Assembly (NCBI GenBank): GCA_937920515.1
Contig: CALEUG010000010.1
Coordinates: 1 to 64,000, forward strand
Reading direction: 5' to 3'
Source: an uncultured bacterium
GTDB lineage: Bacteria > Acidobacteriota > Aminicenantia > Aminicenantales > Saccharicenantaceae
DNA: 64,000 nt
In this document: positions 1 to 64,000 of the stretch, in pieces
How the letters are laid out: each line of letters begins with the position of its first letter
Numbering within the stretch: the stretch's first letter is position 1
Program-made: the position numbers and the translations under genes
Notes under the pieces: generated by a model
What the model saw: the letters and a program-made list of their open reading frames with translations, nothing else
What the model was told of the DNA's origin: nothing
Database searches by the model: none

Positions 1-34
1 GAGTAATCAATAGAAAAACCCGGTTGATCATCAA

Positions 35-69
35 GGGGCAGCTGACGCGGTCGGCTGTCCCTTTTTTTT
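35..69 (+). terminator. Rho-independent terminator
   Basis: A 12-bp stem (35-46 with 50-61, two G-T pairs) closes a 3-base loop and is followed by eight T residues. It probably ends a plus-strand gene that lies to the left of the window. Confidence 0.75.
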
Positions 70-584
70 ATGCTTGCTGCCATTCCATATAACACAACAA
101 ACCCATCAGGCTGAGGGGATGGGGACGTTCCTGCCTGACCCGCCATATCACCCGGCATCAGCTCCCCTGCCAGCCATTCTAACATCGCCTCAAGCGAGTA
201 CTCCTCACCACAAATCGAGCTGGCAATTTTCCCGGCAATCCCTTATGCTCTCCGTGAGCCCCCTAAAGTAAATACCTCCTTTCTTAACTTTTAAGTCTTT
301 TTGAGAAGATATTACGATGGCACCTTATCCTGCAGCAACCTGTGAACATATTTGTACACCAGCGCTCAATCTCCTGAATCAAATTGTAAACATTTTTTAT
401 ACAATATCTGGCCATAAGTCCGGTAAAAGGCAACCCCTTAATCCAAGCTTGATATAAGGACCCCTTCTCTTCTTTTCAAGATCGACCGGCCCCAGTATCT
501 TGCAGACTAAAAGAAATTCATGGCACCGGTAAAAACCCGCGACCGGCCTGATTGGTCGAATCTTACCCGGACCAGAGCAGTCAA
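70..584. other. Intergenic region, no gene recognised
   Basis: I see no convincing gene in this 515-base stretch. The minus strand has a strong Shine-Dalgarno-like AAAGGAGG near 275-283, but no usable start codon follows it and the frames close quickly. An inverted repeat ATTGTA-N11-TACAAT lies at 383-405 and could be an operator. The left 230 bases hold an open minus-strand frame running off the window that I could not assign. Confidence 0.5.
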
Positions 585-1517
585 TTATTTTTTCAAGAAC
601 TCCAGCAATTGCCTGGCCAGGTTTGACTTTTCATGCTGGGGGGCCAGCTCTAAGAATTTTTCCAGGCTGGCTATGGCCTCGGCCTTTTTATTCTGACTGA
701 TATAAATTGACCCGAGCTGAAAATAGGCTTCAGCATAATCCGGCTTTAACTCCACTGCCTTCTGAAAATGTCCCAGGGCTTCCTCGCCCTGGCCCAGATT
801 TACCAGGCAGGCGCCAAGATTATAACGGGCATCGGGGTCATTGGGGCTGATTTCTACCGCTTTCCTGTAATACCCGGCCGCCGCCTCATACTGCTCTTCT
901 CGCGCCAGAAGTTCTCCCAGCTCTTTATTGGCACTGAAGCTGTTGGGATTCAGAGCCACTGCCCGGCCGAAGGCTTCCCTGGCCTCGCAGAACTTATTAA
1001 GTTTCTTGTAGGCCAGGCCCAGGTTGAAATAATAAGCCCAGTTACTGGAGCTGAGACTGATGGCCTCCTGGTAACCGGCCACGGCCTTTTCAAAGTCCTG
1101 CTTGTTGTAATACTCATTGGCTTTCATAAAAGCCCTGTCAGCTCCTGACAGACTCTGAGCTGCTCGTTCGTCGGCCGTTTCCAGCTTGATTATTTCCATG
1201 TTGGTATCACCGTCAATTTCCACGTGGACTTCAAAGGTCCTGGGCAGGTAGCCGTCTTTCTTGATGGTCACCTGATAATAACCGGGATAGATGCCCACCT
1301 GGGCAAATTTACCGTCTTTTCCGGTCCGGGTTTCATACCTTTGAGTGGCCAGCCGGGTTGAGACAATGCTGACCGAAGCCTTTTCGATGGGATTGTCCTG
1401 GGAATCCACCACGGTGCCCCGGATTTTGCCCCGCACCTGGGCCAGACCATTAATAGATAAAAACAGAAACAGTACAGATACTATTAAGGCATTAACTTTA
1501 AGTTTCCTGGTTTTCAT
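585..1517 (-). CDS. Secreted carboxypeptidase-regulatory-like / TPR protein (block A)
   Basis: This 310-residue protein has a Sec signal peptide (about 1-27, ending GLAQ), a carboxypeptidase-regulatory-like beta-sandwich (about 31-110) and at least five TPR repeats (about 125-305). I start it at the ATG at 1517, where AAAGGAG lies 7 bases upstream and the signal peptide begins; a longer frame to 1544 adds nine residues with no better ribosome site. It lies 94 bases downstream of the GWxTD gene on the same strand, probably co-transcribed. The same gene pair recurs at 33473-36582. TPRs suggest a periplasmic or envelope scaffolding role, which is inference. No catalytic motif is visible. Confidence 0.85.
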   Translation of the reverse strand: MKTRKLKVNALIVSVLFLFLSINGLAQVRGKIRGTVVDSQDNPIEKASVSIVSTRLATQRYETRTGKDGKFAQVGIYPGYYQVTIKKDGYLPRTFEVHVEIDGDTNMEIIKLETADERAAQSLSGADRAFMKANEYYNKQDFEKAVAGYQEAISLSSSNWAYYFNLGLAYKKLNKFCEAREAFGRAVALNPNSFSANKELGELLAREEQYEAAAGYYRKAVEISPNDPDARYNLGACLVNLGQGEEALGHFQKAVELKPDYAEAYFQLGSIYISQNKKAEAIASLEKFLELAPQHEKSNLARQLLEFLKK

Positions 1518-1611
1518 CGACCGCTCCTTTAAGTCATAAGTCATCTGTTAATAGCTTCCCGCTTGAAGAATTAAATTAAATCATTATAAACCCACCCTTT
1601 ATTATAGCCCT

Positions 1612-3747
1612 TTATTTCTTCTTTTTTAAATCTTCCAGCCAGGAATTGATGTCCGGCTGGTCAGGCAGCAGGGACAGGGATTTTTCCAGAAATCTCATGG
1701 CCTGCTCGCGATCGCCCAGGTTTTGATAAACTTCGGCCGCTAAGTTAAGAACGCTGACTTCGGTGGCTTCGGTCAGCAGCCTGTCCACATAAGTTCTGGC
1801 TGCCGCCCAGTCCTTGAGTTTAGCATAAGCCAGGGCTATTACCTTGGCCGCATCCCGTTCCTTCGTTGCTTCATGCACAGCCAGGGCTGCCGACAGGGAA
1901 TTTTTATAATCGCCCAGGGCGAATAAGGTCCTGGCCAGGAGCAGCCGGCTTTCAGGCTCATCCCGGCCGGCCAGGATTTCTTCCAGGATTCTCCTGGTCT
2001 CCTGGTAATCCCCCTTCAAAAAATGCTGGCTGGCCAGCATTCTCAGAAAGTCCGGAGAAGGCATCGCCCGGTGCACCCGGGCCAGGACCCAGGGTGCAGT
2101 CAGGGCCGGCCGGGAAAGAACTATAAGGTTTTCCCTTACAGTTTCCACGGTCCGGTTATTATCGAGAAGCGAGACTTCCACCCGGTAATAGCCGGGTTTA
2201 ACCTGGCTCAGGTCCACCGGTTCGGGCAGCAGTCTTTCTTTTAGCGGCCAGGTCCGGCAGTCGGGACTGGCCTCAGAATCCAGGCTTTTAAGACAGAACC
2301 GGACCATAGTTTCCGCGGACAGGCCTTCTCGGTTCAGGAGCCGGCAGTAAACCTGGAGTTTTTCAGCCGGAGAAAATTCGTTGCGGGCGCTGACCAGAAA
2401 TTCCTGCCCATCAAAGGAGAAAGCTTTAGCCCTGCCTTCCGGCAGCGGGGAGGCCGAGTGGTAGAGGACCAGCGGGCTCAGGTAGCGGCTCGATTCTGGC
2501 CCGGGAACCTTCAGGCTGGTTTCCCAGGAAGTAAAATCCCGGGAAGTCTTATTCTTGAGAAGAATCAGCAGCTTGTATTCTCCGGGCAAAACGGGAAACA
2601 GGTCCTGGAAGGCCAGCCTCTGGCGGGAGCGGGTAAGGAATTGCTCTCTGTTCAGCCTGAGCGGCACCTCTTCCGTCCGGTTGAGAAGTGGTTGACCCTT
2701 CAGGTCTTCCAGCCTGACGATAAGCTCGTAAGTAGCCGAATAAACTCCGTTGACCTCGGCGAAATTAATCTTATCAGGCTCGACGGACCAGTGCACGAAG
2801 TAATGCTGGCCCTCGGGAAACACCCTGGCCAGTGCGTTAGAGCTTATAAAATTATGCGAGTAATCAACTTCTACCAGGTCTTTGTAACTCAGGTAATTTT
2901 TCACGTAAGCGGATGGGAATTTTTTCTCTGGAAGCGATTTGATGGTGGCAATTATGGTCTGGGAGGTAAGCGAGCTGAGGCCGTCCTGCTGTTCTTCCGG
3001 TAAATAACTGAGAGCGGCTTTGGCCAGCTCGGCATTGATAGCCTTGATGACCTCCAGGGCCTTGCTTCTGGTCAACCGGGCGGAAGACATGGAAGGAATG
3101 ACCAGTTTTTCCGGCCCTTCTACTCCCGGGTAGTAAAGGCGGTAATCCCCGGAGCCTTCAGGCTGGTAGAAAATAAGATAAAAATAGCCTGGCAGACCAT
3201 ACTTAGGGTCGCCCTGGTAGAACCACAGTTCCATCGGCCAGATATCGGACCGGGTGGCGTAAACCTGGCGCTCCCGGGGCTTACCCAGCAACAGGTAATA
3301 GTAACCGCGCTCGGTCAGGCAGCCTCTTTTCGAAGAACCGATACTGAAATACCTGTCAGCGAAGTGAACCCGTTCCAGATATTCGCGGTAGAATTCATTT
3401 TCGCTGGTGTCAGGGTTGGGGTCCCTGACTTTCCAGAACAGGCTGATAAACCGGTCGCGCTCCTGCTCGGTTTTTAGCTTGAAGAAGACTTCTTTTTCCG
3501 CTTCCGTAATGATCGGAGTTACTATCTCCAGCCAGTCTTTCTGGGCCGGCGTCAATTCCTGAATGATATCTTTTTGCTTCTGACCGTAGGCCAGGTCCAA
3601 CCCGAGCAGGAGAAAACAGGACAGAACCAGGACCGATAACAGGATAGTCCAATTTGCCGTTTTATGGTTGGTCTTAAGCATTTTCGCCGGGTGAAAGATT
3701 CCCTTCTGGATTTTTATATTTCTTAACATTATTGTCTCAATATTCAT
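1612..3747 (-). CDS. GWxTD-domain protein with C-terminal TPRs (block A)
   Basis: This protein of up to 711 residues has a hydrophobic signal or anchor segment (about 34-55), a GWxTD-type domain (about 70-230), beta-rich central domains and a TPR-like region at about 560-705. The conserved tail FWKxRDPNPDTxENEF is clear at about 104-119. The name-giving motif is altered to GCLTE (142-146), while the two paralogues in this window read GWLSD and GWRSD. The start is uncertain: ATG codons at 3747, 3729 and 3681 are in frame and none has a strong ribosome site. GWxTD proteins are common in Acidobacteriota-like genomes and have no proven function. It is divergent from the TonB receptor at 4300. Confidence 0.8.
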   Translation of the reverse strand: MNIETIMLRNIKIQKGIFHPAKMLKTNHKTANWTILLSVLVLSCFLLLGLDLAYGQKQKDIIQELTPAQKDWLEIVTPIITEAEKEVFFKLKTEQERDRFISLFWKVRDPNPDTSENEFYREYLERVHFADRYFSIGSSKRGCLTERGYYYLLLGKPRERQVYATRSDIWPMELWFYQGDPKYGLPGYFYLIFYQPEGSGDYRLYYPGVEGPEKLVIPSMSSARLTRSKALEVIKAINAELAKAALSYLPEEQQDGLSSLTSQTIIATIKSLPEKKFPSAYVKNYLSYKDLVEVDYSHNFISSNALARVFPEGQHYFVHWSVEPDKINFAEVNGVYSATYELIVRLEDLKGQPLLNRTEEVPLRLNREQFLTRSRQRLAFQDLFPVLPGEYKLLILLKNKTSRDFTSWETSLKVPGPESSRYLSPLVLYHSASPLPEGRAKAFSFDGQEFLVSARNEFSPAEKLQVYCRLLNREGLSAETMVRFCLKSLDSEASPDCRTWPLKERLLPEPVDLSQVKPGYYRVEVSLLDNNRTVETVRENLIVLSRPALTAPWVLARVHRAMPSPDFLRMLASQHFLKGDYQETRRILEEILAGRDEPESRLLLARTLFALGDYKNSLSAALAVHEATKERDAAKVIALAYAKLKDWAAARTYVDRLLTEATEVSVLNLAAEVYQNLGDREQAMRFLEKSLSLLPDQPDINSWLEDLKKKK

Positions 3748-4156
3748 GAAGCCCGATTTTCAGCCTTTCTTTCTCTACAGAAACACAGTAGTATTTTATC
3801 AAATTTTCTGCAATTATTCTCGTTCAATAAACTATATTCAGGTATATCTCCTGTTAATCTATTAGCCTGATTACATAACCCTTATACTTTTTTATACTTC
3901 AAGGGAAAAATTTCGTTGCCCCCGGCCTTAATCCTTTAATAATTATATCCTTGAAAATCCAGGGGACTGGCGTTTTAAAAACGGCTTATATACTGTTTGT
4001 TAGAAATACAGTTTACCCAAAAATTTTTGCCTGGATCAGGGCGATGGTCCGTTTTTTTGGATTTCCTTTATCCAAAATATTGAATTATGGCGGATAATTT
4101 TAATTCTCTTTTTCAATAAATATATGTTTTTCAACAGGTTAAATAATTTTTAGATA
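3748..4156. other. AT-rich divergent intergenic region upstream of sigma-54 promoter
   Basis: No gene is seen. The stretch is distinctly more AT-rich than the flanking genes and separates two divergent genes. It holds short inverted repeats, including CGTTTT-A-AAAACG at 3971-3983, about 180 bases upstream of the sigma-54 promoter, where an enhancer-binding activator could sit. That role is inference. Confidence 0.4.
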
Positions 4157-4172
4157 TGGCACAAAAATTGCT
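4157..4172 (+). promoter_or_regulatory. Sigma-54 (RpoN) promoter of TonB receptor A
   Basis: TGGCAC-N5-TTGCT matches the -24/-12 consensus TGGCAC-N5-TTGCW, with exactly 10 bases between the invariant GG and GC. Transcription would start near 4183, giving a leader of about 117 nt. The same element precedes the block B receptor. Confidence 0.8.
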
Positions 4173-4299
4173 TTGATTTGAAAGGGCAAATTTCATAATT
4201 ATATATTTCGCAGAAGGAAGGAGGTGAGAAAAAAGGAAAAGCGAGTTTTTCCGTTTTCAGGTAAAGGAACCTATTTATTTTCCGAAAGGAGGACAGAGA

Positions 4300-7044
4300 T
4301 TGATTAAGAAAGTTTTTGTTCCATTGATGATCGTTCTGATGCTGACTCCTCTGGCCTTTTCCCAGTCGCGGGAAACCGGAGCCATAACCGGAACGGTGAC
4401 CGACGAAAGCGGTGCGCCGCTGCCCGGGGTGACGGTGACCATCTCCGGTCCCGGTCTAATGGGTGCCAGGTCTTCCGTGACCGATGCCAGAGGCGTCTAC
4501 CGGTTCCCGGCCCTGCCACCTGGAACCTACACCATCAAGGCAGAACTCCAGGGTTTCAGCGACGTGGTTAACTCCAACGTGCGCCTGACCACCACCACCA
4601 CTTTAACCATCGACCTGACCATGAAGCAGACCACCCTGGAAGAAGAAGTTACAGTTGTGGCCAAGTCGCCCACGGTTGACGTTAAGTCGACAGAAACCGC
4701 TTCTGTTTCTCTGACCAACGAAATACTGCGCAATATGCCCTACAGCCAGTTCACGGCCGACATCGTCAACATGGCGCCCGGTGTCACCAGAAACGTGGCC
4801 TTTGGTGCTTCCCAGAACACCGGAATCGCCTATACCATGGACGGCGTCAACGTGGCTGACCCTGAAGCCGGTTCAGCCTGGGTCTTTTCTGACCACAACA
4901 TTATTGAAGAAGCCAAGATTATGGGCGTCGGCCTGCCGGCTGAATACGGCAACTTCACCGGAGTTATTTTCAACCTGGTGACCAAGTCGGGCGGAAACAA
5001 TTTTTCAGGCCATATGGAGTTTGATTTCCAGGGCAAGAGGACCGATAAGCCGAAAGGCCTGTGGGGCACGACCAACAATTCAGCCTACATCGGCGATTTC
5101 CCCAACCTGACAACTCCGCTTCTTAAATTGATGGATGCCAACGCTCACCTGGGCGGGCCCATCATCCGCGACAAGCTGTGGTTCTATGTTGGACTCCAGT
5201 ATTACCGGACCTGGCGCTATCCCACCGGCTTCCCCGAGGCCGTGGATTACAAACAACCCAGAAGTTTCTTAAAGCTGTCGTCCCAGGCCACTCCGACTCT
5301 GAGCCTGACCGCTTCAGTCCAGATAGATACCTACAATGGTATCAACCGGGGTGCTGGAGCCACCGTTTCTCCGGAAGCCACGGTTACCCAGAAATCTCCC
5401 GAAGTGGTCGGAAACTTCAGCCTGACCAAGATTTTCAGCTCCAAGACCTTCCTGGATGTCAAGGCCGCCTATTTCTGGGGCTACTACTATCTTGACCCGG
5501 AAGTGGGCATGTCGCCCTATATGCATTTTGATTTCGCCGACAATTACCAGCGCTATAGCTCTGGCTACTTTTACTACGCCGACCGTCAGCGCTTCCAGAC
5601 CAACGCCAGCCTGAGCCACTACGTGGAAGATTTTTATGGCTCTCACGACTTCAAATTCGGGGCGGAATTCGAAAGGTCCATGGTCCGTAACCGTTACGGC
5701 TTCACAGGTGAAGGCGGAGAGCTGGGCGACCATGTACAGTATTACGATTATTATGGCTATCCTTACCTGGCTTACCAGTATACAGGATACGACACCAACA
5801 CCCGCTACACCAGGCTGGAAGCCTTCGCCCAGGACTCCTGGCAGGTGACCAGGAGGCTCAACATCAACGCCGGTCTCAGGTTCAGCCTGTACTGGGGCCA
5901 GGTAAAAGGCGTTTCCGGAAATGTATATACCAATAACAGAATCTCGCCCCGCATAGGTTTCACCTATGACCTGTTCGGCGACAGAACCACCATTCTAAAG
6001 GCCCACTACGGACATTTCGCCGAAGCCATGCTGGCCTCCTACCATGACCGGATGAATCCGCCTTCCGCCTACAGCAACTACAACGGATATTACTATGACT
6101 ATGATTATGGAGAATGGGTGCTCTGGTTCTCAATTCCGCACGACCAGTACCTGATGGACCAGGATATCAAGCACCCCTACATGATCCAGTGGACGGTCAG
6201 TCTGGAGCGGGAACTCTTCAAGGACGCTTCGTTCAGCGTCAGCTACATCAACCGCCGCTGGAAGAATTTAATCGGGCCGATAGACCTGAATGCTGATTAC
6301 ATCCCGCGGACCGTTAACGTTCCCAATTTCGGAACATATACTGTTTACGAAAGAACGGCAGATACGCTGGAGAATCCACAGTACTACATCACCAACCTGG
6401 ACCGGGCTTACGGCGAATATCCCTGGATACTGGAAAAACCCTACCGGAAATATCACGGTATCCAGTTCATGTTCAACAAGCGGTTCTCCAACAGGTGGCA
6501 GCTCTGGGCTTCTTACACCCTGTCCAGGGCCTGGGGTACCACCGATAATGGTTTTGCCGACGACATCGGCTACGGCGGCAACGTCTACGACCCGAACTTC
6601 TGGATAAACAGCGAAGGAAATTCCACCTACGACCCGACCCACATGATCAAAATCCAGGGCACCTACATCATCCCCAAGATCGAGCTGAGTGTTAACGTCT
6701 ACTACCACGGCATCACCGGCAATGCCTGGACCACCCGCTACCGGACTCCCCGTTTCAACCAGGGCCGTATCACCTTCTTCATCGAGCCCAGGGGCTCCCA
6801 TCATTACCCGATGGACCACCAGATTGACCTCAGGCTGGAAAAGATCTTCACCTTCGCCAGCAAGTACCGGCTGGGCCTGATGGTTGACATCTTCAACCTG
6901 CTCAACTCCGACACCATTACTTCCTGGGGCACTCGCTGGATGTACGACTGGAACCCGAACAGCTATCCCTCCACCATGGGTCATCAACTCTACGGAATTG
7001 TCAACGCCAGGCAGGCTCGGGTTGGAATTCGTTTGATCTTCTGA
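4300..7044 (+). CDS. Oar-like TonB-dependent receptor (block A)
   Basis: This 914-residue outer-membrane receptor has a signal peptide (1-21), a carboxypeptidase-regulatory-like domain (about 26-107), a TonB plug domain (about 125-235, with YTMDGVNV and the NLVTKSGGN segment) and a long aromatic-rich beta-barrel ending in Phe (IRLIF). The start is a TTG at 4300, supported by AGGAGG at 4287-4292 and by the signal peptide. There is no SusD-like partner next to it, so the SusC/SusD model does not apply directly. It is predicted to be transcribed from a sigma-54 promoter and ends at a strong terminator. The substrate is unknown. The architecture repeats at 27151 and 58550. Confidence 0.93.
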   Translation: MIKKVFVPLMIVLMLTPLAFSQSRETGAITGTVTDESGAPLPGVTVTISGPGLMGARSSVTDARGVYRFPALPPGTYTIKAELQGFSDVVNSNVRLTTTTTLTIDLTMKQTTLEEEVTVVAKSPTVDVKSTETASVSLTNEILRNMPYSQFTADIVNMAPGVTRNVAFGASQNTGIAYTMDGVNVADPEAGSAWVFSDHNIIEEAKIMGVGLPAEYGNFTGVIFNLVTKSGGNNFSGHMEFDFQGKRTDKPKGLWGTTNNSAYIGDFPNLTTPLLKLMDANAHLGGPIIRDKLWFYVGLQYYRTWRYPTGFPEAVDYKQPRSFLKLSSQATPTLSLTASVQIDTYNGINRGAGATVSPEATVTQKSPEVVGNFSLTKIFSSKTFLDVKAAYFWGYYYLDPEVGMSPYMHFDFADNYQRYSSGYFYYADRQRFQTNASLSHYVEDFYGSHDFKFGAEFERSMVRNRYGFTGEGGELGDHVQYYDYYGYPYLAYQYTGYDTNTRYTRLEAFAQDSWQVTRRLNINAGLRFSLYWGQVKGVSGNVYTNNRISPRIGFTYDLFGDRTTILKAHYGHFAEAMLASYHDRMNPPSAYSNYNGYYYDYDYGEWVLWFSIPHDQYLMDQDIKHPYMIQWTVSLERELFKDASFSVSYINRRWKNLIGPIDLNADYIPRTVNVPNFGTYTVYERTADTLENPQYYITNLDRAYGEYPWILEKPYRKYHGIQFMFNKRFSNRWQLWASYTLSRAWGTTDNGFADDIGYGGNVYDPNFWINSEGNSTYDPTHMIKIQGTYIIPKIELSVNVYYHGITGNAWTTRYRTPRFNQGRITFFIEPRGSHHYPMDHQIDLRLEKIFTFASKYRLGLMVDIFNLLNSDTITSWGTRWMYDWNPNSYPSTMGHQLYGIVNARQARVGIRLIF

Positions 7045-7064
7045 TAATTCAGTGCTCAAGTCGA

Positions 7065-7096
7065 GGGGCGGCAGAGAAATCTGTCGCCCCTTTTTT
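7065..7096 (+). terminator. Rho-independent terminator of TonB receptor A
   Basis: A 10-bp stem (7065-7074 with 7081-7090, one G-T pair) closes loop AGAAAT and is followed by TTTTTT. It lies 20 bases after the receptor stop codon. Confidence 0.9.
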
Positions 7097-7452
7097 ATTG
7101 AAGCATATAACAACAAACCTGGCCTCAAGGCACCGACAGTAATCTCCGGCGAGTCTCCTGACAATCCGGAACAATTTTTCGTTTCGGCCGGTTCCAAAAT
7201 TCAGACTTTAATGATCTATCTTGTTTTAAGTTTTATTTATTGCGGGCATCCATTGCTTTCCAGTCCGGGAAATCATGCCCTTCCTTGGCCATACTCAGCA
7301 AACGGAGCCGTAACGTTTCTGGCCTCAGTCATCTTAACCTGAAGGAACAAAAATCCAAAAAAATCAAAGGCGGAGATTCTGCAGAAATTCCCCCCGGGTC
7401 TTCAGATATTATCTCCAGGCCTGAAATTAATAATATGATATAATCTGTATTG
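7097..7452. other. Intergenic region upstream of sulfatase-fold gene
   Basis: No gene is recognised; the short open frames here are weak. The only signal I can support is the TATAAT element at 7439-7444 immediately before the next gene. Confidence 0.5.
7439..7444 (+). promoter_or_regulatory. Candidate -10 box giving a leaderless mRNA
   Basis: TATAAT, preceded by TGA, lies 8 bases before the ATG at 7453. A start site about 7 bases downstream would fall at or just before the start codon. No Shine-Dalgarno sequence precedes the gene, and I find no good -35 box. Confidence 0.45.
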
Positions 7453-9750
7453 ATGAAAAAAGCAGTGTTAATTATTACCACAGCTCTGGCAGCAGCGGCT
7501 GTTTTTATATTCATGTCCAGAGACCCGGGCCTGAAGCAGCTCCGGGGCCATAAAAATTTCAATGTCATCCTGATAACTATTGATACCCTCAGGGCAGACC
7601 GCCTCGGTTGTTACGGTTTTGTTCCCGACGTAACACCGACCATGAATAAAATGGCCGCGGCCGGGGTCCGATTTGAGAATTGCATCGCTCAGACACCACT
7701 AACCCTGCCCTCCCATACCACTATTCTGACCGGTACCTTGCCCATGCACCACGGTGTCCGCGACAACGGCGGTTTCGTCGTTCCGCCGCAGCTGGAAACC
7801 ATGGCCGAAATCTTTAAATCCGCCGGTTACCGGACGGCAGCCTTCGTTTCAGCTTATGTCCTTGACTCTAAATGGGGTCTGAACCAGGGCTTTGATTATT
7901 ACTTTGACCGCTTTGACCTGGGACGTTTTGAAAAGATTTCACTGGGTGAAGTCCAGCGCCGGGCCGAAGAGACGATAGACGAAGCCCTGGCCTGGCTGGA
8001 AAAGAATAAATCGCAAAAATTCTTTGCCTGGATTCACCTCTACGACCCGCATACGCCTTATGAACCGCCGGAACCTTTCAAATCCCGGTTTGCCGACCGC
8101 CCTTACCTGGGAGAAATTGCCTACACCGACAGCCAGCTGGCCCGCTTCTGGAACTACCTGGAAAAAGAAAAGCTGCTCGAAAACCTGTTCCTGGTGCTGA
8201 CCTCTGACCACGGCGAAAGCCTGGGAGAGCACGGGGAGATGACCCACGGTTTTTTTGTTTACCAGGGAGCTATCCACGTTCCGCTGATATTCATAACCCC
8301 CTTCGAGAAATTCCAGGGCCAGACTTATTCTGGCGTGGTCACCCTGACCGACATCATGCCCACCCTGCTGGAAATGACCGGCCTGGCCATACCGCCAGAA
8401 GTTCAGGGTCTAAGTCTGATCCGTTATTTCAGAGGAAGCCAGAAGGCGAAAGACAGGCTGGCCTATGCTGAAACCTTTTACCCGCGGTATCACTATGGCT
8501 GGTCAGAGCTGCGCAGCTTTCAGAATAACCGATATAAATTGATCATCGCTCCCGTGCCCGAGCTCTATGACCTGAAGCTTGACCCCGGCGAGCAGAAAAA
8601 CCTGGTTTACCTCGAAAAGAAAGTTTACGAACAATTAACCCGCCTGGCCGAAGACTTCGAGAAAAAGGCAGGGGAGAAGGCCATTGAACCCGATTTTACC
8701 ACCGTGGACGAGGAAACCAGGGAAAAGCTGGCCGCCCTCGGCTACCTCGGTTCTTTTGTCGACCCGGCCAAACTGGCCGGAAAGAAGCTGGCCGACCCGA
8801 AAGATAAAATCAACATCTTCAACGCAATCTCCCGGGCCAGAGAAACGGGAATGGCCGGTAATTTTGATGAGGCCATCGACAGCCTGCGAAAAATCCTTGA
8901 AGAAGACCCGACCATCAGCGACGGGTTCTTTGCCCTGGGCAATGTTTATTTCAAGGCCCGGAGATTCCAGGAAGCGGTTGAAGCCTTCACCCGGGCACTG
9001 GAACTCAAGCCCGACGACTCTTTCGCCGTGATCAACGTGGCCAACTGCTATGCCGCTCTGAACAGGCTGGAGCTGGCCGAACAATTCATCCAGGAACAGA
9101 TAAAAAGGGGATTCGACGACCCGCAGTTCTACCACGTGCTGGGCACTCTTTATGCCCTGAGAGGCCAATACGATAAGGCCCTTCCCTATTTTGAAGAATG
9201 CCTGAAGAAAAATCCCCGCTCGGCCTCCGCCCATAATGCCATCGCCGCCATCTGCCTCAACCGGGACAACCTGGCCTGCGCCGAAGAGCACCTGCGGGCC
9301 GCCCGGGAGCTCAACCCGACCCTGCTGAACCTCCGCTACAACCTGGCCCAGCTTTACGAAAAACAGAACCGGCTCCAGGAAGCCATGGACCTTTACCAGC
9401 AGGAAGTCGCTGATTCCCCCCGTCATTACAAGGCCCTGTTCAACCTGGCCCGTCTCTATCGCCTGCAGCACCGGGAGCAGGAGGAACTGGAAACCCTGCA
9501 GCGGGCGCTGCAGGCCAACCCGGATTTTCCCCTGACTTATTTTTACATCGCCAGGGTCTACCTGAGGCGCGGCGAGCACTTCCGGGAAGCGGTGGACCTG
9601 GTCAAGAAGGGTCTGGAACTAAAACCGGATAAAGAAAATTTACCGCTGGGCTATTTTCTGCTGGCTGACCTTTACAACCGGCTGGGTGATTATGCCGCCT
9701 CGGAACAATACGCCAGCAGGGGCCGGCAACTGGTTAATTCTTCGCGCTGA
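7453..9750 (+). CDS. Membrane-anchored sulfatase-fold (alkaline phosphatase superfamily) protein with TPRs (block A)
   Basis: This 765-residue protein has an N-terminal anchor (about 4-21), an alkaline-phosphatase-superfamily domain (about 38-380) and many TPRs (about 460-765). Metal-site motifs IDTLRADRLGCYG (43-55) and SDHGESLGEHG are present. The position that carries the formylglycine Cys in true sulfatases (CxPSR) reads T84-L-P-S-H, so the usual sulfatase maturation cannot occur. Thr is the nucleophile in phosphoethanolamine and phosphoglycerol transferases of the same superfamily, so a transferase or phosphodiesterase role is possible. I take the ATG at 7453 over the adjacent TTG at 7450. 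The active site should face the periplasm. A paralogue is encoded at 31068-33326. Confidence 0.88.
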   Translation: MKKAVLIITTALAAAAVFIFMSRDPGLKQLRGHKNFNVILITIDTLRADRLGCYGFVPDVTPTMNKMAAAGVRFENCIAQTPLTLPSHTTILTGTLPMHHGVRDNGGFVVPPQLETMAEIFKSAGYRTAAFVSAYVLDSKWGLNQGFDYYFDRFDLGRFEKISLGEVQRRAEETIDEALAWLEKNKSQKFFAWIHLYDPHTPYEPPEPFKSRFADRPYLGEIAYTDSQLARFWNYLEKEKLLENLFLVLTSDHGESLGEHGEMTHGFFVYQGAIHVPLIFITPFEKFQGQTYSGVVTLTDIMPTLLEMTGLAIPPEVQGLSLIRYFRGSQKAKDRLAYAETFYPRYHYGWSELRSFQNNRYKLIIAPVPELYDLKLDPGEQKNLVYLEKKVYEQLTRLAEDFEKKAGEKAIEPDFTTVDEETREKLAALGYLGSFVDPAKLAGKKLADPKDKINIFNAISRARETGMAGNFDEAIDSLRKILEEDPTISDGFFALGNVYFKARRFQEAVEAFTRALELKPDDSFAVINVANCYAALNRLELAEQFIQEQIKRGFDDPQFYHVLGTLYALRGQYDKALPYFEECLKKNPRSASAHNAIAAICLNRDNLACAEEHLRAARELNPTLLNLRYNLAQLYEKQNRLQEAMDLYQQEVADSPRHYKALFNLARLYRLQHREQEELETLQRALQANPDFPLTYFYIARVYLRRGEHFREAVDLVKKGLELKPDKENLPLGYFLLADLYNRLGDYAASEQYASRGRQLVNSSR

Positions 9751-9787
9751 CAAACCGGCCAGCTCCCGGGCCGACCGAGACCGGTTC

Positions 9788-10717
9788 TCAAAAATCAAAC
9801 CTGAGTTTCTTTTCTGATTTCTTGTTCTCGGTCTTGTTCTCAACAGTGACCTTAAGGGTAAAAGGACCCTGACCGTTGACCCCGACCTGAAACTCCAGGT
9901 CGTAGGTTTTATCGAACCTATCCTTTAATTCCTGTGGAGTTACCGAAATTTCAACCGTCCGGGTGTCTTCCCGGACCTTGTTGCCCCCGGCATCCTCTAT
10001 TTCCAGGCTCACCTCGAAAACAGTTTCCAGCCTGTCCTGCTGAGACCTGAACCAGATCTGGTTATAGGGCAGTCTGACCACAATCAGAGCTTTCCCCTCC
10101 GCCGTCCTCTCCATCTTCACTTCAAAATCCATGGCCCGGCTGCTCTCAAACATCCGGCCACCGGGCTGGTTCCAGCTAACCTGGACCTGGGTGATTTCAG
10201 CAATCTGCCGGGCGCTGGCCGGGTCCAGCTGGTAATTTCCGTTCCAGAACCGGTCGATAAAATAAATCTGGTAGAAGCCGTAATGCCAGATTTCTACCGG
10301 GAAACCATAAAAACTCTGTCCCCGGGGATAGGTCTCCCGGTGGTCGGGCGGCCCCAAAGTAATCCAGACTCGACCCCGGTCGCTCAGCCAGCCCTGTTTT
10401 CCGCCTTCACCGAATAGCCTGTTGGCCTGCTCAATGCGAAGAAAATATTCTTCTTTGAACTCGTTGACGGCAGTCTCGGGAATCGGGTCCCGGCGCTTCC
10501 AGAATTCTTCCATGAAACTTTTCCGCTCGCCCGGCGGCAACCTGAGGAAAATCTTCCTTTCCTCGGAAGTAATGGTGTACCTGACGACTGACAGAAATTC
10601 CCTTTCTTCGGGGTTGAGTGACTTCTCCAGCCGGCTGCTGCTGCAATGGCTGAAAATTGCCAGGACTGAGATCAGTAAAAGAGAAAGCCACCAGCCTTTT
10701 GTCTTGATTTTATCCAT
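9788..10717 (-). CDS. GWxTD-domain putative lipoprotein (block A)
   Basis: This 309-residue protein has a signal segment (about 9-24) ending in IFSHC, a plausible but atypical lipobox with His at -1. It has the GWxTD domain tail FWKRRDPIPETAVNEF (72-87) and the motif GWLSD (109-113), then a beta-rich C-terminal half. Unlike the two long GWxTD proteins in this window it lacks TPRs. The start at 10717 is supported by AAGGA 5-6 bases upstream and a TATAAT box about 20 bases upstream. It converges on the sulfatase-fold gene with a 37-base gap. Function is unknown; it is probably periplasmic or lipid-anchored. Confidence 0.82.
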   Translation of the reverse strand: MDKIKTKGWWLSLLLISVLAIFSHCSSSRLEKSLNPEEREFLSVVRYTITSEERKIFLRLPPGERKSFMEEFWKRRDPIPETAVNEFKEEYFLRIEQANRLFGEGGKQGWLSDRGRVWITLGPPDHRETYPRGQSFYGFPVEIWHYGFYQIYFIDRFWNGNYQLDPASARQIAEITQVQVSWNQPGGRMFESSRAMDFEVKMERTAEGKALIVVRLPYNQIWFRSQQDRLETVFEVSLEIEDAGGNKVREDTRTVEISVTPQELKDRFDKTYDLEFQVGVNGQGPFTLKVTVENKTENKKSEKKLRFDF

Positions 10718-10795
10718 AGTATCCTTGATTATTATACCACATCCTGCCGGAATCCCCGAAAACGCCTGGAACGGCCTGGCCCGGCCCTCTTTTCC

Positions 10796-10824
10796 TTGAC
10801 AACTTACCCCCCGGAATCTATATT
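10796..10824 (+). promoter_or_regulatory. Sigma-70 promoter of the DUF151 gene
   Basis: TTGACA (10796-10801), a 17-base spacer and TATATT (10819-10824) give a near-consensus promoter 25 bases before the start codon. Confidence 0.85.
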
Positions 10825-10848
10825 AAATTTGAAGAGAAGGAGCTCCGG

Positions 10849-11334
10849 ATGGAAATTTTGATGAAAATCAAGGGCCTGGTGGTGGATCCTATTTCCAGGA
10901 TGCCCATAGTTGTCCTGGAAGACCCCCTGTCTGACCGAATTCTGCCCATCTGGATCGGTGTTTTTGAGGCCAATGCCATTGCCCTCAGCCTGGAAGGGGT
11001 GCCCACCCCCCGCCCGATGACCCATGACCTTATGAAAAATTTCCTGGAACAGCTCCAGATCTCGGTTGAGCGCATCGTGGTTAACGACGTTCGCGACAAC
11101 ACCTTCTACGCCATCATCCACTGTCGCCACAACGACATTCCTTACCTCATAGATTCCAGGCCTTCCGATGCCATTGCCCTGGCCCTCAGGCTGAACGCCC
11201 CGATCTACGTCGACGAAGAGGTCATCAGGAAAGCCCACAGCCTGAAAAGCGAGGAAAGCCTGGAAAACTCCGAAAAACTAAAGCAGTGGCTGGAGAGCCT
11301 GAAACCCGAAGATCTGGGTAAATACAAGATGTAA
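10849..11334 (+). CDS. DUF151 bifunctional nuclease family protein
   Basis: This 161-residue protein matches the DUF151/BFN family over its first 125 residues, with the family signatures LPIWIG, EANAIAL, RPMTHDL and DSRPSDAIALALR. Some family members have DNase/RNase activity, and many bacterial homologues are uncharacterised. The C-terminal tail is charged and rich in Glu and Ser. AAGGAG 7 bases upstream fixes the ATG at 10849. It is a single gene with its own promoter, converging on the LptF/LptG-type gene. Confidence 0.92.
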   Translation: MEILMKIKGLVVDPISRMPIVVLEDPLSDRILPIWIGVFEANAIALSLEGVPTPRPMTHDLMKNFLEQLQISVERIVVNDVRDNTFYAIIHCRHNDIPYLIDSRPSDAIALALRLNAPIYVDEEVIRKAHSLKSEESLENSEKLKQWLESLKPEDLGKYKM

Positions 11335-11345
11335 GCGTTCCCCTC

Positions 11346-13643
11346 TCAGGTCCTGCCCCTCAGCAGAAGATAAGTTCCCAGAAGCAGAAATATGGCTGGC
11401 CCGCTCCAGGCAGCCAGAAAATCTCCCAGAAGCCCGGCCAGACCCAGGCTACGGAAGACAGCCAATCCCTGCCAGTACGTGAAGGTTGCCACCAGGCTGG
11501 CGGTTAGGGGCCAGAGGAACCCCCTGTGCCCCAGGAGCCCGGCCAGGGCGCAGGACAACAGAATAAGCACCAGACCGGAAAGAGAAAAACCAAGGCGGAA
11601 CCAGGCTTCCAGGCGAAAACGGTTGCCCGGCAGGCCCGATTCTTCCAGTTCCCGGGCGTATCGTCTGAGCTCCGAAAGTTTCATGACAGAAGGCTCTTTC
11701 CATTCCTTGAAGAAATATTCTTCCGCTCCGGGAAATTCCAGAGTCATCCGGCTAAACCTGTTAAGCTCAGAATCCTGTCCCGAAAAAGTTCGCTCCCATC
11801 CCTCCTTCAGGATAAGCCGGTCACCCTGAACCATGGCTTCGCCAGCATAAAGCATCTTCCTGAAGCCCGGTCCTTCAACTGTCGCTTCCAGAATCAACAG
11901 ACGAGAAAGAGTGCGCACCTCTGGCCTGAAAAGCTCGTAGTGGAAGAAACGATTGTCGACCCGGGACCGAAGCCAGTAGCGGTTAACGTAACTGAAAGTT
12001 CGAACCGGCCGGTCGGTTAGCCGGGCCCAGAGTTTCTCGGCCCGGAAATTGCTATGGCTCAGGACTCTGTCCTTCCAGAGAAAAAGCAGTGGCACCAGCA
12101 GCAGGCCAAAAACCAGCAAGGACCGCACCACCCGCCAGTAGCTCAAGCCCGAGCTGATAAAGGCCAGCATTTCCCTGCGTCGCTGCAGAAGCCCGAGACT
12201 CAGTGCCGCCGCGGCCGGGATAGCCAGCAGAAGGCTGAAGAGGATAAATTCGGGGGTCTTAAACCAGATAAAAGCCAGCAGGTCCTTCACGGTCTTATCG
12301 CTCCCCTGGATTAATTCCAGCCGCAGCAGAAAATTCACCGCAGCCATGACCAGCAGCAAGGCCAGAAATAATTTAATCAATAAGCGGAAAAACCGGGAAA
12401 ATACGTAGCTGTCTACAAGGGGGAGAACAGCCCCGCTGGTTCCGGCGCTGGCCACGGCCCTTCTCCTCAGAAAACCGGGTTGTTCAGTTAGCCGGGAAAC
12501 GGCCTTCTTTATTCCTGTCAGCCTGAAAATCTCGACGGACCGGTCCCGGCTGAGGACCTGAAAGAAAAAATAAAGGCCGGCAGTTAGGATGACGAGGTCG
12601 GGCAGCCACATGGCTAACCAGGGAGCCAGACTGCCCTGCAGGGCTTTCTGCTCGCCGGCCACCAGGAGAAAATAGTAAGCCAGAATCAGCAGCAGGCTCA
12701 GACCAAAACCACCCAGCCTTCCCCCCGGCCACCGTTTCCAGCCCAACCCCACTCCCAGGAAAACAAAAAGAAGACAGGTGGCTGGAAGGCTCAGCCTCTT
12801 ATGAAGCTCGAGGGAAACAAGACGGCTTTCCGGGCTGTTCCGGTCGGAGAATTTTTTTCGGTCAAGCCAGAGCTCCCTGATGCTTTTTTCGCGGCTCTTT
12901 TTTTCCAGAAAAAAGCTCTGCCTGAGTCCCTCAAGGTCCAGGGGCTGCCGGCTTCTTTCAAACTCCACCAGGCTCAGGCTATCCGGGTCCTCAGGGTGCA
13001 GCCTGTAACTTCTGCCTTTAACCAGCAGAATCCAGGCTTCCTGCTGGTCGGGCTGGAGGCTCATCCTGGCCTCCCGGGTCGAGATTATTTCCACCCCGCC
13101 GGTTTCATCTTTCTGATATATTAAGACATGCTGCCACAGCCTGTCCGTCCCCATTTTTTCCATGTACAGGACTTTCCCGGGCAGCGATTCCACAAACCGG
13201 CCAGGTTCGAGCTCCAGCCTGACCTCGCTCAGAACCGAATTGACCATGGTCTGCAGCCAGCGGTAGTTGGCAGCCGGGGTCAGCCAGAATGTAAAGCTCA
13301 GGCAGATCAGGAAAAGCCCGGTGCCCAGAACAAGAACCGGCTTCAGCACCCTGACCGGACTCAGGCCCAGCAGCTGCAGGGCTTCTGTCTCGCGGTCGCC
13401 GGCCAGGCGTCCCAGTCCACCCAGAAGGCCCGACATGAAAGCTAAGGGCAGGGCCAGGGCCAGGATTGAGGGCAGCAGGAAAAATAGAACCCTGAGGATA
13501 ATCCTGGCCGGCACCTCTCTGGTCAAGAAAATTTCGGCCAGGTAGAAGAGTTCGTTCATCAGCATGACCAGGATGATAAAACCCAGGGAAACCAGAAAGG
13601 CCGGAAAGATTTCCCGCAGGAGATAACGGTCGAGAATTTTCAT
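11346..13643 (-). CDS. Fused LptF-LptG-type permease (YjgP/YjgQ family)
   Basis: This 765-residue inner-membrane protein contains two permease units in one chain. The first (about 1-370) begins with the family signature ILDRYLLREIFPAF and carries the cytoplasmic-loop motif DRETEALQLLGLSP. The second (about 405-765) begins VDSYVFSRFF and has its own matching loop (RRREMLAFISSGLSYWRVV). In most bacteria LptF and LptG are separate proteins that pair with LptB2 to extract lipopolysaccharide; one chain could supply both halves. I use the ATG at 13643 because the extension to 13709 runs into the groL terminator. A TATATT box lies about 35 bases upstream. The fusion could be tested against homologues. 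Confidence 0.88.
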   Translation of the reverse strand: MKILDRYLLREIFPAFLVSLGFIILVMLMNELFYLAEIFLTREVPARIILRVLFFLLPSILALALPLAFMSGLLGGLGRLAGDRETEALQLLGLSPVRVLKPVLVLGTGLFLICLSFTFWLTPAANYRWLQTMVNSVLSEVRLELEPGRFVESLPGKVLYMEKMGTDRLWQHVLIYQKDETGGVEIISTREARMSLQPDQQEAWILLVKGRSYRLHPEDPDSLSLVEFERSRQPLDLEGLRQSFFLEKKSREKSIRELWLDRKKFSDRNSPESRLVSLELHKRLSLPATCLLFVFLGVGLGWKRWPGGRLGGFGLSLLLILAYYFLLVAGEQKALQGSLAPWLAMWLPDLVILTAGLYFFFQVLSRDRSVEIFRLTGIKKAVSRLTEQPGFLRRRAVASAGTSGAVLPLVDSYVFSRFFRLLIKLFLALLLVMAAVNFLLRLELIQGSDKTVKDLLAFIWFKTPEFILFSLLLAIPAAAALSLGLLQRRREMLAFISSGLSYWRVVRSLLVFGLLLVPLLFLWKDRVLSHSNFRAEKLWARLTDRPVRTFSYVNRYWLRSRVDNRFFHYELFRPEVRTLSRLLILEATVEGPGFRKMLYAGEAMVQGDRLILKEGWERTFSGQDSELNRFSRMTLEFPGAEEYFFKEWKEPSVMKLSELRRYARELEESGLPGNRFRLEAWFRLGFSLSGLVLILLSCALAGLLGHRGFLWPLTASLVATFTYWQGLAVFRSLGLAGLLGDFLAAWSGPAIFLLLGTYLLLRGRT

Positions 13644-13707
13644 CTGAAGTTTCTGTGACCGGGAGCTGTCAACAGGCTTAATATACCATAAGCCGGCGGC
13701 CTGGCTC

Positions 13708-13750
13708 AAAAAAAAGTAAGGCCGCTTTCAGTCAGCCTGAAAGCGGCCTT
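13708..13750 (-). terminator. Rho-independent terminator of groS-groL
   Basis: A perfect 14-bp stem (13718-13731 with 13737-13750) with a 5-base loop is followed, on the minus strand, by ACTTTTTTTT. It lies just downstream of groL. Confidence 0.95.
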
Positions 13751-13777
13751 ATCGTTAACTGCCGCGATTATCAGCCA

Positions 13778-15394
13778 TCAATACATGTCGCTGGGCGGGG
13801 TGGGATAGGACGGCTTTTTCTCTTCTTCGGGAATTTCGGTAACGCAACCTTCAGTGGTCAGGAGCAAGCCGGCAATGCTGGCCGCATTCTGCAGGGCAGT
13901 GCGGACAACCTTGGTCGGGTCGACGATTCCGGCCTTAACCATATCCTCGTACTTTTCAGTCAGGGCATTGAAACCAAAATCCTGCTTCATTTCCCTGACT
14001 CTTTCCACCACGATGGAACCTTCCTGCCCGGCATTCTCGGCAATCTGACGGAGCGGCTCCTCAATAGCCCGGCGAACAATCTGAACTCCTATCTGCATGT
14101 CTCCGTCCAGGTTCAACTTTTCCAGGGCTTTCTGGCAGCGCAGCAGGGCCACTCCACCTCCGGGAACGATACCCTCTTCCACCGCCGCCTTGGTAGCGTG
14201 CATGGCATCTTCCACCCGGGCCTTCTTTTCCTTGAGCTCGGTTTCGGTGGCCGCACCGACCTTGATCAGGGCCACGCCACCGACCATCTTGGCCAGTCTT
14301 TCCTGCAGCTTTTCCCGGTCATAGTCAGAAGTGGTTTCTTCAATCTGGGTGCGGATCTGCTTGATCCTGGCCTGGATTTCGCTGTGCTTGCCCTTGCCCT
14401 CGACGATGGTGGTATTATCCTTGTCCACCACCACTTTGGTCGCTTCGCCCAGCCAGTCCAGGGTGACGTTTTCCAGCTTGACGCCGATATCTTCGGTGAT
14501 GACCTTGCCGCCGGTCAGGATGGCGATGTCTTCCAGCATGGCTTTCCGCCGGTCGCCAAAACCCGGGGCCTTTACGGCACAGCACATCAGGGTGCCTTTG
14601 AGCTTGTTGACCACCAGGGTGGCCAGGGCTTCGCCTTCAACTTCTTCAGCCACCACCAGCAGGGCCCGGCCCATCTTGGCCACACTTTCCAGCAGCGGCA
14701 GGAACTCTCTCAGGTTTGAAATCTTCTTCTCATGGAGCAGGATCAGCGGGTTTTCCAGGACGCACTCCATTCTCTCCGGGTCAGTGATGAAATAGGGAGA
14801 AAGATACCCGCGGTCAAACTGCATACCCTCGACGAATTCCAGGGTGGTTTCCAGACCCTTGGCTTCTTCTACGGTGATAACTCCGTCCTTGCCGACTTTT
14901 TCCATGGCCTCGGCAATAATCTTGCCGATGGACTCGTCGTTGTTGGCAGAAATGGCGCCGACCTGGGCAATCATCTCGCCGGTAACTTCCCGGCTCATAC
15001 CCTTGAGCTCTTTAACCACTTCTTCCACTGCCCGGTCGATTCCCTTTTTGATCAGGTTGGGGTTGCGACCAGCCGTCACGTGCTTGATGCCTTCGGCATA
15101 GATAATCCGGGCCAGAACGGTGGCAGTGGTGGTGCCGTCGCCGGCCACGTCGGAAGTCTTGGAAGCCACTTCCTTGACCAGCTGGGCACCCATGTTCTCC
15201 CAGGGGTCTTTCAGTTCGATTTCCTTGGCCACGGTAACACCATCCTTGGTGCTGCTGGGGGAACCGAATTTCTTGTCCAGAATGATGTTCTTGCCTCGCG
15301 GTCCCAGGGTGGCCTTGACCACGTTGCTCAGGATATTAACGCCTCTGAGTAAAGCCTGTCTGGCTTCGTCTCCAACGATAATTTGTTTGGCCAT
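13778..15394 (-). CDS. groL: Chaperonin GroEL
   Basis: This 538-residue 60-kDa chaperonin folds client proteins in the cytoplasm with GroES and ATP. Family signatures are intact, including ATLGPRGKN near residue 30, the nucleotide-binding [11 protein letters not shown] near 86 and PGGGVALLR near 413. The C-terminus ends in a short acidic, Pro-rich tail ([11 protein letters not shown]) and lacks the usual GGM repeats. AGGAGG 7 bases upstream supports the ATG at 15394. It follows groS by 21 bases and shares its promoter and CIRCE-like operator. Confidence 0.99.
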
Positions 15395-15415
15395 TTTCTA
15401 CCTCCTTTCCTTTAC

Positions 15416-15706
15416 TTACTTGGTTATTACGGCCAGAATTTCATCCTCGCGGACGATGACATGCTCCACGCCGTCGATGGTCACTTCGGTACCGCTGTAC
15501 TTGCCGATGAGCACGCGATCGCCCTTCTTGACGGTCAGGGGAACGACTTTTCCGTCTTCGTTCACCCTCCCCTTGCCGACCTCGATAACCTCAGCTTCCT
15601 GGGGTTTTTCCTTGGCGGTGTCGGGGATGATGATGTTCCCCCTCTTTACTTCCTGTTCTTCAATCCGCTTTAAGAGAACACGGTCATAAAGGGGTTGAAT
15701 CTTCAT
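15416..15706 (-). CDS. groS: Co-chaperonin GroES
   Basis: This 96-residue protein is the standard length for GroES and opens with the family pattern [17 protein letters not shown]. The mobile loop region (about 17-35) and the beta-roof segment DEILAVI are present. It caps the GroEL cavity in the folding cycle. TAAGGAGG lies 6 bases upstream of the ATG. It is the first gene of the groS-groL operon and sits behind a consensus sigma-70 promoter with a CIRCE-like operator in its leader, so HrcA-type heat-shock control is likely. Confidence 0.99.
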
Positions 15707-15731
15707 GAAAGACCTCCTTACTTAGATTAAT

Positions 15732-15758
15732 TTAGCAGTCTGATTTTCAGATTGCTAA
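15732..15758. promoter_or_regulatory. CIRCE-like operator upstream of groS
   Basis: TTAGCAGTC-N9-GATTGCTAA matches the CIRCE consensus TTAGCACTC-N9-GAGTGCTAA in spacing and in all but one position of each arm. It lies between the -10 box and groS, which is the usual place for HrcA repression. hrcA itself is not in the window. Confidence 0.85.
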
Positions 15759-15786
15759 TTATAAAATATGACATATAAATTGTCAA
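15758..15786 (-). promoter_or_regulatory. Sigma-70 promoter of groS-groL
   Basis: On the minus strand, TTGACA (15786-15781), a 17-base spacer and TATAAT (15763-15758) form a perfect consensus promoter. Its -10 box touches the CIRCE-like operator. Confidence 0.93.
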
Positions 15787-15828
15787 GATTTTCCGATTAA
15801 AAATTTTAGCAGACTGTGGTCCCGATTG

Positions 15829-16065
15829 CTATTTTTTCTTCCTGATTTTCAGAACCTTGAAACGGTTATGGAGGGTGTTGCGGTGGATGCCGAGGGCCTG
15901 GGCCATCTTTGACTTGTTGGCCCGGTACTTGGAGGCGGCTGTTTCCAGGTAAATCTTCTCAAACTCGGCCAGGGCTTCCTTGAGATGGATTTCCTTTTCA
16001 ACCATATCGTTAATAAGTGATTCCAGCTTCTGATGGATCGTTAATTCTTCATATTTTTTGCTCAT
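15829..16065 (-). CDS. Small Fis-family helix-turn-helix protein
   Basis: This 78-residue basic protein has a Fis-type helix-turn-helix at about 45-75 (NKSKMAQALGIHRNTLHNRF), the same fold found at the C-terminus of NtrC-type sigma-54 activators, but with no AAA+ or receiver domain. The N-terminal 40 residues are predicted helical and could dimerise. AAAGGAGG 5 bases upstream of the ATG supports the start. The gene overlaps the end of the CvpA gene by 17 bases, so the two are probably co-translated. It may be a nucleoid or regulatory DNA-binding protein; targets are unknown. Confidence 0.85.
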   Translation of the reverse strand: MSKKYEELTIHQKLESLINDMVEKEIHLKEALAEFEKIYLETAASKYRANKSKMAQALGIHRNTLHNRFKVLKIRKKK

Positions 16066-16591
16066 GCCGTCCTCCTTTACCCTCGTACCTTTCCACCGTA
16101 TCGCTGAATCGCTCTCTAAGGTTCTGCGGAATCAACAGAACCAGGGACTTTGAAATTTTTATCATGGCCGGGGCCAGCCGGGAACCGATTATGGCCTGTC
16201 TCTGGAAATTAAAGCTCATCATGGCAAAAACTATCACCGCCCCTATAAGCACTCCCTTCAGCAGCCCCAGGACTCCACCCAGCAGGTGATTGGCCAGGCT
16301 GAGCGTGCCCTTCATCAGCTTGCTCAGCAAAAATCCCAGCAACCAGCCGGCCAGCACCACCCCGAAGAAGATTATAAGGAAGCTCAGCCCGTTTCTCCAG
16401 AAGTCCGATTCAATCCGGCTGAATAACTGCCAGGAAAGCCAGCCATAATACCTGGAAGCCAGGACAATCCCGGCCACCACGGCCAGAATACCGATTACCT
16501 GCCTGACCAGGCCCTTGACCAGCCCTGTTATGAAAGTGACCAGGAGAATGACCAGCAACAGCGTGTCCAGCCAGTCAAGATGAACGGACAT
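16049..16591 (-). CDS. CvpA family membrane protein
   Basis: This 180-residue protein has four predicted transmembrane helices (about 9-30, 31-50, 65-88 and 104-126) and the CvpA-type pattern of an N-terminal LDTLLLVILL helix followed by GLVKGLVRQ. The C-terminal tail is cytoplasmic and basic. CvpA was named for colicin V production in E. coli; family members affect envelope integrity, but the mechanism is unclear. Its ATG overlaps the PHP gene's stop by one base (TGATG-type coupling), and it overlaps the Fis-like gene downstream, so the three form an operon. Confidence 0.88.
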   Translation of the reverse strand: MSVHLDWLDTLLLVILLVTFITGLVKGLVRQVIGILAVVAGIVLASRYYGWLSWQLFSRIESDFWRNGLSFLIIFFGVVLAGWLLGFLLSKLMKGTLSLANHLLGGVLGLLKGVLIGAVIVFAMMSFNFQRQAIIGSRLAPAMIKISKSLVLLIPQNLRERFSDTVERYEGKGGRHEQKI

Positions 16592-17475
16592 CAGACCCTT
16601 CTCTCCCTCAACTTCTCCACCATAGAATAATCGCCGTTTTTTATCAAGCCGAATTTTACTCCTGGCTTGATTTTCCCGTGAAAATCCGAGCCGGCGGTGG
16701 CCACCAGATCCAGTTCCCGGGCCAGCTCACAATAATAGTCGGTTTCTGCCCGGTCATGGTAAGAAGTGTAGACTTCCAGCCCCTTGAGCCCGAGTTCTTT
16801 CAAGACTATCAAGTCTTCTCTGGATGTCCTCTGAAAATAGGCTCCAGGGTGCGACAGTACCGGCACGCCTCCGGTGAGCGGCGCCAGGTGGAGTACCTCC
16901 TCGAGCGACATATGTCGCTTGGGGACATAGGCTGGAGCTCCTTCGGTGAAAAAGTCCTGATAGAAAACGTAGGGAGCCTTCGGCTGCTGGTCCCGGTCGT
17001 AGTATTTCCGGAGGACCGGGTTTTGACGGCTCTCCGGCTTGTCCAGAAGAATCTGGGCAATCTTAACCCCGAGCGGCGGGGTCTGCCCTGATTTTTCCCA
17101 GACTTCTTCCCAGTCTATTTCCAGACCGCTCTCCCGCAGCCTGAACACCCTGGACCGGGCTTCTTCCATACGGGAAGTTTCCACCCTGGAAATTATGTAT
17201 CTTATGGCTTCGCTCTCCCGGTTGACGAAGGGGAGCATCAGGTGAAACTCGCGGCTATCAAAAACGGTCGTGACCTCGATGCTGGGAATTACTTCCACTC
17301 CCTCCTTCTTCCCGGCCTCGATGGCTTCTGGATAGGCTCCAACCGTATCATGATCAGCAATAGCTATGGCCCGAAATCCCTCCTCCCTGGCCATTCTGAC
17401 CAGTTCTTCGGGCGAATAGTCACCGTCGCAGCTGAAGTAAGAATGGAGGTGCAGGTCAACCAATCCGTTTATCAT
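16591..17475 (-). CDS. PHP-domain phosphoesterase
   Basis: This 294-residue protein is a single PHP domain. Metal-binding motifs are visible: DLHLHSYFSCDG near residue 7, ADHD near 41, SIEV near 65, LSHPG near 218 and GSDFHG near 256. The family includes nucleoside 3',5'-bisphosphate phosphatases and RNase AM (YciV) type exonucleases, and this length and layout fit that subgroup. The substrate cannot be set from sequence alone. It is the first gene of the PHP-CvpA-Fis-like operon. Confidence 0.88.
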   Translation of the reverse strand: MINGLVDLHLHSYFSCDGDYSPEELVRMAREEGFRAIAIADHDTVGAYPEAIEAGKKEGVEVIPSIEVTTVFDSREFHLMLPFVNRESEAIRYIISRVETSRMEEARSRVFRLRESGLEIDWEEVWEKSGQTPPLGVKIAQILLDKPESRQNPVLRKYYDRDQQPKAPYVFYQDFFTEGAPAYVPKRHMSLEEVLHLAPLTGGVPVLSHPGAYFQRTSREDLIVLKELGLKGLEVYTSYHDRAETDYYCELARELDLVATAGSDFHGKIKPGVKFGLIKNGDYSMVEKLRERRV

Positions 17476-17515
17476 TGTCCAGATGAAATAATCTTAATAA
17501 CTTAATTCCAAAGAC

Positions 17516-18424
17516 TCAGGGCAAATCAGATTTCCCGGTCAGCAGCTGGTAAATTTCCAGGTAGCGCCTTGAGGTCTGCTCGATGATTTCCTCGGGAAGG
17601 GGCGGTGGAGGTGGCGTCTTCCTGTCCCAGCCGGTGCTGATCAGGTAATCCCGGACAAACTGCTTATCCAGGCTGGGCTGGGATTTTCCCGGGGCATATT
17701 CCGCCAGCGGCCAGAAACGGGAAGAATCCGGGGTAAACAGCTCATCGACGAGAATCAGCTCGTTATTTTCATCCAGGCCAAATTCGAACTTGGTATCAGC
17801 CAGGATGATTCCCCTGGAAACGGCATAGAGACTGGCTTTCTGGTAGAGTTCCAGGCTGACCTTCCTGATCTTCTCGGCCAGTTCCTCCCCGGTAATTTTC
17901 TCCATTTCCTTGAAGGTGATGTTCTGGTCATGGCCGACCTCGGCTTTGGTTGACGGGGTGAAAATCGGCTCTTCCAGGCGAGAAGACTCCTGAAGTCCCT
18001 TCGGCAATTTTATACCGCAGACCCTGCCGGTTTCCTGGTATTCCTTCCAGCCCGAACCGGAAAGATAGCCCCGGACAACGCATTCCACTGGAATGACCCG
18101 GGCCTTCTTGACCAGCATCGACCGCTTTTCCAGGAGGTCGGAGTAAGCCTGAAGTTCTTTCGGGAAATCGGCCAGTTCGGTGGAGATCATATGGTTGGGA
18201 CAAACCAGGTAGGTATGATCGAACCAGAACCGGGAGATCTGGGTCAGGACCTTTCCCTTATGGGGAATCAGGGAAGGGAGAACAAAATCAAAGGCTGAAA
18301 TCCGGTCGGTGGCCACGATGAGCAGCCTGTCGCCCAGGTCAAAAACATTTCTGACCTTGCCCTTCTTAAAAACCGTGAAGCCGGGAATATTCACTTCGCC
18401 CACAGGCTTTGTTTTCGATTCCAT
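17516..18424 (-). CDS. purC: SAICAR synthase (phosphoribosylaminoimidazole-succinocarboxamide synthase)
   Basis: This 302-residue enzyme joins aspartate to CAIR with ATP in purine synthesis. Signatures include GKVRNVFDLGD, the ATDRISAFD motif, VPVECVVRGY-type sequence (here VIPVECVVRGYLSGSGWKEY) and DTKFEFGLD. I use the ATG at 18424, with AAGGAG 7 bases upstream; a frame from 18475 adds residues outside the family. The length suits the longer, plant/yeast-like PurC group of about 300 residues. No other purine gene is adjacent. Confidence 0.96.
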   Translation of the reverse strand: MESKTKPVGEVNIPGFTVFKKGKVRNVFDLGDRLLIVATDRISAFDFVLPSLIPHKGKVLTQISRFWFDHTYLVCPNHMISTELADFPKELQAYSDLLEKRSMLVKKARVIPVECVVRGYLSGSGWKEYQETGRVCGIKLPKGLQESSRLEEPIFTPSTKAEVGHDQNITFKEMEKITGEELAEKIRKVSLELYQKASLYAVSRGIILADTKFEFGLDENNELILVDELFTPDSSRFWPLAEYAPGKSQPSLDKQFVRDYLISTGWDRKTPPPPPLPEEIIEQTSRRYLEIYQLLTGKSDLP

Positions 18425-18696
18425 CAGGTTTCTCCTTCGATTTAAATATACAGATGAAATATACAACACGGGCAAAAAAACGATTCCCGGTTATTTTAAT
18501 TAAAAAAAATTTTTAAATCAATATGGCCGGAGCTGCCGCTATCCCTGTTGGGCCCGCCCGCTCTCATTTTCGCCTGCTGATAAAAAATACAGGTACCTCA
18601 ACATCCTGCTTTCAGTCACCCGGGATTGCTGAAACAGACTTGATGAAAACTCCGACTGGCAGGCCTGCCGGCTTATGGTAGATTTTCTGGCAAATT

Positions 18697-19404
18697 TCAG
18701 CCTGGCTCTTTTATTCCGATGAAATTTACCAGGCGCCTTTCCGTCTGCCGGTCGCGGCGGTAGGAATAAAGGTCCTCCGAACAGAAAGTGCAGGCTCCCA
18801 GCTCGTAAATATTTTCAGGTCTAAGTCCGATTTCATCGGCCAGGAGCAGGCGGTTGGCCCCTCTCAGGTCGAGGTAGAACCTATCTTTATTTAAGGCAGG
18901 AGTAAAAATCCGTCCGGTATCAAACCCGGCAGCAGAGAAACCTTCCAGGACTTCGGGCCCGACCTCGTAGCATTTCTGTTCGATACAGGGACCAAGCGCA
19001 GCCAGAAGATTTTCAGGCCGGCTGCCGGATTTATCCCGCATAAGACCACAGGCCGAAACGAGAATTTTCTGCAGGGTGCTGCGCCAGCCGCAGTGAACCG
19101 CCGCCACCACCCGGTTTTCCGGGTCCACCAGGAAAACCGGCAGGCAGTCGGCAGTTTTTATTATCAACAGCAGTCCGGCCGAGGCTGTCACCAGGCCGTC
19201 TCCGGCCAGCCGGTTTTCAGGGTACTTATCAAGCAAGAATACCCGGGCCGAATGAAGTTGCTTCATGACCACTGAGCGAAACGAGGAAAGCAGGGGGTCT
19301 TTACTTAAATCTTCCAGGCCAAACCCGGCCAGTCCAAAACCATGCACCAGCCAGGGCCGGCCACTCCATTGAGTGACAGTCAAAATTTTTCCGGTAGTAC
19401 CCAT
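18697..19404 (-). CDS. pgeF: Peptidoglycan editing factor / purine nucleoside phosphorylase YfiH family
   Basis: This 235-residue protein belongs to the laccase-domain (DUF152, YfiH) family. The conserved metal and active-site residues are present: H51 in KQLHSARV, C87 in KTADCLPVF and H104 in AVHCGWRST, with GPCIEQKCYEVG near 146. Family members have purine nucleoside phosphorylase and adenosine deaminase activity, and in E. coli PgeF edits misincorporated peptidoglycan precursors. The 273 bases to purC hold only a perfect 12-base palindrome, GGCAGGCCTGCC, at 18658-18669. Confidence 0.92.
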   Translation of the reverse strand: MGTTGKILTVTQWSGRPWLVHGFGLAGFGLEDLSKDPLLSSFRSVVMKQLHSARVFLLDKYPENRLAGDGLVTASAGLLLIIKTADCLPVFLVDPENRVVAAVHCGWRSTLQKILVSACGLMRDKSGSRPENLLAALGPCIEQKCYEVGPEVLEGFSAAGFDTGRIFTPALNKDRFYLDLRGANRLLLADEIGLRPENIYELGACTFCSEDLYSYRRDRQTERRLVNFIGIKEPG

Positions 19405-19495
19405 TTCACAATCTTATAATCAACTCCCCGGTATTAATCAAGACGGCAAAGGGCCTGGCTGGAAATTAGCCCGAATTTTAGGATATGGAAACCGC

Positions 19496-19524
19496 TTACA
19501 CCAGAGCCCGGAAATTTATACAAT
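19496..19524 (+). promoter_or_regulatory. Candidate sigma-70 promoter of P1 peptidase-racemase pair
   Basis: TTACAC (19496-19501), a 17-base spacer and TACAAT (19519-19524) lie 38 bases before the peptidase start codon. Confidence 0.55.
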
Positions 19525-19562
19525 AAGAAAGTGGATTGAACGATTGAGAACAGGAGCCAGAC

Positions 19563-20708
19563 ATGAAACTGCTTGCCCTTTCCTTTCTGATATCACAGGT
19601 ACTGCTTTTTTCCAGCCCTGGCCCGGAAGAATCACGTCCCCGCGTCCGGGAATTCGGGCTTAAAATCGGGGTGTTAGAACCCGGCCCGCTTAATGCCATA
19701 ACCGATGTCCCCGGGGTCCGGGTGGGACACAGGACTCTTATCCTGGGAGACAGCATCAGGACGGGAGTCACGGCCGTAATTCCCCACCCGGGCAATGTTT
19801 TCCAGGAAAAGGTTCCGGCTGGTATTTACGTGGCCAATGGCTATGGCAAGCTCACGGGTTACACCCAGGTGGAGGAGCTGGGCTACCTGGAAACTCCGAT
19901 AATCCTGACCAACACCCTGAGCGTGCCGGAAGCCGCCGCAGCCCTGGTCGATTACATTTTATCCCTGCCCGGAAACGAGCGGGTAGAATCGGTTAACCCG
20001 GTGGTGGGCGAAACCAACGACGGCTGGCTAAACGACATCCGGGCCAGAGCTGTTAAAAAGGAGCATGTCCTGGAAGCCATCAAGGCTGCGGCCGAAGGCC
20101 CGGTGGAAGAAGGGGCAGTCGGGGCCGGCACCGGAACCACCTGTTTCAGCTTTAAGGGTGGTATAGGCACCGCCTCCAGGAAGCTTCCAGCCAGCCGCGG
20201 CGGCTGGACAGTCGGCATCCTGGTCCAGACCAATTTCGGCGGGGTGCTGCAGATTAAGGGCCTTCAGGTTGAAGAATTGCTGAAAAAAGAAACCGGGGTC
20301 GCAGGCGGGCCAGCGACTTCGGCCGGAGATGGGTCCTGCCTGATAGTGGTGGCCACGGATGCCCCACTCGATAGCCGGAATCTGAAAAGGCTGGCCAAAA
20401 GGGCCCTGCTGGGCATCGCCAGGACCGGTGGCTATTATTCCAACGGCAGCGGCGATTATGCCGTCGCCTTTTCCACGGCCCCTCAGGTCCGGCTGGCTCA
20501 CGCCGAACGGAGCCTGACCCAGAAGGTCGAGGTGGTCAGGAACGAAGCCATGTCGGCTCTTTTCCAGGCAGCAGCCGAAGCCTCGGAAGAAGCCATCCTT
20601 AATTCTCTTTTTAGAGCCCGGACCATGACCGGAAAAGACGGTCACCGGGCCGAAGCCCTGCCACTGGAGAAATTGACATCCTATCTGGAGAGATTCAGGC
20701 ATGAATAA
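19563..20708 (+). CDS. Secreted P1-family (DmpA/BapA-like) aminopeptidase
   Basis: This 381-residue protein has a likely signal peptide (about 1-19) and the P1 peptidase fold. The family activates itself by cleaving before a Ser/Thr that becomes the N-terminal nucleophile; here the site is G257-S258 within AGDGSCLIVVATDAPL. Other family patterns are DVPGVRVGH, ANGYGKLTG, VGETNDGWLND and GAVGAGTGTTCF. Members cleave D-amino-acid amides, beta-peptides or short L-peptides. The next gene, an Asp/Glu-type racemase, overlaps it by 8 bases, which hints at a shared role in unusual amino acids. Its promoter candidate is at 19496-19524. Confidence 0.92.
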   Translation: MKLLALSFLISQVLLFSSPGPEESRPRVREFGLKIGVLEPGPLNAITDVPGVRVGHRTLILGDSIRTGVTAVIPHPGNVFQEKVPAGIYVANGYGKLTGYTQVEELGYLETPIILTNTLSVPEAAAALVDYILSLPGNERVESVNPVVGETNDGWLNDIRARAVKKEHVLEAIKAAAEGPVEEGAVGAGTGTTCFSFKGGIGTASRKLPASRGGWTVGILVQTNFGGVLQIKGLQVEELLKKETGVAGGPATSAGDGSCLIVVATDAPLDSRNLKRLAKRALLGIARTGGYYSNGSGDYAVAFSTAPQVRLAHAERSLTQKVEVVRNEAMSALFQAAAEASEEAILNSLFRARTMTGKDGHRAEALPLEKLTSYLERFRHE

Positions 20709-21444
20709 AAGCAAGAAGACAGGTAAAATCGCCGGCATACTGGGGGGCATGGGGCCGGAAGCAACAGCCCGTTTTTTCGAGCTGGTCATAAAAAATACCG
20801 ACGCTGCCCGCGACCAGGAACATCTCAGGATAATAGTCTGCAACTGGCCCCGGGTTCCTGACAGGACGAAGGCCATACTCTACGGCGGTGAGAACCCGCT
20901 GCCCCAGATGATAGACGGCCTTAACATTCTGGACAGGGCCGGGGCTGAACTGGTGGCCATTCCCTGCATGACAGCCCATTACTTTTTGCCAGAACTCAGG
21001 AAAAGAACCAGGCTGAAACTCCTGGACCTGGTGGCCGGGACAGCAGGCTGGACCAGGGTCAACCTGCCGGGGGCCAGAGCGGTTGGGCTCCTGGCCACCG
21101 AGGGCACGGTGGCCACCGGCCTGTTCCAGAAGGCTTTCCGCCGGCAGAAAATAAAAATCATCCTGCCCTCACCGCAAAGCCAGAAGAAAATCATGGAAGC
21201 CATATATGGAAAAAATGGAATCAAGGCGGGCTTCAGCCACGGGCGGCCGGCCCGGCTCCTGCGGGAGGCGGCCCAAGAGCTGGTAGAAAACGGAGCCAGC
21301 GCCGTCATAGCCGGCTGTACCGAAATTCCCCTGGCCCTGAAACCGGGCCAGCTACCGGTTCCGCTCGTCGACCCGATGCTCATCGGAGCCAGGGAGCTTA
21401 TCAGACGGGCCGGGGGCCGGCTGAGGAAAATTCCGGTTTCTTGA
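20701..21444 (+). CDS. Aspartate/glutamate racemase family protein
   Basis: This 247-residue cytoplasmic protein belongs to the PLP-independent, two-cysteine Asp/Glu racemase superfamily. GILGGMGPEAT (12-22) is the family opening motif. The two catalytic Cys are present: C89 in AIPCMTAHY (most members have PCNTAH, so Met replaces Asn here) and C206 in IAGCTEIPL. It should interconvert L- and D- forms of Asp, Glu or a related amino acid. The start overlaps the end of the P1 peptidase gene, so translation is probably coupled. Confidence 0.92.
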   Translation: MNKSKKTGKIAGILGGMGPEATARFFELVIKNTDAARDQEHLRIIVCNWPRVPDRTKAILYGGENPLPQMIDGLNILDRAGAELVAIPCMTAHYFLPELRKRTRLKLLDLVAGTAGWTRVNLPGARAVGLLATEGTVATGLFQKAFRRQKIKIILPSPQSQKKIMEAIYGKNGIKAGFSHGRPARLLREAAQELVENGASAVIAGCTEIPLALKPGQLPVPLVDPMLIGARELIRRAGGRLRKIPVS

Positions 21445-21469
21445 CAAAATCACGCCAATCAAGTATAAA
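21441..21469 (+). promoter_or_regulatory. Sigma-70 promoter of rpsU
   Basis: TTGACA (21441-21446), a 17-base spacer and TATAAA (21464-21469) precede rpsU by 37 bases. The -35 box overlaps the racemase stop codon. Confidence 0.88.
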
Positions 21470-21506
21470 AATCAATGACTTTCCAGAAGTGAGGAGGTGA
21501 AACTCA

Positions 21507-21713
21507 GTGGCTTTTGTGGTTGTTGATGACGGAGAAAGTCTGGAATCGGCACTCAGACGGTTCAAGAGAAAAGTTCAGCAGGAAGCAATCATCAAGGAAA
21601 TCAAGAAGCACTCGGTCTACCTGAAGCCCGGAGAGAAGCGACGGCTCAAAGAGGCCCAGGCCCGGAAAAGAATGCGCCGCAGACTGAAAAGAGAACGCGA
21701 CTTCGAATATTGA
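21507..21713 (+). CDS. rpsU: 30S ribosomal protein S21
   Basis: This 68-residue, very basic protein is S21 of the small ribosomal subunit, which helps start-site selection on mRNA. It matches the family pattern ESLESALRRFKRKVQQE and RKRMRRRLKRE. The start codon is GTG at 21507, with GGAGG 9 bases upstream. It has its own promoter. lipA follows after 57 bases and is probably co-transcribed. Confidence 0.97.
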   Translation: MAFVVVDDGESLESALRRFKRKVQQEAIIKEIKKHSVYLKPGEKRRLKEAQARKRMRRRLKRERDFEY

Positions 21714-21770
21714 TCTCCAGTCGGGAAAGTTTTCCTTATCGGCCTGAATTGTGGATAAAGAGTAACGGGG

Positions 21771-22637
21771 TTGGACCATTTAAAAAAGCCTGACTGGCTG
21801 AAAGTCAAATTGCCTTCGGGTGGAGCTTTTTTCCAGGTGTCTGAAATTCTCAGGAGCCGCGGTCTGCATACCATCTGCCAGAGCGCCCGCTGTCCCAACA
21901 TAGGTGAATGCTGGGAAAGGCGGACGGCCACTTTCCTGATACTGGGAGACATCTGTACCCGAAATTGCGGCTTCTGCGCCGTGACCAAGGGCCAGCCCCT
22001 GCCCCTCGACGAGCGAGAGCCCGAAACCGTGCTGGAAGCTATAAGAGAAATGGGCCTGCGTTATGCGGTGATAACTTCGGTCACCAGGGACGACCTGCCC
22101 GATGGCGGGGCCGGGCATTTTGCCCGAACCATCAGGCTGATCAAAGATAATTCGCCCATAACCAGGATAGAAGTCCTGGTCCCCGATTTCGGCGGCGATG
22201 AATCCTCGCTGCGCCGGGTGCTGGAGGCCGGGCCTGACGTTTTAAACCACAACCTGGAAACAACCCTGAGCCTCTACCCGCGGATAAACCGTCCTCGTGA
22301 AAATTACTTCCGCTCGCTGAAACTCCTGAAAAGCGCGGCCGGCCTGGGGGCCATAACTAAATCCGGCCTGATGGTCGGGCTGGGCGAAAGCCGGGATGAC
22401 CTGAAGAGGGCTCTCCAAGACCTCAGGCAGGCCGGCTGCCAGCTCCTGACCATTGGCCAGTACCTGCAGCCCGGGCCCCGGCAGGTTCCCGTAGCCCGCT
22501 ACTATAAGCCTGAAGAGTTTTCTTCCTGGAAGGAATATGCCCTGGGCCTGGGATTCCGGCAGGTGGTGGCCGGCCCCCTGGTCAGGAGTTCTTACTTCGC
22601 CGAGAGCCTTTTCCAGTCGAGCAGGAGTCAAAACTGA
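21771..22637 (+). CDS. lipA: Lipoyl synthase
   Basis: This 288-residue radical-SAM enzyme inserts two sulfur atoms into octanoyl groups on lipoyl domains. Both iron-sulfur cluster motifs are intact: C36, C41 and C47 for the auxiliary cluster, and C62, C66 and C69 (CTRNCGFC) for the radical-SAM cluster. The conserved C-terminal RSSY motif is present (VRSSYFAESL). The start is TTG at 21771 with a weak ribosome site (AACGGGG); no better in-frame start gives the full N-terminal motif. The phosphoesterase ATG overlaps its stop by one base. Confidence 0.97.
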   Translation: MDHLKKPDWLKVKLPSGGAFFQVSEILRSRGLHTICQSARCPNIGECWERRTATFLILGDICTRNCGFCAVTKGQPLPLDEREPETVLEAIREMGLRYAVITSVTRDDLPDGGAGHFARTIRLIKDNSPITRIEVLVPDFGGDESSLRRVLEAGPDVLNHNLETTLSLYPRINRPRENYFRSLKLLKSAAGLGAITKSGLMVGLGESRDDLKRALQDLRQAGCQLLTIGQYLQPGPRQVPVARYYKPEEFSSWKEYALGLGFRQVVAGPLVRSSYFAESLFQSSRSQN

Positions 22638-23377
22638 TGCGCTACCTGGTCTTTTCGGATATTCATGGTAACCTGGAAGCTCTGGAAGCGGTGCTGGAGC
22701 ACGCCAGCCGGAAGAAAATAGACCATTATATCTTTCTCGGCGACCTGGTGGGCTACGGAGCCTCGCCCAACGAGGTCATACAGAAGGTTCTATCCCTGAA
22801 GCACCTGGTCATGGTCCGGGGAAATCACGACAAGGCGGTCTGCGGCCTGGATTCCATCCAGACCTTCAATCCCATCGCGGCCGCGGCCATCCAGTGGACC
22901 AGGAAAACCCTGACCAAAAAATACGTTCACCTGCTGACCGGCCTGGCCAAGGGTCCGCTGGTTGTTCACAAAAACCTCACCATCTGTCACGGGTCGCCCT
23001 TCGATGAGGATTATTACATATTCGGAGAGTTCGACGCGGTTGAAGCTTTCGGTTACTTCGATACCCAGCTCTGCCTTTTTGGCCACACCCACTTTCCGTT
23101 TGTCTATATCGAAAAAGAACAGACGGTGGAAGGCACCTTTGTCCAGGAGAACCCGTATGAAATCAGGCTGGAAAAGGGAGCCCGCTACCTCATCAACCCG
23201 GGCTCGGTCGGCCAGCCCCGCGACCGCAACCCGAAGGCCGCTTATGCCATCTATGACAGCGAGCAGCGCAGAATAAAATTCTACCGGGTTGAATACGACC
23301 TCAAAGAAAGCCAGAAAAAGATTCTGGCCGCCAGTTTACCATCCGCCCTGGCCGAAAGGCTGGGGCTCGGAATTTAA
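22637..23377 (+). CDS. Metallophosphoesterase (YfcE/MJ0936-like)
   Basis: This 246-residue calcineurin-type phosphoesterase has all metal motifs: SDIHGN (7-12), GDLVGYG (36-42), RGNHD (61-65), CHGSP and GHTH, plus the NPGSVGQPRD signature. It probably hydrolyses a small phosphodiester or phosphomonoester in the cytoplasm; the substrate is unknown. It is coupled to lipA by a TGATG overlap, with no obvious link in function. Confidence 0.93.
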   Translation: MRYLVFSDIHGNLEALEAVLEHASRKKIDHYIFLGDLVGYGASPNEVIQKVLSLKHLVMVRGNHDKAVCGLDSIQTFNPIAAAAIQWTRKTLTKKYVHLLTGLAKGPLVVHKNLTICHGSPFDEDYYIFGEFDAVEAFGYFDTQLCLFGHTHFPFVYIEKEQTVEGTFVQENPYEIRLEKGARYLINPGSVGQPRDRNPKAAYAIYDSEQRRIKFYRVEYDLKESQKKILAASLPSALAERLGLGI

Positions 23378-23864
23378 CCCGGTCCGGCCTGCAACAACGG
23401 AGCACCCCCGGGGACAGCGGCCAGCATCATTTCCACTGCTCAACCGGGATATTGTGATTATGACTGTTACTGTTTCTTCTCAATATATGAATGAATCTTC
23501 ATATATAGCCCATCTTCGTATTAGCCGGTCAAAACAATATATCCGGTAGAGGAAGAAAGATTTATAACCCCTTCTTTTTGCCAGATTTGCACCCGATCAA
23601 AACGCCCGCGAAATACTATCCTGTTTCTAAGCTTAATAGCTTAATATTCTGGCCCCGAACCATATTCTTATCCAGATATAATTTTATATATATTCACCAG
23701 GATAATATGTTTTTTATAAAACAACAGGGAGCTGAACCTCACAATTTATCAGCTGAGAATCGAAAAGGATCTGCTCACTCAACAGCCGCTTCCTGCCTGG
23801 ATGGCTTAAATCATCGCCGGACTGAAGTCAAAGGGTTGCCTTTTATCACCCGGACACTTATTTC
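23378..23864. other. Intergenic region between convergent genes
   Basis: I see no gene in this AT-rich 487-base region. It holds an inverted repeat TATATGAA-N6-TTCATATA at 23484-23505. The short open frames on the plus strand have no ribosome site and no family likeness. Confidence 0.5.
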
Positions 23865-24728
23865 CTAAAAGGTTTTCAGGCGGGGATTGGCGTAGCAGTA
23901 AACACAGGCCGCCGGGCAGCTCTGGGTGTAGCTGCCTATGTCAATCGACTCGGTGCAGAGACAATCTTTCCTCTGGGTCCGGTCCTTGGTGGTGGAAGCC
24001 GGTTCGCCTGCCGGATGAAGCCTGGAAAGCCAGGCCCCGTCGAGGCAGGAGGAAGCTTTCACCCCTGGAAGACTGGCCACTTCAGCCTGGGAGCAGCTCC
24101 AGAGTTCCAGTCCGTATTCAGCAGCCACCTTAACCAGTTTCTGAACCGCTTCCCTTTTTTCTTCCGGGCCGGGGTCGTAAAAATCAAGCCCGGTCTTCCT
24201 GGCCCTGACCACCGCCTTTTTATACCACTGGGTAAAGCTGAAGCGGACAGTGGTTATGCCCCACCGGCTTATTTCCCTGGCCAGCCCGGCAAAAAAATTC
24301 AGGTTGGTTTTTAGCTCCAGGCCCTCCCTCCAGAAGACTACAGGGTCGAACCGCACAGAAATCCTTTCCGGTCGCCCTGCCACTTCCAGCAATCGAGGGA
24401 GCTGTCCCAGGGCGGATGCCGGAGCCGGAGCTAACCTTTCAACCGAAGTGCCCCCCAGCCCGGTTATGGTGAAATGAAAATAGACCTGGGCATAATCAGC
24501 TAATATGTCTTTAAGCCCGCAACGATTCTCCAGCAGCGGCCTGAAGTTCTTGGACCAGAGAACCAGGGTGTGGACGCCTTCAGGGCTGAGGTCGACGCTG
24601 ATTTCCGACCTCCGGCCGTGATGGAAAAAACTTGCCCGGCGTTTTTTCAAACAGGCGGCCAGCCAGTCAGGATAAAAGGCTACCAGGTCCGTTCTCCTGG
24701 AAGCGCTGATTATCCTCTTCATCGCCAT
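23865..24728 (-). CDS. DUF1848 family protein
   Basis: This 287-residue protein matches DUF1848, with the opening pattern SASRRTDLVAFYPDWL and the cysteine-rich C-terminal signature CLCTESIDIG followed by SCPAACVYCYANP. The clustered cysteines suggest an iron-sulfur or metal site, and the fold is thought to relate to radical-SAM-like barrels; neither is proven. The first Met (24728) and the third-codon Met are both possible starts; no strong ribosome site is seen. It stands alone. The function of the family is unknown. Confidence 0.88.
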   Translation of the reverse strand: MAMKRIISASRRTDLVAFYPDWLAACLKKRRASFFHHGRRSEISVDLSPEGVHTLVLWSKNFRPLLENRCGLKDILADYAQVYFHFTITGLGGTSVERLAPAPASALGQLPRLLEVAGRPERISVRFDPVVFWREGLELKTNLNFFAGLAREISRWGITTVRFSFTQWYKKAVVRARKTGLDFYDPGPEEKREAVQKLVKVAAEYGLELWSCSQAEVASLPGVKASSCLDGAWLSRLHPAGEPASTTKDRTQRKDCLCTESIDIGSYTQSCPAACVYCYANPRLKTF

Positions 24729-25111
24729 CTCAAATCCTGGTTCTGATTAATTATAAGCCAGATATGAGATTGATAATACCAGCAGCCCCAATCATCTGCC
24801 GGGGCCGGAGCAAGCCGGGCCAGGGCCCAGCCCACTTTTTGGGGCATCTTCTTTCTGCCAGGCCATACTAAAACCTTAATTTTTAGAGCCTGAAAAAAGT
24901 CTGGCCGGTTGAAGGGCGTTGGTATTAGATTTTGAGAAAGCCATTTTTTCGATAATTAACATTTTTTATAGAAGCGTTCTGAAGTGAATTATTAAACCAC
25001 CTTTTGTCTCAGCCAGCTGCCGGAAGTTCTATCCGCCACTCCCCATATAAATAAATAAGTAGCATTTGCCAATCATTCTAAAACCGGATGAGAGATGAAT
25101 TTTACCGGGGG
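24729..25111. other. Intergenic region, no gene seen
   Basis: This 383-base stretch between two minus-strand genes has no convincing open frame or clear hairpin terminator. It becomes AT-rich around 24940-25080. Confidence 0.5.
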
Positions 25112-26605
25112 TCAGAGGCTGTCCTCTTCTTCCTCGCTCTCGCGGAATAACCGGTCTCCCAGTGTTTCCCCGATAAAGAAGTAAAAAAGGAAAAAGTAGA
25201 AAAAGGTCACGATCAACAGGTAGAGCAACAGGCCGCTGCCGGCCAGTCCGAAGAGCTTAAAGATGGTGGTCTGCATCGACCTGGCCGCTATCCAGATGGA
25301 AACCAGCCAGAACATGACCAGGAAAAGAAGGTCAAACATCTTGGCCTTGACAAAATTCTTGAAGCCCAGTGGAGGCAAAGGACGGGCTTCCCCGGATTGG
25401 ATAGCTGCGGAAATGGCCCGGCCGGTCGCGGCCGGTTCGGCCGTCTCCCGGAAAATCTCCCCGGTTCCGCTTTCAATTTCTTCCTCTTCTCTTTCTAACT
25501 CTTCTTCCAGTTCCAGCTCGACCTCGCTGCCTGTCTCTTCTCCGGATTCAGCCGCCTCCAGTCCACTCCGGGTCAGCCTCTCCGGAAAACCCATGGTGGG
25601 CTCGGTCGGCATCTTTTCCTCCTCCGGCCAGAGTTCATCCGTTTCAACTTCAACCTTTTCCCTGGCCTTAGCTTCGCTGCCACCCCCGGCACCGGTGAGC
25701 AATTCGGTGGAGGCTGTCTTAACCTCTTTAATCCAGGAAGGAACTTCGCCCGTTCCTTCTGCGCCCTTTCCCGAAGCCTTCAACTTCTCCTTAAGATGTT
25801 CCTTTTCTTTTTCTTCAAGCACCCTGAAGAAATCTTCCACTTCTCTCCGGCCCAGTTCGGTGGTGGCCCCTATCTTATCCAGCTCGGCTGACTCAAAAGC
25901 AGGAGAAACCGCCTCTTCTTCACTCTCTTCCACTTCGTACGATTCAGCCGCTACCCTTCTTTCCTTAAGCGCCAGCTCTTCTACCATCCGGGTGACCAGA
26001 CCGGGCAGCGTTTCCGCTGGAGTTTCCCCGGCTTCTTCCTTTTCCTCTTTTCGGCGCAGTTCTTCTACTATCCTGGTGACCACTCCCGGACCTTTCTCTG
26101 CCTGTTCTTCTGGCCCGGCTACACCCTCTGACAGCACTTCCTTTTTTATTTTCTCCACCAGGTAATCTTCCATTTTGGGTGATATTGCCTGTTGTTGTCC
26201 CGGGGTTTCCGGCTCTGGCTTTCCGGGAAAAAGCAACTTCTCTTCTTCCGGTAATGAAAGGTCCCGGGATTTTATTTTCTTGCGGGCAGCAGCGGTAATT
26301 TTTTCAACCTCAGCCTCTTCCAGCAGAGCCGTGTCTTCTGTCAAAATAACTTCTCCCGTCGCTTCCCCTGTTTCTTCTTCCGGCTCCGGTTCTTCAGCGA
26401 TTTCTCCCGGTTCTGTCTCGAGCTCCTCTTCAGCCGGGAATTCCGACTCCTCTTTTTGCCGGTCATCTTCTATGATTTTGTCACCCGGAATTTCTTCTTC
26501 TATCTCTTCGTCCTCGGGGAAAAGAAGCTGGGTTCCGCAGTTCTTGCAGTACTGGTCCTGATCGCTTATTAAGGCCCGGCAGTAGGGACAGCGCTTGATG
26601 CCCAT
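25112..26605 (-). CDS. Acidic zinc-ribbon protein with C-terminal RDD-like membrane domain
   Basis: This 497-residue protein has a zinc ribbon at the N-terminus (C6, C9, C20, C23), a very long Glu-rich, low-complexity linker (about 30-415) and two hydrophobic helices (about 425-450 and 458-482), then an acidic tail. The ending GETLGDRLF resembles part of the RDD family. The linker repeats short segments such as TRIVEELRRKEEKEE and TRMVEELALKER, each preceded by PGVV or PGLV. The layout suggests a cytoplasmic scaffold tethered to the membrane; function is unknown. The minus-strand ATG at 26605 has no strong ribosome site. Confidence 0.75.
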   Translation of the reverse strand: MGIKRCPYCRALISDQDQYCKNCGTQLLFPEDEEIEEEIPGDKIIEDDRQKEESEFPAEEELETEPGEIAEEPEPEEETGEATGEVILTEDTALLEEAEVEKITAAARKKIKSRDLSLPEEEKLLFPGKPEPETPGQQQAISPKMEDYLVEKIKKEVLSEGVAGPEEQAEKGPGVVTRIVEELRRKEEKEEAGETPAETLPGLVTRMVEELALKERRVAAESYEVEESEEEAVSPAFESAELDKIGATTELGRREVEDFFRVLEEKEKEHLKEKLKASGKGAEGTGEVPSWIKEVKTASTELLTGAGGGSEAKAREKVEVETDELWPEEEKMPTEPTMGFPERLTRSGLEAAESGEETGSEVELELEEELEREEEEIESGTGEIFRETAEPAATGRAISAAIQSGEARPLPPLGFKNFVKAKMFDLLFLVMFWLVSIWIAARSMQTTIFKLFGLAGSGLLLYLLIVTFFYFFLFYFFIGETLGDRLFRESEEEEDSL

Positions 26606-26736
26606 AATGTTTTCGCTGTTTTATTTATAAAACTAAAAAAATTTCCTGTCAATTAAATTTTTCCCCGGTCAGATCAACCCGTTTTTCTTCTCTTTTTCCC
26701 GGCCCGGGTGAAAATTGCAGGCCGCCATATTTCCGG

Positions 26737-26764
26737 TTGACAGGCGGAGCGATTTGGATAAAAT
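26737..26764 (+). promoter_or_regulatory. Sigma-70 promoter of tRNA-Val
   Basis: TTGACA (26737-26742), a 16-base spacer and TAAAAT (26759-26764) end 14 bases before the tRNA. Confidence 0.8.
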
Positions 26765-26778
26765 TAAATCAGCCGGGT

Positions 26779-26853
26779 GGGCGATTAACTCAGTGGCAGA
26801 GTGCTACCTTCACACGGTAGAAGTCAGAGGTTCAAATCCTCTATCGCCCACCA
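26779..26853 (+). tRNA. tRNA-Val (anticodon CAC)
   Basis: The 75-base sequence folds as a standard cloverleaf. The acceptor stem is GGGCGAT with ATCGCCC, the anticodon stem is CTACC with GGTAG around loop TTCACAC, and the T arm is AGAGG-TTCAAAT-CCTCT. Discriminator A and an encoded CCA end are present. Anticodon CAC reads GTG valine codons. Confidence 0.96.
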
Positions 26854-26982
26854 TTCAAACCTCCTTTAGCGCAAGAATAACAAATTATTCAAGTTTTTGA
26901 ACCGGAATTCAAATTTATGAATTTTAACGACCAATGAATATTCTATTTTACCTATTTTCAATAACTTAAATAACCACTGGTT

Positions 26983-26998
26983 TGGCACGATAATTGCT
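26983..26998 (+). promoter_or_regulatory. Sigma-54 (RpoN) promoter of TonB receptor B
   Basis: TTGGCACG-N4-TTGCT is a near-perfect -24/-12 element, with 10 bases between GG and GC. Transcription would start near 27009, giving a leader of about 142 nt. Inverted repeats TTCAA-N4-TTGAA (26888-26901) and AATTCA-N6-TGAATT (26906-26923) lie 60-100 bases upstream, a plausible place for activator binding. Confidence 0.85.
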
Positions 26999-27084
26999 AT
27001 TAATAAAAGGCGATGAATGATAATTTATATCAGAGGAGGTGATAAGCAGAAAGGCAGCAAAATTTTCCTGCTTAATTATGGGCC

Positions 27085-27106
27085 GGGATGGCTGGCAGGC
27101 CATCCC
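27085..27106 (+). other. Leader hairpin of TonB receptor B
   Basis: GGGATGGC and GCCATCCC form a perfect 8-bp stem with a 6-base loop in the untranslated leader, 44 bases before the start codon. No T tract follows, so it is not a terminator. Confidence 0.5.
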
Positions 27107-27150
27107 AGGGTGATGGGACAAGAAATCATTCGAAAGGAGAACTGATTCGA

Positions 27151-30100
27151 ATGAGGAACAAACTTCTTATTTTTGCTTTGCTCGTCTTGCTGGCTGGTGG
27201 CACAGCCCTGGCTCAGATCAACCCCGAAGGCAAGATTACCGGAAAGGTCAGCGATGACCAGGGTAATCCCCTCCCGGGCGTGACGGTTGAAGCCACCAGC
27301 CCCAGACTGGTCGGAAAAGCCGCTACCGTGACCGACGCCACCGGTACTTTCCGGTTGCTGGCTCTTCCTTCCGGAACTTATGAACTGGTATTCACTCTGC
27401 CCGGTTTCAAAACTCTGGTCAGAAAGGATATCATCCTCCAGCTTTCCCAGACGCTGGTCCTGAACGTGACCATGGAACCGGCCGCCATTGAGGAACAGGT
27501 GACCGTTGTCGGACAGAGCCCGCTCATTGACGTAAAGAGCACGGTTAAGGGCGCTGTACTGACCAAGGAAGTTTTCCTGAGCCTGCCCCGTGGCCGCAAT
27601 TTTGAATCGCTGATCACAACGGTGCCCGGCGTTTCCAGCGAGGGCAGAGCCGGCGGTATCTCCATTGACGGTGCTTCCGGCGCCGAGAATATGTGGTATG
27701 TCGACGGCACCAACGTCACTGAAATCCACGTGGGAACCAGGGCCCAGAACGTCGTCCTGGAACTGGTTGACGAGTTGAAGGTCACCGCTTCCGGCTACAA
27801 TGCCGAGTTCGGTGGCTCCATGGGTGGCGTGGTCAACGTCGTCACCCGTTCCGGTGGCAACACCTTCCGCGGTGATGTCATCGGCTTTTACGAGAACAAC
27901 AAGCTCTGGATGCAGGGTAAAGCCAGAGATTACCTGCGGCTTAACCCCTACGACCCGACAACTCTGAATTACGAGTACGTCAACAATGACGACCTTTACT
28001 TTAACGGCGGGAAAGATAGGGACAAGTACTACCGGATGGAAGGTGTCTTCAGCCTCGGCGGCTACATCATCAAGGACAGGCTGTGGTTCTTCGGTTCTTT
28101 TAACCCCATCTATTCCCAGACCAACGCCCTGCGTGATTTCAACCAGAGATCCGGCCCCTTCTACAACTTCATTCAGTGGTATAGATATGATAACGCTTCC
28201 ATCAAGTTAACCGCCGCCCCGATGATCGGCCTCAGGCTGTCCGCCAGCTACGTCAACAACTTCTACCGGTACAAGGGCGCCATCCCCAGCATCGCCGGAA
28301 CCGGTAACCCGGCTACCCCTTACTACCAGGATGGCTATGACTATCCCAATTTCTCGGCCGCTTTCACCGCTGACTATTCCGGCAAGAACAACCTGCTGGT
28401 CTCCTTGAGAGCCGGCTGGCACAGGCAGGACATCGGCAACCAGGGCATCAAGCCCCCGGCTGGACCGACCTACTACTTCAACGTTACCAACACAATATAT
28501 CAGAGCCTCTATCAGGATATGGGCAGGCTCGACCTGGTTAAATATGCCGGCTGGGCCAGTGCTGCCACCTGGCTCAACCTTAAGAAAGAGCTGAGGGAAA
28601 AAGTCAGCAGTAACCTTGATGCCACCTACTACCTTAACCTGGCCGGCGAGCATGCCTGGAAAGCAGGTGTCCAGTTCATCTGGCTGCATGAAAATTACGG
28701 CTACACGCCGGATGCTCCCCGTATTAACCTCTACTGGAACCGATCTTCTACCTTTGGTCGCGGCACCTACGGCTATTACATCATCAGGCACGGCTACAAA
28801 TCTTATCCCTATGGCTGGGCCTGGAACATCCACAGCAATAACTGGGCCCTTTACCTCCAGGATTCCTGGACCATCGCCAACCGGCTTACCATTAATTTCG
28901 GTGTCAGGACAGAGTACGAGTACATCCCGTCCTTCGACCCGACCTATGACATCACCCCCATCAAGTTTGACTTCGCCGACAAGCTGGCTCCGAGACTGGG
29001 CCTGGTTTATGACGTCTTCGGCGATTCCAGCCTGAAGGTGTTCGGCAGCTTCGGCATCTACTACGACGTTATGAAGCTCTACATGGCCGAAGGCGCCTTC
29101 GGCGGTTTCAAGTGGAAAAACAGCTACTTCGCCCTGAACGAGCTCGACTGGACTCTGATCGCCGCTAACTTCATCAATACCGGAAACTTTGAAGACCTGG
29201 CTGACCAGGCTCCGGGCAACAACCAGTACCTGGGCACCATCGACTTTCGTCATCCTTCTTTCGATGCCGTTGACCCCTCCATGAAGCCGGTTTCCCAGAT
29301 GGAAATTTCCTTCGGCGCCGAAAAGAAGATCCTTGAAGACCTGTCCTTCTCGGCCCGGGCTGTTTACAAGCACCTGATCAGAACCATCGAAGACATCGGC
29401 GCCTACGAAGAAACAGCTCCCGGACAGTTTGCCGAAATCTACATGTTTGCCAACCCCGGCTACGGCTGGGCCAGACCTGTGTCCAAAGGTGGAAAAATTT
29501 CTGATGAATACTGGCCAATGCCAAAGGCCAAGAGAGACTATTACGGCCTGAACCTGGCCCTGGAAAAAAGATTCAGCCACAACTGGCAGGGTGGCCTAAA
29601 CTACACCCTGAGCCGTGTCCAGGGTAACTACGGCGGCCTGGCCAGCTCCGACGAAGAAGGCCGCGTGTCGCCCAACGTCAATAGATACTTCGACTACTGG
29701 TTCATGCCCTATAAAGCTGACGGAACAGAGCTGAGCGGACCACTACCTCACGACAGAACCCATTACATCAAGGCTTACGGCTCCTACGTGTTCCCCTTCG
29801 GCCTGACCGTCGGTGTGACTGCCTACGCCAGGAGCGGCTATCCGCTGAGCACCAGGATCAACCTGTGCAACGCCTACATGTGGCCCAACGGCTACGGCGA
29901 CCTGGGCCGCCTGCCCTGGAACGTCTGGGCCGATGTTTACCTTGAGTACACGCTGCGCTTTGCCGGCAAGTACGGAGTGGGCATCAACCTCCAGGTCAAC
30001 AATATCACCAACACCAAGTCCATAACCGGAAAAGTTTATGACCTGAACAGAGTCGGTACCCGTTATTATGTTTATCAGCCCGGGACCAGCACTCTTGTTG

Positions 30101-30291
30101 ATTTTGAAGCTGACATGCTGGCCGGAACCTTCCAGAACTACTGGTACGAATACTTCTCCAACAGAAACCTGGACCTCGACGGCAACCCCAACACCTCCAC
30201 CAACCCGCTCGACCCGCATCCCGCTTTCGGCTGGTGGTCTTCCAGATTCGGCACCTGGTCGATGAGACTGGGCTTCAAGTTCACCTTCTAA
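27151..30291 (+). CDS. Oar-like TonB-dependent receptor (block B)
   Basis: This 1046-residue outer-membrane receptor has a signal peptide (1-22, ending ALAQ), a carboxypeptidase-regulatory-like domain (about 27-107), a plug domain (about 125-235, with MWYVDGTNV and NVVTRSGGN) and a large barrel ending in Phe (LGFKFTF). I start it at the ATG at 27151 with GAAAGGAG upstream, because the frame from 27088 adds residues before the signal peptide. No SusD gene is adjacent. It is predicted to be sigma-54 dependent and ends at a strong terminator. The ligand is unknown. It pairs with the block B genes at 31068-36582. Confidence 0.93.
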   Translation: MRNKLLIFALLVLLAGGTALAQINPEGKITGKVSDDQGNPLPGVTVEATSPRLVGKAATVTDATGTFRLLALPSGTYELVFTLPGFKTLVRKDIILQLSQTLVLNVTMEPAAIEEQVTVVGQSPLIDVKSTVKGAVLTKEVFLSLPRGRNFESLITTVPGVSSEGRAGGISIDGASGAENMWYVDGTNVTEIHVGTRAQNVVLELVDELKVTASGYNAEFGGSMGGVVNVVTRSGGNTFRGDVIGFYENNKLWMQGKARDYLRLNPYDPTTLNYEYVNNDDLYFNGGKDRDKYYRMEGVFSLGGYIIKDRLWFFGSFNPIYSQTNALRDFNQRSGPFYNFIQWYRYDNASIKLTAAPMIGLRLSASYVNNFYRYKGAIPSIAGTGNPATPYYQDGYDYPNFSAAFTADYSGKNNLLVSLRAGWHRQDIGNQGIKPPAGPTYYFNVTNTIYQSLYQDMGRLDLVKYAGWASAATWLNLKKELREKVSSNLDATYYLNLAGEHAWKAGVQFIWLHENYGYTPDAPRINLYWNRSSTFGRGTYGYYIIRHGYKSYPYGWAWNIHSNNWALYLQDSWTIANRLTINFGVRTEYEYIPSFDPTYDITPIKFDFADKLAPRLGLVYDVFGDSSLKVFGSFGIYYDVMKLYMAEGAFGGFKWKNSYFALNELDWTLIAANFINTGNFEDLADQAPGNNQYLGTIDFRHPSFDAVDPSMKPVSQMEISFGAEKKILEDLSFSARAVYKHLIRTIEDIGAYEETAPGQFAEIYMFANPGYGWARPVSKGGKISDEYWPMPKAKRDYYGLNLALEKRFSHNWQGGLNYTLSRVQGNYGGLASSDEEGRVSPNVNRYFDYWFMPYKADGTELSGPLPHDRTHYIKAYGSYVFPFGLTVGVTAYARSGYPLSTRINLCNAYMWPNGYGDLGRLPWNVWADVYLEYTLRFAGKYGVGINLQVNNITNTKSITGKVYDLNRVGTRYYVYQPGTSTLVDFEADMLAGTFQNYWYEYFSNRNLDLDGNPNTSTNPLDPHPAFGWWSSRFGTWSMRLGFKFTF

Positions 30292-30312
30292 GCTGAGTTA
30301 AAGCAGAAGCTC

Positions 30313-30354
30313 AAGCCCGTCCCCGCCTTCCGGCGGGGACGGGCTTTTTATTTT
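30313..30354 (+). terminator. Rho-independent terminator of TonB receptor B
   Basis: A 14-bp GC-rich stem (30314-30327 with 30332-30345) with loop TTCC is followed by TTTTATTTT. Confidence 0.95.
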
Positions 30355-31067
30355 ACCTCGATAAGTGGAGTGGACTGTTCTTTTATCTTACGAGAAATGA
30401 TGTGTTCCACACCATTTTACCCCTGGCTTTCACATTACCGACACAACATTAAACTTAAAACTTACATTTTCAATTTTCCTCGAAGCAGACCTGGAAATTT
30501 CCGTCTCCCTGGAAAATATCTCCTGAGTATTGCTAAAGACAGCTATTTTCTGACTTTTCGCAAGAAAGCTCAGCCCAAGATACCGAATATTCTTGAGCTC
30601 TCCCCCGATAATAAGTGAATCTCCAGCACAGCCGCGAAACCTATCTTTTCTATGTTTTACGACCTGAGTTGAAGCCACAAAGCACCTGACAGCCTGGCTA
30701 TAATAACTTCCCCGGACCCCGGTCATATTGAATTTAACCTGTTGGCTGACCTGCCAGCAGGGGCGAATATATGTCTTCCGCCATCCTGATCACCTGGCCG
30801 GACTGCCACTCGCCAGATCATGATAACATCTTCTCGCCTGTTTCCCTGAAAAACACGCCGGTCAGCTAAAGAAGCCAAAGTAAAATCATGATATGAATCG
30901 GGCCTCACAGAGATATCGAAGAGCGGGGTAAGTTGAACAGGGACCTTAAACCAACGGGAGGAACCATCATTTTTGAGAATTGAGAATCACCACAGGCTAT
31001 CTAAAGAAGGCGTGAGGGAGACAACCTAAAAAATGAAATAACATCCAGGAACCGGATATTATAAATT
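30355..31067. other. Long intergenic region, no supported gene
   Basis: This 713-base region lies between the terminator of receptor B and the end of the sulfatase-fold gene. Two minus-strand frames of 61 and 98 codons (30723-30908 and 30430-30726) overlap as ATGA, but their composition and lack of ribosome sites make them doubtful. I saw no promoter-like element that I would defend. Confidence 0.45.
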
Positions 31068-33326
31068 TCATCTCTGTCCGCCGGTCAGCTTCTTTTCCAG
31101 CCGCTCCAGCTCGCGGCGGGCCAGGCGGATGGTCTCTTCCCGGTCGCCACTTGAATTTTCCAGGTAGCGACGGAAATATTCCACGGCTTCCTCTGTCCGG
31201 CCGGCTTTCTCGTAAGCCACGGCCAGGTTGAAATAACCTGACCTGGTGGGCATGATGGACACCGCCTGCTTTAAGTAAAAAATAGCCTGGTCCTGATCGC
31301 CCAGGTAAGAGTAGGCCAGACCTGTAAATTGATACAGGCTCTGGTCGTCCGGAAATTCTTCGATAAGTTTCCTGTAAATCTCGATAGCTTCGGATAATTT
31401 ACCGACCGAGGCCAGGCTGGCCGCCAGGCTGGCTCTCAGGGTCTTGCTCTCCGGCTCCACCTCCAGCGCCTTCCGGTACAGGCTCCAGGCTTCTTCCTTC
31501 CTCCCGGCTGCATCCAGGATTCCGGCGCTGACGGTGAGGGCATCCACATTGCGGGGGTTAAGCTCCAGAACTCTTTCCATCGTCTTCAGGGCCAGCAGGA
31601 ACTTCCCGCTGACAGCATAGGTATGTCCCAGCCTGACCAGCAGGGTTTCAGAATCCGGCAGCCTTTCCAGACCCCGGGTGAGGACGGCAACGGCCTCATC
31701 CATTTTTTTCTGCCGGGCCAGGGCCAGAGCCAGATTGACATAGCTGGCGGGGGAATCCGGGGTTTCTTTGAGAATTTTTAGATAGGCCTGTTCGGCCAGG
31801 TCATATTTCTCCTGGAATTCATAGGCCTGGGCTTCCTGGATCAATCTCAGCAGATCAATTTTTTCTTTGGGGTCAGGATAGGTAGACTGTCCCCTGGCCG
31901 GGGCCAGGTTTAAGTAACCGAGCGAACGCAGCCTTTCCAGGTCTTCGGGCCGGGCCACTCCGCCTGAGGGGGAAGAGGATGAACCCAGAAGAATGCTCTC
32001 CAGCTTCTGTCTCAGTTCAACAGCCAGTTCCTGGTTGGTGGAGAAAAGATTTTTCCTTTCCCCGGGGTCGGCCCTGAGGTCATAAAGTTCCGGACGGGGC
32101 GATTGTATGAGCTTCCACCGGCCGGAAATAATTCCGACCAATTCCGACCAGCCGAAGTTCTCGCGCGGATAAAAGGTCTCTATGATAACCTCCCGGTCCT
32201 TTTTCTCCTTTTTCAGGAAATAACCCTCCAGGCTGCGACCCTGCAACCGGGTTGCTTCCTCCCCGGCCCCAACCCAGGAGAGGATGGTGGGCGCTATATC
32301 GGTCAGCCGGACCCTGGCCTCAACCACACCTGGCCTGGTAAAGACCTTTCTGCCCCAGAAAATCAAAGGCACCCTGACGGTCTCTTCATAAAGAAATATT
32401 CCGTGGCCAAGTTCCACCCGGGCACCCAGCCCTTCCCCGTGGTCGCCGGCCACGATGATTATGGTTTTACCCAAAAGGCCTTTTTCTTCCAGGGCCCGCA
32501 GGATCTGGCCCACGTAAACATCCATGTAGGCAATTTCGCCGTCGTAAGGACGGTCGCTGAATTCCCGGTTGAAGGGTGCCGGCGGGTCGTAAGGAAGATG
32601 GGGGTCAAAATAATGCACCCAGCAGAAAAATTTATAATGGCTATTGTTATCCAGCCAGCGGGCAAAACGGGAGAAAGTCTCCGCCGCCCGGCGCTCGGCG
32701 TTCATTGTCTTAAAGGGCATATCGGCCTGAAAGGTATCGTCATAAACCTCAAAGCCACGGTCGAGGCCGAAGCGGGAATCAACCGAAAAAGAAGAAACGA
32801 AAGCCGCGGTCTTATAGCCCCTTTCATTTAAGGCTTCAGTCACGGTCCTGACCCCGGCCGGCAGGTAATGTCCATTATTTCTCACCTGGTGGCGGAAGGG
32901 TTCAAGACCTGTTAAAATGGTCGCATGGGAAGGCAGGGTCAGGGGAGCCGGGCAGTAAGCGCTGGCAAATCGGATTCCTTCCCGGGCCAGCCGGTCGATG
33001 TTAGGCGTTCGGGCTCCTCTATAGCCATAGCAACCGAGATGGTCGGCCCGGGTGGTGTCAAGGGTAATAAGAAGAATATTGGCCGCCGCAAGGTTATTTC
33101 TCATGTAACCTGACTTTTTCTGGCCAAGGAAGTACCAGCCCGCCAGAAGAACCAGAACCAGGACTACTATGCTGATAATATATAAGTTGAGCTTTCTACC
33201 GCTAACTTTTAATTCAACTGCCGCTTCGCTTTTCTTTAAGCGAGCAGTTTTTTCTGCCCCGGCAGGCTGCTTGTTTCCGCTTACCTCAGACCTAATTATT
33301 CTTTTTTGCTTCTTTTTTTTTCCCAT
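31068..33326 (-). CDS. Membrane-anchored sulfatase-fold protein with TPRs (block B)
   Basis: This 752-residue paralogue of the block A protein has a Lys-rich cytoplasmic start, one membrane helix (about 47-66), an alkaline-phosphatase-superfamily domain (about 83-400) and TPRs (about 495-745). Motifs are LITLDTTRADHLGCYGYRG (86-104) and AGDHGEGLG. As in block A, the sulfatase nucleophile position is Thr (T130-L-P-S-H), so the protein is not a formylglycine sulfatase. It is the last of three minus-strand genes after the GWxTD and carboxypeptidase-regulatory/TPR genes, with a 146-base gap. The ATG at 33326 has no clear ribosome site. Confidence 0.88.
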   Translation of the reverse strand: MGKKKKQKRIIRSEVSGNKQPAGAEKTARLKKSEAAVELKVSGRKLNLYIISIVVLVLVLLAGWYFLGQKKSGYMRNNLAAANILLITLDTTRADHLGCYGYRGARTPNIDRLAREGIRFASAYCPAPLTLPSHATILTGLEPFRHQVRNNGHYLPAGVRTVTEALNERGYKTAAFVSSFSVDSRFGLDRGFEVYDDTFQADMPFKTMNAERRAAETFSRFARWLDNNSHYKFFCWVHYFDPHLPYDPPAPFNREFSDRPYDGEIAYMDVYVGQILRALEEKGLLGKTIIIVAGDHGEGLGARVELGHGIFLYEETVRVPLIFWGRKVFTRPGVVEARVRLTDIAPTILSWVGAGEEATRLQGRSLEGYFLKKEKKDREVIIETFYPRENFGWSELVGIISGRWKLIQSPRPELYDLRADPGERKNLFSTNQELAVELRQKLESILLGSSSSPSGGVARPEDLERLRSLGYLNLAPARGQSTYPDPKEKIDLLRLIQEAQAYEFQEKYDLAEQAYLKILKETPDSPASYVNLALALARQKKMDEAVAVLTRGLERLPDSETLLVRLGHTYAVSGKFLLALKTMERVLELNPRNVDALTVSAGILDAAGRKEEAWSLYRKALEVEPESKTLRASLAASLASVGKLSEAIEIYRKLIEEFPDDQSLYQFTGLAYSYLGDQDQAIFYLKQAVSIMPTRSGYFNLAVAYEKAGRTEEAVEYFRRYLENSSGDREETIRLARRELERLEKKLTGGQR

Positions 33327-33472
33327 AAGACCAGCCCGGATTGAATTTATTATTGCCCCTGTTCAATCAGCCGGGTCGATAATAATATTATACACCTCCC
33401 CACCGGCATTAAAAGCTAATGCCAAAATTCTGCCGGTTTACCTGCGGCCAGCCGGCCGGTCACTTCTGGCTT

Positions 33473-34447
33473 TTATTTCTTAATGGCCTGCAGAATCTGC
33501 TGGACCATGGCCACCCGCCGGGAATCCTGGGGTTCCAGCTGCAGGAACTTTTCAAAATATTCGATAGCCGCAGGGATGTCGTTCTTGTTAAGGGCGACAT
33601 AACCGAGTTTCAGATAGGGCTCCGGCCAGTCGGGTTTGATGCCGGAGGCCATCTTGAAATACTTTTCAGCCTCATCCAGCTTCTGGTTGGTGAAGAAGAC
33701 CTCGCCCACGTTGAAGGCCACCACCTCGTCCTGGGGCGCGGTATCGACCGATTGCTTGAAATACCTGGTGGCTTCTTCCAGGTTGTCCTGCTTGAGATAG
33801 AGCAAGCCGATGGCGGCCAGGGCCTTGGCCGTCATGCTGACTCCCATGGCCATATCGGTCCTGGCTTTTTCCATCACCTGGTTGTAATACTCCATGGCCT
33901 TATCCATCTCGCCCTTTTCCCGGTAGCAATCGCCGATGTTGAGCAAAATCTGGTAGGCGGAAGGATTCTTTTCATAAAACTGCTCGAACATGGCCAGGGC
34001 TGTATCAAACTTACCTTCTTTGAAGAACTCATTGCCCTGGTCCAGCAGTTCCAGTGAAGCCTGGTCCTGAAGCATCGGTATGCCGCCGCTGGCCTTCTGC
34101 AGCTTGATCACAATCCTCGGGTTCTTTTCCAGCTGGCTGACAGTGACTTCCTGGCTGGCCGGGGCAAACCCCTCGGCTGAAACCATCAGGCTCCAGCGAC
34201 CGGAGCCCAGGCCGATAAAAGACCACTCGCCTTTCTTGTTGGTCGTGGCTTCCAGTTTAAGGCCTCCGCCGGCATCCTGGACGTAGGTCAGAACCAGCCT
34301 GGCTCCGACCACCGGCTTGTCGTTATTGTCGAGCACCACTCCTCCCAGCCGACCGACTCCACGCCCGGCCTGAGCCAGGGCCAGGGTCGGCGACAGGAAA
34401 AATATTATTAGCAGGATTGACAGAAAACGATAGTTATTCTTTTGCAT
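33473..34447 (-). CDS. Secreted carboxypeptidase-regulatory-like / TPR protein (block B)
   Basis: This 324-residue protein has a signal peptide (1-26, ending ALAQ), a carboxypeptidase-regulatory-like domain (about 34-112) and six or so TPRs (about 130-320). The start is the ATG at 34447: GGAGG lies 5 bases upstream and itself overlaps the earlier in-frame ATG at 34459. It follows the GWxTD gene by 44 bases, as its counterpart does in block A, so the two are probably co-transcribed and may act together in the periplasm. No catalytic residues are visible. Confidence 0.87.
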   Translation of the reverse strand: MQKNNYRFLSILLIIFFLSPTLALAQAGRGVGRLGGVVLDNNDKPVVGARLVLTYVQDAGGGLKLEATTNKKGEWSFIGLGSGRWSLMVSAEGFAPASQEVTVSQLEKNPRIVIKLQKASGGIPMLQDQASLELLDQGNEFFKEGKFDTALAMFEQFYEKNPSAYQILLNIGDCYREKGEMDKAMEYYNQVMEKARTDMAMGVSMTAKALAAIGLLYLKQDNLEEATRYFKQSVDTAPQDEVVAFNVGEVFFTNQKLDEAEKYFKMASGIKPDWPEPYLKLGYVALNKNDIPAAIEYFEKFLQLEPQDSRRVAMVQQILQAIKK

Positions 34448-34491
34448 CAAGACCTCCATAAAATATTATATATCCGATCAGGGTCGATGGA

Positions 34492-36582
34492 TTATTTCTT
34501 TTCTTTTATGGCCTTGACCCGGTCTTTTATTTTGGCCTGGTTCGGTTCGATCTGCAGCGACCTTTCCCAGGCATAGAGGGCCTCGTCCATGTCTCCCAGT
34601 TGATAATAACATTCCCCTATGGCATTGAGCACATTAACATTGGTTCCAAAATGGGCCAGGTACTGCTTGTAATAATCTATGGCCTGTTGATACTGTTTAA
34701 GGGCCTGGAGGGACTCGCCGGCAATTTCCAGAAAATCCTTGTAGCCCCGGTTGAGGAAGGGCAGGGCAACGTTCAGAACTTCCTGGTACTGTTCCTCAAA
34801 ATAGAGCAGGCGACAGAAATCCAGGGCATAGGCTGGTTCGGCCGGGTCTTTTTTGTGGGCAGCTTCCAGATGTCTTCTGGCCCTGGACAGGTCTTTCCTG
34901 TTCCAGTACTGAAGGCCCAGGGCATGCTGCACTACCGCCGAATTATCTCCGTCAACCGGCTGGGTCATGACCCAGGACCGGGGCAGGACCGGCAGGTGGC
35001 TGATGAAGAAGTTCGCCTTTTCTCCGAGCAGAACATTGCCATTTCCATCCTGAAGGTTTACTTTCAGGGTGTAATTGGCCGGAGTCCAGCCTTCCAGAAC
35101 AAACTCCTCATAAAAAACATTTCCGTCATTATATTCGGTTAGCTTCCTGCTGTAGCTTTTAACGATTTCGCCGTTCTCTCGGGCCACTTCATAACTCAGG
35201 CTGCCCCCTGTTCTCAGGTCCTGATTCAAGCCCCAGACCTGGAAGAAGGCATACATCCTGTCGCCCAGGACAAAGTCATTCCGCGGGGTGGGTGAAAATT
35301 GCAGGTCATTAAGCAGGAAGGCCTTGTTCAGGCCGCGATACTGTGAGCTCCGGGCCAGGCGGGTGGACAGGAGAACCGGGCTCATCTGCAACTGGCGCTC
35401 GGGAATGTTGAGGGTGGTCTCAAGCGAGGTGAATTCCTTGGAAATAAAATTCTTGAGCAGGATGCTCAGGCGGTATTTCCCGGGGATCAGGGGAAAGACG
35501 TCCTGGAAACTCATCTGGCGGTCCCTGATGCTGGAGACCTGGTCGCCCCTTAGATTCAGGGGTATGCGCCGGTCAAACTGGTAGACCGGCCGGTTTTCCA
35601 TGTCGGTCACAATGCCGTTAATAACTATCGTCGTCTGATAATTGTTATCATTTCTTTCCAGGGATAGTTTTTTGGGTTCTATCAGATAGTGGACGTAATA
35701 AATTCCAGAGGGCGACTGATAGACACTGACCAGGGCGTCGCTGTCAATGTAGTTGGCCGTGTATTCGACCTCGATGATATCCTGGTAACGGAAAAGCTTT
35801 TCGGCGTAGGTGCTCCTGACCTTGTAGGTCGGGGCGGCCGGAATTTTCTGGTTGATCAGAATATCAGAAGAAATGGAAGGCACCAGGTCGGTCAGCGGCT
35901 CGCCTTCAATCAGACTCAGAGAGATCCTGGCCACGTTGGGTTCTATATCAGCCAGCTTCCTGAAGGCTTCTGCATAGCTGGTCATGTCCCCGCTGTAGTG
36001 AGGCATAAGTTTCATCGGACCGTCTTTAATTGGCGAATAAAGCCTGTATTCACCGGTACCATCTGGCTTGTAGAAAACTACCGAGAAGGCATTGGGCAGC
36101 CCGTATTCGGCCATTCCCTGGTAAAACCAGATAATGGTCGGGTAAAGATCATACAGGTTTTCATATTTTTCGGTGGACTGGGGTTCGCCCAGCATTATGT
36201 AAATTTTTCCCATGTCGGAACGCCAGCCGGGACCGGGGGACTCCTTGCCAAAATGCTTGTTGGCATACTCCAGGCGGCGGTAATGCTCTATCTTGAATTC
36301 GTTCTCGGGAGTGTTGGGGTTGGGGTCTCGCTGCTTCCAGAAGGCCTCAATAAAGATGTCCCGCTGACGGTCATTCTCCAGCCTCAAAAAGACCTCTCTT
36401 TCTTTCTGGGAAATTATGTAGACCACCTCCTCCTCCAGCCACTTCCGGTACTTATCCGGAAGGGCCCGGACGAGTTCCTTCTGGGATTTGGGTTTGGCCT
36501 GCCCGGAAGAGGCAGCCCGGATGGGCAACAGGCCGAGGCTGAATAAGAGCAGAATTATTATTACCGACCATCTTGCTTTCAT
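34492..36582 (-). CDS. GWxTD-domain protein with C-terminal TPRs (block B)
   Basis: This 696-residue protein has a signal peptide (about 1-24), a GWxTD domain with FWKQRDPNPNTPENEF (81-96) and GWRSD (119-123), a central beta-rich part (about 250-520) and TPRs (about 550-690). I use the ATG at 36582 because GGAG lies 6 bases upstream; the GTG just before it is less likely. It is co-linear over its whole length with the block A protein at 1612-3747 but keeps the Trp of the motif. It heads the three-gene minus-strand cluster. Function is unknown. Confidence 0.88.
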   Translation of the reverse strand: MKARWSVIIILLLFSLGLLPIRAASSGQAKPKSQKELVRALPDKYRKWLEEEVVYIISQKEREVFLRLENDRQRDIFIEAFWKQRDPNPNTPENEFKIEHYRRLEYANKHFGKESPGPGWRSDMGKIYIMLGEPQSTEKYENLYDLYPTIIWFYQGMAEYGLPNAFSVVFYKPDGTGEYRLYSPIKDGPMKLMPHYSGDMTSYAEAFRKLADIEPNVARISLSLIEGEPLTDLVPSISSDILINQKIPAAPTYKVRSTYAEKLFRYQDIIEVEYTANYIDSDALVSVYQSPSGIYYVHYLIEPKKLSLERNDNNYQTTIVINGIVTDMENRPVYQFDRRIPLNLRGDQVSSIRDRQMSFQDVFPLIPGKYRLSILLKNFISKEFTSLETTLNIPERQLQMSPVLLSTRLARSSQYRGLNKAFLLNDLQFSPTPRNDFVLGDRMYAFFQVWGLNQDLRTGGSLSYEVARENGEIVKSYSRKLTEYNDGNVFYEEFVLEGWTPANYTLKVNLQDGNGNVLLGEKANFFISHLPVLPRSWVMTQPVDGDNSAVVQHALGLQYWNRKDLSRARRHLEAAHKKDPAEPAYALDFCRLLYFEEQYQEVLNVALPFLNRGYKDFLEIAGESLQALKQYQQAIDYYKQYLAHFGTNVNVLNAIGECYYQLGDMDEALYAWERSLQIEPNQAKIKDRVKAIKEKK

Positions 36583-36661
36583 CACGACTCCGCTTTACTA
36601 ATCAGATAGTTATTCTATAATATATAACCCTGTCATTCAAGGACGGATGCGTTTAAATTGC

Positions 36662-36690
36662 TTGACAAAGGAAGCGCGGCGGCTTATTTA
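36662..36690 (+). promoter_or_regulatory. Candidate sigma-70 promoter of rpoD
   Basis: TTGACA (36662-36667), a 17-base spacer and TATTTA (36685-36690) lie upstream of rpoD. A second TATAAT-like stretch overlaps the -10 box but at a 21-base spacing. Confidence 0.65.
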
Positions 36691-36764
36691 TAATAAGGAA
36701 TTAAAGATAGAAACATCTTCTCTCCCTCAGTCGCAGGCTAAGGGGCGAGAATCTCAGGGGTCTC

Positions 36765-38447
36765 ATGGTTAAAAAGCCTAAAAAAGATAAGACTATTCCT
36801 AAGAAGCAAAAGACCAGAAAGCCACAGGAAAAATCTGAATTCGTTACTCCGGAGCAGACTTTATCTCCCGAGATTTTTAGCCCGGACCTGGACCCTCTTT
36901 TTCTCAACAAGGCCCTGGAACCTGAACTACAGCAGGCTAACAAATTGAAAAGTATTTCCGATGATTTTGATGAGTTTGAACTGAGAGATATATTACCCAA
37001 GACCGCTAAGGTCGAGGCCAGCAAGGCTGCCGAGCAGATCGAATCCGACCATGACCCCATAAAAATATACTTCCGGGAGATGGGCAAGATTTCCCTGCTT
37101 TCCCACCAGGACGAGATCGACCTGGCCCGCCAGATGGAAAGGGGAAAAAAGATCCAGCTCCGGGCCCTGCTCAAGACCAGACTGGCCGTCGTGGACATTC
37201 TTTCCCTGCGCGACCTGGCCGAGACCGAGCCGGAGCGCTTCCTTAGGTTTTTTGACGAAATCGAGGATTTTGAGGATGATGCCGCCTGGAAGAAGGTCAA
37301 GAGCCTGCGCCAGACACTTGATAAATTTTATCGGCTGTCAGAAAAGTTTTCCGGACTGAAGCCCACTCCCGGAAAAGCCTTCGCCCGCGGCCGGTTGATA
37401 ATAAGAATGTACCAGATCCTGGAAGAGCTCCATCTCTCGCCGGAAAAAATGGCCGCCACCATCAGCCGCCTGCGCGACATACTGCAGGTCATGAACGAGC
37501 TGGAAGAGAAAAAGGAAGAACTCCAGCTGGCCCTGCAGAAAACCAGACTGAAAACCGCGGCCGAAGCCCTGAAGCAAAAGTTGAACCTGTGCCTGAGCGA
37601 AGAGAAAGTCTACCGCCAGGAATCGGGGCTGGAGGCCAGCGAGCTGCGCCGCGTGCTGCGCGACGTCAGCCGCGGCGAGAAAATACAGAAACATGCCGAA
37701 AACAAACTGATTGAGGCCAACCTCAGGTTAGTGGTGTCAATTGCCAAGAACTACGTCAACCGCGGGCTGAGCCTGTCCGACCTGATCCAGGAAGGCAACC
37801 TTGGCCTGATGAGGGCGGTGCAGAAATTCGATTACCATCGCGGGTTCAAGTTTTCCACCTATGCCACCTGGTGGATCAAGCAGTCCATCACCCGGGCCAT
37901 CGCTGACCAGGCCCGGACCATCAGAATCCCGGTGCACATGGTGGAAACCATCAACCGCCTCAAGAAAATCCACCAGGAGCTGGTACAGAAGAGCGGCCGG
38001 GAACCGACCGTCCAGGAAATCGCCGAGGCCGTCCGCATGCCGGTGCAGAAAGTAAGCAAAATTCTTCAGGACAGCCAGGAACTGCTATCGCTGGACTCTC
38101 CCATCGGTGATGACGAAGAGAGCTTCCTCAAGGATTTCGTCAGGGACGTTTACAACCCATCCCCGGCCGACATCGTCATCCGGGCCAACCTGAAGGAACA
38201 GATAACCAGGGCCTTGAATTCTCTGACCGAGAGAGAAGCCACGGTCATCAAAATGCGGTTCGGCATCGGCGACGGGCAGGAACACACCCTGGAAGAGATC
38301 GGCCAGAAACTCAAGGTCACCAGGGAAAGAGTCCGGCAGATCGAAACCAAGGCTCTGCGCAAGCTGGCCGAATCCACCCTGCGCGACAAGCTTAAATCTT
38401 TTTCCGAGAGTGGCTCCGACCAGCCACCAGGCCCACCGCGTTCCTGA
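36765..38447 (+). CDS. rpoD: Primary RNA polymerase sigma factor RpoD (sigma-70)
   Basis: This 560-residue sigma factor has region 1.2 (about 97-130, [16 protein letters not shown]), a non-conserved insert (about 140-310), region 2 (about 312-385, with the [17 protein letters not shown] core), region 3 (about 388-470) and region 4 (about 478-540, with [18 protein letters not shown]). The first 30 residues are Lys-rich, with no typical acidic region 1.1 ahead of them. It directs most transcription and matches the consensus promoters seen in this window. The ATG at 36765 has a modest ribosome site (AGGGG). It converges on the next gene with only 6 bases between stops. Confidence 0.97.
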
Positions 38448-38453
38448 CCGGGC

Positions 38454-38780
38454 TCAGGCCCTGCCACTTTTCTCCGCCAGGGACAACCCCATCTTTTTAA
38501 GAGCCTCATCTCCCCGGGACTGGGAGGGCGCCTCTCCTGGAAGATAGAGCAGCACTCCGCCCTTTATCGGCCTGATTTCAATCTTTTTTTCCTCGGCCAG
38601 GCGGTTGGTGGCCTGCACCGGGTCCTGCCCGAAGTATTTCTTGAAGGCCTCGTTAAACCCGCTGTAAACCGAGTGGATGCCCTTGAAATCGCCCATCCTC
38701 AAAGATTTGATGGCCAGCTGGACGAATTCTTCCACAGTCAGCCTATCTTTTTTGTCAGGGCTGATATTCCTCTCTGCCAT
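38454..38780 (-). CDS. Conserved hypothetical protein, 108 residues
   Basis: This protein is of unknown function. It is hydrophilic, with a helical core (VEEFVQLAIKSLRMGDFKGIHSVYSGFNEAFKKYFG, about 17-52 in shortened form) and a Gly-containing beta segment (about 70-82). No signal peptide or membrane segment is seen. I use the ATG at 38780, with AGGAGG 6 bases upstream; a longer frame to 38840 lacks a ribosome site. A small nucleic-acid or ribosome-associated role is possible, but nothing in the sequence proves one. Confidence 0.75.
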   Translation of the reverse strand: MAERNISPDKKDRLTVEEFVQLAIKSLRMGDFKGIHSVYSGFNEAFKKYFGQDPVQATNRLAEEKKIEIRPIKGGVLLYLPGEAPSQSRGDEALKKMGLSLAEKSGRA

Positions 38781-38896
38781 GATTTCCTCCTCTCTGCAAT
38801 TACAGACGGAACCCCTCTGGATTTTTCTCAGCTTTCTCACCGCCGGCCTTTCCTGTATAATTCATTTTAACTCTTTTCAATCTGGAGCCTTTTGCC

Positions 38897-39157
38897 ATGA
38901 GCCAAACATTCCTGATAAACCTGGCCGGCTGGCTGGGCGCCCTGATGTTGCTGCTGGCCTACTCTCTGGTCTCCAACCGGAAGCTGGCTGGAGATTCCCT
39001 GCCCTACCAGCTCCTTAACCTGGTCGGCAGCGCCTGCCTGCTGCTGAACGCTTTCCATTTCGGCGCTTACCCCTCAGTTGGCGTTAACTCGGTCTGGGTG
39101 GTCATAGCCCTGGCAACCATAATAAAGAGCCGGTCTGCCAGCAAAAAGGAGGGATAA
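38897..39157 (+). CDS. Small CBU_0592-like membrane protein
   Basis: This 86-residue protein has three predicted membrane helices (about 4-24, 36-54 and 58-77) and the pattern of the CBU_0592 family, including GWLGALMLLLAYSLVS and LNLVGSACLLLNAF. The function of the family is unknown. The stop codon is one base before the next gene's ATG, so the two genes are probably translated together. Confidence 0.85.
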   Translation: MSQTFLINLAGWLGALMLLLAYSLVSNRKLAGDSLPYQLLNLVGSACLLLNAFHFGAYPSVGVNSVWVVIALATIIKSRSASKKEG

Positions 39158-39158
39158 A

Positions 39159-39722
39159 ATGAAAACTGAACTCCTGGTTTTTACAGGCAGCCCGCGAAAA
39201 GACGGCAACAGCACCACACTGGCCCTGGAGGCGGCCCGGGCCGCCCGGGAAGCCGGCGCCTCTGTTGAAGTTATCAACCTTACCAGGCTGCGGATTAACC
39301 CCTGTCGGGCTTGCGACCGTTGCCGGGATAAGGGGCCAGGTGAATGCGTTCAGAAAGACGACATGAAAAAACTCTATCCCAAACTTAAAGAGGCGGGGGC
39401 CATAATACTGGCCCACCCCGTCTACTGGTTCACCATCAACGCCCAGACCAAGCTGTTAATAGACCGCTGGTATGCCTTCGGCGGCGATGATTACGCCTGC
39501 TTCAAAAATAAAAAGGTTGGCCTGATTCTGACCTACGCCGACCGGGATGTCTTTTCTTCAGGGGGAGTCAATGCCCTCAGGTCCTACCAGGACATCTTCG
39601 GTTACCTGGGAGCGGAAATTAAGGCCATGGTCTATGCCTCGGCCGCCAGGCCGGGCCAGGTCAGAAAACAATCAGGCCTGCTGAAGGAAGCCTACAACCT
39701 GGGGAAGAAACTGGTTTCCTGA
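39159..39722 (+). CDS. Flavodoxin-family NAD(P)H-dependent FMN reductase
   Basis: This 187-residue protein has the FMN phosphate-binding loop GSPRKDGNS (10-18) and a CxxCxxC-type cluster (CRACDRCRD, about 49-57, with C67 nearby) typical of iron-sulfur flavoprotein-like or NADPH-dependent reductases. HPVYWFTIN near 87 is also typical. It probably reduces quinones or other small acceptors in the cytoplasm. AAGGAGGG lies 7 bases upstream of the start. Confidence 0.88.
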   Translation: MKTELLVFTGSPRKDGNSTTLALEAARAAREAGASVEVINLTRLRINPCRACDRCRDKGPGECVQKDDMKKLYPKLKEAGAIILAHPVYWFTINAQTKLLIDRWYAFGGDDYACFKNKKVGLILTYADRDVFSSGGVNALRSYQDIFGYLGAEIKAMVYASAARPGQVRKQSGLLKEAYNLGKKLVS

Positions 39723-39910
39723 CATAAACAAAGACCGGGGGCCGGCCGGCTGACGGCGTTAACTCTATTCCTCGCCGCCGGTGGAGCGGGAGGCCAGGAG
39801 GCGAAATTCTGGCTGGCAAAAAAATATTGTTCCTCAAAGATTTTTTCAAACATCCGGGTTTAATTACGACTCAAAAATTGAAGGGAGGATTTTATAGGGA
39901 GGAACCTTTC

Positions 39911-42628
39911 ATGCTTCAGCTCAGACCTGGCCTTGTCTTAGTTTTTTCCTTTTTGCTTTCAATTCTGCTTCTGACCATACACCCCCGACCCGGCCTCGGC
40001 GGGCAGTCTCTCCAGGGTGCCATTGACAAGGAAGACCTGAAAAAAGCCCAGGAGAACAAGGTGGTCCTGGCCTTTCGCCTGCCTGGAGACTTTGAACTGG
40101 ACGGTTTCCTGAACGAAAGCATCTACGGGAGGCCGGCCAGCGAGGACTTTATCCAGACTGACCCGGTGGACGGAGCTCCGGCCAGTGAAAAAACCCGGGT
40201 CTGGGTCTTTTATGACAGCACCAATCTCTATGTGGCCGCCTTCTGCCACGATTCAGACCCGAAGGGGATAATCGGTCAGCTTGGCCGCCGCGATTATTCG
40301 GTAGATTCCGACTGGTTTATCTTTAGCGTCGACCCTTATTTTGACCGGCGCAGCGGCTATGCCTTCTGGGTAAATCCTGCCGGCTCCATCATCGACAAGG
40401 CCCTCTATAACGATATAAGTGAAGACAAGAGCTGGGATGGAGTCTGGGAAGCCAGGGCCCGGGTGACGGCAGAAGGCTGGTCAGTGGAAATGAGAATCCC
40501 CTTCAACCAGCTGCGGTTCCCCCGCCAGGAAAAGCAGCTCTGGGGGGTAAATTTCCAGAGGATAATCAAGCGCAAGAATGAAAAGGTCTCTTTTGCCTGG
40601 GTTCCCAAGGAAGACAACGCCTTTGTCTCTCGCTTTGCCCGCCTGGAAGGCATAGAAAACATCAAGCCCGGACGCCGGGTGGAAGCTTTCCCCTACTCGG
40701 TTGGACAGGCCAGGTTCCGGCCAGCCGAACCTGGAAACCCCTTTGAAACCGGACATCAATACCAGGGCAATATCGGGCTGGACCTGAAGGCCGGCTTAAA
40801 AAGCAACCTGAACCTGGACCTGACCATCAACCCCGATTTCGGGCAGGTGGAAGTGGACCCGGCAGTTATCAACCTGACCGCCTACGAAACTTACTATGAA
40901 GAGAAACGGCCTTTTTTTATCGAAGGTTCATCCATTTTCAGCAATTTCGGACGGGGCGGGATATACATAAATGTTGACCTGAGCTGGCCGAATCCCAGGC
41001 TGTTTTACAGCCGCCGCATCGGCCGCGAACCGCAGGGCTATGCCCGGCATGACGGGTTCGTCAGCTTCCCGGACCGCTCGACCATCATCGGGGCTTTCAA
41101 GCTGACCGGAAAGCTGAGCGGCGGCTGGAACCTCGGAGTGATCAACGCCGTAACCTCCAGGGAATACGCCACGGTTGACGACCTGTCCAACCGCTACCGG
41201 GATGAAGTGGCACCCTTCACCTATTACGGAATCTTCCGCGGCCAGAAGGAATTCAACCGGGGTCAGCAGGGCTTTGGTTTCCTCCTGACTTCGGTCATCA
41301 GGGACCTGAGGGAAGACAGCCTGAAGTCCCTGCTGGCCGGGGAATCCTTTAGCCTGGCCTTTGACGGCTGGGCCTTCCTTGATAAAAAGAGAAACTGGGT
41401 CCTGGGCGGCTGGGTGGGAGGAACCTTCCTTCACGGCAGCGCAACCGCTCTCTACCGGATCCAGCGCTCTTCCATTCATTATTTCCAGCGACCGGATGCT
41501 GACCACGTCAGCCTGGACCCGGAAGCTACCAGCCTGGCCGGGCTCGGGGGCAAGGTAAGCCTGGCCAAGCAGCAGGGCCATTCCATCGTTTACCTGTCCG
41601 GCGGCCTGCTGACGCCGGGGTTTGACCCCAACGAGGCCGGCTACCAGAGAAACCTTTCCGACCGGATAAATTTTCAGGCTTTTTATGGCTACATGTGGAC
41701 CAGGCCCGGAAAGGTTTTCAGGCAGGCTATCCTGATCGGCGGTCTGGAACAAAACCACGACTTCGGCTGGAACAAAACCTTTGAAGCCTGGCTGCTCAAC
41801 CTGCAGGGAGTTTTCCGCAACTGGTGGAAAGTGAACGGAACTTTCATCTATTATCCCGAAGTCTACAGCAACACCCTGACCAGGGGTGGCCCCCTGGCCC
41901 TGATTCCGCCCGGTTACCTGGCTCAGTTAGACCTGGAAACTGATTCGCGTCAGCGCTTCGTCTTTTATGGAACGGGGTATTATGGAAAGACCAGGGACAA
42001 GCGGGAACACTGGAACCTGAGCCTGGGCCTGCGCTGGAAACCCGCGCCCAATTTCAACCTGTCTTTTGGCCCTTCCGCAGGCAAAGATATAAACGAAACC
42101 CAGTGGCTGACCTCCGTGGCCGACCCCTTAATGACTGCGACTTACGGGAGGCGATATGTATTTGGACGGATTGACCAGACCCTGGTGGCAGCTGAACTCC
42201 GGCTCAACTGGATCTTTACACCCAGGTTAAGTCTGCAGGTTTACCTCCAGCCCTATATCGCTGTTGGCCGGTATGACCGGTTCAAGCAACTGAACCTGCC
42301 ACGAAGTTACGACTACCTGGTGTTCGGTGAAGGCTCCTCGACCATAAACTACCAGGACGGTTACTACCTGCTCGACCCCGACGGCAGCGGACCGGCTGCC
42401 ACTTTTTCCGTCTATAACCCCGATTTCAACTATAAATCGCTGCGGGGAACGGTGGTTCTGCGCTGGGAATACCGGCTGGGTTCCCTGCTCTACCTGGTCT
42501 GGACCCAGAACCGGGCCGACTATGCCAACCCCGGAGATTTTTCTCTGGGCCGGGACCTGGGCGACCTGTTAACCGCCCCCGGGGATAATGTCTTCCTGGT
42601 CAAGGTCACCTACCGCTTCAACCTGTAA
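39911..42628 (+). CDS. DUF5916 outer-membrane protein with N-terminal CBM9-like domain
   Basis: This 905-residue protein has a signal peptide (about 1-30), a CBM9-like beta-sandwich (about 55-240, with FELDGFLNESIY and DSTNLYVAAF) and a DUF5916 beta-barrel-like C-terminal part that carries the hallmark YYEEKRPFFIEGSSIF. The chain ends in a short strand with NL. I use the ATG at 39911, where AGGGAGG lies 8 bases upstream; the longer frame from 39827 has no such site. Homologues are abundant in Bacteroidota and Acidobacteriota and are thought to be outer-membrane, possibly carbohydrate-linked; function is unproven. Confidence 0.88.
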   Translation: MLQLRPGLVLVFSFLLSILLLTIHPRPGLGGQSLQGAIDKEDLKKAQENKVVLAFRLPGDFELDGFLNESIYGRPASEDFIQTDPVDGAPASEKTRVWVFYDSTNLYVAAFCHDSDPKGIIGQLGRRDYSVDSDWFIFSVDPYFDRRSGYAFWVNPAGSIIDKALYNDISEDKSWDGVWEARARVTAEGWSVEMRIPFNQLRFPRQEKQLWGVNFQRIIKRKNEKVSFAWVPKEDNAFVSRFARLEGIENIKPGRRVEAFPYSVGQARFRPAEPGNPFETGHQYQGNIGLDLKAGLKSNLNLDLTINPDFGQVEVDPAVINLTAYETYYEEKRPFFIEGSSIFSNFGRGGIYINVDLSWPNPRLFYSRRIGREPQGYARHDGFVSFPDRSTIIGAFKLTGKLSGGWNLGVINAVTSREYATVDDLSNRYRDEVAPFTYYGIFRGQKEFNRGQQGFGFLLTSVIRDLREDSLKSLLAGESFSLAFDGWAFLDKKRNWVLGGWVGGTFLHGSATALYRIQRSSIHYFQRPDADHVSLDPEATSLAGLGGKVSLAKQQGHSIVYLSGGLLTPGFDPNEAGYQRNLSDRINFQAFYGYMWTRPGKVFRQAILIGGLEQNHDFGWNKTFEAWLLNLQGVFRNWWKVNGTFIYYPEVYSNTLTRGGPLALIPPGYLAQLDLETDSRQRFVFYGTGYYGKTRDKREHWNLSLGLRWKPAPNFNLSFGPSAGKDINETQWLTSVADPLMTATYGRRYVFGRIDQTLVAAELRLNWIFTPRLSLQVYLQPYIAVGRYDRFKQLNLPRSYDYLVFGEGSSTINYQDGYYLLDPDGSGPAATFSVYNPDFNYKSLRGTVVLRWEYRLGSLLYLVWTQNRADYANPGDFSLGRDLGDLLTAPGDNVFLVKVTYRFNL

Positions 42629-42814
42629 GTGTCAAGAGCCAGGGACGGGAAGAGTTGTTTCTGATCTTAATATTCCTTTAAAAAACCGCTCACAGGCCGG
42701 GTTATTTTATACCTGCCTGCCGCCTTTTGCGACTTCCCCGGTCTTCAGACACCCTGCAGACAGACCCGTCCCTCTACAGGACCCGATCCCGGGTCCTTTC
42801 TGGCCTGACCGCTA

Positions 42815-42842
42815 TTGACAACAGAAAAAAGGGGGCTATCAT
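42815..42842 (+). promoter_or_regulatory. Sigma-70 promoter of the DUF486 gene
   Basis: TTGACA (42815-42820), a 16-base spacer and TATCAT (42837-42842) lie 32 bases before the start codon. Confidence 0.7.
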
Positions 42843-42874
42843 TATTGACTAATTTTGCCTGCTGAGGACCGAAA

Positions 42875-43207
42875 ATGCCCTGGATAACAGTCGGCCTGTT
42901 GCTGGTATCAAACGTCTTTATGACCTTTGCCTGGTACGGTCATCTCAAGTTCAAGAGCCTGCCTCTCTGGAAAGCCATTGTCCTGAGCTGGTTGATCGCC
43001 TTCCTGGAGTACTGCTTTCAGGTTCCGGCCAACCGCCTGAGCTACGGAAGGCTTAACGCCGCCCAGCTCAAAACCATCCAGGAAGTGGTCACCCTCACCG
43101 TCTTTTCCTTCTTCTCCGTGCTTTACCTGAAGGAAGATTTCCGCTGGAATTACCTGGTGGGTTTTTCTCTGATGGTCCTGGCGGCCTACTTCATCTTCAA
43201 GCCGTAA
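42875..43207 (+). CDS. DUF486 (DMT-like) membrane protein
   Basis: This 110-residue protein has four predicted membrane helices and the DUF486 signatures FMTFAWYGHLKF and the central EYCFQVPANRLSYGRLNAAQLK. The family is small-transporter-like (DMT superfamily) with no proven substrate. It has its own promoter and converges on the GntR gene with a 31-base gap. Confidence 0.93.
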   Translation: MPWITVGLLLVSNVFMTFAWYGHLKFKSLPLWKAIVLSWLIAFLEYCFQVPANRLSYGRLNAAQLKTIQEVVTLTVFSFFSVLYLKEDFRWNYLVGFSLMVLAAYFIFKP

Positions 43208-43238
43208 ATCCAGCCGGGAAGCCTGAGCCCTTTCCCCC

Positions 43239-43922
43239 TCAAGGATTGGAGATATGCCGGTAATACTGGACTATGAATTTTTCCTGGACTTCATATGACC
43301 AGTGAACGTCGCGGATGTACCTGGCCGCTTCTTCCTTCTGGCCGCGGCCCAGGTATTCAATCAATCGGGCGTGCTCCCCGGTGGAAGACTGTTCCCACTC
43401 CTTGACGAAACCGCTCGGCCGGGGAAAATCATAGAGCCTTTTTTTCAGGCTGTTAACAATTCTCATCAGCTTCTCGTTGCCGCAGGCTTCCAGATAGACA
43501 TTATGAAAAGCCAGGTTCTTTTCGTAGTAGAGGTCGAAGTTGTCGGCCTCGATGGCCTGTTTCATCTCCCGGTTTAACTGTTCCATGTACTCCAGGTCCC
43601 GCGGCTGCAGCCGGTCGGCAGCCCTGAGGATGGCTATGCTTTCCAGGGCCCCGATTATTTCGTAATAGTTCTTTATGTCCCTGGCCGTCAGGACATTGAC
43701 CACCACCTTGCGGCGGGGCAGGATGGTGACAAAATCTTCCGTTTCCAGCTGCAGCAGGGCATCCCGGAGCGGGGTGCGGCTGACTCCCAGTTTGCGGGAA
43801 GTCTCTTCCAGGTCTATGACTGAACCGGGCAGGATTTCACCCCGGCGCATCTGCTCCCTTAAAAAATCATAGACCTGCTCTTTAAGCGATTTGACGTTCA
43901 GTACCGGCTTTTCCCTGTCCAT
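43239..43922 (-). CDS. GntR-family (FadR/FCD) transcriptional regulator
   Basis: This 227-residue regulator has an N-terminal winged helix (about 8-72; the recognition part is SRKLGVSRTPLRDALLQLE) and a C-terminal all-helical FCD ligand domain with candidate metal ligands in LAFHNVYLEACGN and a later His in STGEHARL. FCD regulators often bind sugar acids or other carboxylates. GGAGGAG lies 8 bases before the ATG. It follows the LacI gene by 25 bases, so the two regulators are probably in one transcript. Confidence 0.93.
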   Translation of the reverse strand: MDREKPVLNVKSLKEQVYDFLREQMRRGEILPGSVIDLEETSRKLGVSRTPLRDALLQLETEDFVTILPRRKVVVNVLTARDIKNYYEIIGALESIAILRAADRLQPRDLEYMEQLNREMKQAIEADNFDLYYEKNLAFHNVYLEACGNEKLMRIVNSLKKRLYDFPRPSGFVKEWEQSSTGEHARLIEYLGRGQKEEAARYIRDVHWSYEVQEKFIVQYYRHISNP

Positions 43923-43947
43923 CCTGTTTTCTCCTCCCCACCTTCAA

Positions 43948-44985
43948 TTAACTCTGATAATAGTCCACGTTTTCGGCGGTGATGATATCAATCTGGGTCA
44001 TTATTTCTCTCTTGACCTCTTCGCCCAGAACCACCCGGCGGAAAAGGGTATAGATTCCCTCATAACCCTGGCGTTCCGACTGCTGGCTTATGAGAAAATC
44101 GATGACCCCGACCTTGAGCAGGGCCACGTTTTTCGGAATGGGGTCGTAGCCTATCAGGATGATCTTTTCCTGTCCGGAATTTTTCTTCCACCATTCGGCC
44201 ACCTTGTGGGTCATGGCGTTGGTCACAAAAATCCCGGCCAGGTCCCGATGTTTCCAATAAAAAGCTTCCAGGTACTTTCCGATCTGGGCCGCGGACCAGC
44301 TTCCGACCAGGTCCAGGGTCTCAGGCCTTAAACCCGACCAGTCCCGGGAGCCCTGTATAAAACCCTCTATCCGGCCGGCGATGTGATAATCTTCCGGGAG
44401 AATCTTAATCACGGCCACCAGGCCCCGGCTGCGGTGGACTGTCAGGCTCATCAGCCGGCTGGCCAGGAGCCCGCTTCTGAAAGCGTCCTGTCCTATAAAG
44501 GCCAGCGGCTTTATCCCGGGCAGGTATGAATCGAAGAAAACCACGGGTAACCCGGGCGGCAGGTCGTCCATAAACCGGTTGAATCCTTCGGGCAGTACCG
44601 GGGCTGCCAGCAGCCCATCAGGGCTGGTTCTTAATAACTTATGACCTGTGTTAAGAACAGATTTTTCGTTGTAGCGGTCAAAAAAGAAGAAATTAACCCG
44701 CACCCTGTGGGACAGCAGCTCTTCCTGGGCTTTCTGAATTCCACGGTAAGGCAGCAACCAGTAATAGCTATCCTGCTGCGGCCTGGGCATCAGGACGCTG
44801 AAATTAAACACCCGGCCCATTTTGAGGTGTTTGGCGAAGATGTTGGCATGGTAATTGAGTTCCCGGAGAACCTGACGGACTTTTTTTTCTGTCTCAGGGT
44901 GAACGCGACCCCTGTTGTGCAGAACCCGGTCGACCGTTCCGATCGAAACCCGGGCCCTCCTGGCTATGTCTTTAATTGTAACGAT
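43948..44985 (-). CDS. LacI-family transcriptional regulator (atypical ATC start)
   Basis: This 345-residue regulator has a LacI helix-turn-helix at 1-55 (VTIKDIARRARVSIGTVDRV then LHNRGRV) and a periplasmic-binding-protein-like sugar domain (about 60-345). No ATG, GTG or TTG gives the whole HTH. The only start with a good ribosome site is an ATC at 44985, six bases after GAGGA; an in-frame TGA lies four codons before it. An ATG-only reading would start at 44820 and lose the HTH. Either ATC initiates, as ATT does for infC, or the base is an error. Operators of the right type lie at 61750-61804, and the context suggests control of arabinose genes. Confidence 0.85.
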   Translation of the reverse strand: MVTIKDIARRARVSIGTVDRVLHNRGRVHPETEKKVRQVLRELNYHANIFAKHLKMGRVFNFSVLMPRPQQDSYYWLLPYRGIQKAQEELLSHRVRVNFFFFDRYNEKSVLNTGHKLLRTSPDGLLAAPVLPEGFNRFMDDLPPGLPVVFFDSYLPGIKPLAFIGQDAFRSGLLASRLMSLTVHRSRGLVAVIKILPEDYHIAGRIEGFIQGSRDWSGLRPETLDLVGSWSAAQIGKYLEAFYWKHRDLAGIFVTNAMTHKVAEWWKKNSGQEKIILIGYDPIPKNVALLKVGVIDFLISQQSERQGYEGIYTLFRRVVLGEEVKREIMTQIDIITAENVDYYQS

Positions 44986-45059
44986 TGCTGGTCCTCATTA
45001 AAAGCCAAAATATCCAGCTAAAATTATTATCAAATTCCGCCCGAAAAAACAACCTGCGC

Positions 45060-46832
45060 TCAGTAACCCAGGCCCTTCTTCAGGCGGTCGTATTCCTGCC
45101 AGATTTCGCAGGGCAGGTGCTGGCCGAATTTCTTTAGAAAGGCCTCGATGTCGGCCAGTTCCTCTTCCCATTCTTCCGGGTTGATCCGGAAAAGCTCCTC
45201 CAGGTTCTCTTCCGGCAGGTTCAAGCCGGTCAGGTCCAGGTCTTTCTTTTCCGGAACCAGGCCGAGAGGGGTTTCCTTAGCCCCGGCCCGGCCGTTGACC
45301 CTCTCTATTATCCATTTCAGGATCCGGATGTTCTCCCCGAAGCCAGGCCACAGGAATTCTCCCTTCTCGTTCCTCCGGAAGGCGTTGATAGAATAAATTC
45401 GCGGCGGCTGGCTCATCAGCCGGCCCATGTTGATCCAGTGGCGGAAGTAATCGCCCATGTTATAGCCGCAGAAGGGCAGCATGGCCATCGGGTCGCGGCG
45501 CAGGACCCCAACCTTGCCGGCGGCCGCGGCCGTGGTTTCCGAACCCATCCTGGCTCCCAGGAAGACCCCGTGTTCCCAGCTGAAGGACTCGGTGATCAGG
45601 GGAATAAGCCGGGTCCGCCGGCCTCCGAACAGAATGGCTGAGATGGGCACGCCCATCGGATTGTCATATTCCTTAGAAAGAGTCGGACAGTTATAGACGG
45701 ACACGGTGAACCTGGAATTGGGATGGGCAGCGGGTGTCCCCTGGCCGGGCTTCCAGGGACGTCCCTGCCAGTCCAGCATATTTTCCGGCACCGGCCCGTC
45801 GAGGCCTTCCCACCAGGGCGACATGGTATCCAGGTCTAACCCGACGTTGGTGAAAAGAGTCGGATAGTAATTGGAGTTCCGCAGAGTGCGCATCATGTTG
45901 GGGTTGGTCTTCATGGATGTCCCCGGGGCCACTCCAAAAAACCCGAATTCCGGGTTGATGGCATACAGCCGCCCGTCCGGCCCGATGTTCAGCCAGGCGA
46001 TGTCGTCGCCGATGGTCCAGATGCGGTACTCGGGCAGGGCTGACTCTAACATGGCAAAGTTGGTCTTGCCGCAGGCCGAGGGAAAGGCGCCGGCAATATA
46101 GGTTATGTTGCCATGTATGTCTTCCACCCCGATGATCATCATGTGCTCGGCCAGCCAGCCGTACTTGCGGCCCATCCAGGAAGCGATGCGCAGGGAAAAG
46201 CATTTTTTCCCTAACAGGGCGTTCCCGCCGTAGCCCGAGCCGACACTCCAGACCAGGTTCTCTTCCGGGAAATGCATTATAAAACGCCTGTTGGGATCAA
46301 AATCGCCGACGGTGTGAATGCCCCTGACAAAATTCTCCGAGTTGCCAATCCTGTCTAAAACGTGTTTACCCAGCCTGGTCATAATCCTCATGCTGACGGC
46401 CACATAGGACACATCGGTAATCTGGATGCAGGCTTTGGCATAGGGTGAATCAGGGTGGCCCATCATGTACGGCAGGACATACATGGTCTTGCCGCGCATG
46501 GCCCCCCGGGAGAGCGCGGTCAGCTTTTTCCTGGCCTCTTCCGGGTGCATCCAGTTGTTATTGGGCCCGGTGGTATCCTTATCTGAATGGCAGACGAAGG
46601 TCAGATGTTCGGTCCGGGCCACGTCGGTCGGGTGGCTGCGGTGCAGGTATGCATTGGGCCAGAGTTTCTGGTTGAGCTCCAGGAAGATAGCGTGCTGTTC
46701 GATCTTTTCTTCCCGCAGACCAATTTCGATGATACGATGGGCCTCTCCTTCCGAACCGTCGCACCAGTAAATGGTCTTGGGCTGAAGGAGTTCAGCCTGT
46801 TTTTCCACCCACTTTTCAACTGCTGTAGCCAT
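45060..46832 (-). CDS. pckG: Phosphoenolpyruvate carboxykinase (GTP)
   Basis: This 590-residue enzyme converts oxaloacetate and GTP to phosphoenolpyruvate in gluconeogenesis, or the reverse. The P-loop GAFPSACGKTN (248-258) with the reactive Cys254, and the kinase-2 motif WTIGDDIAW (272-280), mark the GTP-dependent class. I use the ATG at 46832 with AAAGGA upstream; the open frame continues to 47204 but those residues are outside the family and overlap the divergent gene. The two regulators follow downstream after 74 bases. A TTGACA-17-TATTAG promoter lies upstream. Confidence 0.96.
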   Translation of the reverse strand: MATAVEKWVEKQAELLQPKTIYWCDGSEGEAHRIIEIGLREEKIEQHAIFLELNQKLWPNAYLHRSHPTDVARTEHLTFVCHSDKDTTGPNNNWMHPEEARKKLTALSRGAMRGKTMYVLPYMMGHPDSPYAKACIQITDVSYVAVSMRIMTRLGKHVLDRIGNSENFVRGIHTVGDFDPNRRFIMHFPEENLVWSVGSGYGGNALLGKKCFSLRIASWMGRKYGWLAEHMMIIGVEDIHGNITYIAGAFPSACGKTNFAMLESALPEYRIWTIGDDIAWLNIGPDGRLYAINPEFGFFGVAPGTSMKTNPNMMRTLRNSNYYPTLFTNVGLDLDTMSPWWEGLDGPVPENMLDWQGRPWKPGQGTPAAHPNSRFTVSVYNCPTLSKEYDNPMGVPISAILFGGRRTRLIPLITESFSWEHGVFLGARMGSETTAAAAGKVGVLRRDPMAMLPFCGYNMGDYFRHWINMGRLMSQPPRIYSINAFRRNEKGEFLWPGFGENIRILKWIIERVNGRAGAKETPLGLVPEKKDLDLTGLNLPEENLEELFRINPEEWEEELADIEAFLKKFGQHLPCEIWQEYDRLKKGLGY

Positions 46833-46866
46833 ATCCTTTATCCTCCCCAAGAAATATCTGGAAATT

Positions 46867-46895
46867 CTAATAACACAGGGAGCGCGTTTTGTCAA
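46867..46895 (-). promoter_or_regulatory. Sigma-70 promoter of pckG
   Basis: On the minus strand, TTGACA (46895-46890), a 17-base spacer and TATTAG (46872-46867) lie 34 bases before the pckG start. Confidence 0.75.
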
Positions 46896-46989
46896 AAGCG
46901 GTTTCCCCGGGTTTGGGCCTGGCCGGTTCGATAAAAGACTTCTAAGACAGCTGGAGTTTATGTTAGAATCTATAATTGAGGAGGCTCCG

Positions 46990-47655
46990 ATGAGATCAAA
47001 AACGAGCATGGCCCTTTTATCATTGCTTCTGCTGGCCGGATGGGCTTTAATCTGGCCGGAAACGAGTTCCGGCCAGGAGACCGCGGTCATCAAGCTGCCT
47101 CCGCCGCAGCAGGAAGGCGGGAAACCGCTGATGGAATGCCTGAAACTCAGACAGAGCCAGCGGGAATTCAGCCCGGATAAACTCTCACCCCGGGTTCTGT
47201 CCAATCTGCTCTGGGCAGCTTACGGAATAAACCGTCCGGATTCCGGGAAAAGAACCGCACCGTCTGCGGTCAACTGGCAGAATATCGACCTCTACCTGGC
47301 CACGGCCGACGGTCTCTTCCTTTATGAAGCCAGAGACCACTCCCTCATCCAGGTTCTCAAAGAAGACATCAGGGGCCTGACCGGCACCCAGGATTTTGTC
47401 AAAATAGCCCCGGTCAATCTGGTCTATGTCGGTGATTATGCCCGCATTCCACGCGGCTCGGACGAGGACAAGAGGTTCTACTCCGGCGCCCACGCCGCCT
47501 TTATTTCCCAGAACGTGTATTTGTTCTGCGCCTCCGAGGGACTGGCCACGGTGGTCAGGGCCCTTATCAACCGGGAAGAGCTGGCCCGGGTCATGAAGCT
47601 CCGACCGGAGCAGAAAATCATGCTGGCCCAGACGGTGGGCTACCCTAAGAAATAG
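46990..47655 (+). CDS. Secreted SagB/ThcOx-type nitroreductase-family protein
   Basis: This 221-residue protein has a signal peptide (about 1-28) followed by a nitroreductase fold of the SagB/ThcOx type. Family patterns include RQSQREFSPDKLSPRVLSNL, the LLWAAYGINRPDSGKRTAPS flavin-site region and SQNVYLFCASEGLATVVRAL. Such proteins bind FMN and oxidise or reduce small molecules; SagB itself oxidises azolines in toxin maturation, but no peptide-precursor gene is seen here. The ATG at 46990 has GAGGAGG 5-6 bases upstream. Export of a flavoprotein of this class is unusual but recurs in related genomes. Confidence 0.88.
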   Translation: MRSKTSMALLSLLLLAGWALIWPETSSGQETAVIKLPPPQQEGGKPLMECLKLRQSQREFSPDKLSPRVLSNLLWAAYGINRPDSGKRTAPSAVNWQNIDLYLATADGLFLYEARDHSLIQVLKEDIRGLTGTQDFVKIAPVNLVYVGDYARIPRGSDEDKRFYSGAHAAFISQNVYLFCASEGLATVVRALINREELARVMKLRPEQKIMLAQTVGYPKK

Positions 47656-48038
47656 GGCCGGCCAGCTTAAATCAATTCAGGCTTATATTTTCAACCCGGA
47701 AAGGGCAGACATCTGAATTGTGGCCTGTCTTACCGATTAAATGATGACCGGACCAACGAGCAGGTCTACCTCAACCCTGTGAGCGTCAGCCTGGTGTTGG
47801 AAAGTTCTCTGGCTCAGGCTACTAACTGAGGCATAAAGGATAGATTACGATGACCAGAGCGCGAACAAAACTTGACATAACTCATGGCCTTCTTTCAGCA
47901 ATTTCCAGGGGCGAGTTAAAATGTGGAGAGCAGTTCAAGCATCCCGAATGGCTTCACGGAATTATCCCGGTCTGGCGAGCAGGAAAATCCATCGGGAGTG
48001 TTTAACCGATACCTGCCGATATTTTTCCGGCTAAAAAC
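47656..48038. other. Intergenic region with a possible gene remnant
   Basis: No complete gene is seen in these 383 bases. A frame without a start codon stays open from 47671 to 47829 on the plus strand (52 sense codons) and reads like protein, including SYRLNDDRTNEQVYLNP. It may be a decayed gene end or chance. Confidence 0.35.
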
Positions 48039-50030
48039 TCACTCCTTGCGGCGCAGCCAGACGGCCATTTCCCAGGCTCCGCGGTTGGCCCAGCCGAAGT
48101 AGGGAATCAGGAAAAGATTCTGTTTCCGGACTTCATTCCCCTTATCGTCAACCACCAGCCCGCTGCCGGTGATGACGGTCACCCCGCCCAGCAGGTCATT
48201 GCGGTACCACTGCTGAAAGCGGGTGGTGTCCGGAACGGCCAGGTTCAGGGCTGTCCCTCCGTTATCCCGCCCCTCGGCGCAAAAAACCACAGGACCCCGT
48301 TCTATGGCCACCCGGCCTCTATTCTCAGCCACTTCAGGATGGGCGACCACCCGCCTTACCGGCAGGGGAAAGAGAATTTCCACCACGTCGCCCCTGACCC
48401 ATCTTCTCTTTATCCTGAGATAACCCCGGTCTATCTCCACCGGGATGACCTTGCGGTTCAGCCTGACCACCACCTGGCCGGCTTCCCCGTCAACATAGCG
48501 GTAAAGGTCGGAAGGGACCGGCCTTCCCTGGACCCAGCCGGGAATCCGCAGGCAGAGAACAAATTCCCGGACGCGGGCCGGGTTAACCCCGACCTTGACC
48601 AGTCCCAGCCAGGGATACTTTGTTTCCTGGATTATTTCCAGTTTTGTGTTCTGGAAATCAAACCGGGCCGTGGAATTTACATAAAGGTTGACAAAAACTT
48701 CCTGCCCGGAATGGGCATAGATGTACTGGGGAAAAGTGGCCAGAAAGCGGGCAGCGTTGGCCGGGCAGCAGGCCACTTCAAACCAGCTGCTTCTCTCATA
48801 CTTTCCCCTGGAGGCCAGCGGATTCTGGTAGAAGAAACGATCGCCAGACAACCCGACGCCCGACAGCAGCCCGTTGTAAATAACCCTTTCCAGAACGTCC
48901 ACGTATCGGCCGTCGCCTTCCATCTGGAAAAGCCGCTGGTTCCAGAAGGCGTTGCCCACGGCGGCGCAGGTTTCGGCGTAGGCCTGCTCGTTGGGCAGGT
49001 AGTAGTTCGCCCCGAAGGCTTCGTATTCGCCGGTAGAACCGATTCCGCCCGTCAGGTACATTTTCTGGCCAACCACATTTTCCCATAGTGCCCGGCTGGC
49101 CCTGGCATATTCGTGGTAACCTCCCAGGGCGGCCACGTCCAGCATACCGCAGTACATGTAGGTGGCCCGAACCGCATGGCCGACCGCTTCGGTTTGTTCC
49201 AGCACCGGCTTGTGGTTCTGCAGGTATTCTTCGGAATTATAAATGTGGAAGGGTGAACTGGCTGGATAAACCTGGCCGCCGTGGTAGTGCCCACGTTCCT
49301 CCAGGAAGAACCTGGCCAGCTCCAGGTAATCTTTGTTCCCGGTAACCCGGTAGAGCTTGACCAGCCCGATTTCAATTTCCTGGTGACCGGGAAAACCCCG
49401 CCGCTTATCCGGGCCAAAAGTCCTCAGCAACAGGTCGGCACTTTTTATGGCCACTTCCAGAAGGTTTTTCTCTCCGGTTGCCTGGAAATAAGCCACGGCT
49501 GCCTCGTACAGGTGGCCCAGGTTATAAAGCTCGTGGCTCACCCGGAGATTAGACCATCTCTCCGCCCCGGAGCCGGGTGCCGGGTTTTTCGGGTCGATGG
49601 TCCTGGTGGTAAAAAGATAGCCGTCGGGCTCCTGGGCCCTGGCAATGATTTCCACCAGGTTATCTATCCGGCGTTTCAGCTCCGGGTCGGGATGAGTCTT
49701 CAGAGTGTAGGCCGCCGCTTCTATGGCTTTGTAGACATCGGAATCGTTATACCTCTTTCCGGTATGCTTTCCTTTTTTCAGGCCGGCGGCAATCCGGAAA
49801 TTATCCACCCGGCCGGTTTCTTCGTTCATCCGGAAGAGATAGGGTACGGTCACCAGACGGTTGGTTTCCATCCTGGGGGCCCAGAATTCATCGGTTACCT
49901 TAACTTCCCAGAAATTAACCGGCTGGATGGGATAATCATTCTCCGCTACTTCCGGCGCCGAGGGCGGTTTTTCACAGGCTGTAAAAACCAAAATTGAAGA
50001 CAGAAGATACACCATTGCTATCCTTTTCAT
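48039..50030 (-). CDS. GH127-type beta-L-arabinofuranosidase lipoprotein 1
   Basis: This 663-residue lipoprotein has a lipobox (VFTAC, Cys19) and an (alpha/alpha)6-barrel of the GH127 (DUF1680) family. The catalytic and zinc-ligand set known from the Bifidobacterium enzyme HypBA1 is complete: E337 in EYEAFG (acid/base), E353 and C355 in AYAETCA, and C421-C422 in VACCPAN, with one Cys acting as nucleophile. It should release L-arabinose from beta-L-arabinofuranosides, for instance those of plant hydroxyproline-rich glycoproteins or pectin. The ATG at 50030 has AGAGGAA upstream. It is the last gene of the minus-strand arabinoside cluster and probably faces the periplasm or cell surface. Confidence 0.88.
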   Translation of the reverse strand: MKRIAMVYLLSSILVFTACEKPPSAPEVAENDYPIQPVNFWEVKVTDEFWAPRMETNRLVTVPYLFRMNEETGRVDNFRIAAGLKKGKHTGKRYNDSDVYKAIEAAAYTLKTHPDPELKRRIDNLVEIIARAQEPDGYLFTTRTIDPKNPAPGSGAERWSNLRVSHELYNLGHLYEAAVAYFQATGEKNLLEVAIKSADLLLRTFGPDKRRGFPGHQEIEIGLVKLYRVTGNKDYLELARFFLEERGHYHGGQVYPASSPFHIYNSEEYLQNHKPVLEQTEAVGHAVRATYMYCGMLDVAALGGYHEYARASRALWENVVGQKMYLTGGIGSTGEYEAFGANYYLPNEQAYAETCAAVGNAFWNQRLFQMEGDGRYVDVLERVIYNGLLSGVGLSGDRFFYQNPLASRGKYERSSWFEVACCPANAARFLATFPQYIYAHSGQEVFVNLYVNSTARFDFQNTKLEIIQETKYPWLGLVKVGVNPARVREFVLCLRIPGWVQGRPVPSDLYRYVDGEAGQVVVRLNRKVIPVEIDRGYLRIKRRWVRGDVVEILFPLPVRRVVAHPEVAENRGRVAIERGPVVFCAEGRDNGGTALNLAVPDTTRFQQWYRNDLLGGVTVITGSGLVVDDKGNEVRKQNLFLIPYFGWANRGAWEMAVWLRRKE

Positions 50031-50113
50031 TTTTCCTCTCCAGGCCGATTTTACCACACCGGCTCTCAGAAAATATCTCAGACCGACCTGAATCCCGGCC
50101 GGCCCGATTTTAT

Positions 50114-50134
50114 TTCCTGCTAATTTAGCAGGAA
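50114..50134 (-). other. Intercistronic hairpin after the GH51 gene
   Basis: TTCCTGCTAA and TTAGCAGGAA flank one central base, two bases after the GH51 stop codon. On the minus strand no T tract follows, so it may act in mRNA stability or partial termination rather than as a full terminator. Confidence 0.5.
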
Positions 50135-50136
50135 TT

Positions 50137-52548
50137 TTATTTCAGGACATAAAGGGTGACACTCAGCGGGGGCAGGAGCAATCCTCCGGGGTTAAAACCC
50201 TCGCTGACCGCGGTGATTTCCACCTCGGGCTTCTGCCCGGGAACGTTTCTGGCTTTCTCCTGCGGCCCGGTGATTCTTAAAATTTTCTCTACAGCCTTCA
50301 CCCGGAAACCGGCCAGGTTCAGTGAAAGTATCTGTTTTTCGGCTGTGGGGTTGACCACGGCCAGGGTCAGGGTTTTCCCATCTTCTTTCCAGGCCGCCAT
50401 GACATCAAGAGGTTCAGGCCGGCCGGTTATCTTAACCGGGGTCGTCCCGAACTCCTGGCGATAAAGCTTCAGCACCAGGCCGGTCGTGTCAAAAACCGCT
50501 TCGGTTTTTGAGGTCTTGATGGCCCCGATGACGTTAACCGTCTGGGCATAGTTAGCCATGTAGATGAGGTCAGCCTGGCGGTAATACTCGTGCAGCCCGG
50601 CGGCTATTCCCAGGGCGTCTTTCAGGAAATACTGGGTGCCCAGCTCGCCGTAAACATATGGCCCATACCAGTAGTTCCACTCGTCCAGGGCTATCCTTAT
50701 GTCTTTATCCTTTAATTCCGGAATGGTTTTTCGGTACTGGCGGTGAGCCCCGGCAATTCTTCTTATTGCCCGGGGCACCTGGTAGACATGACTCAGAAGG
50801 CCCGGGCGTTCGCCCACGTAAAAATGTTCGCTGATGTAATCCATGTGGTCGGCACAGGCTTTTAGCATGCCGCGGCTCCAGTCGCCAACGGCACCTACGG
50901 CGATCAGTTTGATGTTCGGGTCCTTAGCCTTCATGGCTTCGGCCAGTCGGTTGTGCTTTCTGACATAATCCGAAAGCGGCATGTGCCCTAACTGCCAGTC
51001 GCCGTACATCTCGTTACCTATGGACCAGAAGCGGCAGCCGAAGGGCTCGGGATGTCCGTTCCGGGCCCTGAGCCGGCCCATCGGGGTGTCAGCAGAGCCA
51101 TTGACATATTCCACTTCCTCGGCGGCCATGGTTTCATTGCCCTGGCCGCTGTTAACCGCTATATAAGGTTCGGCCCCCACCAGCCGGCAGAAAGCCATGA
51201 ATTCGTGAAGCCCGACATCATTATGTTCTATTCCCTGCCAGGCCGGGTTCTTGCGGGGAGGCCGGCGGTCGGGGTCGCCAATTCCATCTCTCCAGTCATA
51301 ACCAGAAACAAAATTGCCGCCGGGCCAGCGGTAAACCGGGGAATTAAGCTCCCGCAGGATTTTTATCACCTCGGGCCGGAAGCCTTCCAGGTTATCGGCC
51401 GGCATCAGGGAGACGGCGGCCACCCGAAAGGCTTCGCTGCCGTGGCTTACAATTTCCAGGCGCCCGTTCTCCGTGTCGGCCCCGGCCGTGAAATTGAAAT
51501 AGTATTTCTTAAAATCCGGGCCAATTTCTTCAATTCTGAAAACCTCACCTTTCCCTTCCCCCCAGGCCAGCCTGACTTCAATCGGCAGAACACCCGGGTC
51601 GCCGGCCAGAACGATGCGCCCGTCATATTTTCTCCCTTTTTGCAGAGCAAGCTCTTCTTGATAAATCCCGGCCTCCCGGCCGTCGCCCTTGAGCCGGATT
51701 TCAGGCACCGGGACTGTGGCATAGGTCAGGAGCGGGTTCATGTGGACCGAGTGCGGCTCCCCGGCAACCTTCCAGGGAGAACCTTGACTTCCGACCGCAT
51801 TAAAGAATTTCCTGTCTTCCAGCATTTCGGCCCAGACCCCCTGGTAGATGCATCGCCCGAGATGCTCGATAAACTGACCATAAATATAAGGAGAAACAGG
51901 TGTTAATTTCCGGGCAGGATGAACAGTTGCTTGCGGCCTGAGCTTCCTGGCCGAAAGCAATTCCAGGCTCAGGTCATCAAACCAGGCCTGCCCGGTTACC
52001 TTGCCCCAGCCGCCGAACAGGCAGTTTATCTGCAGGACATCATCGAGCTCCGTTTCTATGACCATTTCCAGGCGGGTCCAGTCGTTGGTGCCGGTAAGGG
52101 CTCTGGTCTGGAATTTTTCCAGGCCGTGAACATTAAAAAGAACTCCTTTTCCGCCCTGAGACTGGATATCCTCGGTTTTGACCCAGCCGCTAAAGCGGTA
52201 ACGGGCAAAGGGCAGAACCCTGACCTGTGTTGACCAGGAAGCATCCGCTCCCTTCTCCGAGCTGATTTTGAGACTGAAAGAACCGGTCCTGGCAATTTTA
52301 TCCACTTCAAAAGAAGCTTCCCGCTGGTAGGTGGCCGGCCTCCAGCCCTGCGGCCTTCCGTCCTTCACCTCTTCGAAGGATGGGTTGGGAAGCAGTTGCC
52401 GGCCCCGGTCAGCAGCCGGAGCCAGCCAGGCCAGTGAAACGAGCAGGGCCAGGCCGGATAATATCAAGACAGGCCAGCGATAACCCATCGATCCCCGAGA
52501 AGAAAGCCGGGGTCTTCTATTTTCGCTTAAATAAAAGCTGGTTTTCAT
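50137..52548 (-). CDS. GH51 alpha-L-arabinofuranosidase with N-terminal CBM4/9-like domain
   Basis: This 803-residue secreted enzyme has an anchor or long signal segment (about 25-46), a CBM4/9-like beta-sandwich (about 50-200) and a GH51 catalytic region (about 215-800). Acid/base E513 (SIGNEMYG) and nucleophile E623 (ALDEWNYW) are in place, as is the YRWPGGNFVSGYDWRDGIG stretch (406-424). It removes alpha-L-arabinofuranosyl groups from arabinan, arabinoxylan or arabinogalactan. GAGGAGG lies just before the ATG at 52548. It sits between the two GH127 genes on the same strand, which supports a joint role. Confidence 0.93.
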   Translation of the reverse strand: MKTSFYLSENRRPRLSSRGSMGYRWPVLILSGLALLVSLAWLAPAADRGRQLLPNPSFEEVKDGRPQGWRPATYQREASFEVDKIARTGSFSLKISSEKGADASWSTQVRVLPFARYRFSGWVKTEDIQSQGGKGVLFNVHGLEKFQTRALTGTNDWTRLEMVIETELDDVLQINCLFGGWGKVTGQAWFDDLSLELLSARKLRPQATVHPARKLTPVSPYIYGQFIEHLGRCIYQGVWAEMLEDRKFFNAVGSQGSPWKVAGEPHSVHMNPLLTYATVPVPEIRLKGDGREAGIYQEELALQKGRKYDGRIVLAGDPGVLPIEVRLAWGEGKGEVFRIEEIGPDFKKYYFNFTAGADTENGRLEIVSHGSEAFRVAAVSLMPADNLEGFRPEVIKILRELNSPVYRWPGGNFVSGYDWRDGIGDPDRRPPRKNPAWQGIEHNDVGLHEFMAFCRLVGAEPYIAVNSGQGNETMAAEEVEYVNGSADTPMGRLRARNGHPEPFGCRFWSIGNEMYGDWQLGHMPLSDYVRKHNRLAEAMKAKDPNIKLIAVGAVGDWSRGMLKACADHMDYISEHFYVGERPGLLSHVYQVPRAIRRIAGAHRQYRKTIPELKDKDIRIALDEWNYWYGPYVYGELGTQYFLKDALGIAAGLHEYYRQADLIYMANYAQTVNVIGAIKTSKTEAVFDTTGLVLKLYRQEFGTTPVKITGRPEPLDVMAAWKEDGKTLTLAVVNPTAEKQILSLNLAGFRVKAVEKILRITGPQEKARNVPGQKPEVEITAVSEGFNPGGLLLPPLSVTLYVLK

Positions 52549-52891
52549 CCTCTCCTCCTCAGAAAATTGCCGGACCCTCTAATTTTGTTCTTCGAGCCAG
52601 CCCTTATTTTCAATCCTCAATCATCCGGTAAAACCAGAGGCCAGACGCGGGCAATCCCTTAATTCTCTTTTTATAACCTGGCCATTTCAGTCGTTTTCTC
52701 CACCTTCGCTTCATCCGGCATCACCGGATGCTACCCGGAAAGAGGCATTAAGGGCTAATGTTCCGTTAAATTCAACTCAGATTCTTTTTTCCTTCTGGCT
52801 TCTTCTCCAGATTCAAGCTTCAGCCCCTTTTCCAGGGCTGCCATCGGCCAGGATAAAACCTCCTGTTATTTTTCGCAGTCGAGCCGAAAGC
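52549..52891. other. Intergenic region between GH127 and GH51 genes
   Basis: No gene is seen in these 343 bases. A hairpin CATCCGG-N5-CCGGATG lies at 52712-52730, with no T tract. I found no clear promoter, so the GH51 gene may be transcribed from upstream. Confidence 0.45.
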
Positions 52892-55318
52892 TTATTTCAC
52901 CTGCCATTCCTGGATGCCGGCTGAAAACTTTTCCTGGCTCTTGATTTCAATTTTAAGAGCGGTGGTAACCACCGGCGAAAACCTGACCACGTTATACTTA
53001 TCTTTTTCAACCGTATAAGGATTTAAATTTTTAACCGGCAGCCACTCATCACCTTTCTTAAAATAAAGCTTCCAGGATTCAGGCACCCGGCATCCTCCCA
53101 GGCCGGTATCGTCAAACCAGTAGACGGCCGCTTCCGACACCCGGACCGTGGTCGGAAACTCATAGCTCACCCATTCGGTCGTCCCCTTTTTCGGCCACCA
53201 GTGAAGATAACCAACCGAGTGGTCGATGGAGCTGGTCGGTTCGTACTGGTCGTTTATAAAACCAGCACCCCGGGCTCCTTCAGAAGCTTCGACGCTGGCC
53301 TTAGAGGCCAGCGAAGGTTCGGGCGTGGGCCTGACCTTTCCTTCTTCCCGGGCCAGCCAGACAGCCATTTCACCGCGACCGCGGTGGGCCCAGGCGTAAT
53401 AAGGTATAAGGGTAATCTCCTGATCCCGGGCAACAACTTTTTCTTTTTCCATCCGGTAGGAACGGCCGGGGGCCCTGACCACAACCAGTCCGCCCAGCAG
53501 GTCGCTCCGGTATTCGGAGCTCAGGGTAGCGCCATCGGGAAGCAACAGGTTGCTGACCCGGCCGCCATTATCCGGCCACTCGGCGCAGTAGACCAGAGGA
53601 CCTCTCTCCACCGCCACCAGCCCGGCATCATCTATAACCTTTTCGTGAGCCAGAACCGGGCGCGGTTCCAGGGGCAGGCTGAGGTTTATGGTGTCGCCGG
53701 CTTTCCATTTTCGGGCAATCGGCAGGAAACCATCTTTCAGGTTCAGGGGCACCTCTTCTCCGTTGACCTTTACCACCGGCCTGTCCTCTTTCCTGTCGGC
53801 ATAACGATACAGGTCGCCGGGAATGGGTTGCCCCAGGGCCCAGCCTGGAATCCGCAGCATGACCGTAAAATCGTCTTCCCTGGCCGGGTTGACTCTGATT
53901 TTTACCTCACCTTTCCAGGGATACTCGGTTTCCTGCTCCAGCTCAACTTTCAGGTCATCCATCCGCACCTGGCTTTTGCTCCGGGCGAACAGGTTGACAT
54001 AAAGCCGGTGGCCAGAGGTGGCATAGAAATACTGACCGAGCTGGGGAATGAAGCGAACGATGTTAGGCGGACAGCAGGCGCAGCCGAACCAGGGGCTTCT
54101 TTCATGCTGGCCAAAGGAAGCCAGAGGGTTGGAATAGAAGAAACGGTCACCGCTCAGGGCTATGCCGGCCAGGAAGCCGTTGTAAATAATCCGTTCAAAA
54201 ACGTCCAGGTACTTAGCTTCACCGCTCAGCTGGAACATCCTGTAATTCCAGAAGGCATTGGCGATGGAGGCGCAGGTCTCAGCATAGGCCGAGCCGTTGG
54301 GCAAATTGTAAGCCGGCCCGAAGCCTTCCCAGGCCCCGGTCGAACCGATGCCGCCAGTAAGATAAATCTTCCTGTAAACCACGTCTTCCCACAGGCTGTC
54401 GAGGGCCTGGACCAGGGATTGGTCTCCGCTCAGGGCAGCCACGTCAGCCATGCCAGAATACATGTAGGCGGCCCGGACGGCGTGGCCAACGGCTTCTTTC
54501 TGTTCCCTCACCGGCAGGTGGTCCTGGGAATAGAAACCGTACAGTTCATGCCCTTCCTTGTTGCCACGCTGATCGAGGAAGAACCTGGCCAGGTCAAGGT
54601 ATTTTTTCTTTCCGGTCAGCCGGTAGAGTTTAACCAGCCCGATTTCAATTTCCTGGTGTCCTGGCGGTAGCATAACCTTTCCGGGGCCGAAGTCCTTTAA
54701 GATCAGGTCGGCATTTTTCAGGGCTACTTCAAGCAGGGTCTTCTTGCCGGTGGCCAGGTAATGGGCCACGGCCGCTTCGTAGAGGTGGCCGGCGTTGTAA
54801 AGTTCGTGGGCATCTCTTTCTCTTTCCCATCGCTTATCCGTCACCCACTCCTCAAGGGGTATCTTCCCGCCCTTGTTCTTGATGGTCCGGGCGGTGTAAA
54901 GATAGCCGTCCTTCTCCTGAGCAGCCGCTATCTTGGCGATCAACCCGTCCAGGTACTTATCGAGTTCCGGGTCGGGGTTGAGCATCATCTGGTAGGAAGC
55001 GCCTTCTATTAATTTATAAATATCCGAATCGTCAAAGGGGTAGCGGGAACAGAAATCGCCCCCGACCAGCCCGGCAGCTATCTCGAAATTCTTGATTCGG
55101 CCGGTCTCTTCGCTCTGCCGGAAAGAATGAGGGATGGTAACCCTGCCATTGGTTTCTATCCTGGAGCTCCAGAATCCGTCCGAAAAGCGGACATCGGTCA
55201 GGTTGACCATCTTGATGGAATAGTCCTTTTTTTCCGGGGAACAGGCTGAAAACAGCCAGGCTCCCAGCAGCAGGCAAAAAATTACCTGCTTTTTTTTACT
55301 GATGATTGATCTCAACAT
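52892..55318 (-). CDS. GH127-type beta-L-arabinofuranosidase lipoprotein 2 with C-terminal discoidin-like domain
   Basis: This 808-residue lipoprotein (lipobox FSAC, Cys26) has the GH127 barrel and an added C-terminal domain (about 665-808) that looks like a discoidin/F5-8C sugar-binding module. Active-site residues are complete: E331 in AWEGFG, E347 and C349 in AYAETCA, and C415-C416 in CACCPPN. It is a diverged paralogue of the protein at 48039. The start is the ATG at 55318 with AAGGAGG 5 bases upstream. A perfect 18-base palindrome lies upstream at 55371-55388. It probably handles a different beta-L-arabinofuranoside or binds the substrate more tightly. Confidence 0.88.
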   Translation of the reverse strand: MLRSIISKKKQVIFCLLLGAWLFSACSPEKKDYSIKMVNLTDVRFSDGFWSSRIETNGRVTIPHSFRQSEETGRIKNFEIAAGLVGGDFCSRYPFDDSDIYKLIEGASYQMMLNPDPELDKYLDGLIAKIAAAQEKDGYLYTARTIKNKGGKIPLEEWVTDKRWERERDAHELYNAGHLYEAAVAHYLATGKKTLLEVALKNADLILKDFGPGKVMLPPGHQEIEIGLVKLYRLTGKKKYLDLARFFLDQRGNKEGHELYGFYSQDHLPVREQKEAVGHAVRAAYMYSGMADVAALSGDQSLVQALDSLWEDVVYRKIYLTGGIGSTGAWEGFGPAYNLPNGSAYAETCASIANAFWNYRMFQLSGEAKYLDVFERIIYNGFLAGIALSGDRFFYSNPLASFGQHERSPWFGCACCPPNIVRFIPQLGQYFYATSGHRLYVNLFARSKSQVRMDDLKVELEQETEYPWKGEVKIRVNPAREDDFTVMLRIPGWALGQPIPGDLYRYADRKEDRPVVKVNGEEVPLNLKDGFLPIARKWKAGDTINLSLPLEPRPVLAHEKVIDDAGLVAVERGPLVYCAEWPDNGGRVSNLLLPDGATLSSEYRSDLLGGLVVVRAPGRSYRMEKEKVVARDQEITLIPYYAWAHRGRGEMAVWLAREEGKVRPTPEPSLASKASVEASEGARGAGFINDQYEPTSSIDHSVGYLHWWPKKGTTEWVSYEFPTTVRVSEAAVYWFDDTGLGGCRVPESWKLYFKKGDEWLPVKNLNPYTVEKDKYNVVRFSPVVTTALKIEIKSQEKFSAGIQEWQVK

Positions 55319-55370
55319 CACTACCTCCTTGATTCTTTTCTCTCTGTCCGGCCAAAGCCATCATAGCCGA

Positions 55371-55388
55371 TTTATGGCCGGCCATAAA
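55371..55388. promoter_or_regulatory. 18-base perfect palindrome upstream of GH127 gene 2
   Basis: TTTATGGCCGGCCATAAA lies in the 100-base gap between the BNR gene and the GH127 gene. It may be an operator or an mRNA hairpin. It is unlike the GTTAAC operators near araB. Confidence 0.4.
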
Positions 55389-55418
55389 AGATTTTATTCA
55401 AATCCTTAACAGACCCGC

Positions 55419-58160
55419 TCATTCTTCAAAATCACTCTGTCGGGCAGGAGCCATCAGGACAACCGGCTGTGGCCCTATTGACCAGCTGATTCTCTTCCTG
55501 ATGAGCGCCGGCTGTTCGAGCTTTATCCCGGGAGCCTGCAGAACCACGAAATATTTTCCCGGTTCCAGCTTGGGGCCCGGGCGGTTATCGCCAGCCTTCC
55601 TCATATCCCAGCTAACCCGGTTCAGTCCAGCTTTACCCGGGCCTTCGAGCTCCCTGAGGAGTTTTTTCTCAGCATCATAGATGACGACCTTAACTTTTTC
55701 CTTTACCTCTTCTTTCAGGTAATAATGTATGACCACCTCGTCGGGCTCGTTGGGAGTGAAAAGGTGGTTATCTCCGGTGAGATGATAGTTGCCGAATACC
55801 GGATATTGTTTCTGAAGGGCTGGCCTGATGGTAAACAAATGGGCCTGTTCCCTGAGAATTTCCGGTTTCATCTCCCGCAGCGGCCAGATGTTGGTCACCC
55901 AGATGCCCCGCCCGTAGGTTCCGACCACCAGGTCGGCCTCGCGGGGATGAATTACCAGGTCGGTAACCTTTACCCGGGGCATGTTGTTCTGGAACGGCCG
56001 CCAGTTCTTCCCCTGGTCGAAGGAAACGAACAGGCCGTTGTCCGTGCCGGCAAAGAGCAGGTCCGGATTCCCGGCATCCTGGACTATCACATTGACCGGG
56101 CTGTCCGGAAGGCCGGCCGAAATTGAGGTCCAGCTGCGACCGTAATCATTCGTCCGGAAAATATATGGCTTAAAATCATCATGGCGGAAGCCGCTCTTGG
56201 CCACAAAGGCCGTCCCCGGGTCGTGAGGAGAAGCCAGCACCCGGCTTACCCAGAGCTGCGCCGGGGCTCCGGCCTCAGTCAGGGCCTGCGTGCAATCAGT
56301 CCAGGTTGCCCCGCCGTTTGCTGTCACCTGCACCTTTCCGTCGTCAGTACCCACCCAGACCACCCCGGGCTTTCGGGGCGACTCGGAGATGGTGGTTATG
56401 GTGCAGAAGGTTATGTTGCCAGCTCCACCCTGCTTGCTCTTATCGTTGGTGGTCAGGTCCGGGCTGATTTCTTCCCAGCTATCACCCCGGTTTAAAGAAC
56501 GGAGCAGGACCTGGGCCCCGATATAGACAATGGAGCTGTCATGGGGTGAAAGATGAATCGGCGGAGTCCAGTTAAACCGGTATGGTTCTTTATCCGAACT
56601 TCTGGTGGGCTGAATACTCTGGCGGGTTCCGGTCTTCTGGTCGAGCCGGAAAAAGTTGCCGAATTCCCGGCAGTTATAAACCCAGCGACTGTCAGTCGGG
56701 TCCACCACGTTGTACATCCCGTCTCCGCCCCCGACCGTCACCCAGTCGCTCAGGTTGACCTGCCCCGACCAGGAATTGGACGGACCCTTCCAGGAATCGT
56801 GATCCTGGAGCCCGGCATAGATATTGTAAGGCTCTTCCAGATCCACTCCGAGGGCATAGATTTCGCCCAGCGGCAGGTTGTAAAAATGATGGCAGGTCTT
56901 TCCCCCGTCATAGGAAACATAGACACCGCCGTCGCTTCCGAAAAGAATTCGCTTTGAATTCTGCGGGTCAATCCAGAGGGTCCTGACATCGCCAAAGGCC
57001 GACCGGAACAAAGCCTGCGGCGGCCAGTCGGCATCCCGCCAGGTCCGGCCGCCGTCCACCGAGCTGGCCAGGGTCACACCCGTGATGTAAAGAACCCGGT
57101 CGTCGTTCGGGTCGATGTAAAGCTGGTTGAAGGAGTAGGGCGCCTTGCTGGCCAGCGGTTCTTTCCCGCTGTTGACCTTAACCCAGGTCTGGCCGCCATT
57201 TTCCGTTCGGTAGACTTCGCCCATCGCCACCGGGTGGGCCTGGCGCCCGGCCTTGCGAGCAGCCGCAGCTTCTTCGGGGGCAGGTTGGCGGAAATTTTCC
57301 ACCACCGCGTACAGGATCTGAGGATTTTTGCGGTAAACATCTATTCCGATGCGGCCAACATAGCCTGAAGGCAACCCTCCGGCCAGCCTCTTCCAGGTAA
57401 GCCCGCCGTCGGTCGTCTTGTAAATTCCGCTTTCCGGGCCTCCGGCCTCGTAATGCCAGGGCAAGCGGACTTTGTCGTAGCTGGCGGCATAAAGAACTTC
57501 AGGATTGGCCGGATCCATCACCAGGTCAATCACCCCGACTTTATCGTTTATGTAAAAAACCTTCTTCCAGGTCAGGCCGCCGTCTTCGGTCTTGAAAACA
57601 CCTCGCTCGGAATTGGACGTAAAAAGATGCCCCATGGAAGCCACGTAGACTGTGTCCGGGTTACGGGGATGTATTATTATCCTGGGTATGTGGTGGGAGT
57701 CGCCGAGACCCATCCGCTTCCAGGTCCGGCCCCCGTCGGTCGACTTATAAACGCCATCGCCGCTCTGGGAACTGCGGGCGCAGTAAGCCTCGCCCGTTCC
57801 CACCCAGACAATTTCCGGGTTGGAAGGGGCCAGGGCGATGGCCCCGATGGACAGGTGGCTCTGTCCATCGAAAAGGGGTTCAAAGGTGGTGCCGTTATTG
57901 GTGGTTTTCCAGACACCGCCGTTTCGGGTTCCCACGTAGAAAGTATAAAGGTGAGCTTCCAGCGGCGAGTCGGGAACAGCAAAACAGGTCACCCAGGAAC
58001 CCGCCCGGAAAGGCCCCAGATTCCTGAATTGAAACAGGCTTAAATCATCCTGACCAAGAAGATGCTGAGCCCGAGAACTAAATGCCGACCAGCTTAATAC
58101 CATTAAGACCAGAACAAGTAACCTGAGGTGCCATGACCTGGCAGCCGGGGTTAAAGTCAT
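55419..58160 (-). CDS. Secreted BNR/sortilin-like beta-propeller protein
   Basis: This 913-residue protein has a signal peptide (about 12-33) and multiple BNR/Asp-box repeats (for example STDGGRTWK, TEDGGLTWK, TTDGGLTWK and TNDYGRSWT) that build one or two beta-propellers, followed by a beta-sandwich (about 780-905). Asp boxes occur in sialidases, xyloglucanases and VPS10 receptors, so a glycan-binding or glycosidase role is possible, but no catalytic residues can be assigned. I start it at the ATG at 58160 with GAAGGAG 6 bases upstream. It lies within the arabinoside cluster. Confidence 0.82.
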   Translation of the reverse strand: MTLTPAARSWHLRLLVLVLMVLSWSAFSSRAQHLLGQDDLSLFQFRNLGPFRAGSWVTCFAVPDSPLEAHLYTFYVGTRNGGVWKTTNNGTTFEPLFDGQSHLSIGAIALAPSNPEIVWVGTGEAYCARSSQSGDGVYKSTDGGRTWKRMGLGDSHHIPRIIIHPRNPDTVYVASMGHLFTSNSERGVFKTEDGGLTWKKVFYINDKVGVIDLVMDPANPEVLYAASYDKVRLPWHYEAGGPESGIYKTTDGGLTWKRLAGGLPSGYVGRIGIDVYRKNPQILYAVVENFRQPAPEEAAAARKAGRQAHPVAMGEVYRTENGGQTWVKVNSGKEPLASKAPYSFNQLYIDPNDDRVLYITGVTLASSVDGGRTWRDADWPPQALFRSAFGDVRTLWIDPQNSKRILFGSDGGVYVSYDGGKTCHHFYNLPLGEIYALGVDLEEPYNIYAGLQDHDSWKGPSNSWSGQVNLSDWVTVGGGDGMYNVVDPTDSRWVYNCREFGNFFRLDQKTGTRQSIQPTRSSDKEPYRFNWTPPIHLSPHDSSIVYIGAQVLLRSLNRGDSWEEISPDLTTNDKSKQGGAGNITFCTITTISESPRKPGVVWVGTDDGKVQVTANGGATWTDCTQALTEAGAPAQLWVSRVLASPHDPGTAFVAKSGFRHDDFKPYIFRTNDYGRSWTSISAGLPDSPVNVIVQDAGNPDLLFAGTDNGLFVSFDQGKNWRPFQNNMPRVKVTDLVIHPREADLVVGTYGRGIWVTNIWPLREMKPEILREQAHLFTIRPALQKQYPVFGNYHLTGDNHLFTPNEPDEVVIHYYLKEEVKEKVKVVIYDAEKKLLRELEGPGKAGLNRVSWDMRKAGDNRPGPKLEPGKYFVVLQAPGIKLEQPALIRKRISWSIGPQPVVLMAPARQSDFEE

Positions 58161-58193
58161 TTTATTCTCCTTCAGAAAAGATAACCTGGACAT

Positions 58194-58549
58194 TTATGCA
58201 TATATACATAATATTAATGATCATGGCTTTTGGCCAAACATTTTTTTAATAGGCCAGTCTTCACAGTTTGGTCAGAACCGGTCAACTCTATTAGTTTAAC
58301 GCACGATGTCTTCCCGGTTGTCTTAAAAAAAGGAATGTGAAATTTATCCGGGCCGATTGCAGGCATTATTTTATTAACACCTTTGACTCGATGCTCAAAG
58401 TTTTCTCAATGAATTAAACCCCGCCCCCTCAACCCCGCAGGAAAAACATCAATCATTCTGCCTTCATGAATTCTTACCCGCCACTAAAACAGGAGAAAGG
58501 GGAAGAGCCTGAGCTCTTCCCCTTTCTCGGCCTCATGTCAGATATTTCT
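58194..58549. other. Intergenic region between TonB receptor C and BNR gene
   Basis: No gene is seen. The stretch holds the receptor terminator (58493-58528) and AT-rich sequence before the BNR gene, including a TATTAT-like box near 58210. A separate promoter for the downstream cluster is therefore likely, but I cannot pin it down. Confidence 0.5.
58493..58528 (-). terminator. Terminator of TonB receptor C
   Basis: A perfect 16-bp stem (58493-58508 with 58513-58528) and 4-base loop lie 22 bases after the receptor stop. On the minus strand it is followed by CTGTTTTAG, a short T tract. Confidence 0.8.
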
Positions 58550-61500
58550 TCAGAACTTATAGCGGATTGAGAACTTGAAAATTCTGGTAGCCGAAATGCT
58601 GGTGACCTTCCCGTAATTATAGTCGACAGTGTAAGTGCCTGTGTTAACATTCTCATCAGCGGGACGCCAGACGGAGATGGGATTCTGGCCGTAATAGATA
58701 TACTTGTTACCGAGCAGGTTGTAAACATCAACAAAAGCTCCAATCACGCCGTGGGGCAACTTAAACTCTTTTTCCAGATGGAAGTCAACGTTGGTATAAT
58801 CTTCGTTTCTTCTGGTCCCGACCGGTTCCAGCCTGACCGACACGTTCCAAGGAACAACGTTATGGGCCTGAGCCCAGGAAGCGGGAGGAGCAATGGTCAC
58901 GCTCCTGGCCCACGGGCTGCCCAGAGTATAGCGGGCAAAGAAAGAAGCCACAAAGCCGTAGGGCAGGTTGAAAGTGCCATACAGCTTGGCCTGGAAAGGC
59001 ACGTCGTTACTATCCCGTCCCGGAGCAAACAGGAACTGGTTGGGAGAGCTGCCGCAGCTCAGTTCGGTCAACCTGGAAAAGACCATTGACCCGCCGAAAG
59101 ACCAGCCGTTCGTATATCTCTTGTCAAACTGAATTTCCAGACCATCGTATTTCCTGAATTGTTCGGGGACATTCATCTGGACATTAATGGAACGGTTGTA
59201 GGCAGAATCGTAAGTCTGGAAATAAACTGTTACCTCCTGCTCGGGAAAAACACCATAAGCCGGAACGATTGTGGTGAAAGGAACGTACCATTCCGGAGCC
59301 TGTTCCAGTTTGTACCAGTATTTCTGAGTAACCGGGTCATACTTGGCCGAGCCGTAGATTTTTGTTTCTTTTTTGTGGATGTAGTTTATCTTCACCGCAA
59401 AATCTTTAAACAACTGGTGTTCTATGCCGGCAATGAGTTCCTGATGAACCGGGGCGGTCAGGTCAGGGTCCACCAGACGACGGAGATAATCGGGGTCGGG
59501 GCGGGTGAAGTCGCCAAGACCGTAACGGTACTCATAATAGTCAGTGCCAGGCAGGTCGGGCTGACCGTTCTGGTTGAGGTCCCACCAGTTGAATTGATAC
59601 TGAGCCATAACTGCCGGAGAAACAGCCGAGAAAAACATCACGGGAACATGCTCTGAATAATTGGCATAGCTGAATTTGACGGCAGTACGCCCGTTGCCAA
59701 AAACGTCGTAGCTCAAGCCCACCCGGGGAGAAAAACGGGTGAAATCAAGAACATTCTTGATGGGCTCAACTTCAAAAGGTCCGAAGGGGTTGAAACCGAG
59801 CTGGGGTTCCAGGTAAGTCCGTCCAATCTCAAAGGGAAGACCGGTAATACCGGTGGTCCTGGCCTTCCCACCCCAGCCGTTATAATGGTCTATTCTTAAA
59901 CCCAGATTGATGGTCAACCGGTTCTTAAGTGTCCAGTTGTCCTGAAAATAAGCCCCGATTCGGTACTCCATAAGGTCTTTCCAGCTATCGTTACGTCCGG
60001 TGCCACAGTTGGTAAAAGCCAGCAGGCCATCTCCAAATTCAGTGGTCTGGTTGGTGTTGAAATAACCACGCCAGTGGTAAGGATTGCCATTATAGTAATA
60101 CCAGTTCATGGGATTGGTCCTGGCATAAGCATATCGGTCCCAGCCAAACTGGAATTCAAGGCCGGCACCGATTTCATGGTCACCACCGAGAAAATTATCC
60201 TGGAAATGAGTTAAACGAGCCGAAGCCTGGCTGGTGTGTCTGGTGATGAAACTCTGCCACGACTGAATTCCGTTCCAGATATAACCGGTGTAATTATCGA
60301 TGTAAGAAACGTTGGCATCCGATTCGGGACGAGTGGTAATCGGATAATCCAGATGGTTAACATTTAACCTGAAATCAACGAACGAACTGCTGCTCGGAAT
60401 CCAGGTCAGGTTGGCCGTTCCAACATACTGGGTAGCTTTGGCCCAGAAAGTTGTTTCCTCGGTCTTTCTGGGCTGAGCTTCAAACATGTTTTTGTTCCTG
60501 CTAAAAGAAAAATAAGTATAGAACCTGAGCTTCCTGGAGAACTCAGTTGTCAGTTTCAGGTTGCCCCGCACGTTCTGACTGGGAACTTTATATTGATCAT
60601 ACTGTGTTCCTAAAATCGTGGTTGGTATGAAAGGAGACCAGGTGCTGGACTTAACAAAAGCGACATCGCCAAAAAACCACAGCTTATCCCTGATAATGGG
60701 ACCACCCAGTATAGCCGAAGTATCAATGTTATAAAGGCTGAAGCTGGGCCTGCCGATGTTCATGGCTTTAAGTTTTTCATCAGGGAAAAGCACCTGAGCC
60801 ATATCGTCGTTTGTGTAATAAGCCTGGACCTGGCCGGAGAAGTTATTACTACCGGACTTGGTTACGATGTTGACAAAAGCTCCGCCTGTTGTTCCTACCT
60901 GAGCTGGCAAAGAACCGGTAACCACCTCAATCTCTTCTATAGCATCAAACTGGGGAGTGCCGAAGGCTCCGCCGGTGGTCGGGCAGTTGGCGTTGATGCC
61001 GTCCACTTCGTAGGTAACGCCGCGCCAGAGTGTCCCGTGGATGCTTCCGGAGTAGGTGGCAATCGTCCCCACCGTAGCGGGAACCAGACTAAGAATCGAG
61101 GTCAGGCTGCGATTTAGCGGCAGTCTGGCAATCTGTTCTGAAGTTACCGCGGTGGTCAATTTGGTTTTCTGAACATCAATTTCAGGAGCCCTGGCCACAA
61201 CAGTAACCTGCTCTTCAACCGCCGCCGGTTCCATTTTCACCTCCAGGGTCACAGTTAACCCCACACGGACTATGACTTCCTTCAGATTCACTGACCTGAA
61301 GCCCTGAAGTTCTGCCGTCAGCGTGTAGCTACCGGGTGGGATGGCCGGCAAACGGAACGTACCATCCTCACGGCTGACATCGGTGGCCTTACCCATCATG
61401 CTCGGCCCGGTCAGGGTTATGCTGACCCCGGGCAGGGGTGTGCCGTCCGAATCTTTGATCACCCCGCGGACAGTCCCCGTCTGGCGGGTGATCTGAGCCT

Positions 61501-61564
61501 GAAGGACGGACAAAGCCAGCAGCCAGATAAAGCTGCACAGGAGAAAAGACTTGGCCTTAGGCAT
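58550..61564 (-). CDS. Oar-like TonB-dependent receptor (arabinoside locus)
   Basis: This 1004-residue outer-membrane receptor has a signal peptide (1-23), a carboxypeptidase-regulatory-like domain (about 30-112), a plug domain (about 128-240, with YEVDGINAN and NIVTKSGSN) and a barrel ending in Phe (IRYKF). AAAAGGAGG 8 bases upstream supports the ATG at 61564. Unlike receptors A and B, it has no sigma-54 element; its upstream region carries twin GTTAACGTTAAC operators instead. Its place next to araB and the arabinofuranosidases suggests it imports arabinose-containing oligosaccharides. There is no SusD partner. Confidence 0.93.
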   Translation of the reverse strand: MPKAKSFLLCSFIWLLALSVLQAQITRQTGTVRGVIKDSDGTPLPGVSITLTGPSMMGKATDVSREDGTFRLPAIPPGSYTLTAELQGFRSVNLKEVIVRVGLTVTLEVKMEPAAVEEQVTVVARAPEIDVQKTKLTTAVTSEQIARLPLNRSLTSILSLVPATVGTIATYSGSIHGTLWRGVTYEVDGINANCPTTGGAFGTPQFDAIEEIEVVTGSLPAQVGTTGGAFVNIVTKSGSNNFSGQVQAYYTNDDMAQVLFPDEKLKAMNIGRPSFSLYNIDTSAILGGPIIRDKLWFFGDVAFVKSSTWSPFIPTTILGTQYDQYKVPSQNVRGNLKLTTEFSRKLRFYTYFSFSRNKNMFEAQPRKTEETTFWAKATQYVGTANLTWIPSSSSFVDFRLNVNHLDYPITTRPESDANVSYIDNYTGYIWNGIQSWQSFITRHTSQASARLTHFQDNFLGGDHEIGAGLEFQFGWDRYAYARTNPMNWYYYNGNPYHWRGYFNTNQTTEFGDGLLAFTNCGTGRNDSWKDLMEYRIGAYFQDNWTLKNRLTINLGLRIDHYNGWGGKARTTGITGLPFEIGRTYLEPQLGFNPFGPFEVEPIKNVLDFTRFSPRVGLSYDVFGNGRTAVKFSYANYSEHVPVMFFSAVSPAVMAQYQFNWWDLNQNGQPDLPGTDYYEYRYGLGDFTRPDPDYLRRLVDPDLTAPVHQELIAGIEHQLFKDFAVKINYIHKKETKIYGSAKYDPVTQKYWYKLEQAPEWYVPFTTIVPAYGVFPEQEVTVYFQTYDSAYNRSINVQMNVPEQFRKYDGLEIQFDKRYTNGWSFGGSMVFSRLTELSCGSSPNQFLFAPGRDSNDVPFQAKLYGTFNLPYGFVASFFARYTLGSPWARSVTIAPPASWAQAHNVVPWNVSVRLEPVGTRRNEDYTNVDFHLEKEFKLPHGVIGAFVDVYNLLGNKYIYYGQNPISVWRPADENVNTGTYTVDYNYGKVTSISATRIFKFSIRYKF

Positions 61565-61749
61565 TATTAAATCCTCCTTTTAAATTTTATTGATTTATAT
61601 TTTGTTGGCCGGCCCGAAATTGGCAGAAGACAGGCCCGGCCGGCCCGCAAAGAAAACGGGTCCCGCCGGGATGGCTGGACCCGGGGGCTGCCCTCGACTG
61701 TCTCCGGACCATTTTCTTCCAGCCTGGCCATCATCTCAATTAGCTCAGC
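61565..61749. other. GC-rich leader of TonB receptor C
   Basis: This divergent region upstream of the receptor holds potential mRNA hairpins, including GGGTCC with GGACCC near 61660-61682 and paired GGCCGGCC elements. No gene is seen. It forms part of the 503 bases between the receptor and araB. Confidence 0.4.
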
Positions 61750-61761
61750 GTTAACGTTAAC
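61750..61761. promoter_or_regulatory. LacI-type operator 1
   Basis: GTTAACGTTAAC is a perfect palindrome with the central CG typical of LacI-family operators. It lies 42 bases, four helical turns, from operator 2. Confidence 0.8.
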
Positions 61762-61790
61762 ACTTGCGGGTAAAACAAAATAAAATTAGA

Positions 61791-61804
61791 TGTTAACGTT
61801 AACA
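61791..61804. promoter_or_regulatory. LacI-type operator 2
   Basis: TGTTAACGTTAACA is a perfect 14-base palindrome. It overlaps the candidate -35 box of the araB promoter, so binding would block transcription. The regulator encoded at 43948-44985 is a candidate to bind it. Confidence 0.85.
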
Positions 61805-61821
61805 CAAAATTTTTATATAAT
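61793..61821 (+). promoter_or_regulatory. Candidate araB promoter overlapping operator 2
   Basis: TTAACG (61793-61798), a 17-base spacer and TATAAT (61816-61821) could form the promoter. The transcript would have a leader of about 240 nt before araB. Confidence 0.55.
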
Positions 61822-62067
61822 GAAAAGGAAAAACATGTCAAGAAGTTTTTTTGTGCCAGAGTCAGGGATCAGACCTGAGCCGGGCCAGGTTTTCCAGCCG
61901 GCTGCGGATAGCACGATTCCCGGATTTATTTCAGGAAAAAAACCGGCCGTGTTCCCGGCACCGGTTCTGGCAGCGAAAACAAAAGGCGTCTGTCAGGAAA
62001 TAGAATTTTTTCTTCCAAAGAATTACCGGTCTGAATTAAAATTGAAATCAATGAGGAGGCGCGAGAG

Positions 62068-63819
62068 ATGAGGTCAAAAGCCAGAGCTTACAGCCTGGGT
62101 CTGGATTTCGGCACCAATTCGGTCCGGGCCCTTCTGGTGGATGTGGCCAGTGGCGAAGAAATCAGCACGGCCGTGGCCAATTATCCTTCCGGGGAAGCCG
62201 GCATATTGCTCGACCCCAGGGACCCCAACCTGGCCCGCCAGAATCCGGCCGATTACCTGGAATCGATGGTCAGGGTGGTCCGCCAGGTCCTGAGCCGGGC
62301 CAGGAAGAACAAAAAAGGCTTTTCCCCGGAGCAGGTAATCGGAATCGGGGTTGACACCACCGGTTCCACTCCCCTGCCCGTAGATGAAAAAGGACTTCCC
62401 CTGGCCTTTCGCCAGGAATTCAAAGATAACCTCAACGCCCAGGCCTGGCTGTGGAAGGACCATACCGCTTTTGCCGAAGCTCAGGAAATAACCGACCTGG
62501 CCGCCCGGGAACACCCGGAATATCTGTCCAAGTGCGGCGGAGTCTATTCATCTGAATGGTTCTTCAGTAAAATTCTTCACTGCCTGCGAGTGGCACCTGA
62601 AGTCTTCGAAGCCGCCTATACCTGGGTGGAATGCGCCGACTTCATACCGGCCATCATCACCGGCACCCTGGCCCCGAGCAGGATGAAGCGCAGCCGCTGC
62701 GCCGCCGGCCACAAGGCCATGTTTAACACCGAATGGGGCGGGCTTCCGGCCAGGGATTTTCTGAGCCGGCTGGACCCCCGGCTGGGAGAACTCCGGGACC
62801 GGCTTTATGACCAGACTTATACCTCAGACCAGGCAGCTGGTTACCTGACCGGGTCCTGGGCCAGGATGCTCGGCCTCAAGCCGGGAATCCCCGTGGCCGT
62901 GGGGGCGTTCGATGCTCACCTGGGAGCGGTCGGGGCCGGCGTATCTCCTGGAAAATTCGTTAAAATAATCGGGACCAGCACCTGCGACATCTGCGTCTGG
63001 CCCAACGACCGGCCACTGGCCGATATTCCCGGGCTGTGCGGAATCGTCGACGGCTCGGTTCTACCCGGATACCTCGGCCTGGAAGCCGGCCAATCGGCCG
63101 TGGGCGATATTTTCAACTGGTTCGTGAATTACATTAAACCCGGCGGCCCGAAAAAAGGCAGCCACGAAGAGCTGACCGGGAAAGCGTCCGCCCTGCTTCC
63201 CGGCGAATCCGGCCTGCTGGCCCTCGACTGGAACAACGGCAACCGCACCATACTGGTTGATCAGCGTTTGACCGGTCTGCTCCTGGGTCAAACCCTCCAC
63301 ACCAGGCCCGAGGAAATCTACCTGGCCCTGGTCGAGGGTACGGCCTTCGGAGCCCTGACCATCATCAAGCGCTTCCAGGAATACGGGCTGGAAATAAACG
63401 AGGTCATCAACTGCGGTGGCATAGCCGAAAAAAACCCGCTGGTGATGCAGGTCTATGCTGATGTCTTCGGCCTGGAAATGAAGGTGGCCCGCTCCTCTCA
63501 GACCTGCGCCCTGGGGGCGGCCATGGCCGGGGCGGTGGTGGCCGGCCGGGCAGCCGGCGGATATGACCGGTTTGAAGAAGCCCAGGCAGCCATGTGTGGA
63601 GTAAAACCGCAGAGCTTCAAGCCCAGGCCTGAATACCACCAGGTTTACCGGGAGTTATACCGCCTCTACCGCGAGCTCCACGACGCTTTCGGCACCAGGA
63701 ACTGGAACGGCAATCTTTATCACCTGATGAAAGACCTGCTGGACATTCGTGACCGCCAGCTGGAAAAGGCCCGGCAACTGGCCGCCCGGGGTAAGAAAAA
63801 AAGAACCGCAAAGAAATGA
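62068..63819 (+). CDS. araB: L-ribulokinase (FGGY family)
   Basis: This 583-residue carbohydrate kinase phosphorylates L-ribulose to L-ribulose 5-phosphate in arabinose use. It has the N-terminal phosphate motif GLDFGTNSVRALLVD (11-25), the VDTTGSTPLPVD stretch near 100, GTSTCDICVWP near 304 and the C-terminal FGGY-type NCGGIAEKNPLVMQ near 450. Length and motifs fit AraB-type ribulokinases rather than xylulokinase or glycerol kinase. GAGGAGG lies 10 bases before the ATG. It is divergent from TonB receptor C across twin LacI-type operators, and a small ORF and probable araD follow. Confidence 0.93.
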   Translation: MRSKARAYSLGLDFGTNSVRALLVDVASGEEISTAVANYPSGEAGILLDPRDPNLARQNPADYLESMVRVVRQVLSRARKNKKGFSPEQVIGIGVDTTGSTPLPVDEKGLPLAFRQEFKDNLNAQAWLWKDHTAFAEAQEITDLAAREHPEYLSKCGGVYSSEWFFSKILHCLRVAPEVFEAAYTWVECADFIPAIITGTLAPSRMKRSRCAAGHKAMFNTEWGGLPARDFLSRLDPRLGELRDRLYDQTYTSDQAAGYLTGSWARMLGLKPGIPVAVGAFDAHLGAVGAGVSPGKFVKIIGTSTCDICVWPNDRPLADIPGLCGIVDGSVLPGYLGLEAGQSAVGDIFNWFVNYIKPGGPKKGSHEELTGKASALLPGESGLLALDWNNGNRTILVDQRLTGLLLGQTLHTRPEEIYLALVEGTAFGALTIIKRFQEYGLEINEVINCGGIAEKNPLVMQVYADVFGLEMKVARSSQTCALGAAMAGAVVAGRAAGGYDRFEEAQAAMCGVKPQSFKPRPEYHQVYRELYRLYRELHDAFGTRNWNGNLYHLMKDLLDIRDRQLEKARQLAARGKKKRTAKK

Positions 63820-63980
63820 TGAGAGAAGACAGCCGGGTTGAAAGCAAAGAAATTTTTGGGCTGGAGAAGAAAAGGATGCTGGAAAAAAGAAAACACGGTG
63901 CGGGCTGGAAAATAGCTTATCAAAACGACCGGGCGCGGAAATATCGATTAATTAAAATAAGAATGAAAAAGGAAAATTAA
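63819..63980 (+). CDS. Small basic ORF between araB and araD
   Basis: A 53-codon frame starts at an ATG overlapping the araB stop by one base (TGATG) and ends one base before the next start. The product is very basic (for example RARKYRLIKIRMKKEN at its end), with no membrane segment. The tight fit suggests coupled translation, but I recognise no family, and it may be a chance frame. Confidence 0.4.
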   Translation: MREDSRVESKEIFGLEKKRMLEKRKHGAGWKIAYQNDRARKYRLIKIRMKKEN

Positions 63981-63981
63981 G

Positions 63982-64000
63982 ATGTACGAAGACCTCAAAC
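63982..64000 (+). CDS. araD: Probable L-ribulose-5-phosphate 4-epimerase, start only
   Basis: Only six codons are in the window, reading MYEDLK. An EDLK opening is typical of AraD, and araD often follows araB. AGGAA lies 7 bases upstream. The assignment rests on context and these few residues, and the gene continues past the right edge. Confidence 0.45.

Follow-up and report, generated by a model that had tools for sequence, protein, structure and literature searches.

A four-gene set, kept together in shuffled order among relatives, that looks like an undescribed envelope transport-and-processing system

Layout of the two blocks

The window, a stretch of 64,000 nucleotides, belongs to a draft genome (91.7% complete) that is kin to Ca. 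Saccharicenans/Aminicenantes, in the Acidobacteriota. It carries two blocks of genes, A and B, in which four protein families are represented (Table 1): an Oar-type TonB receptor (OMP), a sulfatase-fold/TPR protein (SULt), a CarboxypepD_reg/TPR protein (CBRt), and a GWxTD/TPR protein (GWx), joined in A by a short GWxTD protein (GWs). An earlier note had described the same four families in both blocks, with GWx followed by CBRt on the minus strand in each case, a description that Pfam and NCBIfam matches and gene coordinates bear out, the open reading frames lying where they had been placed or a few codons away. Export or anchor signals had also been ascribed to all products, and an N-terminal hydrophobic segment is indeed found in nine of nine (mean Kyte-Doolittle hydropathy of 1.6-2.6 over 19 residues), these putative signals being judged by hydropathy alone. 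The stretch that separates A from B, presented as housekeeping, is largely so where its genes are identified (LptFG-like, Cpn60-like, PurC, PgeF, LipA, tRNA-Val); of two further genes, the one at 25112-26605 gave no model match in Pfam or NCBIfam, and the one at 23865-24728 none in NCBIfam, the collection applied to it.

Table 1. Genes and promoter-like sites of modules A and B, in window coordinates
Feature	Coordinates	Strand	Matches and remarks
Module A CBRt	585..1544	-	PF13620 1.4e-15 and TPR models; N-terminal hydrophobic segment; probably exported
Module A GWx	1612..3747	-	TIGR04514 86 bits; GWxTD, middle region and C-terminal TPRs; aligned with B; motif degenerate
Sigma-54 (-24/-12) promoter-like site, 5' of receptor A	4157..4172	+	Exact match
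Module A OMP	4300..7044	+	PF25183 9.5e-43, PF13620 4.7e-21; CarboxypepD_reg and beta-barrel
Module A SULt	7450..9750	+	PF00884 7e-50 and TPRs; hydrophobic anchor; Thr at nucleophile position (TLPSH)
Module A GWs	9788..10717	-	TIGR04514 106 bits; resembles N-terminal half of GWx
Sigma-54 promoter-like site, 5' of receptor B	26983..26998	+	Exact match; orthologous receptors preceded by same site
Module B OMP	27088..30291	+	PF25183 2.4e-29, PF13620 7e-19, PF07715 (Plug) 3.6e-5; alternative in-frame ATG at 27151
Module B SULt	31068..33326	-	PF00884 3e-47 and TPRs; hydrophobic anchor; Thr-type motif
Module B CBRt	33473..34459	-	PF13620 2.1e-12 and TPRs; hydrophobic segment; probably exported
Module B GWx	34492..36585	-	TIGR04514 114 bits; GWxTD (GWRSD), middle region and TPRs

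Receptors and sigma-54 control

Both receptors combine an N-terminal CarboxypepD_reg extension with an outer-membrane beta-barrel, and the Plug domain recognized in receptor B has no match at 1e-3 in receptor A. The consensus for sigma-54 promoters is TGGCAC-N5-TTGCW, and an exact copy lies 5' of each receptor gene, in agreement with the promoters suggested earlier. Genome-wide, there are 14 exact sites versus none for the reversed control pattern; in the window, a search allowing at most one mismatch yields three sites, a number within chance (reached in 23 of 100 shuffles). At loci of the genome's relatives, an exact site stands ahead of 20 of 63 receptor genes versus 0 of 238 other module genes; this count leaves aside genes with less than 250 bp upstream or frames of at most 200 aa, and takes in sites as far as 150 bp into the gene. 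The C-type receptor lies inside an operon and has no sigma-54 site of its own, whereas other receptors often have one. The genome encodes sigma-54 itself (RpoN), as well as two MotA/ExbB-family genes that are candidates for the Ton system. Enrichment of a TonB group under sigma-54 is reported for Flavobacteriia in the available part of PMC12316311, whose coverage there does not extend to Acidobacteria.

Conservation of the gene set

The four families neighbour one another above expectation both in and outside the class. Among relatives, all four are found within 10 kb for 22 of 25 well-flanked GWx genes, L031, whose CBRt is part of a merged frame, being counted as an exception. Within the class (the genome itself and 24 relatives, with 150 of 201 GWxTD and 150 of 173 sulfatase matches listed), TPR fusion was approximated by an open-frame length of at least 690 aa; among the matches listed, 49 of 101 TPR-sized sulfatases have a GWxTD gene within 15 kb against 7.1 expected (assuming uniform positions and rounded genome sizes), 52 of 101 have no listed GWxTD gene at that distance, and plain, shorter sulfatases are so placed in 1 of 49 cases against 3.2 expected. 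Outside the class (the genome itself and 29 others, with all 128 GWxTD and 150 of 360 sulfatase matches listed), the corresponding numbers among the matches listed are 14 of 73 against 2.8 for TPR-sized sulfatases and 2 of 70 against 3.1 for shorter ones, the length threshold here being 680 aa, moved from 690 after a 686-aa case. Many of the counted rows are orthologues of one another, and contig breaks hide neighbours. The module has so far been seen in Acidobacteriota, other phyla being hardly sampled.

Gene order varies among modules, and gene content is kept. Adjacent SULt and CBRt genes, in that order, overlap by 4 bases in 8 of 11 pairs, and where GWx and CBRt follow each other on one strand with less than 600 bp between them (26 pairs), the gap is 32-97 bp throughout. 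Constant content, shuffled order and 4-base overlaps argue that the products work together. The distance matrices of the families also correlate (r 0.87-0.97 over 36 module instances, among which orthologues dominate, and to which L032 and L034 contribute two instances each with CBRt, SULt and OMP in common). The earlier proposal of joint function came through both of the refuting tests set for it, the families being linked above expectation and their distances in agreement, and is partly supported; its word ‘duplicated’, which suggests a recent copy, is not supported, and GWxTD is not the member that defines the set.

With respect to duplication, the genome harbours, besides A and B, at least one more complete module, the third, and a fourth that is partial. 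All three of its sulfatase-fold genes and all four of its CBR-TPR genes lie within modules, leaving aside a small CBR frame of 188 aa (C4:201898). A and B share 23-33% identity, family by family, and the modules of one genome diverge to 23-38%. Among the matches listed for 14 same-genus genomes, A occurs in 10, B in 13 and C in 8, and in most of these genomes A and B are single orthologues; the number of modules per genome varies, with contig breaks adding to the variation. A recent tandem duplication is ruled out by the low A/B identity, the different gene order and the retention of both blocks in the genus. Judged by their divergence, A and B are old paralogues.

GWxTD proteins

All three GWxTD proteins of the window exceed the TIGR04514 cut-off of 28 bits, the long protein of A doing so despite the letters GCLTE at the motif position, and the GWs family profile matches GWx with an E value of 1.6e-54. 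When the GWx profile was compared with solved structures, the best 60 of 403 matches covered only the TPR end (profile positions of at least 529), and the search is uninformative on the GWxTD domain because of this confinement. A literature search on the GWxTD family (TIGR04514/PF20094) gave no function, and one for Aminicenantes and Saccharicenans together gave nothing. The domain is common to the family and to the window proteins; what sets the latter apart is the recurring set of partners. A role as obligatory core is ruled out by loci L097, L098 and L101 (18-20 kb each), where sulfatase-TPR, CBR-TPR and receptor genes occur without a GWxTD gene. Conversely, 3 of the 9 GWxTD matches of the genome itself (C21, C29, C1:36318) lie outside modules; stand-alone GWxTD genes are under-represented in the 64 named loci because these were collected with a module-type GWx query. 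GWxTD is an optional, not a defining, member of the module, although one or two such proteins are usually included.

The sulfatase-fold enzyme

At the position of the nucleophile, SULt carries a Thr: PLTLPSHTTILTG in A and PLTLPSHATILTG in B. In the resulting T-L-P-x-H motif, the Thr and the facing His are invariant wherever the letter is present (45 aligned frames, fragments included). S1 formylglycine sulfatases employ the catalytic motif (C/S)-x-P-x-R, according to the accessible text of PMC5066984, and SULt proteins are not formylglycine sulfatases because their nucleophile is always Thr where readable. No anaerobic sulfatase maturase (anSME) passes its model's cut-off in the genome itself, which is among 12 without one, as opposed to 13 of 25 with one, in a search that covered the anaerobic kind of maturase.

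Over the sulfatase domain, the closest solved sequences are those of S1 sulfatases and phosphonate monoester hydrolases, with which SULt shares the fold family, the first metal Asp, and the DHG and PH motifs. It differs from them by Thr in place of Cys/Ser and His in place of Arg in the active site, by an invariant Asp ahead of PH, a position occupied by Arg or Lys in the three aligned structures, by HG where those structures have Lys, and by its TPR tail and N-terminal anchor. A second point of comparison is provided by ENPP-type (type I) phosphodiesterases, which also employ a Thr nucleophile and whose model, PF01663, matches SULt (4.4e-15 in A, 3e-14 in B); the match to PF00884 is far stronger, and SULt differs in scoring closer to sulfatases and in its TPR fusion. 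Six residues that are invariant in 20 sequences (D12, D163, D217, H165, H218 and H230 of alignment A4) form a candidate metal-site set, as read from the alignment; three Asp and three His likewise make up the site of ENPPs in the available part of PMC11677397, and a two-metal site in SULt is a candidate only. Motifs and domain matches identify SULt as an alkaline-phosphatase-superfamily enzyme that has Thr as its nucleophile, an anchor at the N terminus and TPRs at the other end.

Proposed function and alternative readings

Each block could be a copy of a conserved, sigma-54-controlled module for TonB-dependent transport, its TPR proteins serving as a periplasmic scaffold and its Thr-type enzyme as a phosphoesterase or phosphotransferase. 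We favour this reading tentatively, at a little under even chances, and infer the complex, the substrate and the direction. OMP, powered by Ton, would move a specific large or charged substrate over the outer membrane. GWx/GWs and CBRt would lie beneath it (or on it, if lipid-anchored), their TPRs tying it to the membrane-anchored enzyme, and SULt would cleave or transfer a phosphate (less likely sulfate) ester of the substrate through direct attack by Thr. Modules A, B and C would handle different substrates.

Uptake of glycan- or peptide-derived nutrients would be the favoured direction because several copies adjoin glycosidase, amidohydrolase, symporter or peptidase genes. In a comparison of chosen genes, scanned without a control sample, the C-module adjoins GH116 and GH2; L097 has GH42, MFS, amidohydrolase and GH116 neighbours; L093, L098, L100 and L101 lie near SSF symporter, beta-lactamase-fold, epimerase-like, amidohydrolase or M28 genes; and an arabinan-type locus of the window includes a solitary receptor of the OMP type. 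No clear catabolic neighbour was seen at L089-L092. Against uptake, Pfam and NCBIfam searches of the window revealed no catabolic or carbohydrate-active neighbours of A and B, most genes there being housekeeping, and the retention of A and B in the genus fits a core envelope role equally. The lack of a Plug match at 1e-3 in receptor A, and the 52 of 101 TPR-sized sulfatases with no GWxTD gene listed within 15 kb, also count against the transport-module reading. SusCD polysaccharide-utilisation loci similarly encode a CBR-domain TonB receptor with dedicated partners, and glycosidases adjoin some module copies (C-module, L097); the module differs in that TPR/GWxTD proteins and a Thr-type enzyme accompany its receptor, and in its sigma-54 site. 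No module protein matched the SusD-family model at 1e-3, in searches whose lists are complete for GWxTD proteins and hold the best 25 for SULt and some CBRt.

Transport could also run outward, with the Oar-type receptor secreting or assembling a periplasmic protein or polymer for surface display after the Thr-type enzyme has modified it, for example with a phospho-headgroup. The characterized Oar protein of M. xanthus, which likewise has an N-terminal CarboxypepD_reg extension (PF13620), a beta-barrel and a Plug (by match, shared with receptor B only), is required for secretion of the protease PopC, which speaks against uptake as well; the available part of the same source mentions no sulfatase-TPR, CBR-TPR or GWxTD partner (PMC6434023). 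The N-terminal anchor of SULt and the association of sigma-54 with cell-exterior functions, as described in the accessible portion of PMC3162934, are also consistent with export. Clustering of the non-core neighbours, however, brought out no conserved cargo gene, recurring genes mostly following synteny, and the catabolic neighbours of several copies point the other way, so that export appears unlikely. Apart from synteny, a 350-aa protein and GH116 recur among these neighbours.

Less probable still is envelope maintenance, where the module would perform housekeeping remodelling of lipid A, lipoproteins or periplasmic glycan and the receptor would retrieve the products. Such a role would suit the frequency of A, B and C in the genus among the matches listed, the LptFG-family gene near A and the weak score of the B SULt with the LapC/YejM model (5.7e-8; 31.5 bits, where the cut-off is 825), but several modules per genome at such divergence are unlike a single housekeeping device, and their number differs between genomes, contig breaks and unlisted matches contributing. 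That abundant families merely cluster with other envelope genes or under common regulation, with no joint function, is the most doubtful alternative, since shorter, plain sulfatases in those genomes do not cluster in this way, content is kept through reshuffling, and genes overlap by 4 bases, even though these genomes encode many TPR, CBR and receptor proteins and a third of the GWxTD matches of the genome itself lie outside modules.

Significance

Acidobacteriota genomes repeatedly encode GWxTD proteins and Thr-type ‘sulfatases’ whose function is unassigned or probably misassigned, and a single receptor-centred, sigma-54-linked module makes of two unknown families one testable system. Many sulfatase-model genes of Acidobacteriota cannot be formylglycine sulfatases, which bears on the polysaccharide-degradation potential read from genomes. 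In a bolder and rather unlikely extension of the transport module, receptor, GWxTD/CBR-TPR scaffold and membrane-anchored Thr-type phospho-enzyme would form one complex, a new class of envelope-spanning, TonB-energized machine that processes its cargo during passage through the periplasm, modules A, B and C being interchangeable units for different cargoes. If true, the GWxTD family would thereby gain its first function.

Composition and copies of the module

The earlier note described two blocks, A and B, each carrying a TonB receptor (OMP), a sulfatase-fold/TPR protein (SULt), a GWxTD/TPR protein (GWx) and a CarboxypepD_reg/TPR protein (CBRt), and the open-frame listing, together with domain searches, confirms all four families at the places claimed in both. 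Block A has an additional member, the short GWxTD protein GWs, which matches the N-terminal half of GWx. Module proteins carry N-terminal hydrophobic segments. In A, the pair GWx-CBRt points away from OMP-SULt; in B, the layout is GWx-CBRt-SULt with a convergent OMP, and identity between the two copies is 30% for GWx, 23% for CBRt, 33% for SULt and 26% for OMP. In the long protein of A type, GCLTE replaces the GWxTD motif (9 sequences in all), hinting at a possibly changed role. A sigma-70 family factor gene adjoins B, with homologues in 19 of the loci read, and the sole tRNA found in the window, tRNA-Val (CAC), directly precedes receptor B.

The studied draft genome comprises 2.56 Mb, of which the window is the opening 64 kb of contig C10. 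Candidatus Saccharicenans and other Aminicenantes (Acidobacteriota) count as its nearest named relatives in the GWx search. A PF00884 search of this genome finds three sulfatase-fold genes, those of A and B and one on contig C1, around which lies a third complete module, C (SULt-CBRt-OMP-GWx, single strand); a fourth, partial module on C12 comprises OMP, CBRt and GWs. Four CBR-domain genes have frames in the range 319-374 aa, and each is the CBRt gene of one of these modules; C4 has a further, smaller CBR frame of 188 aa. Among nine GWxTD matches, those on C21, C29 and at C1:36318 stand apart from the modules, and one on C4 is accompanied by a receptor alone. The genome has nine Oar-type receptor genes, and beside four of them no member of the other families occurs as far as the flanks were read.

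Locations of individual features
Feature	Location	Remark
GWxTD protein with GCLTE	window 1612-3747	A-type, long
GWs	window 9788-10717	additional member of A
tRNA-Val (CAC)	window 26779-26853	
Sigma-70 family factor	window 36765-38447	
Arabinan-type locus	window 48039-63819	
Receptor without other families	window 58550-61564	
Receptor without other families	C20	
Receptors without other families (two)	C16	
350-aa protein	L020 13530-14582	window equivalent would fall left of contig end
Three Thr-type sulfatase genes	L096 5120-12185	

Conservation and linkage in relatives

A, B and their counterparts form a real, conserved gene module. Among the 64 named loci from the GWx query, both flanks reach 8 kb or more for 25 long GWxTD genes; within 10 kb of these lie a receptor (25/25), a sulfatase-TPR gene (23/25) and a CBR-TPR gene (22/25), and all four families occur together at 22 of the 25, as they do at 11 of 37 further long genes with shorter flanks. 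Frame size served as a stand-in for TPR fusion (690 aa in the set of relatives, 680 aa in the phylum set). Among the matches listed for the studied genome and 24 relatives, 49 of 101 sulfatase frames of at least 690 aa lie at most 15 kb from a GWxTD gene, against 7.1 expected (rough Poisson tail 8e-25), and 1 of 49 frames below 690 aa, against 3.2. In a set of 30 genomes across the phylum, with figures that leave out the studied genome and two of its class, the corresponding counts among the matches listed are 14/73 against 2.8 expected (Poisson tail 1.6e-6) for long frames and 2/70 against 3.1 for shorter ones. Among the matches listed for 14 same-genus genomes, A is found in 10, B in 13 and C in 8, and A and B lie on one contig 25-27 kb apart in five and 11 kb apart in one.

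Gene order varies while content is kept: A, B and C are each arranged differently, other lineages display further orders, and where CBRt directly follows SULt, the two overlap by 4 bases in 8 of 11 cases. Over 36 instances of the complete module, pairwise distances in the four families track each other with correlations of 0.87-0.97, a level reached by none of 1000 permutations. These permutations keep shared ancestry, and the set consists largely of orthologues and includes two loci twice, each with the same partners both times. All four family trees show the A clade and the C clade. An exchange of partners shows at locus L041, since its SULt groups with L071/L073 and its CBRt falls inside the B group. 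Locus L055, with all four families, is titled as a Clostridiales bacterium MAG and groups with the C-type clade, and its contig is therefore likely misnamed or misbinned.

Wider membership extends beyond this core. SULt, CBRt and OMP occur together at L097, L098 and L101, with no GWxTD gene within the stretch fetched, and in other Acidobacteriota classes (L083, L087, L088, L095) UnbV_ASPIC/FG-GAP proteins adjoin GWxTD genes, some with TPR proteins. A 350-aa protein, with no Pfam match at 1e-3, neighbours A-type modules; it resembles the middle region of GWx (probability 93%, from few, close sequences), and a relative lies between GWs and CBRt in L066.

Sigma-54 sites

Exact matches to the sigma-54 pattern stand at 14 places in the genome, which encodes RpoN, against none for the reversed control; at least four of these sites directly precede a receptor gene, namely those of A, B, C12 and C20. 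Across loci, 20/63 receptor genes have an exact site versus 0/238 other module genes, and 35/63 versus 3/238 a site with at most one mismatch, the reversed control giving no exact site and, with a mismatch, 1/63 and 0/238. The nine C-type receptors (L012, L026, L028, L029, L031, L035, L061, L077, L078) have no such site. For the 350-aa protein, 7 of 8 loci show an exact site 38 bp upstream of the frame.

The sulfatase-fold enzyme

An alignment of 45 sulfatase frames, some of them fragments, shows, gaps aside, only Thr at the nucleophile position and only His at the position facing it. Excerpts of PMC5066984 give the formylglycine signature as (C/S)xPxR and state that conversion of Thr to formylglycine was never shown. 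The best three solved relatives that were aligned comprise one choline-sulfatase and two entries under the name sulfatase family protein. Compared with these, the module enzymes keep DHG, have an invariant Asp (DPH) where the three carry Arg or Lys, and HG where they carry Lys. Their Thr and a candidate set of three Asp and three His correspond to the residues described for two-zinc ENPP enzymes in an excerpt of PMC11677397; the six Asp/His may be metal ligands, and the enzymes would perform phosphoester chemistry. Of 25 genomes, 13 have an anaerobic sulfatase maturase that scores above the model cut-off; the studied genome belongs to the 12 with no match at that level. Locus L096 has three Thr-type sulfatase genes in a row, and nothing in the 19 kb fetched there carries a receptor, CBR-TPR or GWxTD label.

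Uptake or export

Uptake is the favoured role, as suggested by neighbouring genes: module copies adjoin GH116, GH2, GH42, amidohydrolase or MFS genes, SSF symporter genes, as well as beta-lactamase-fold, epimerase-like, M14, M28 or M3 genes (scans of chosen neighbours, without a control sample), and the Oar-type receptor that stands alone at 58550-61564 of the window sits in an arabinan-type locus with two GH127 genes, an arabinofuranosidase-like gene, a sortilin/BNR protein and an FGGY kinase. A and B have no neighbours of that catabolic or transport sort, nor do L089-L092 as far as read. Export must be kept open because OMP is of the Oar kind, and Myxococcus xanthus Oar is required for PopC secretion, according to an excerpt of PMC6434023. 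For the favoured uptake, complex formation, use of TonB, the substrate and the direction of transport are presumptive. The literature searched, outside which most subscription journals lie, yielded no description of the module, and there is a chance that it represents a new kind of envelope machine.
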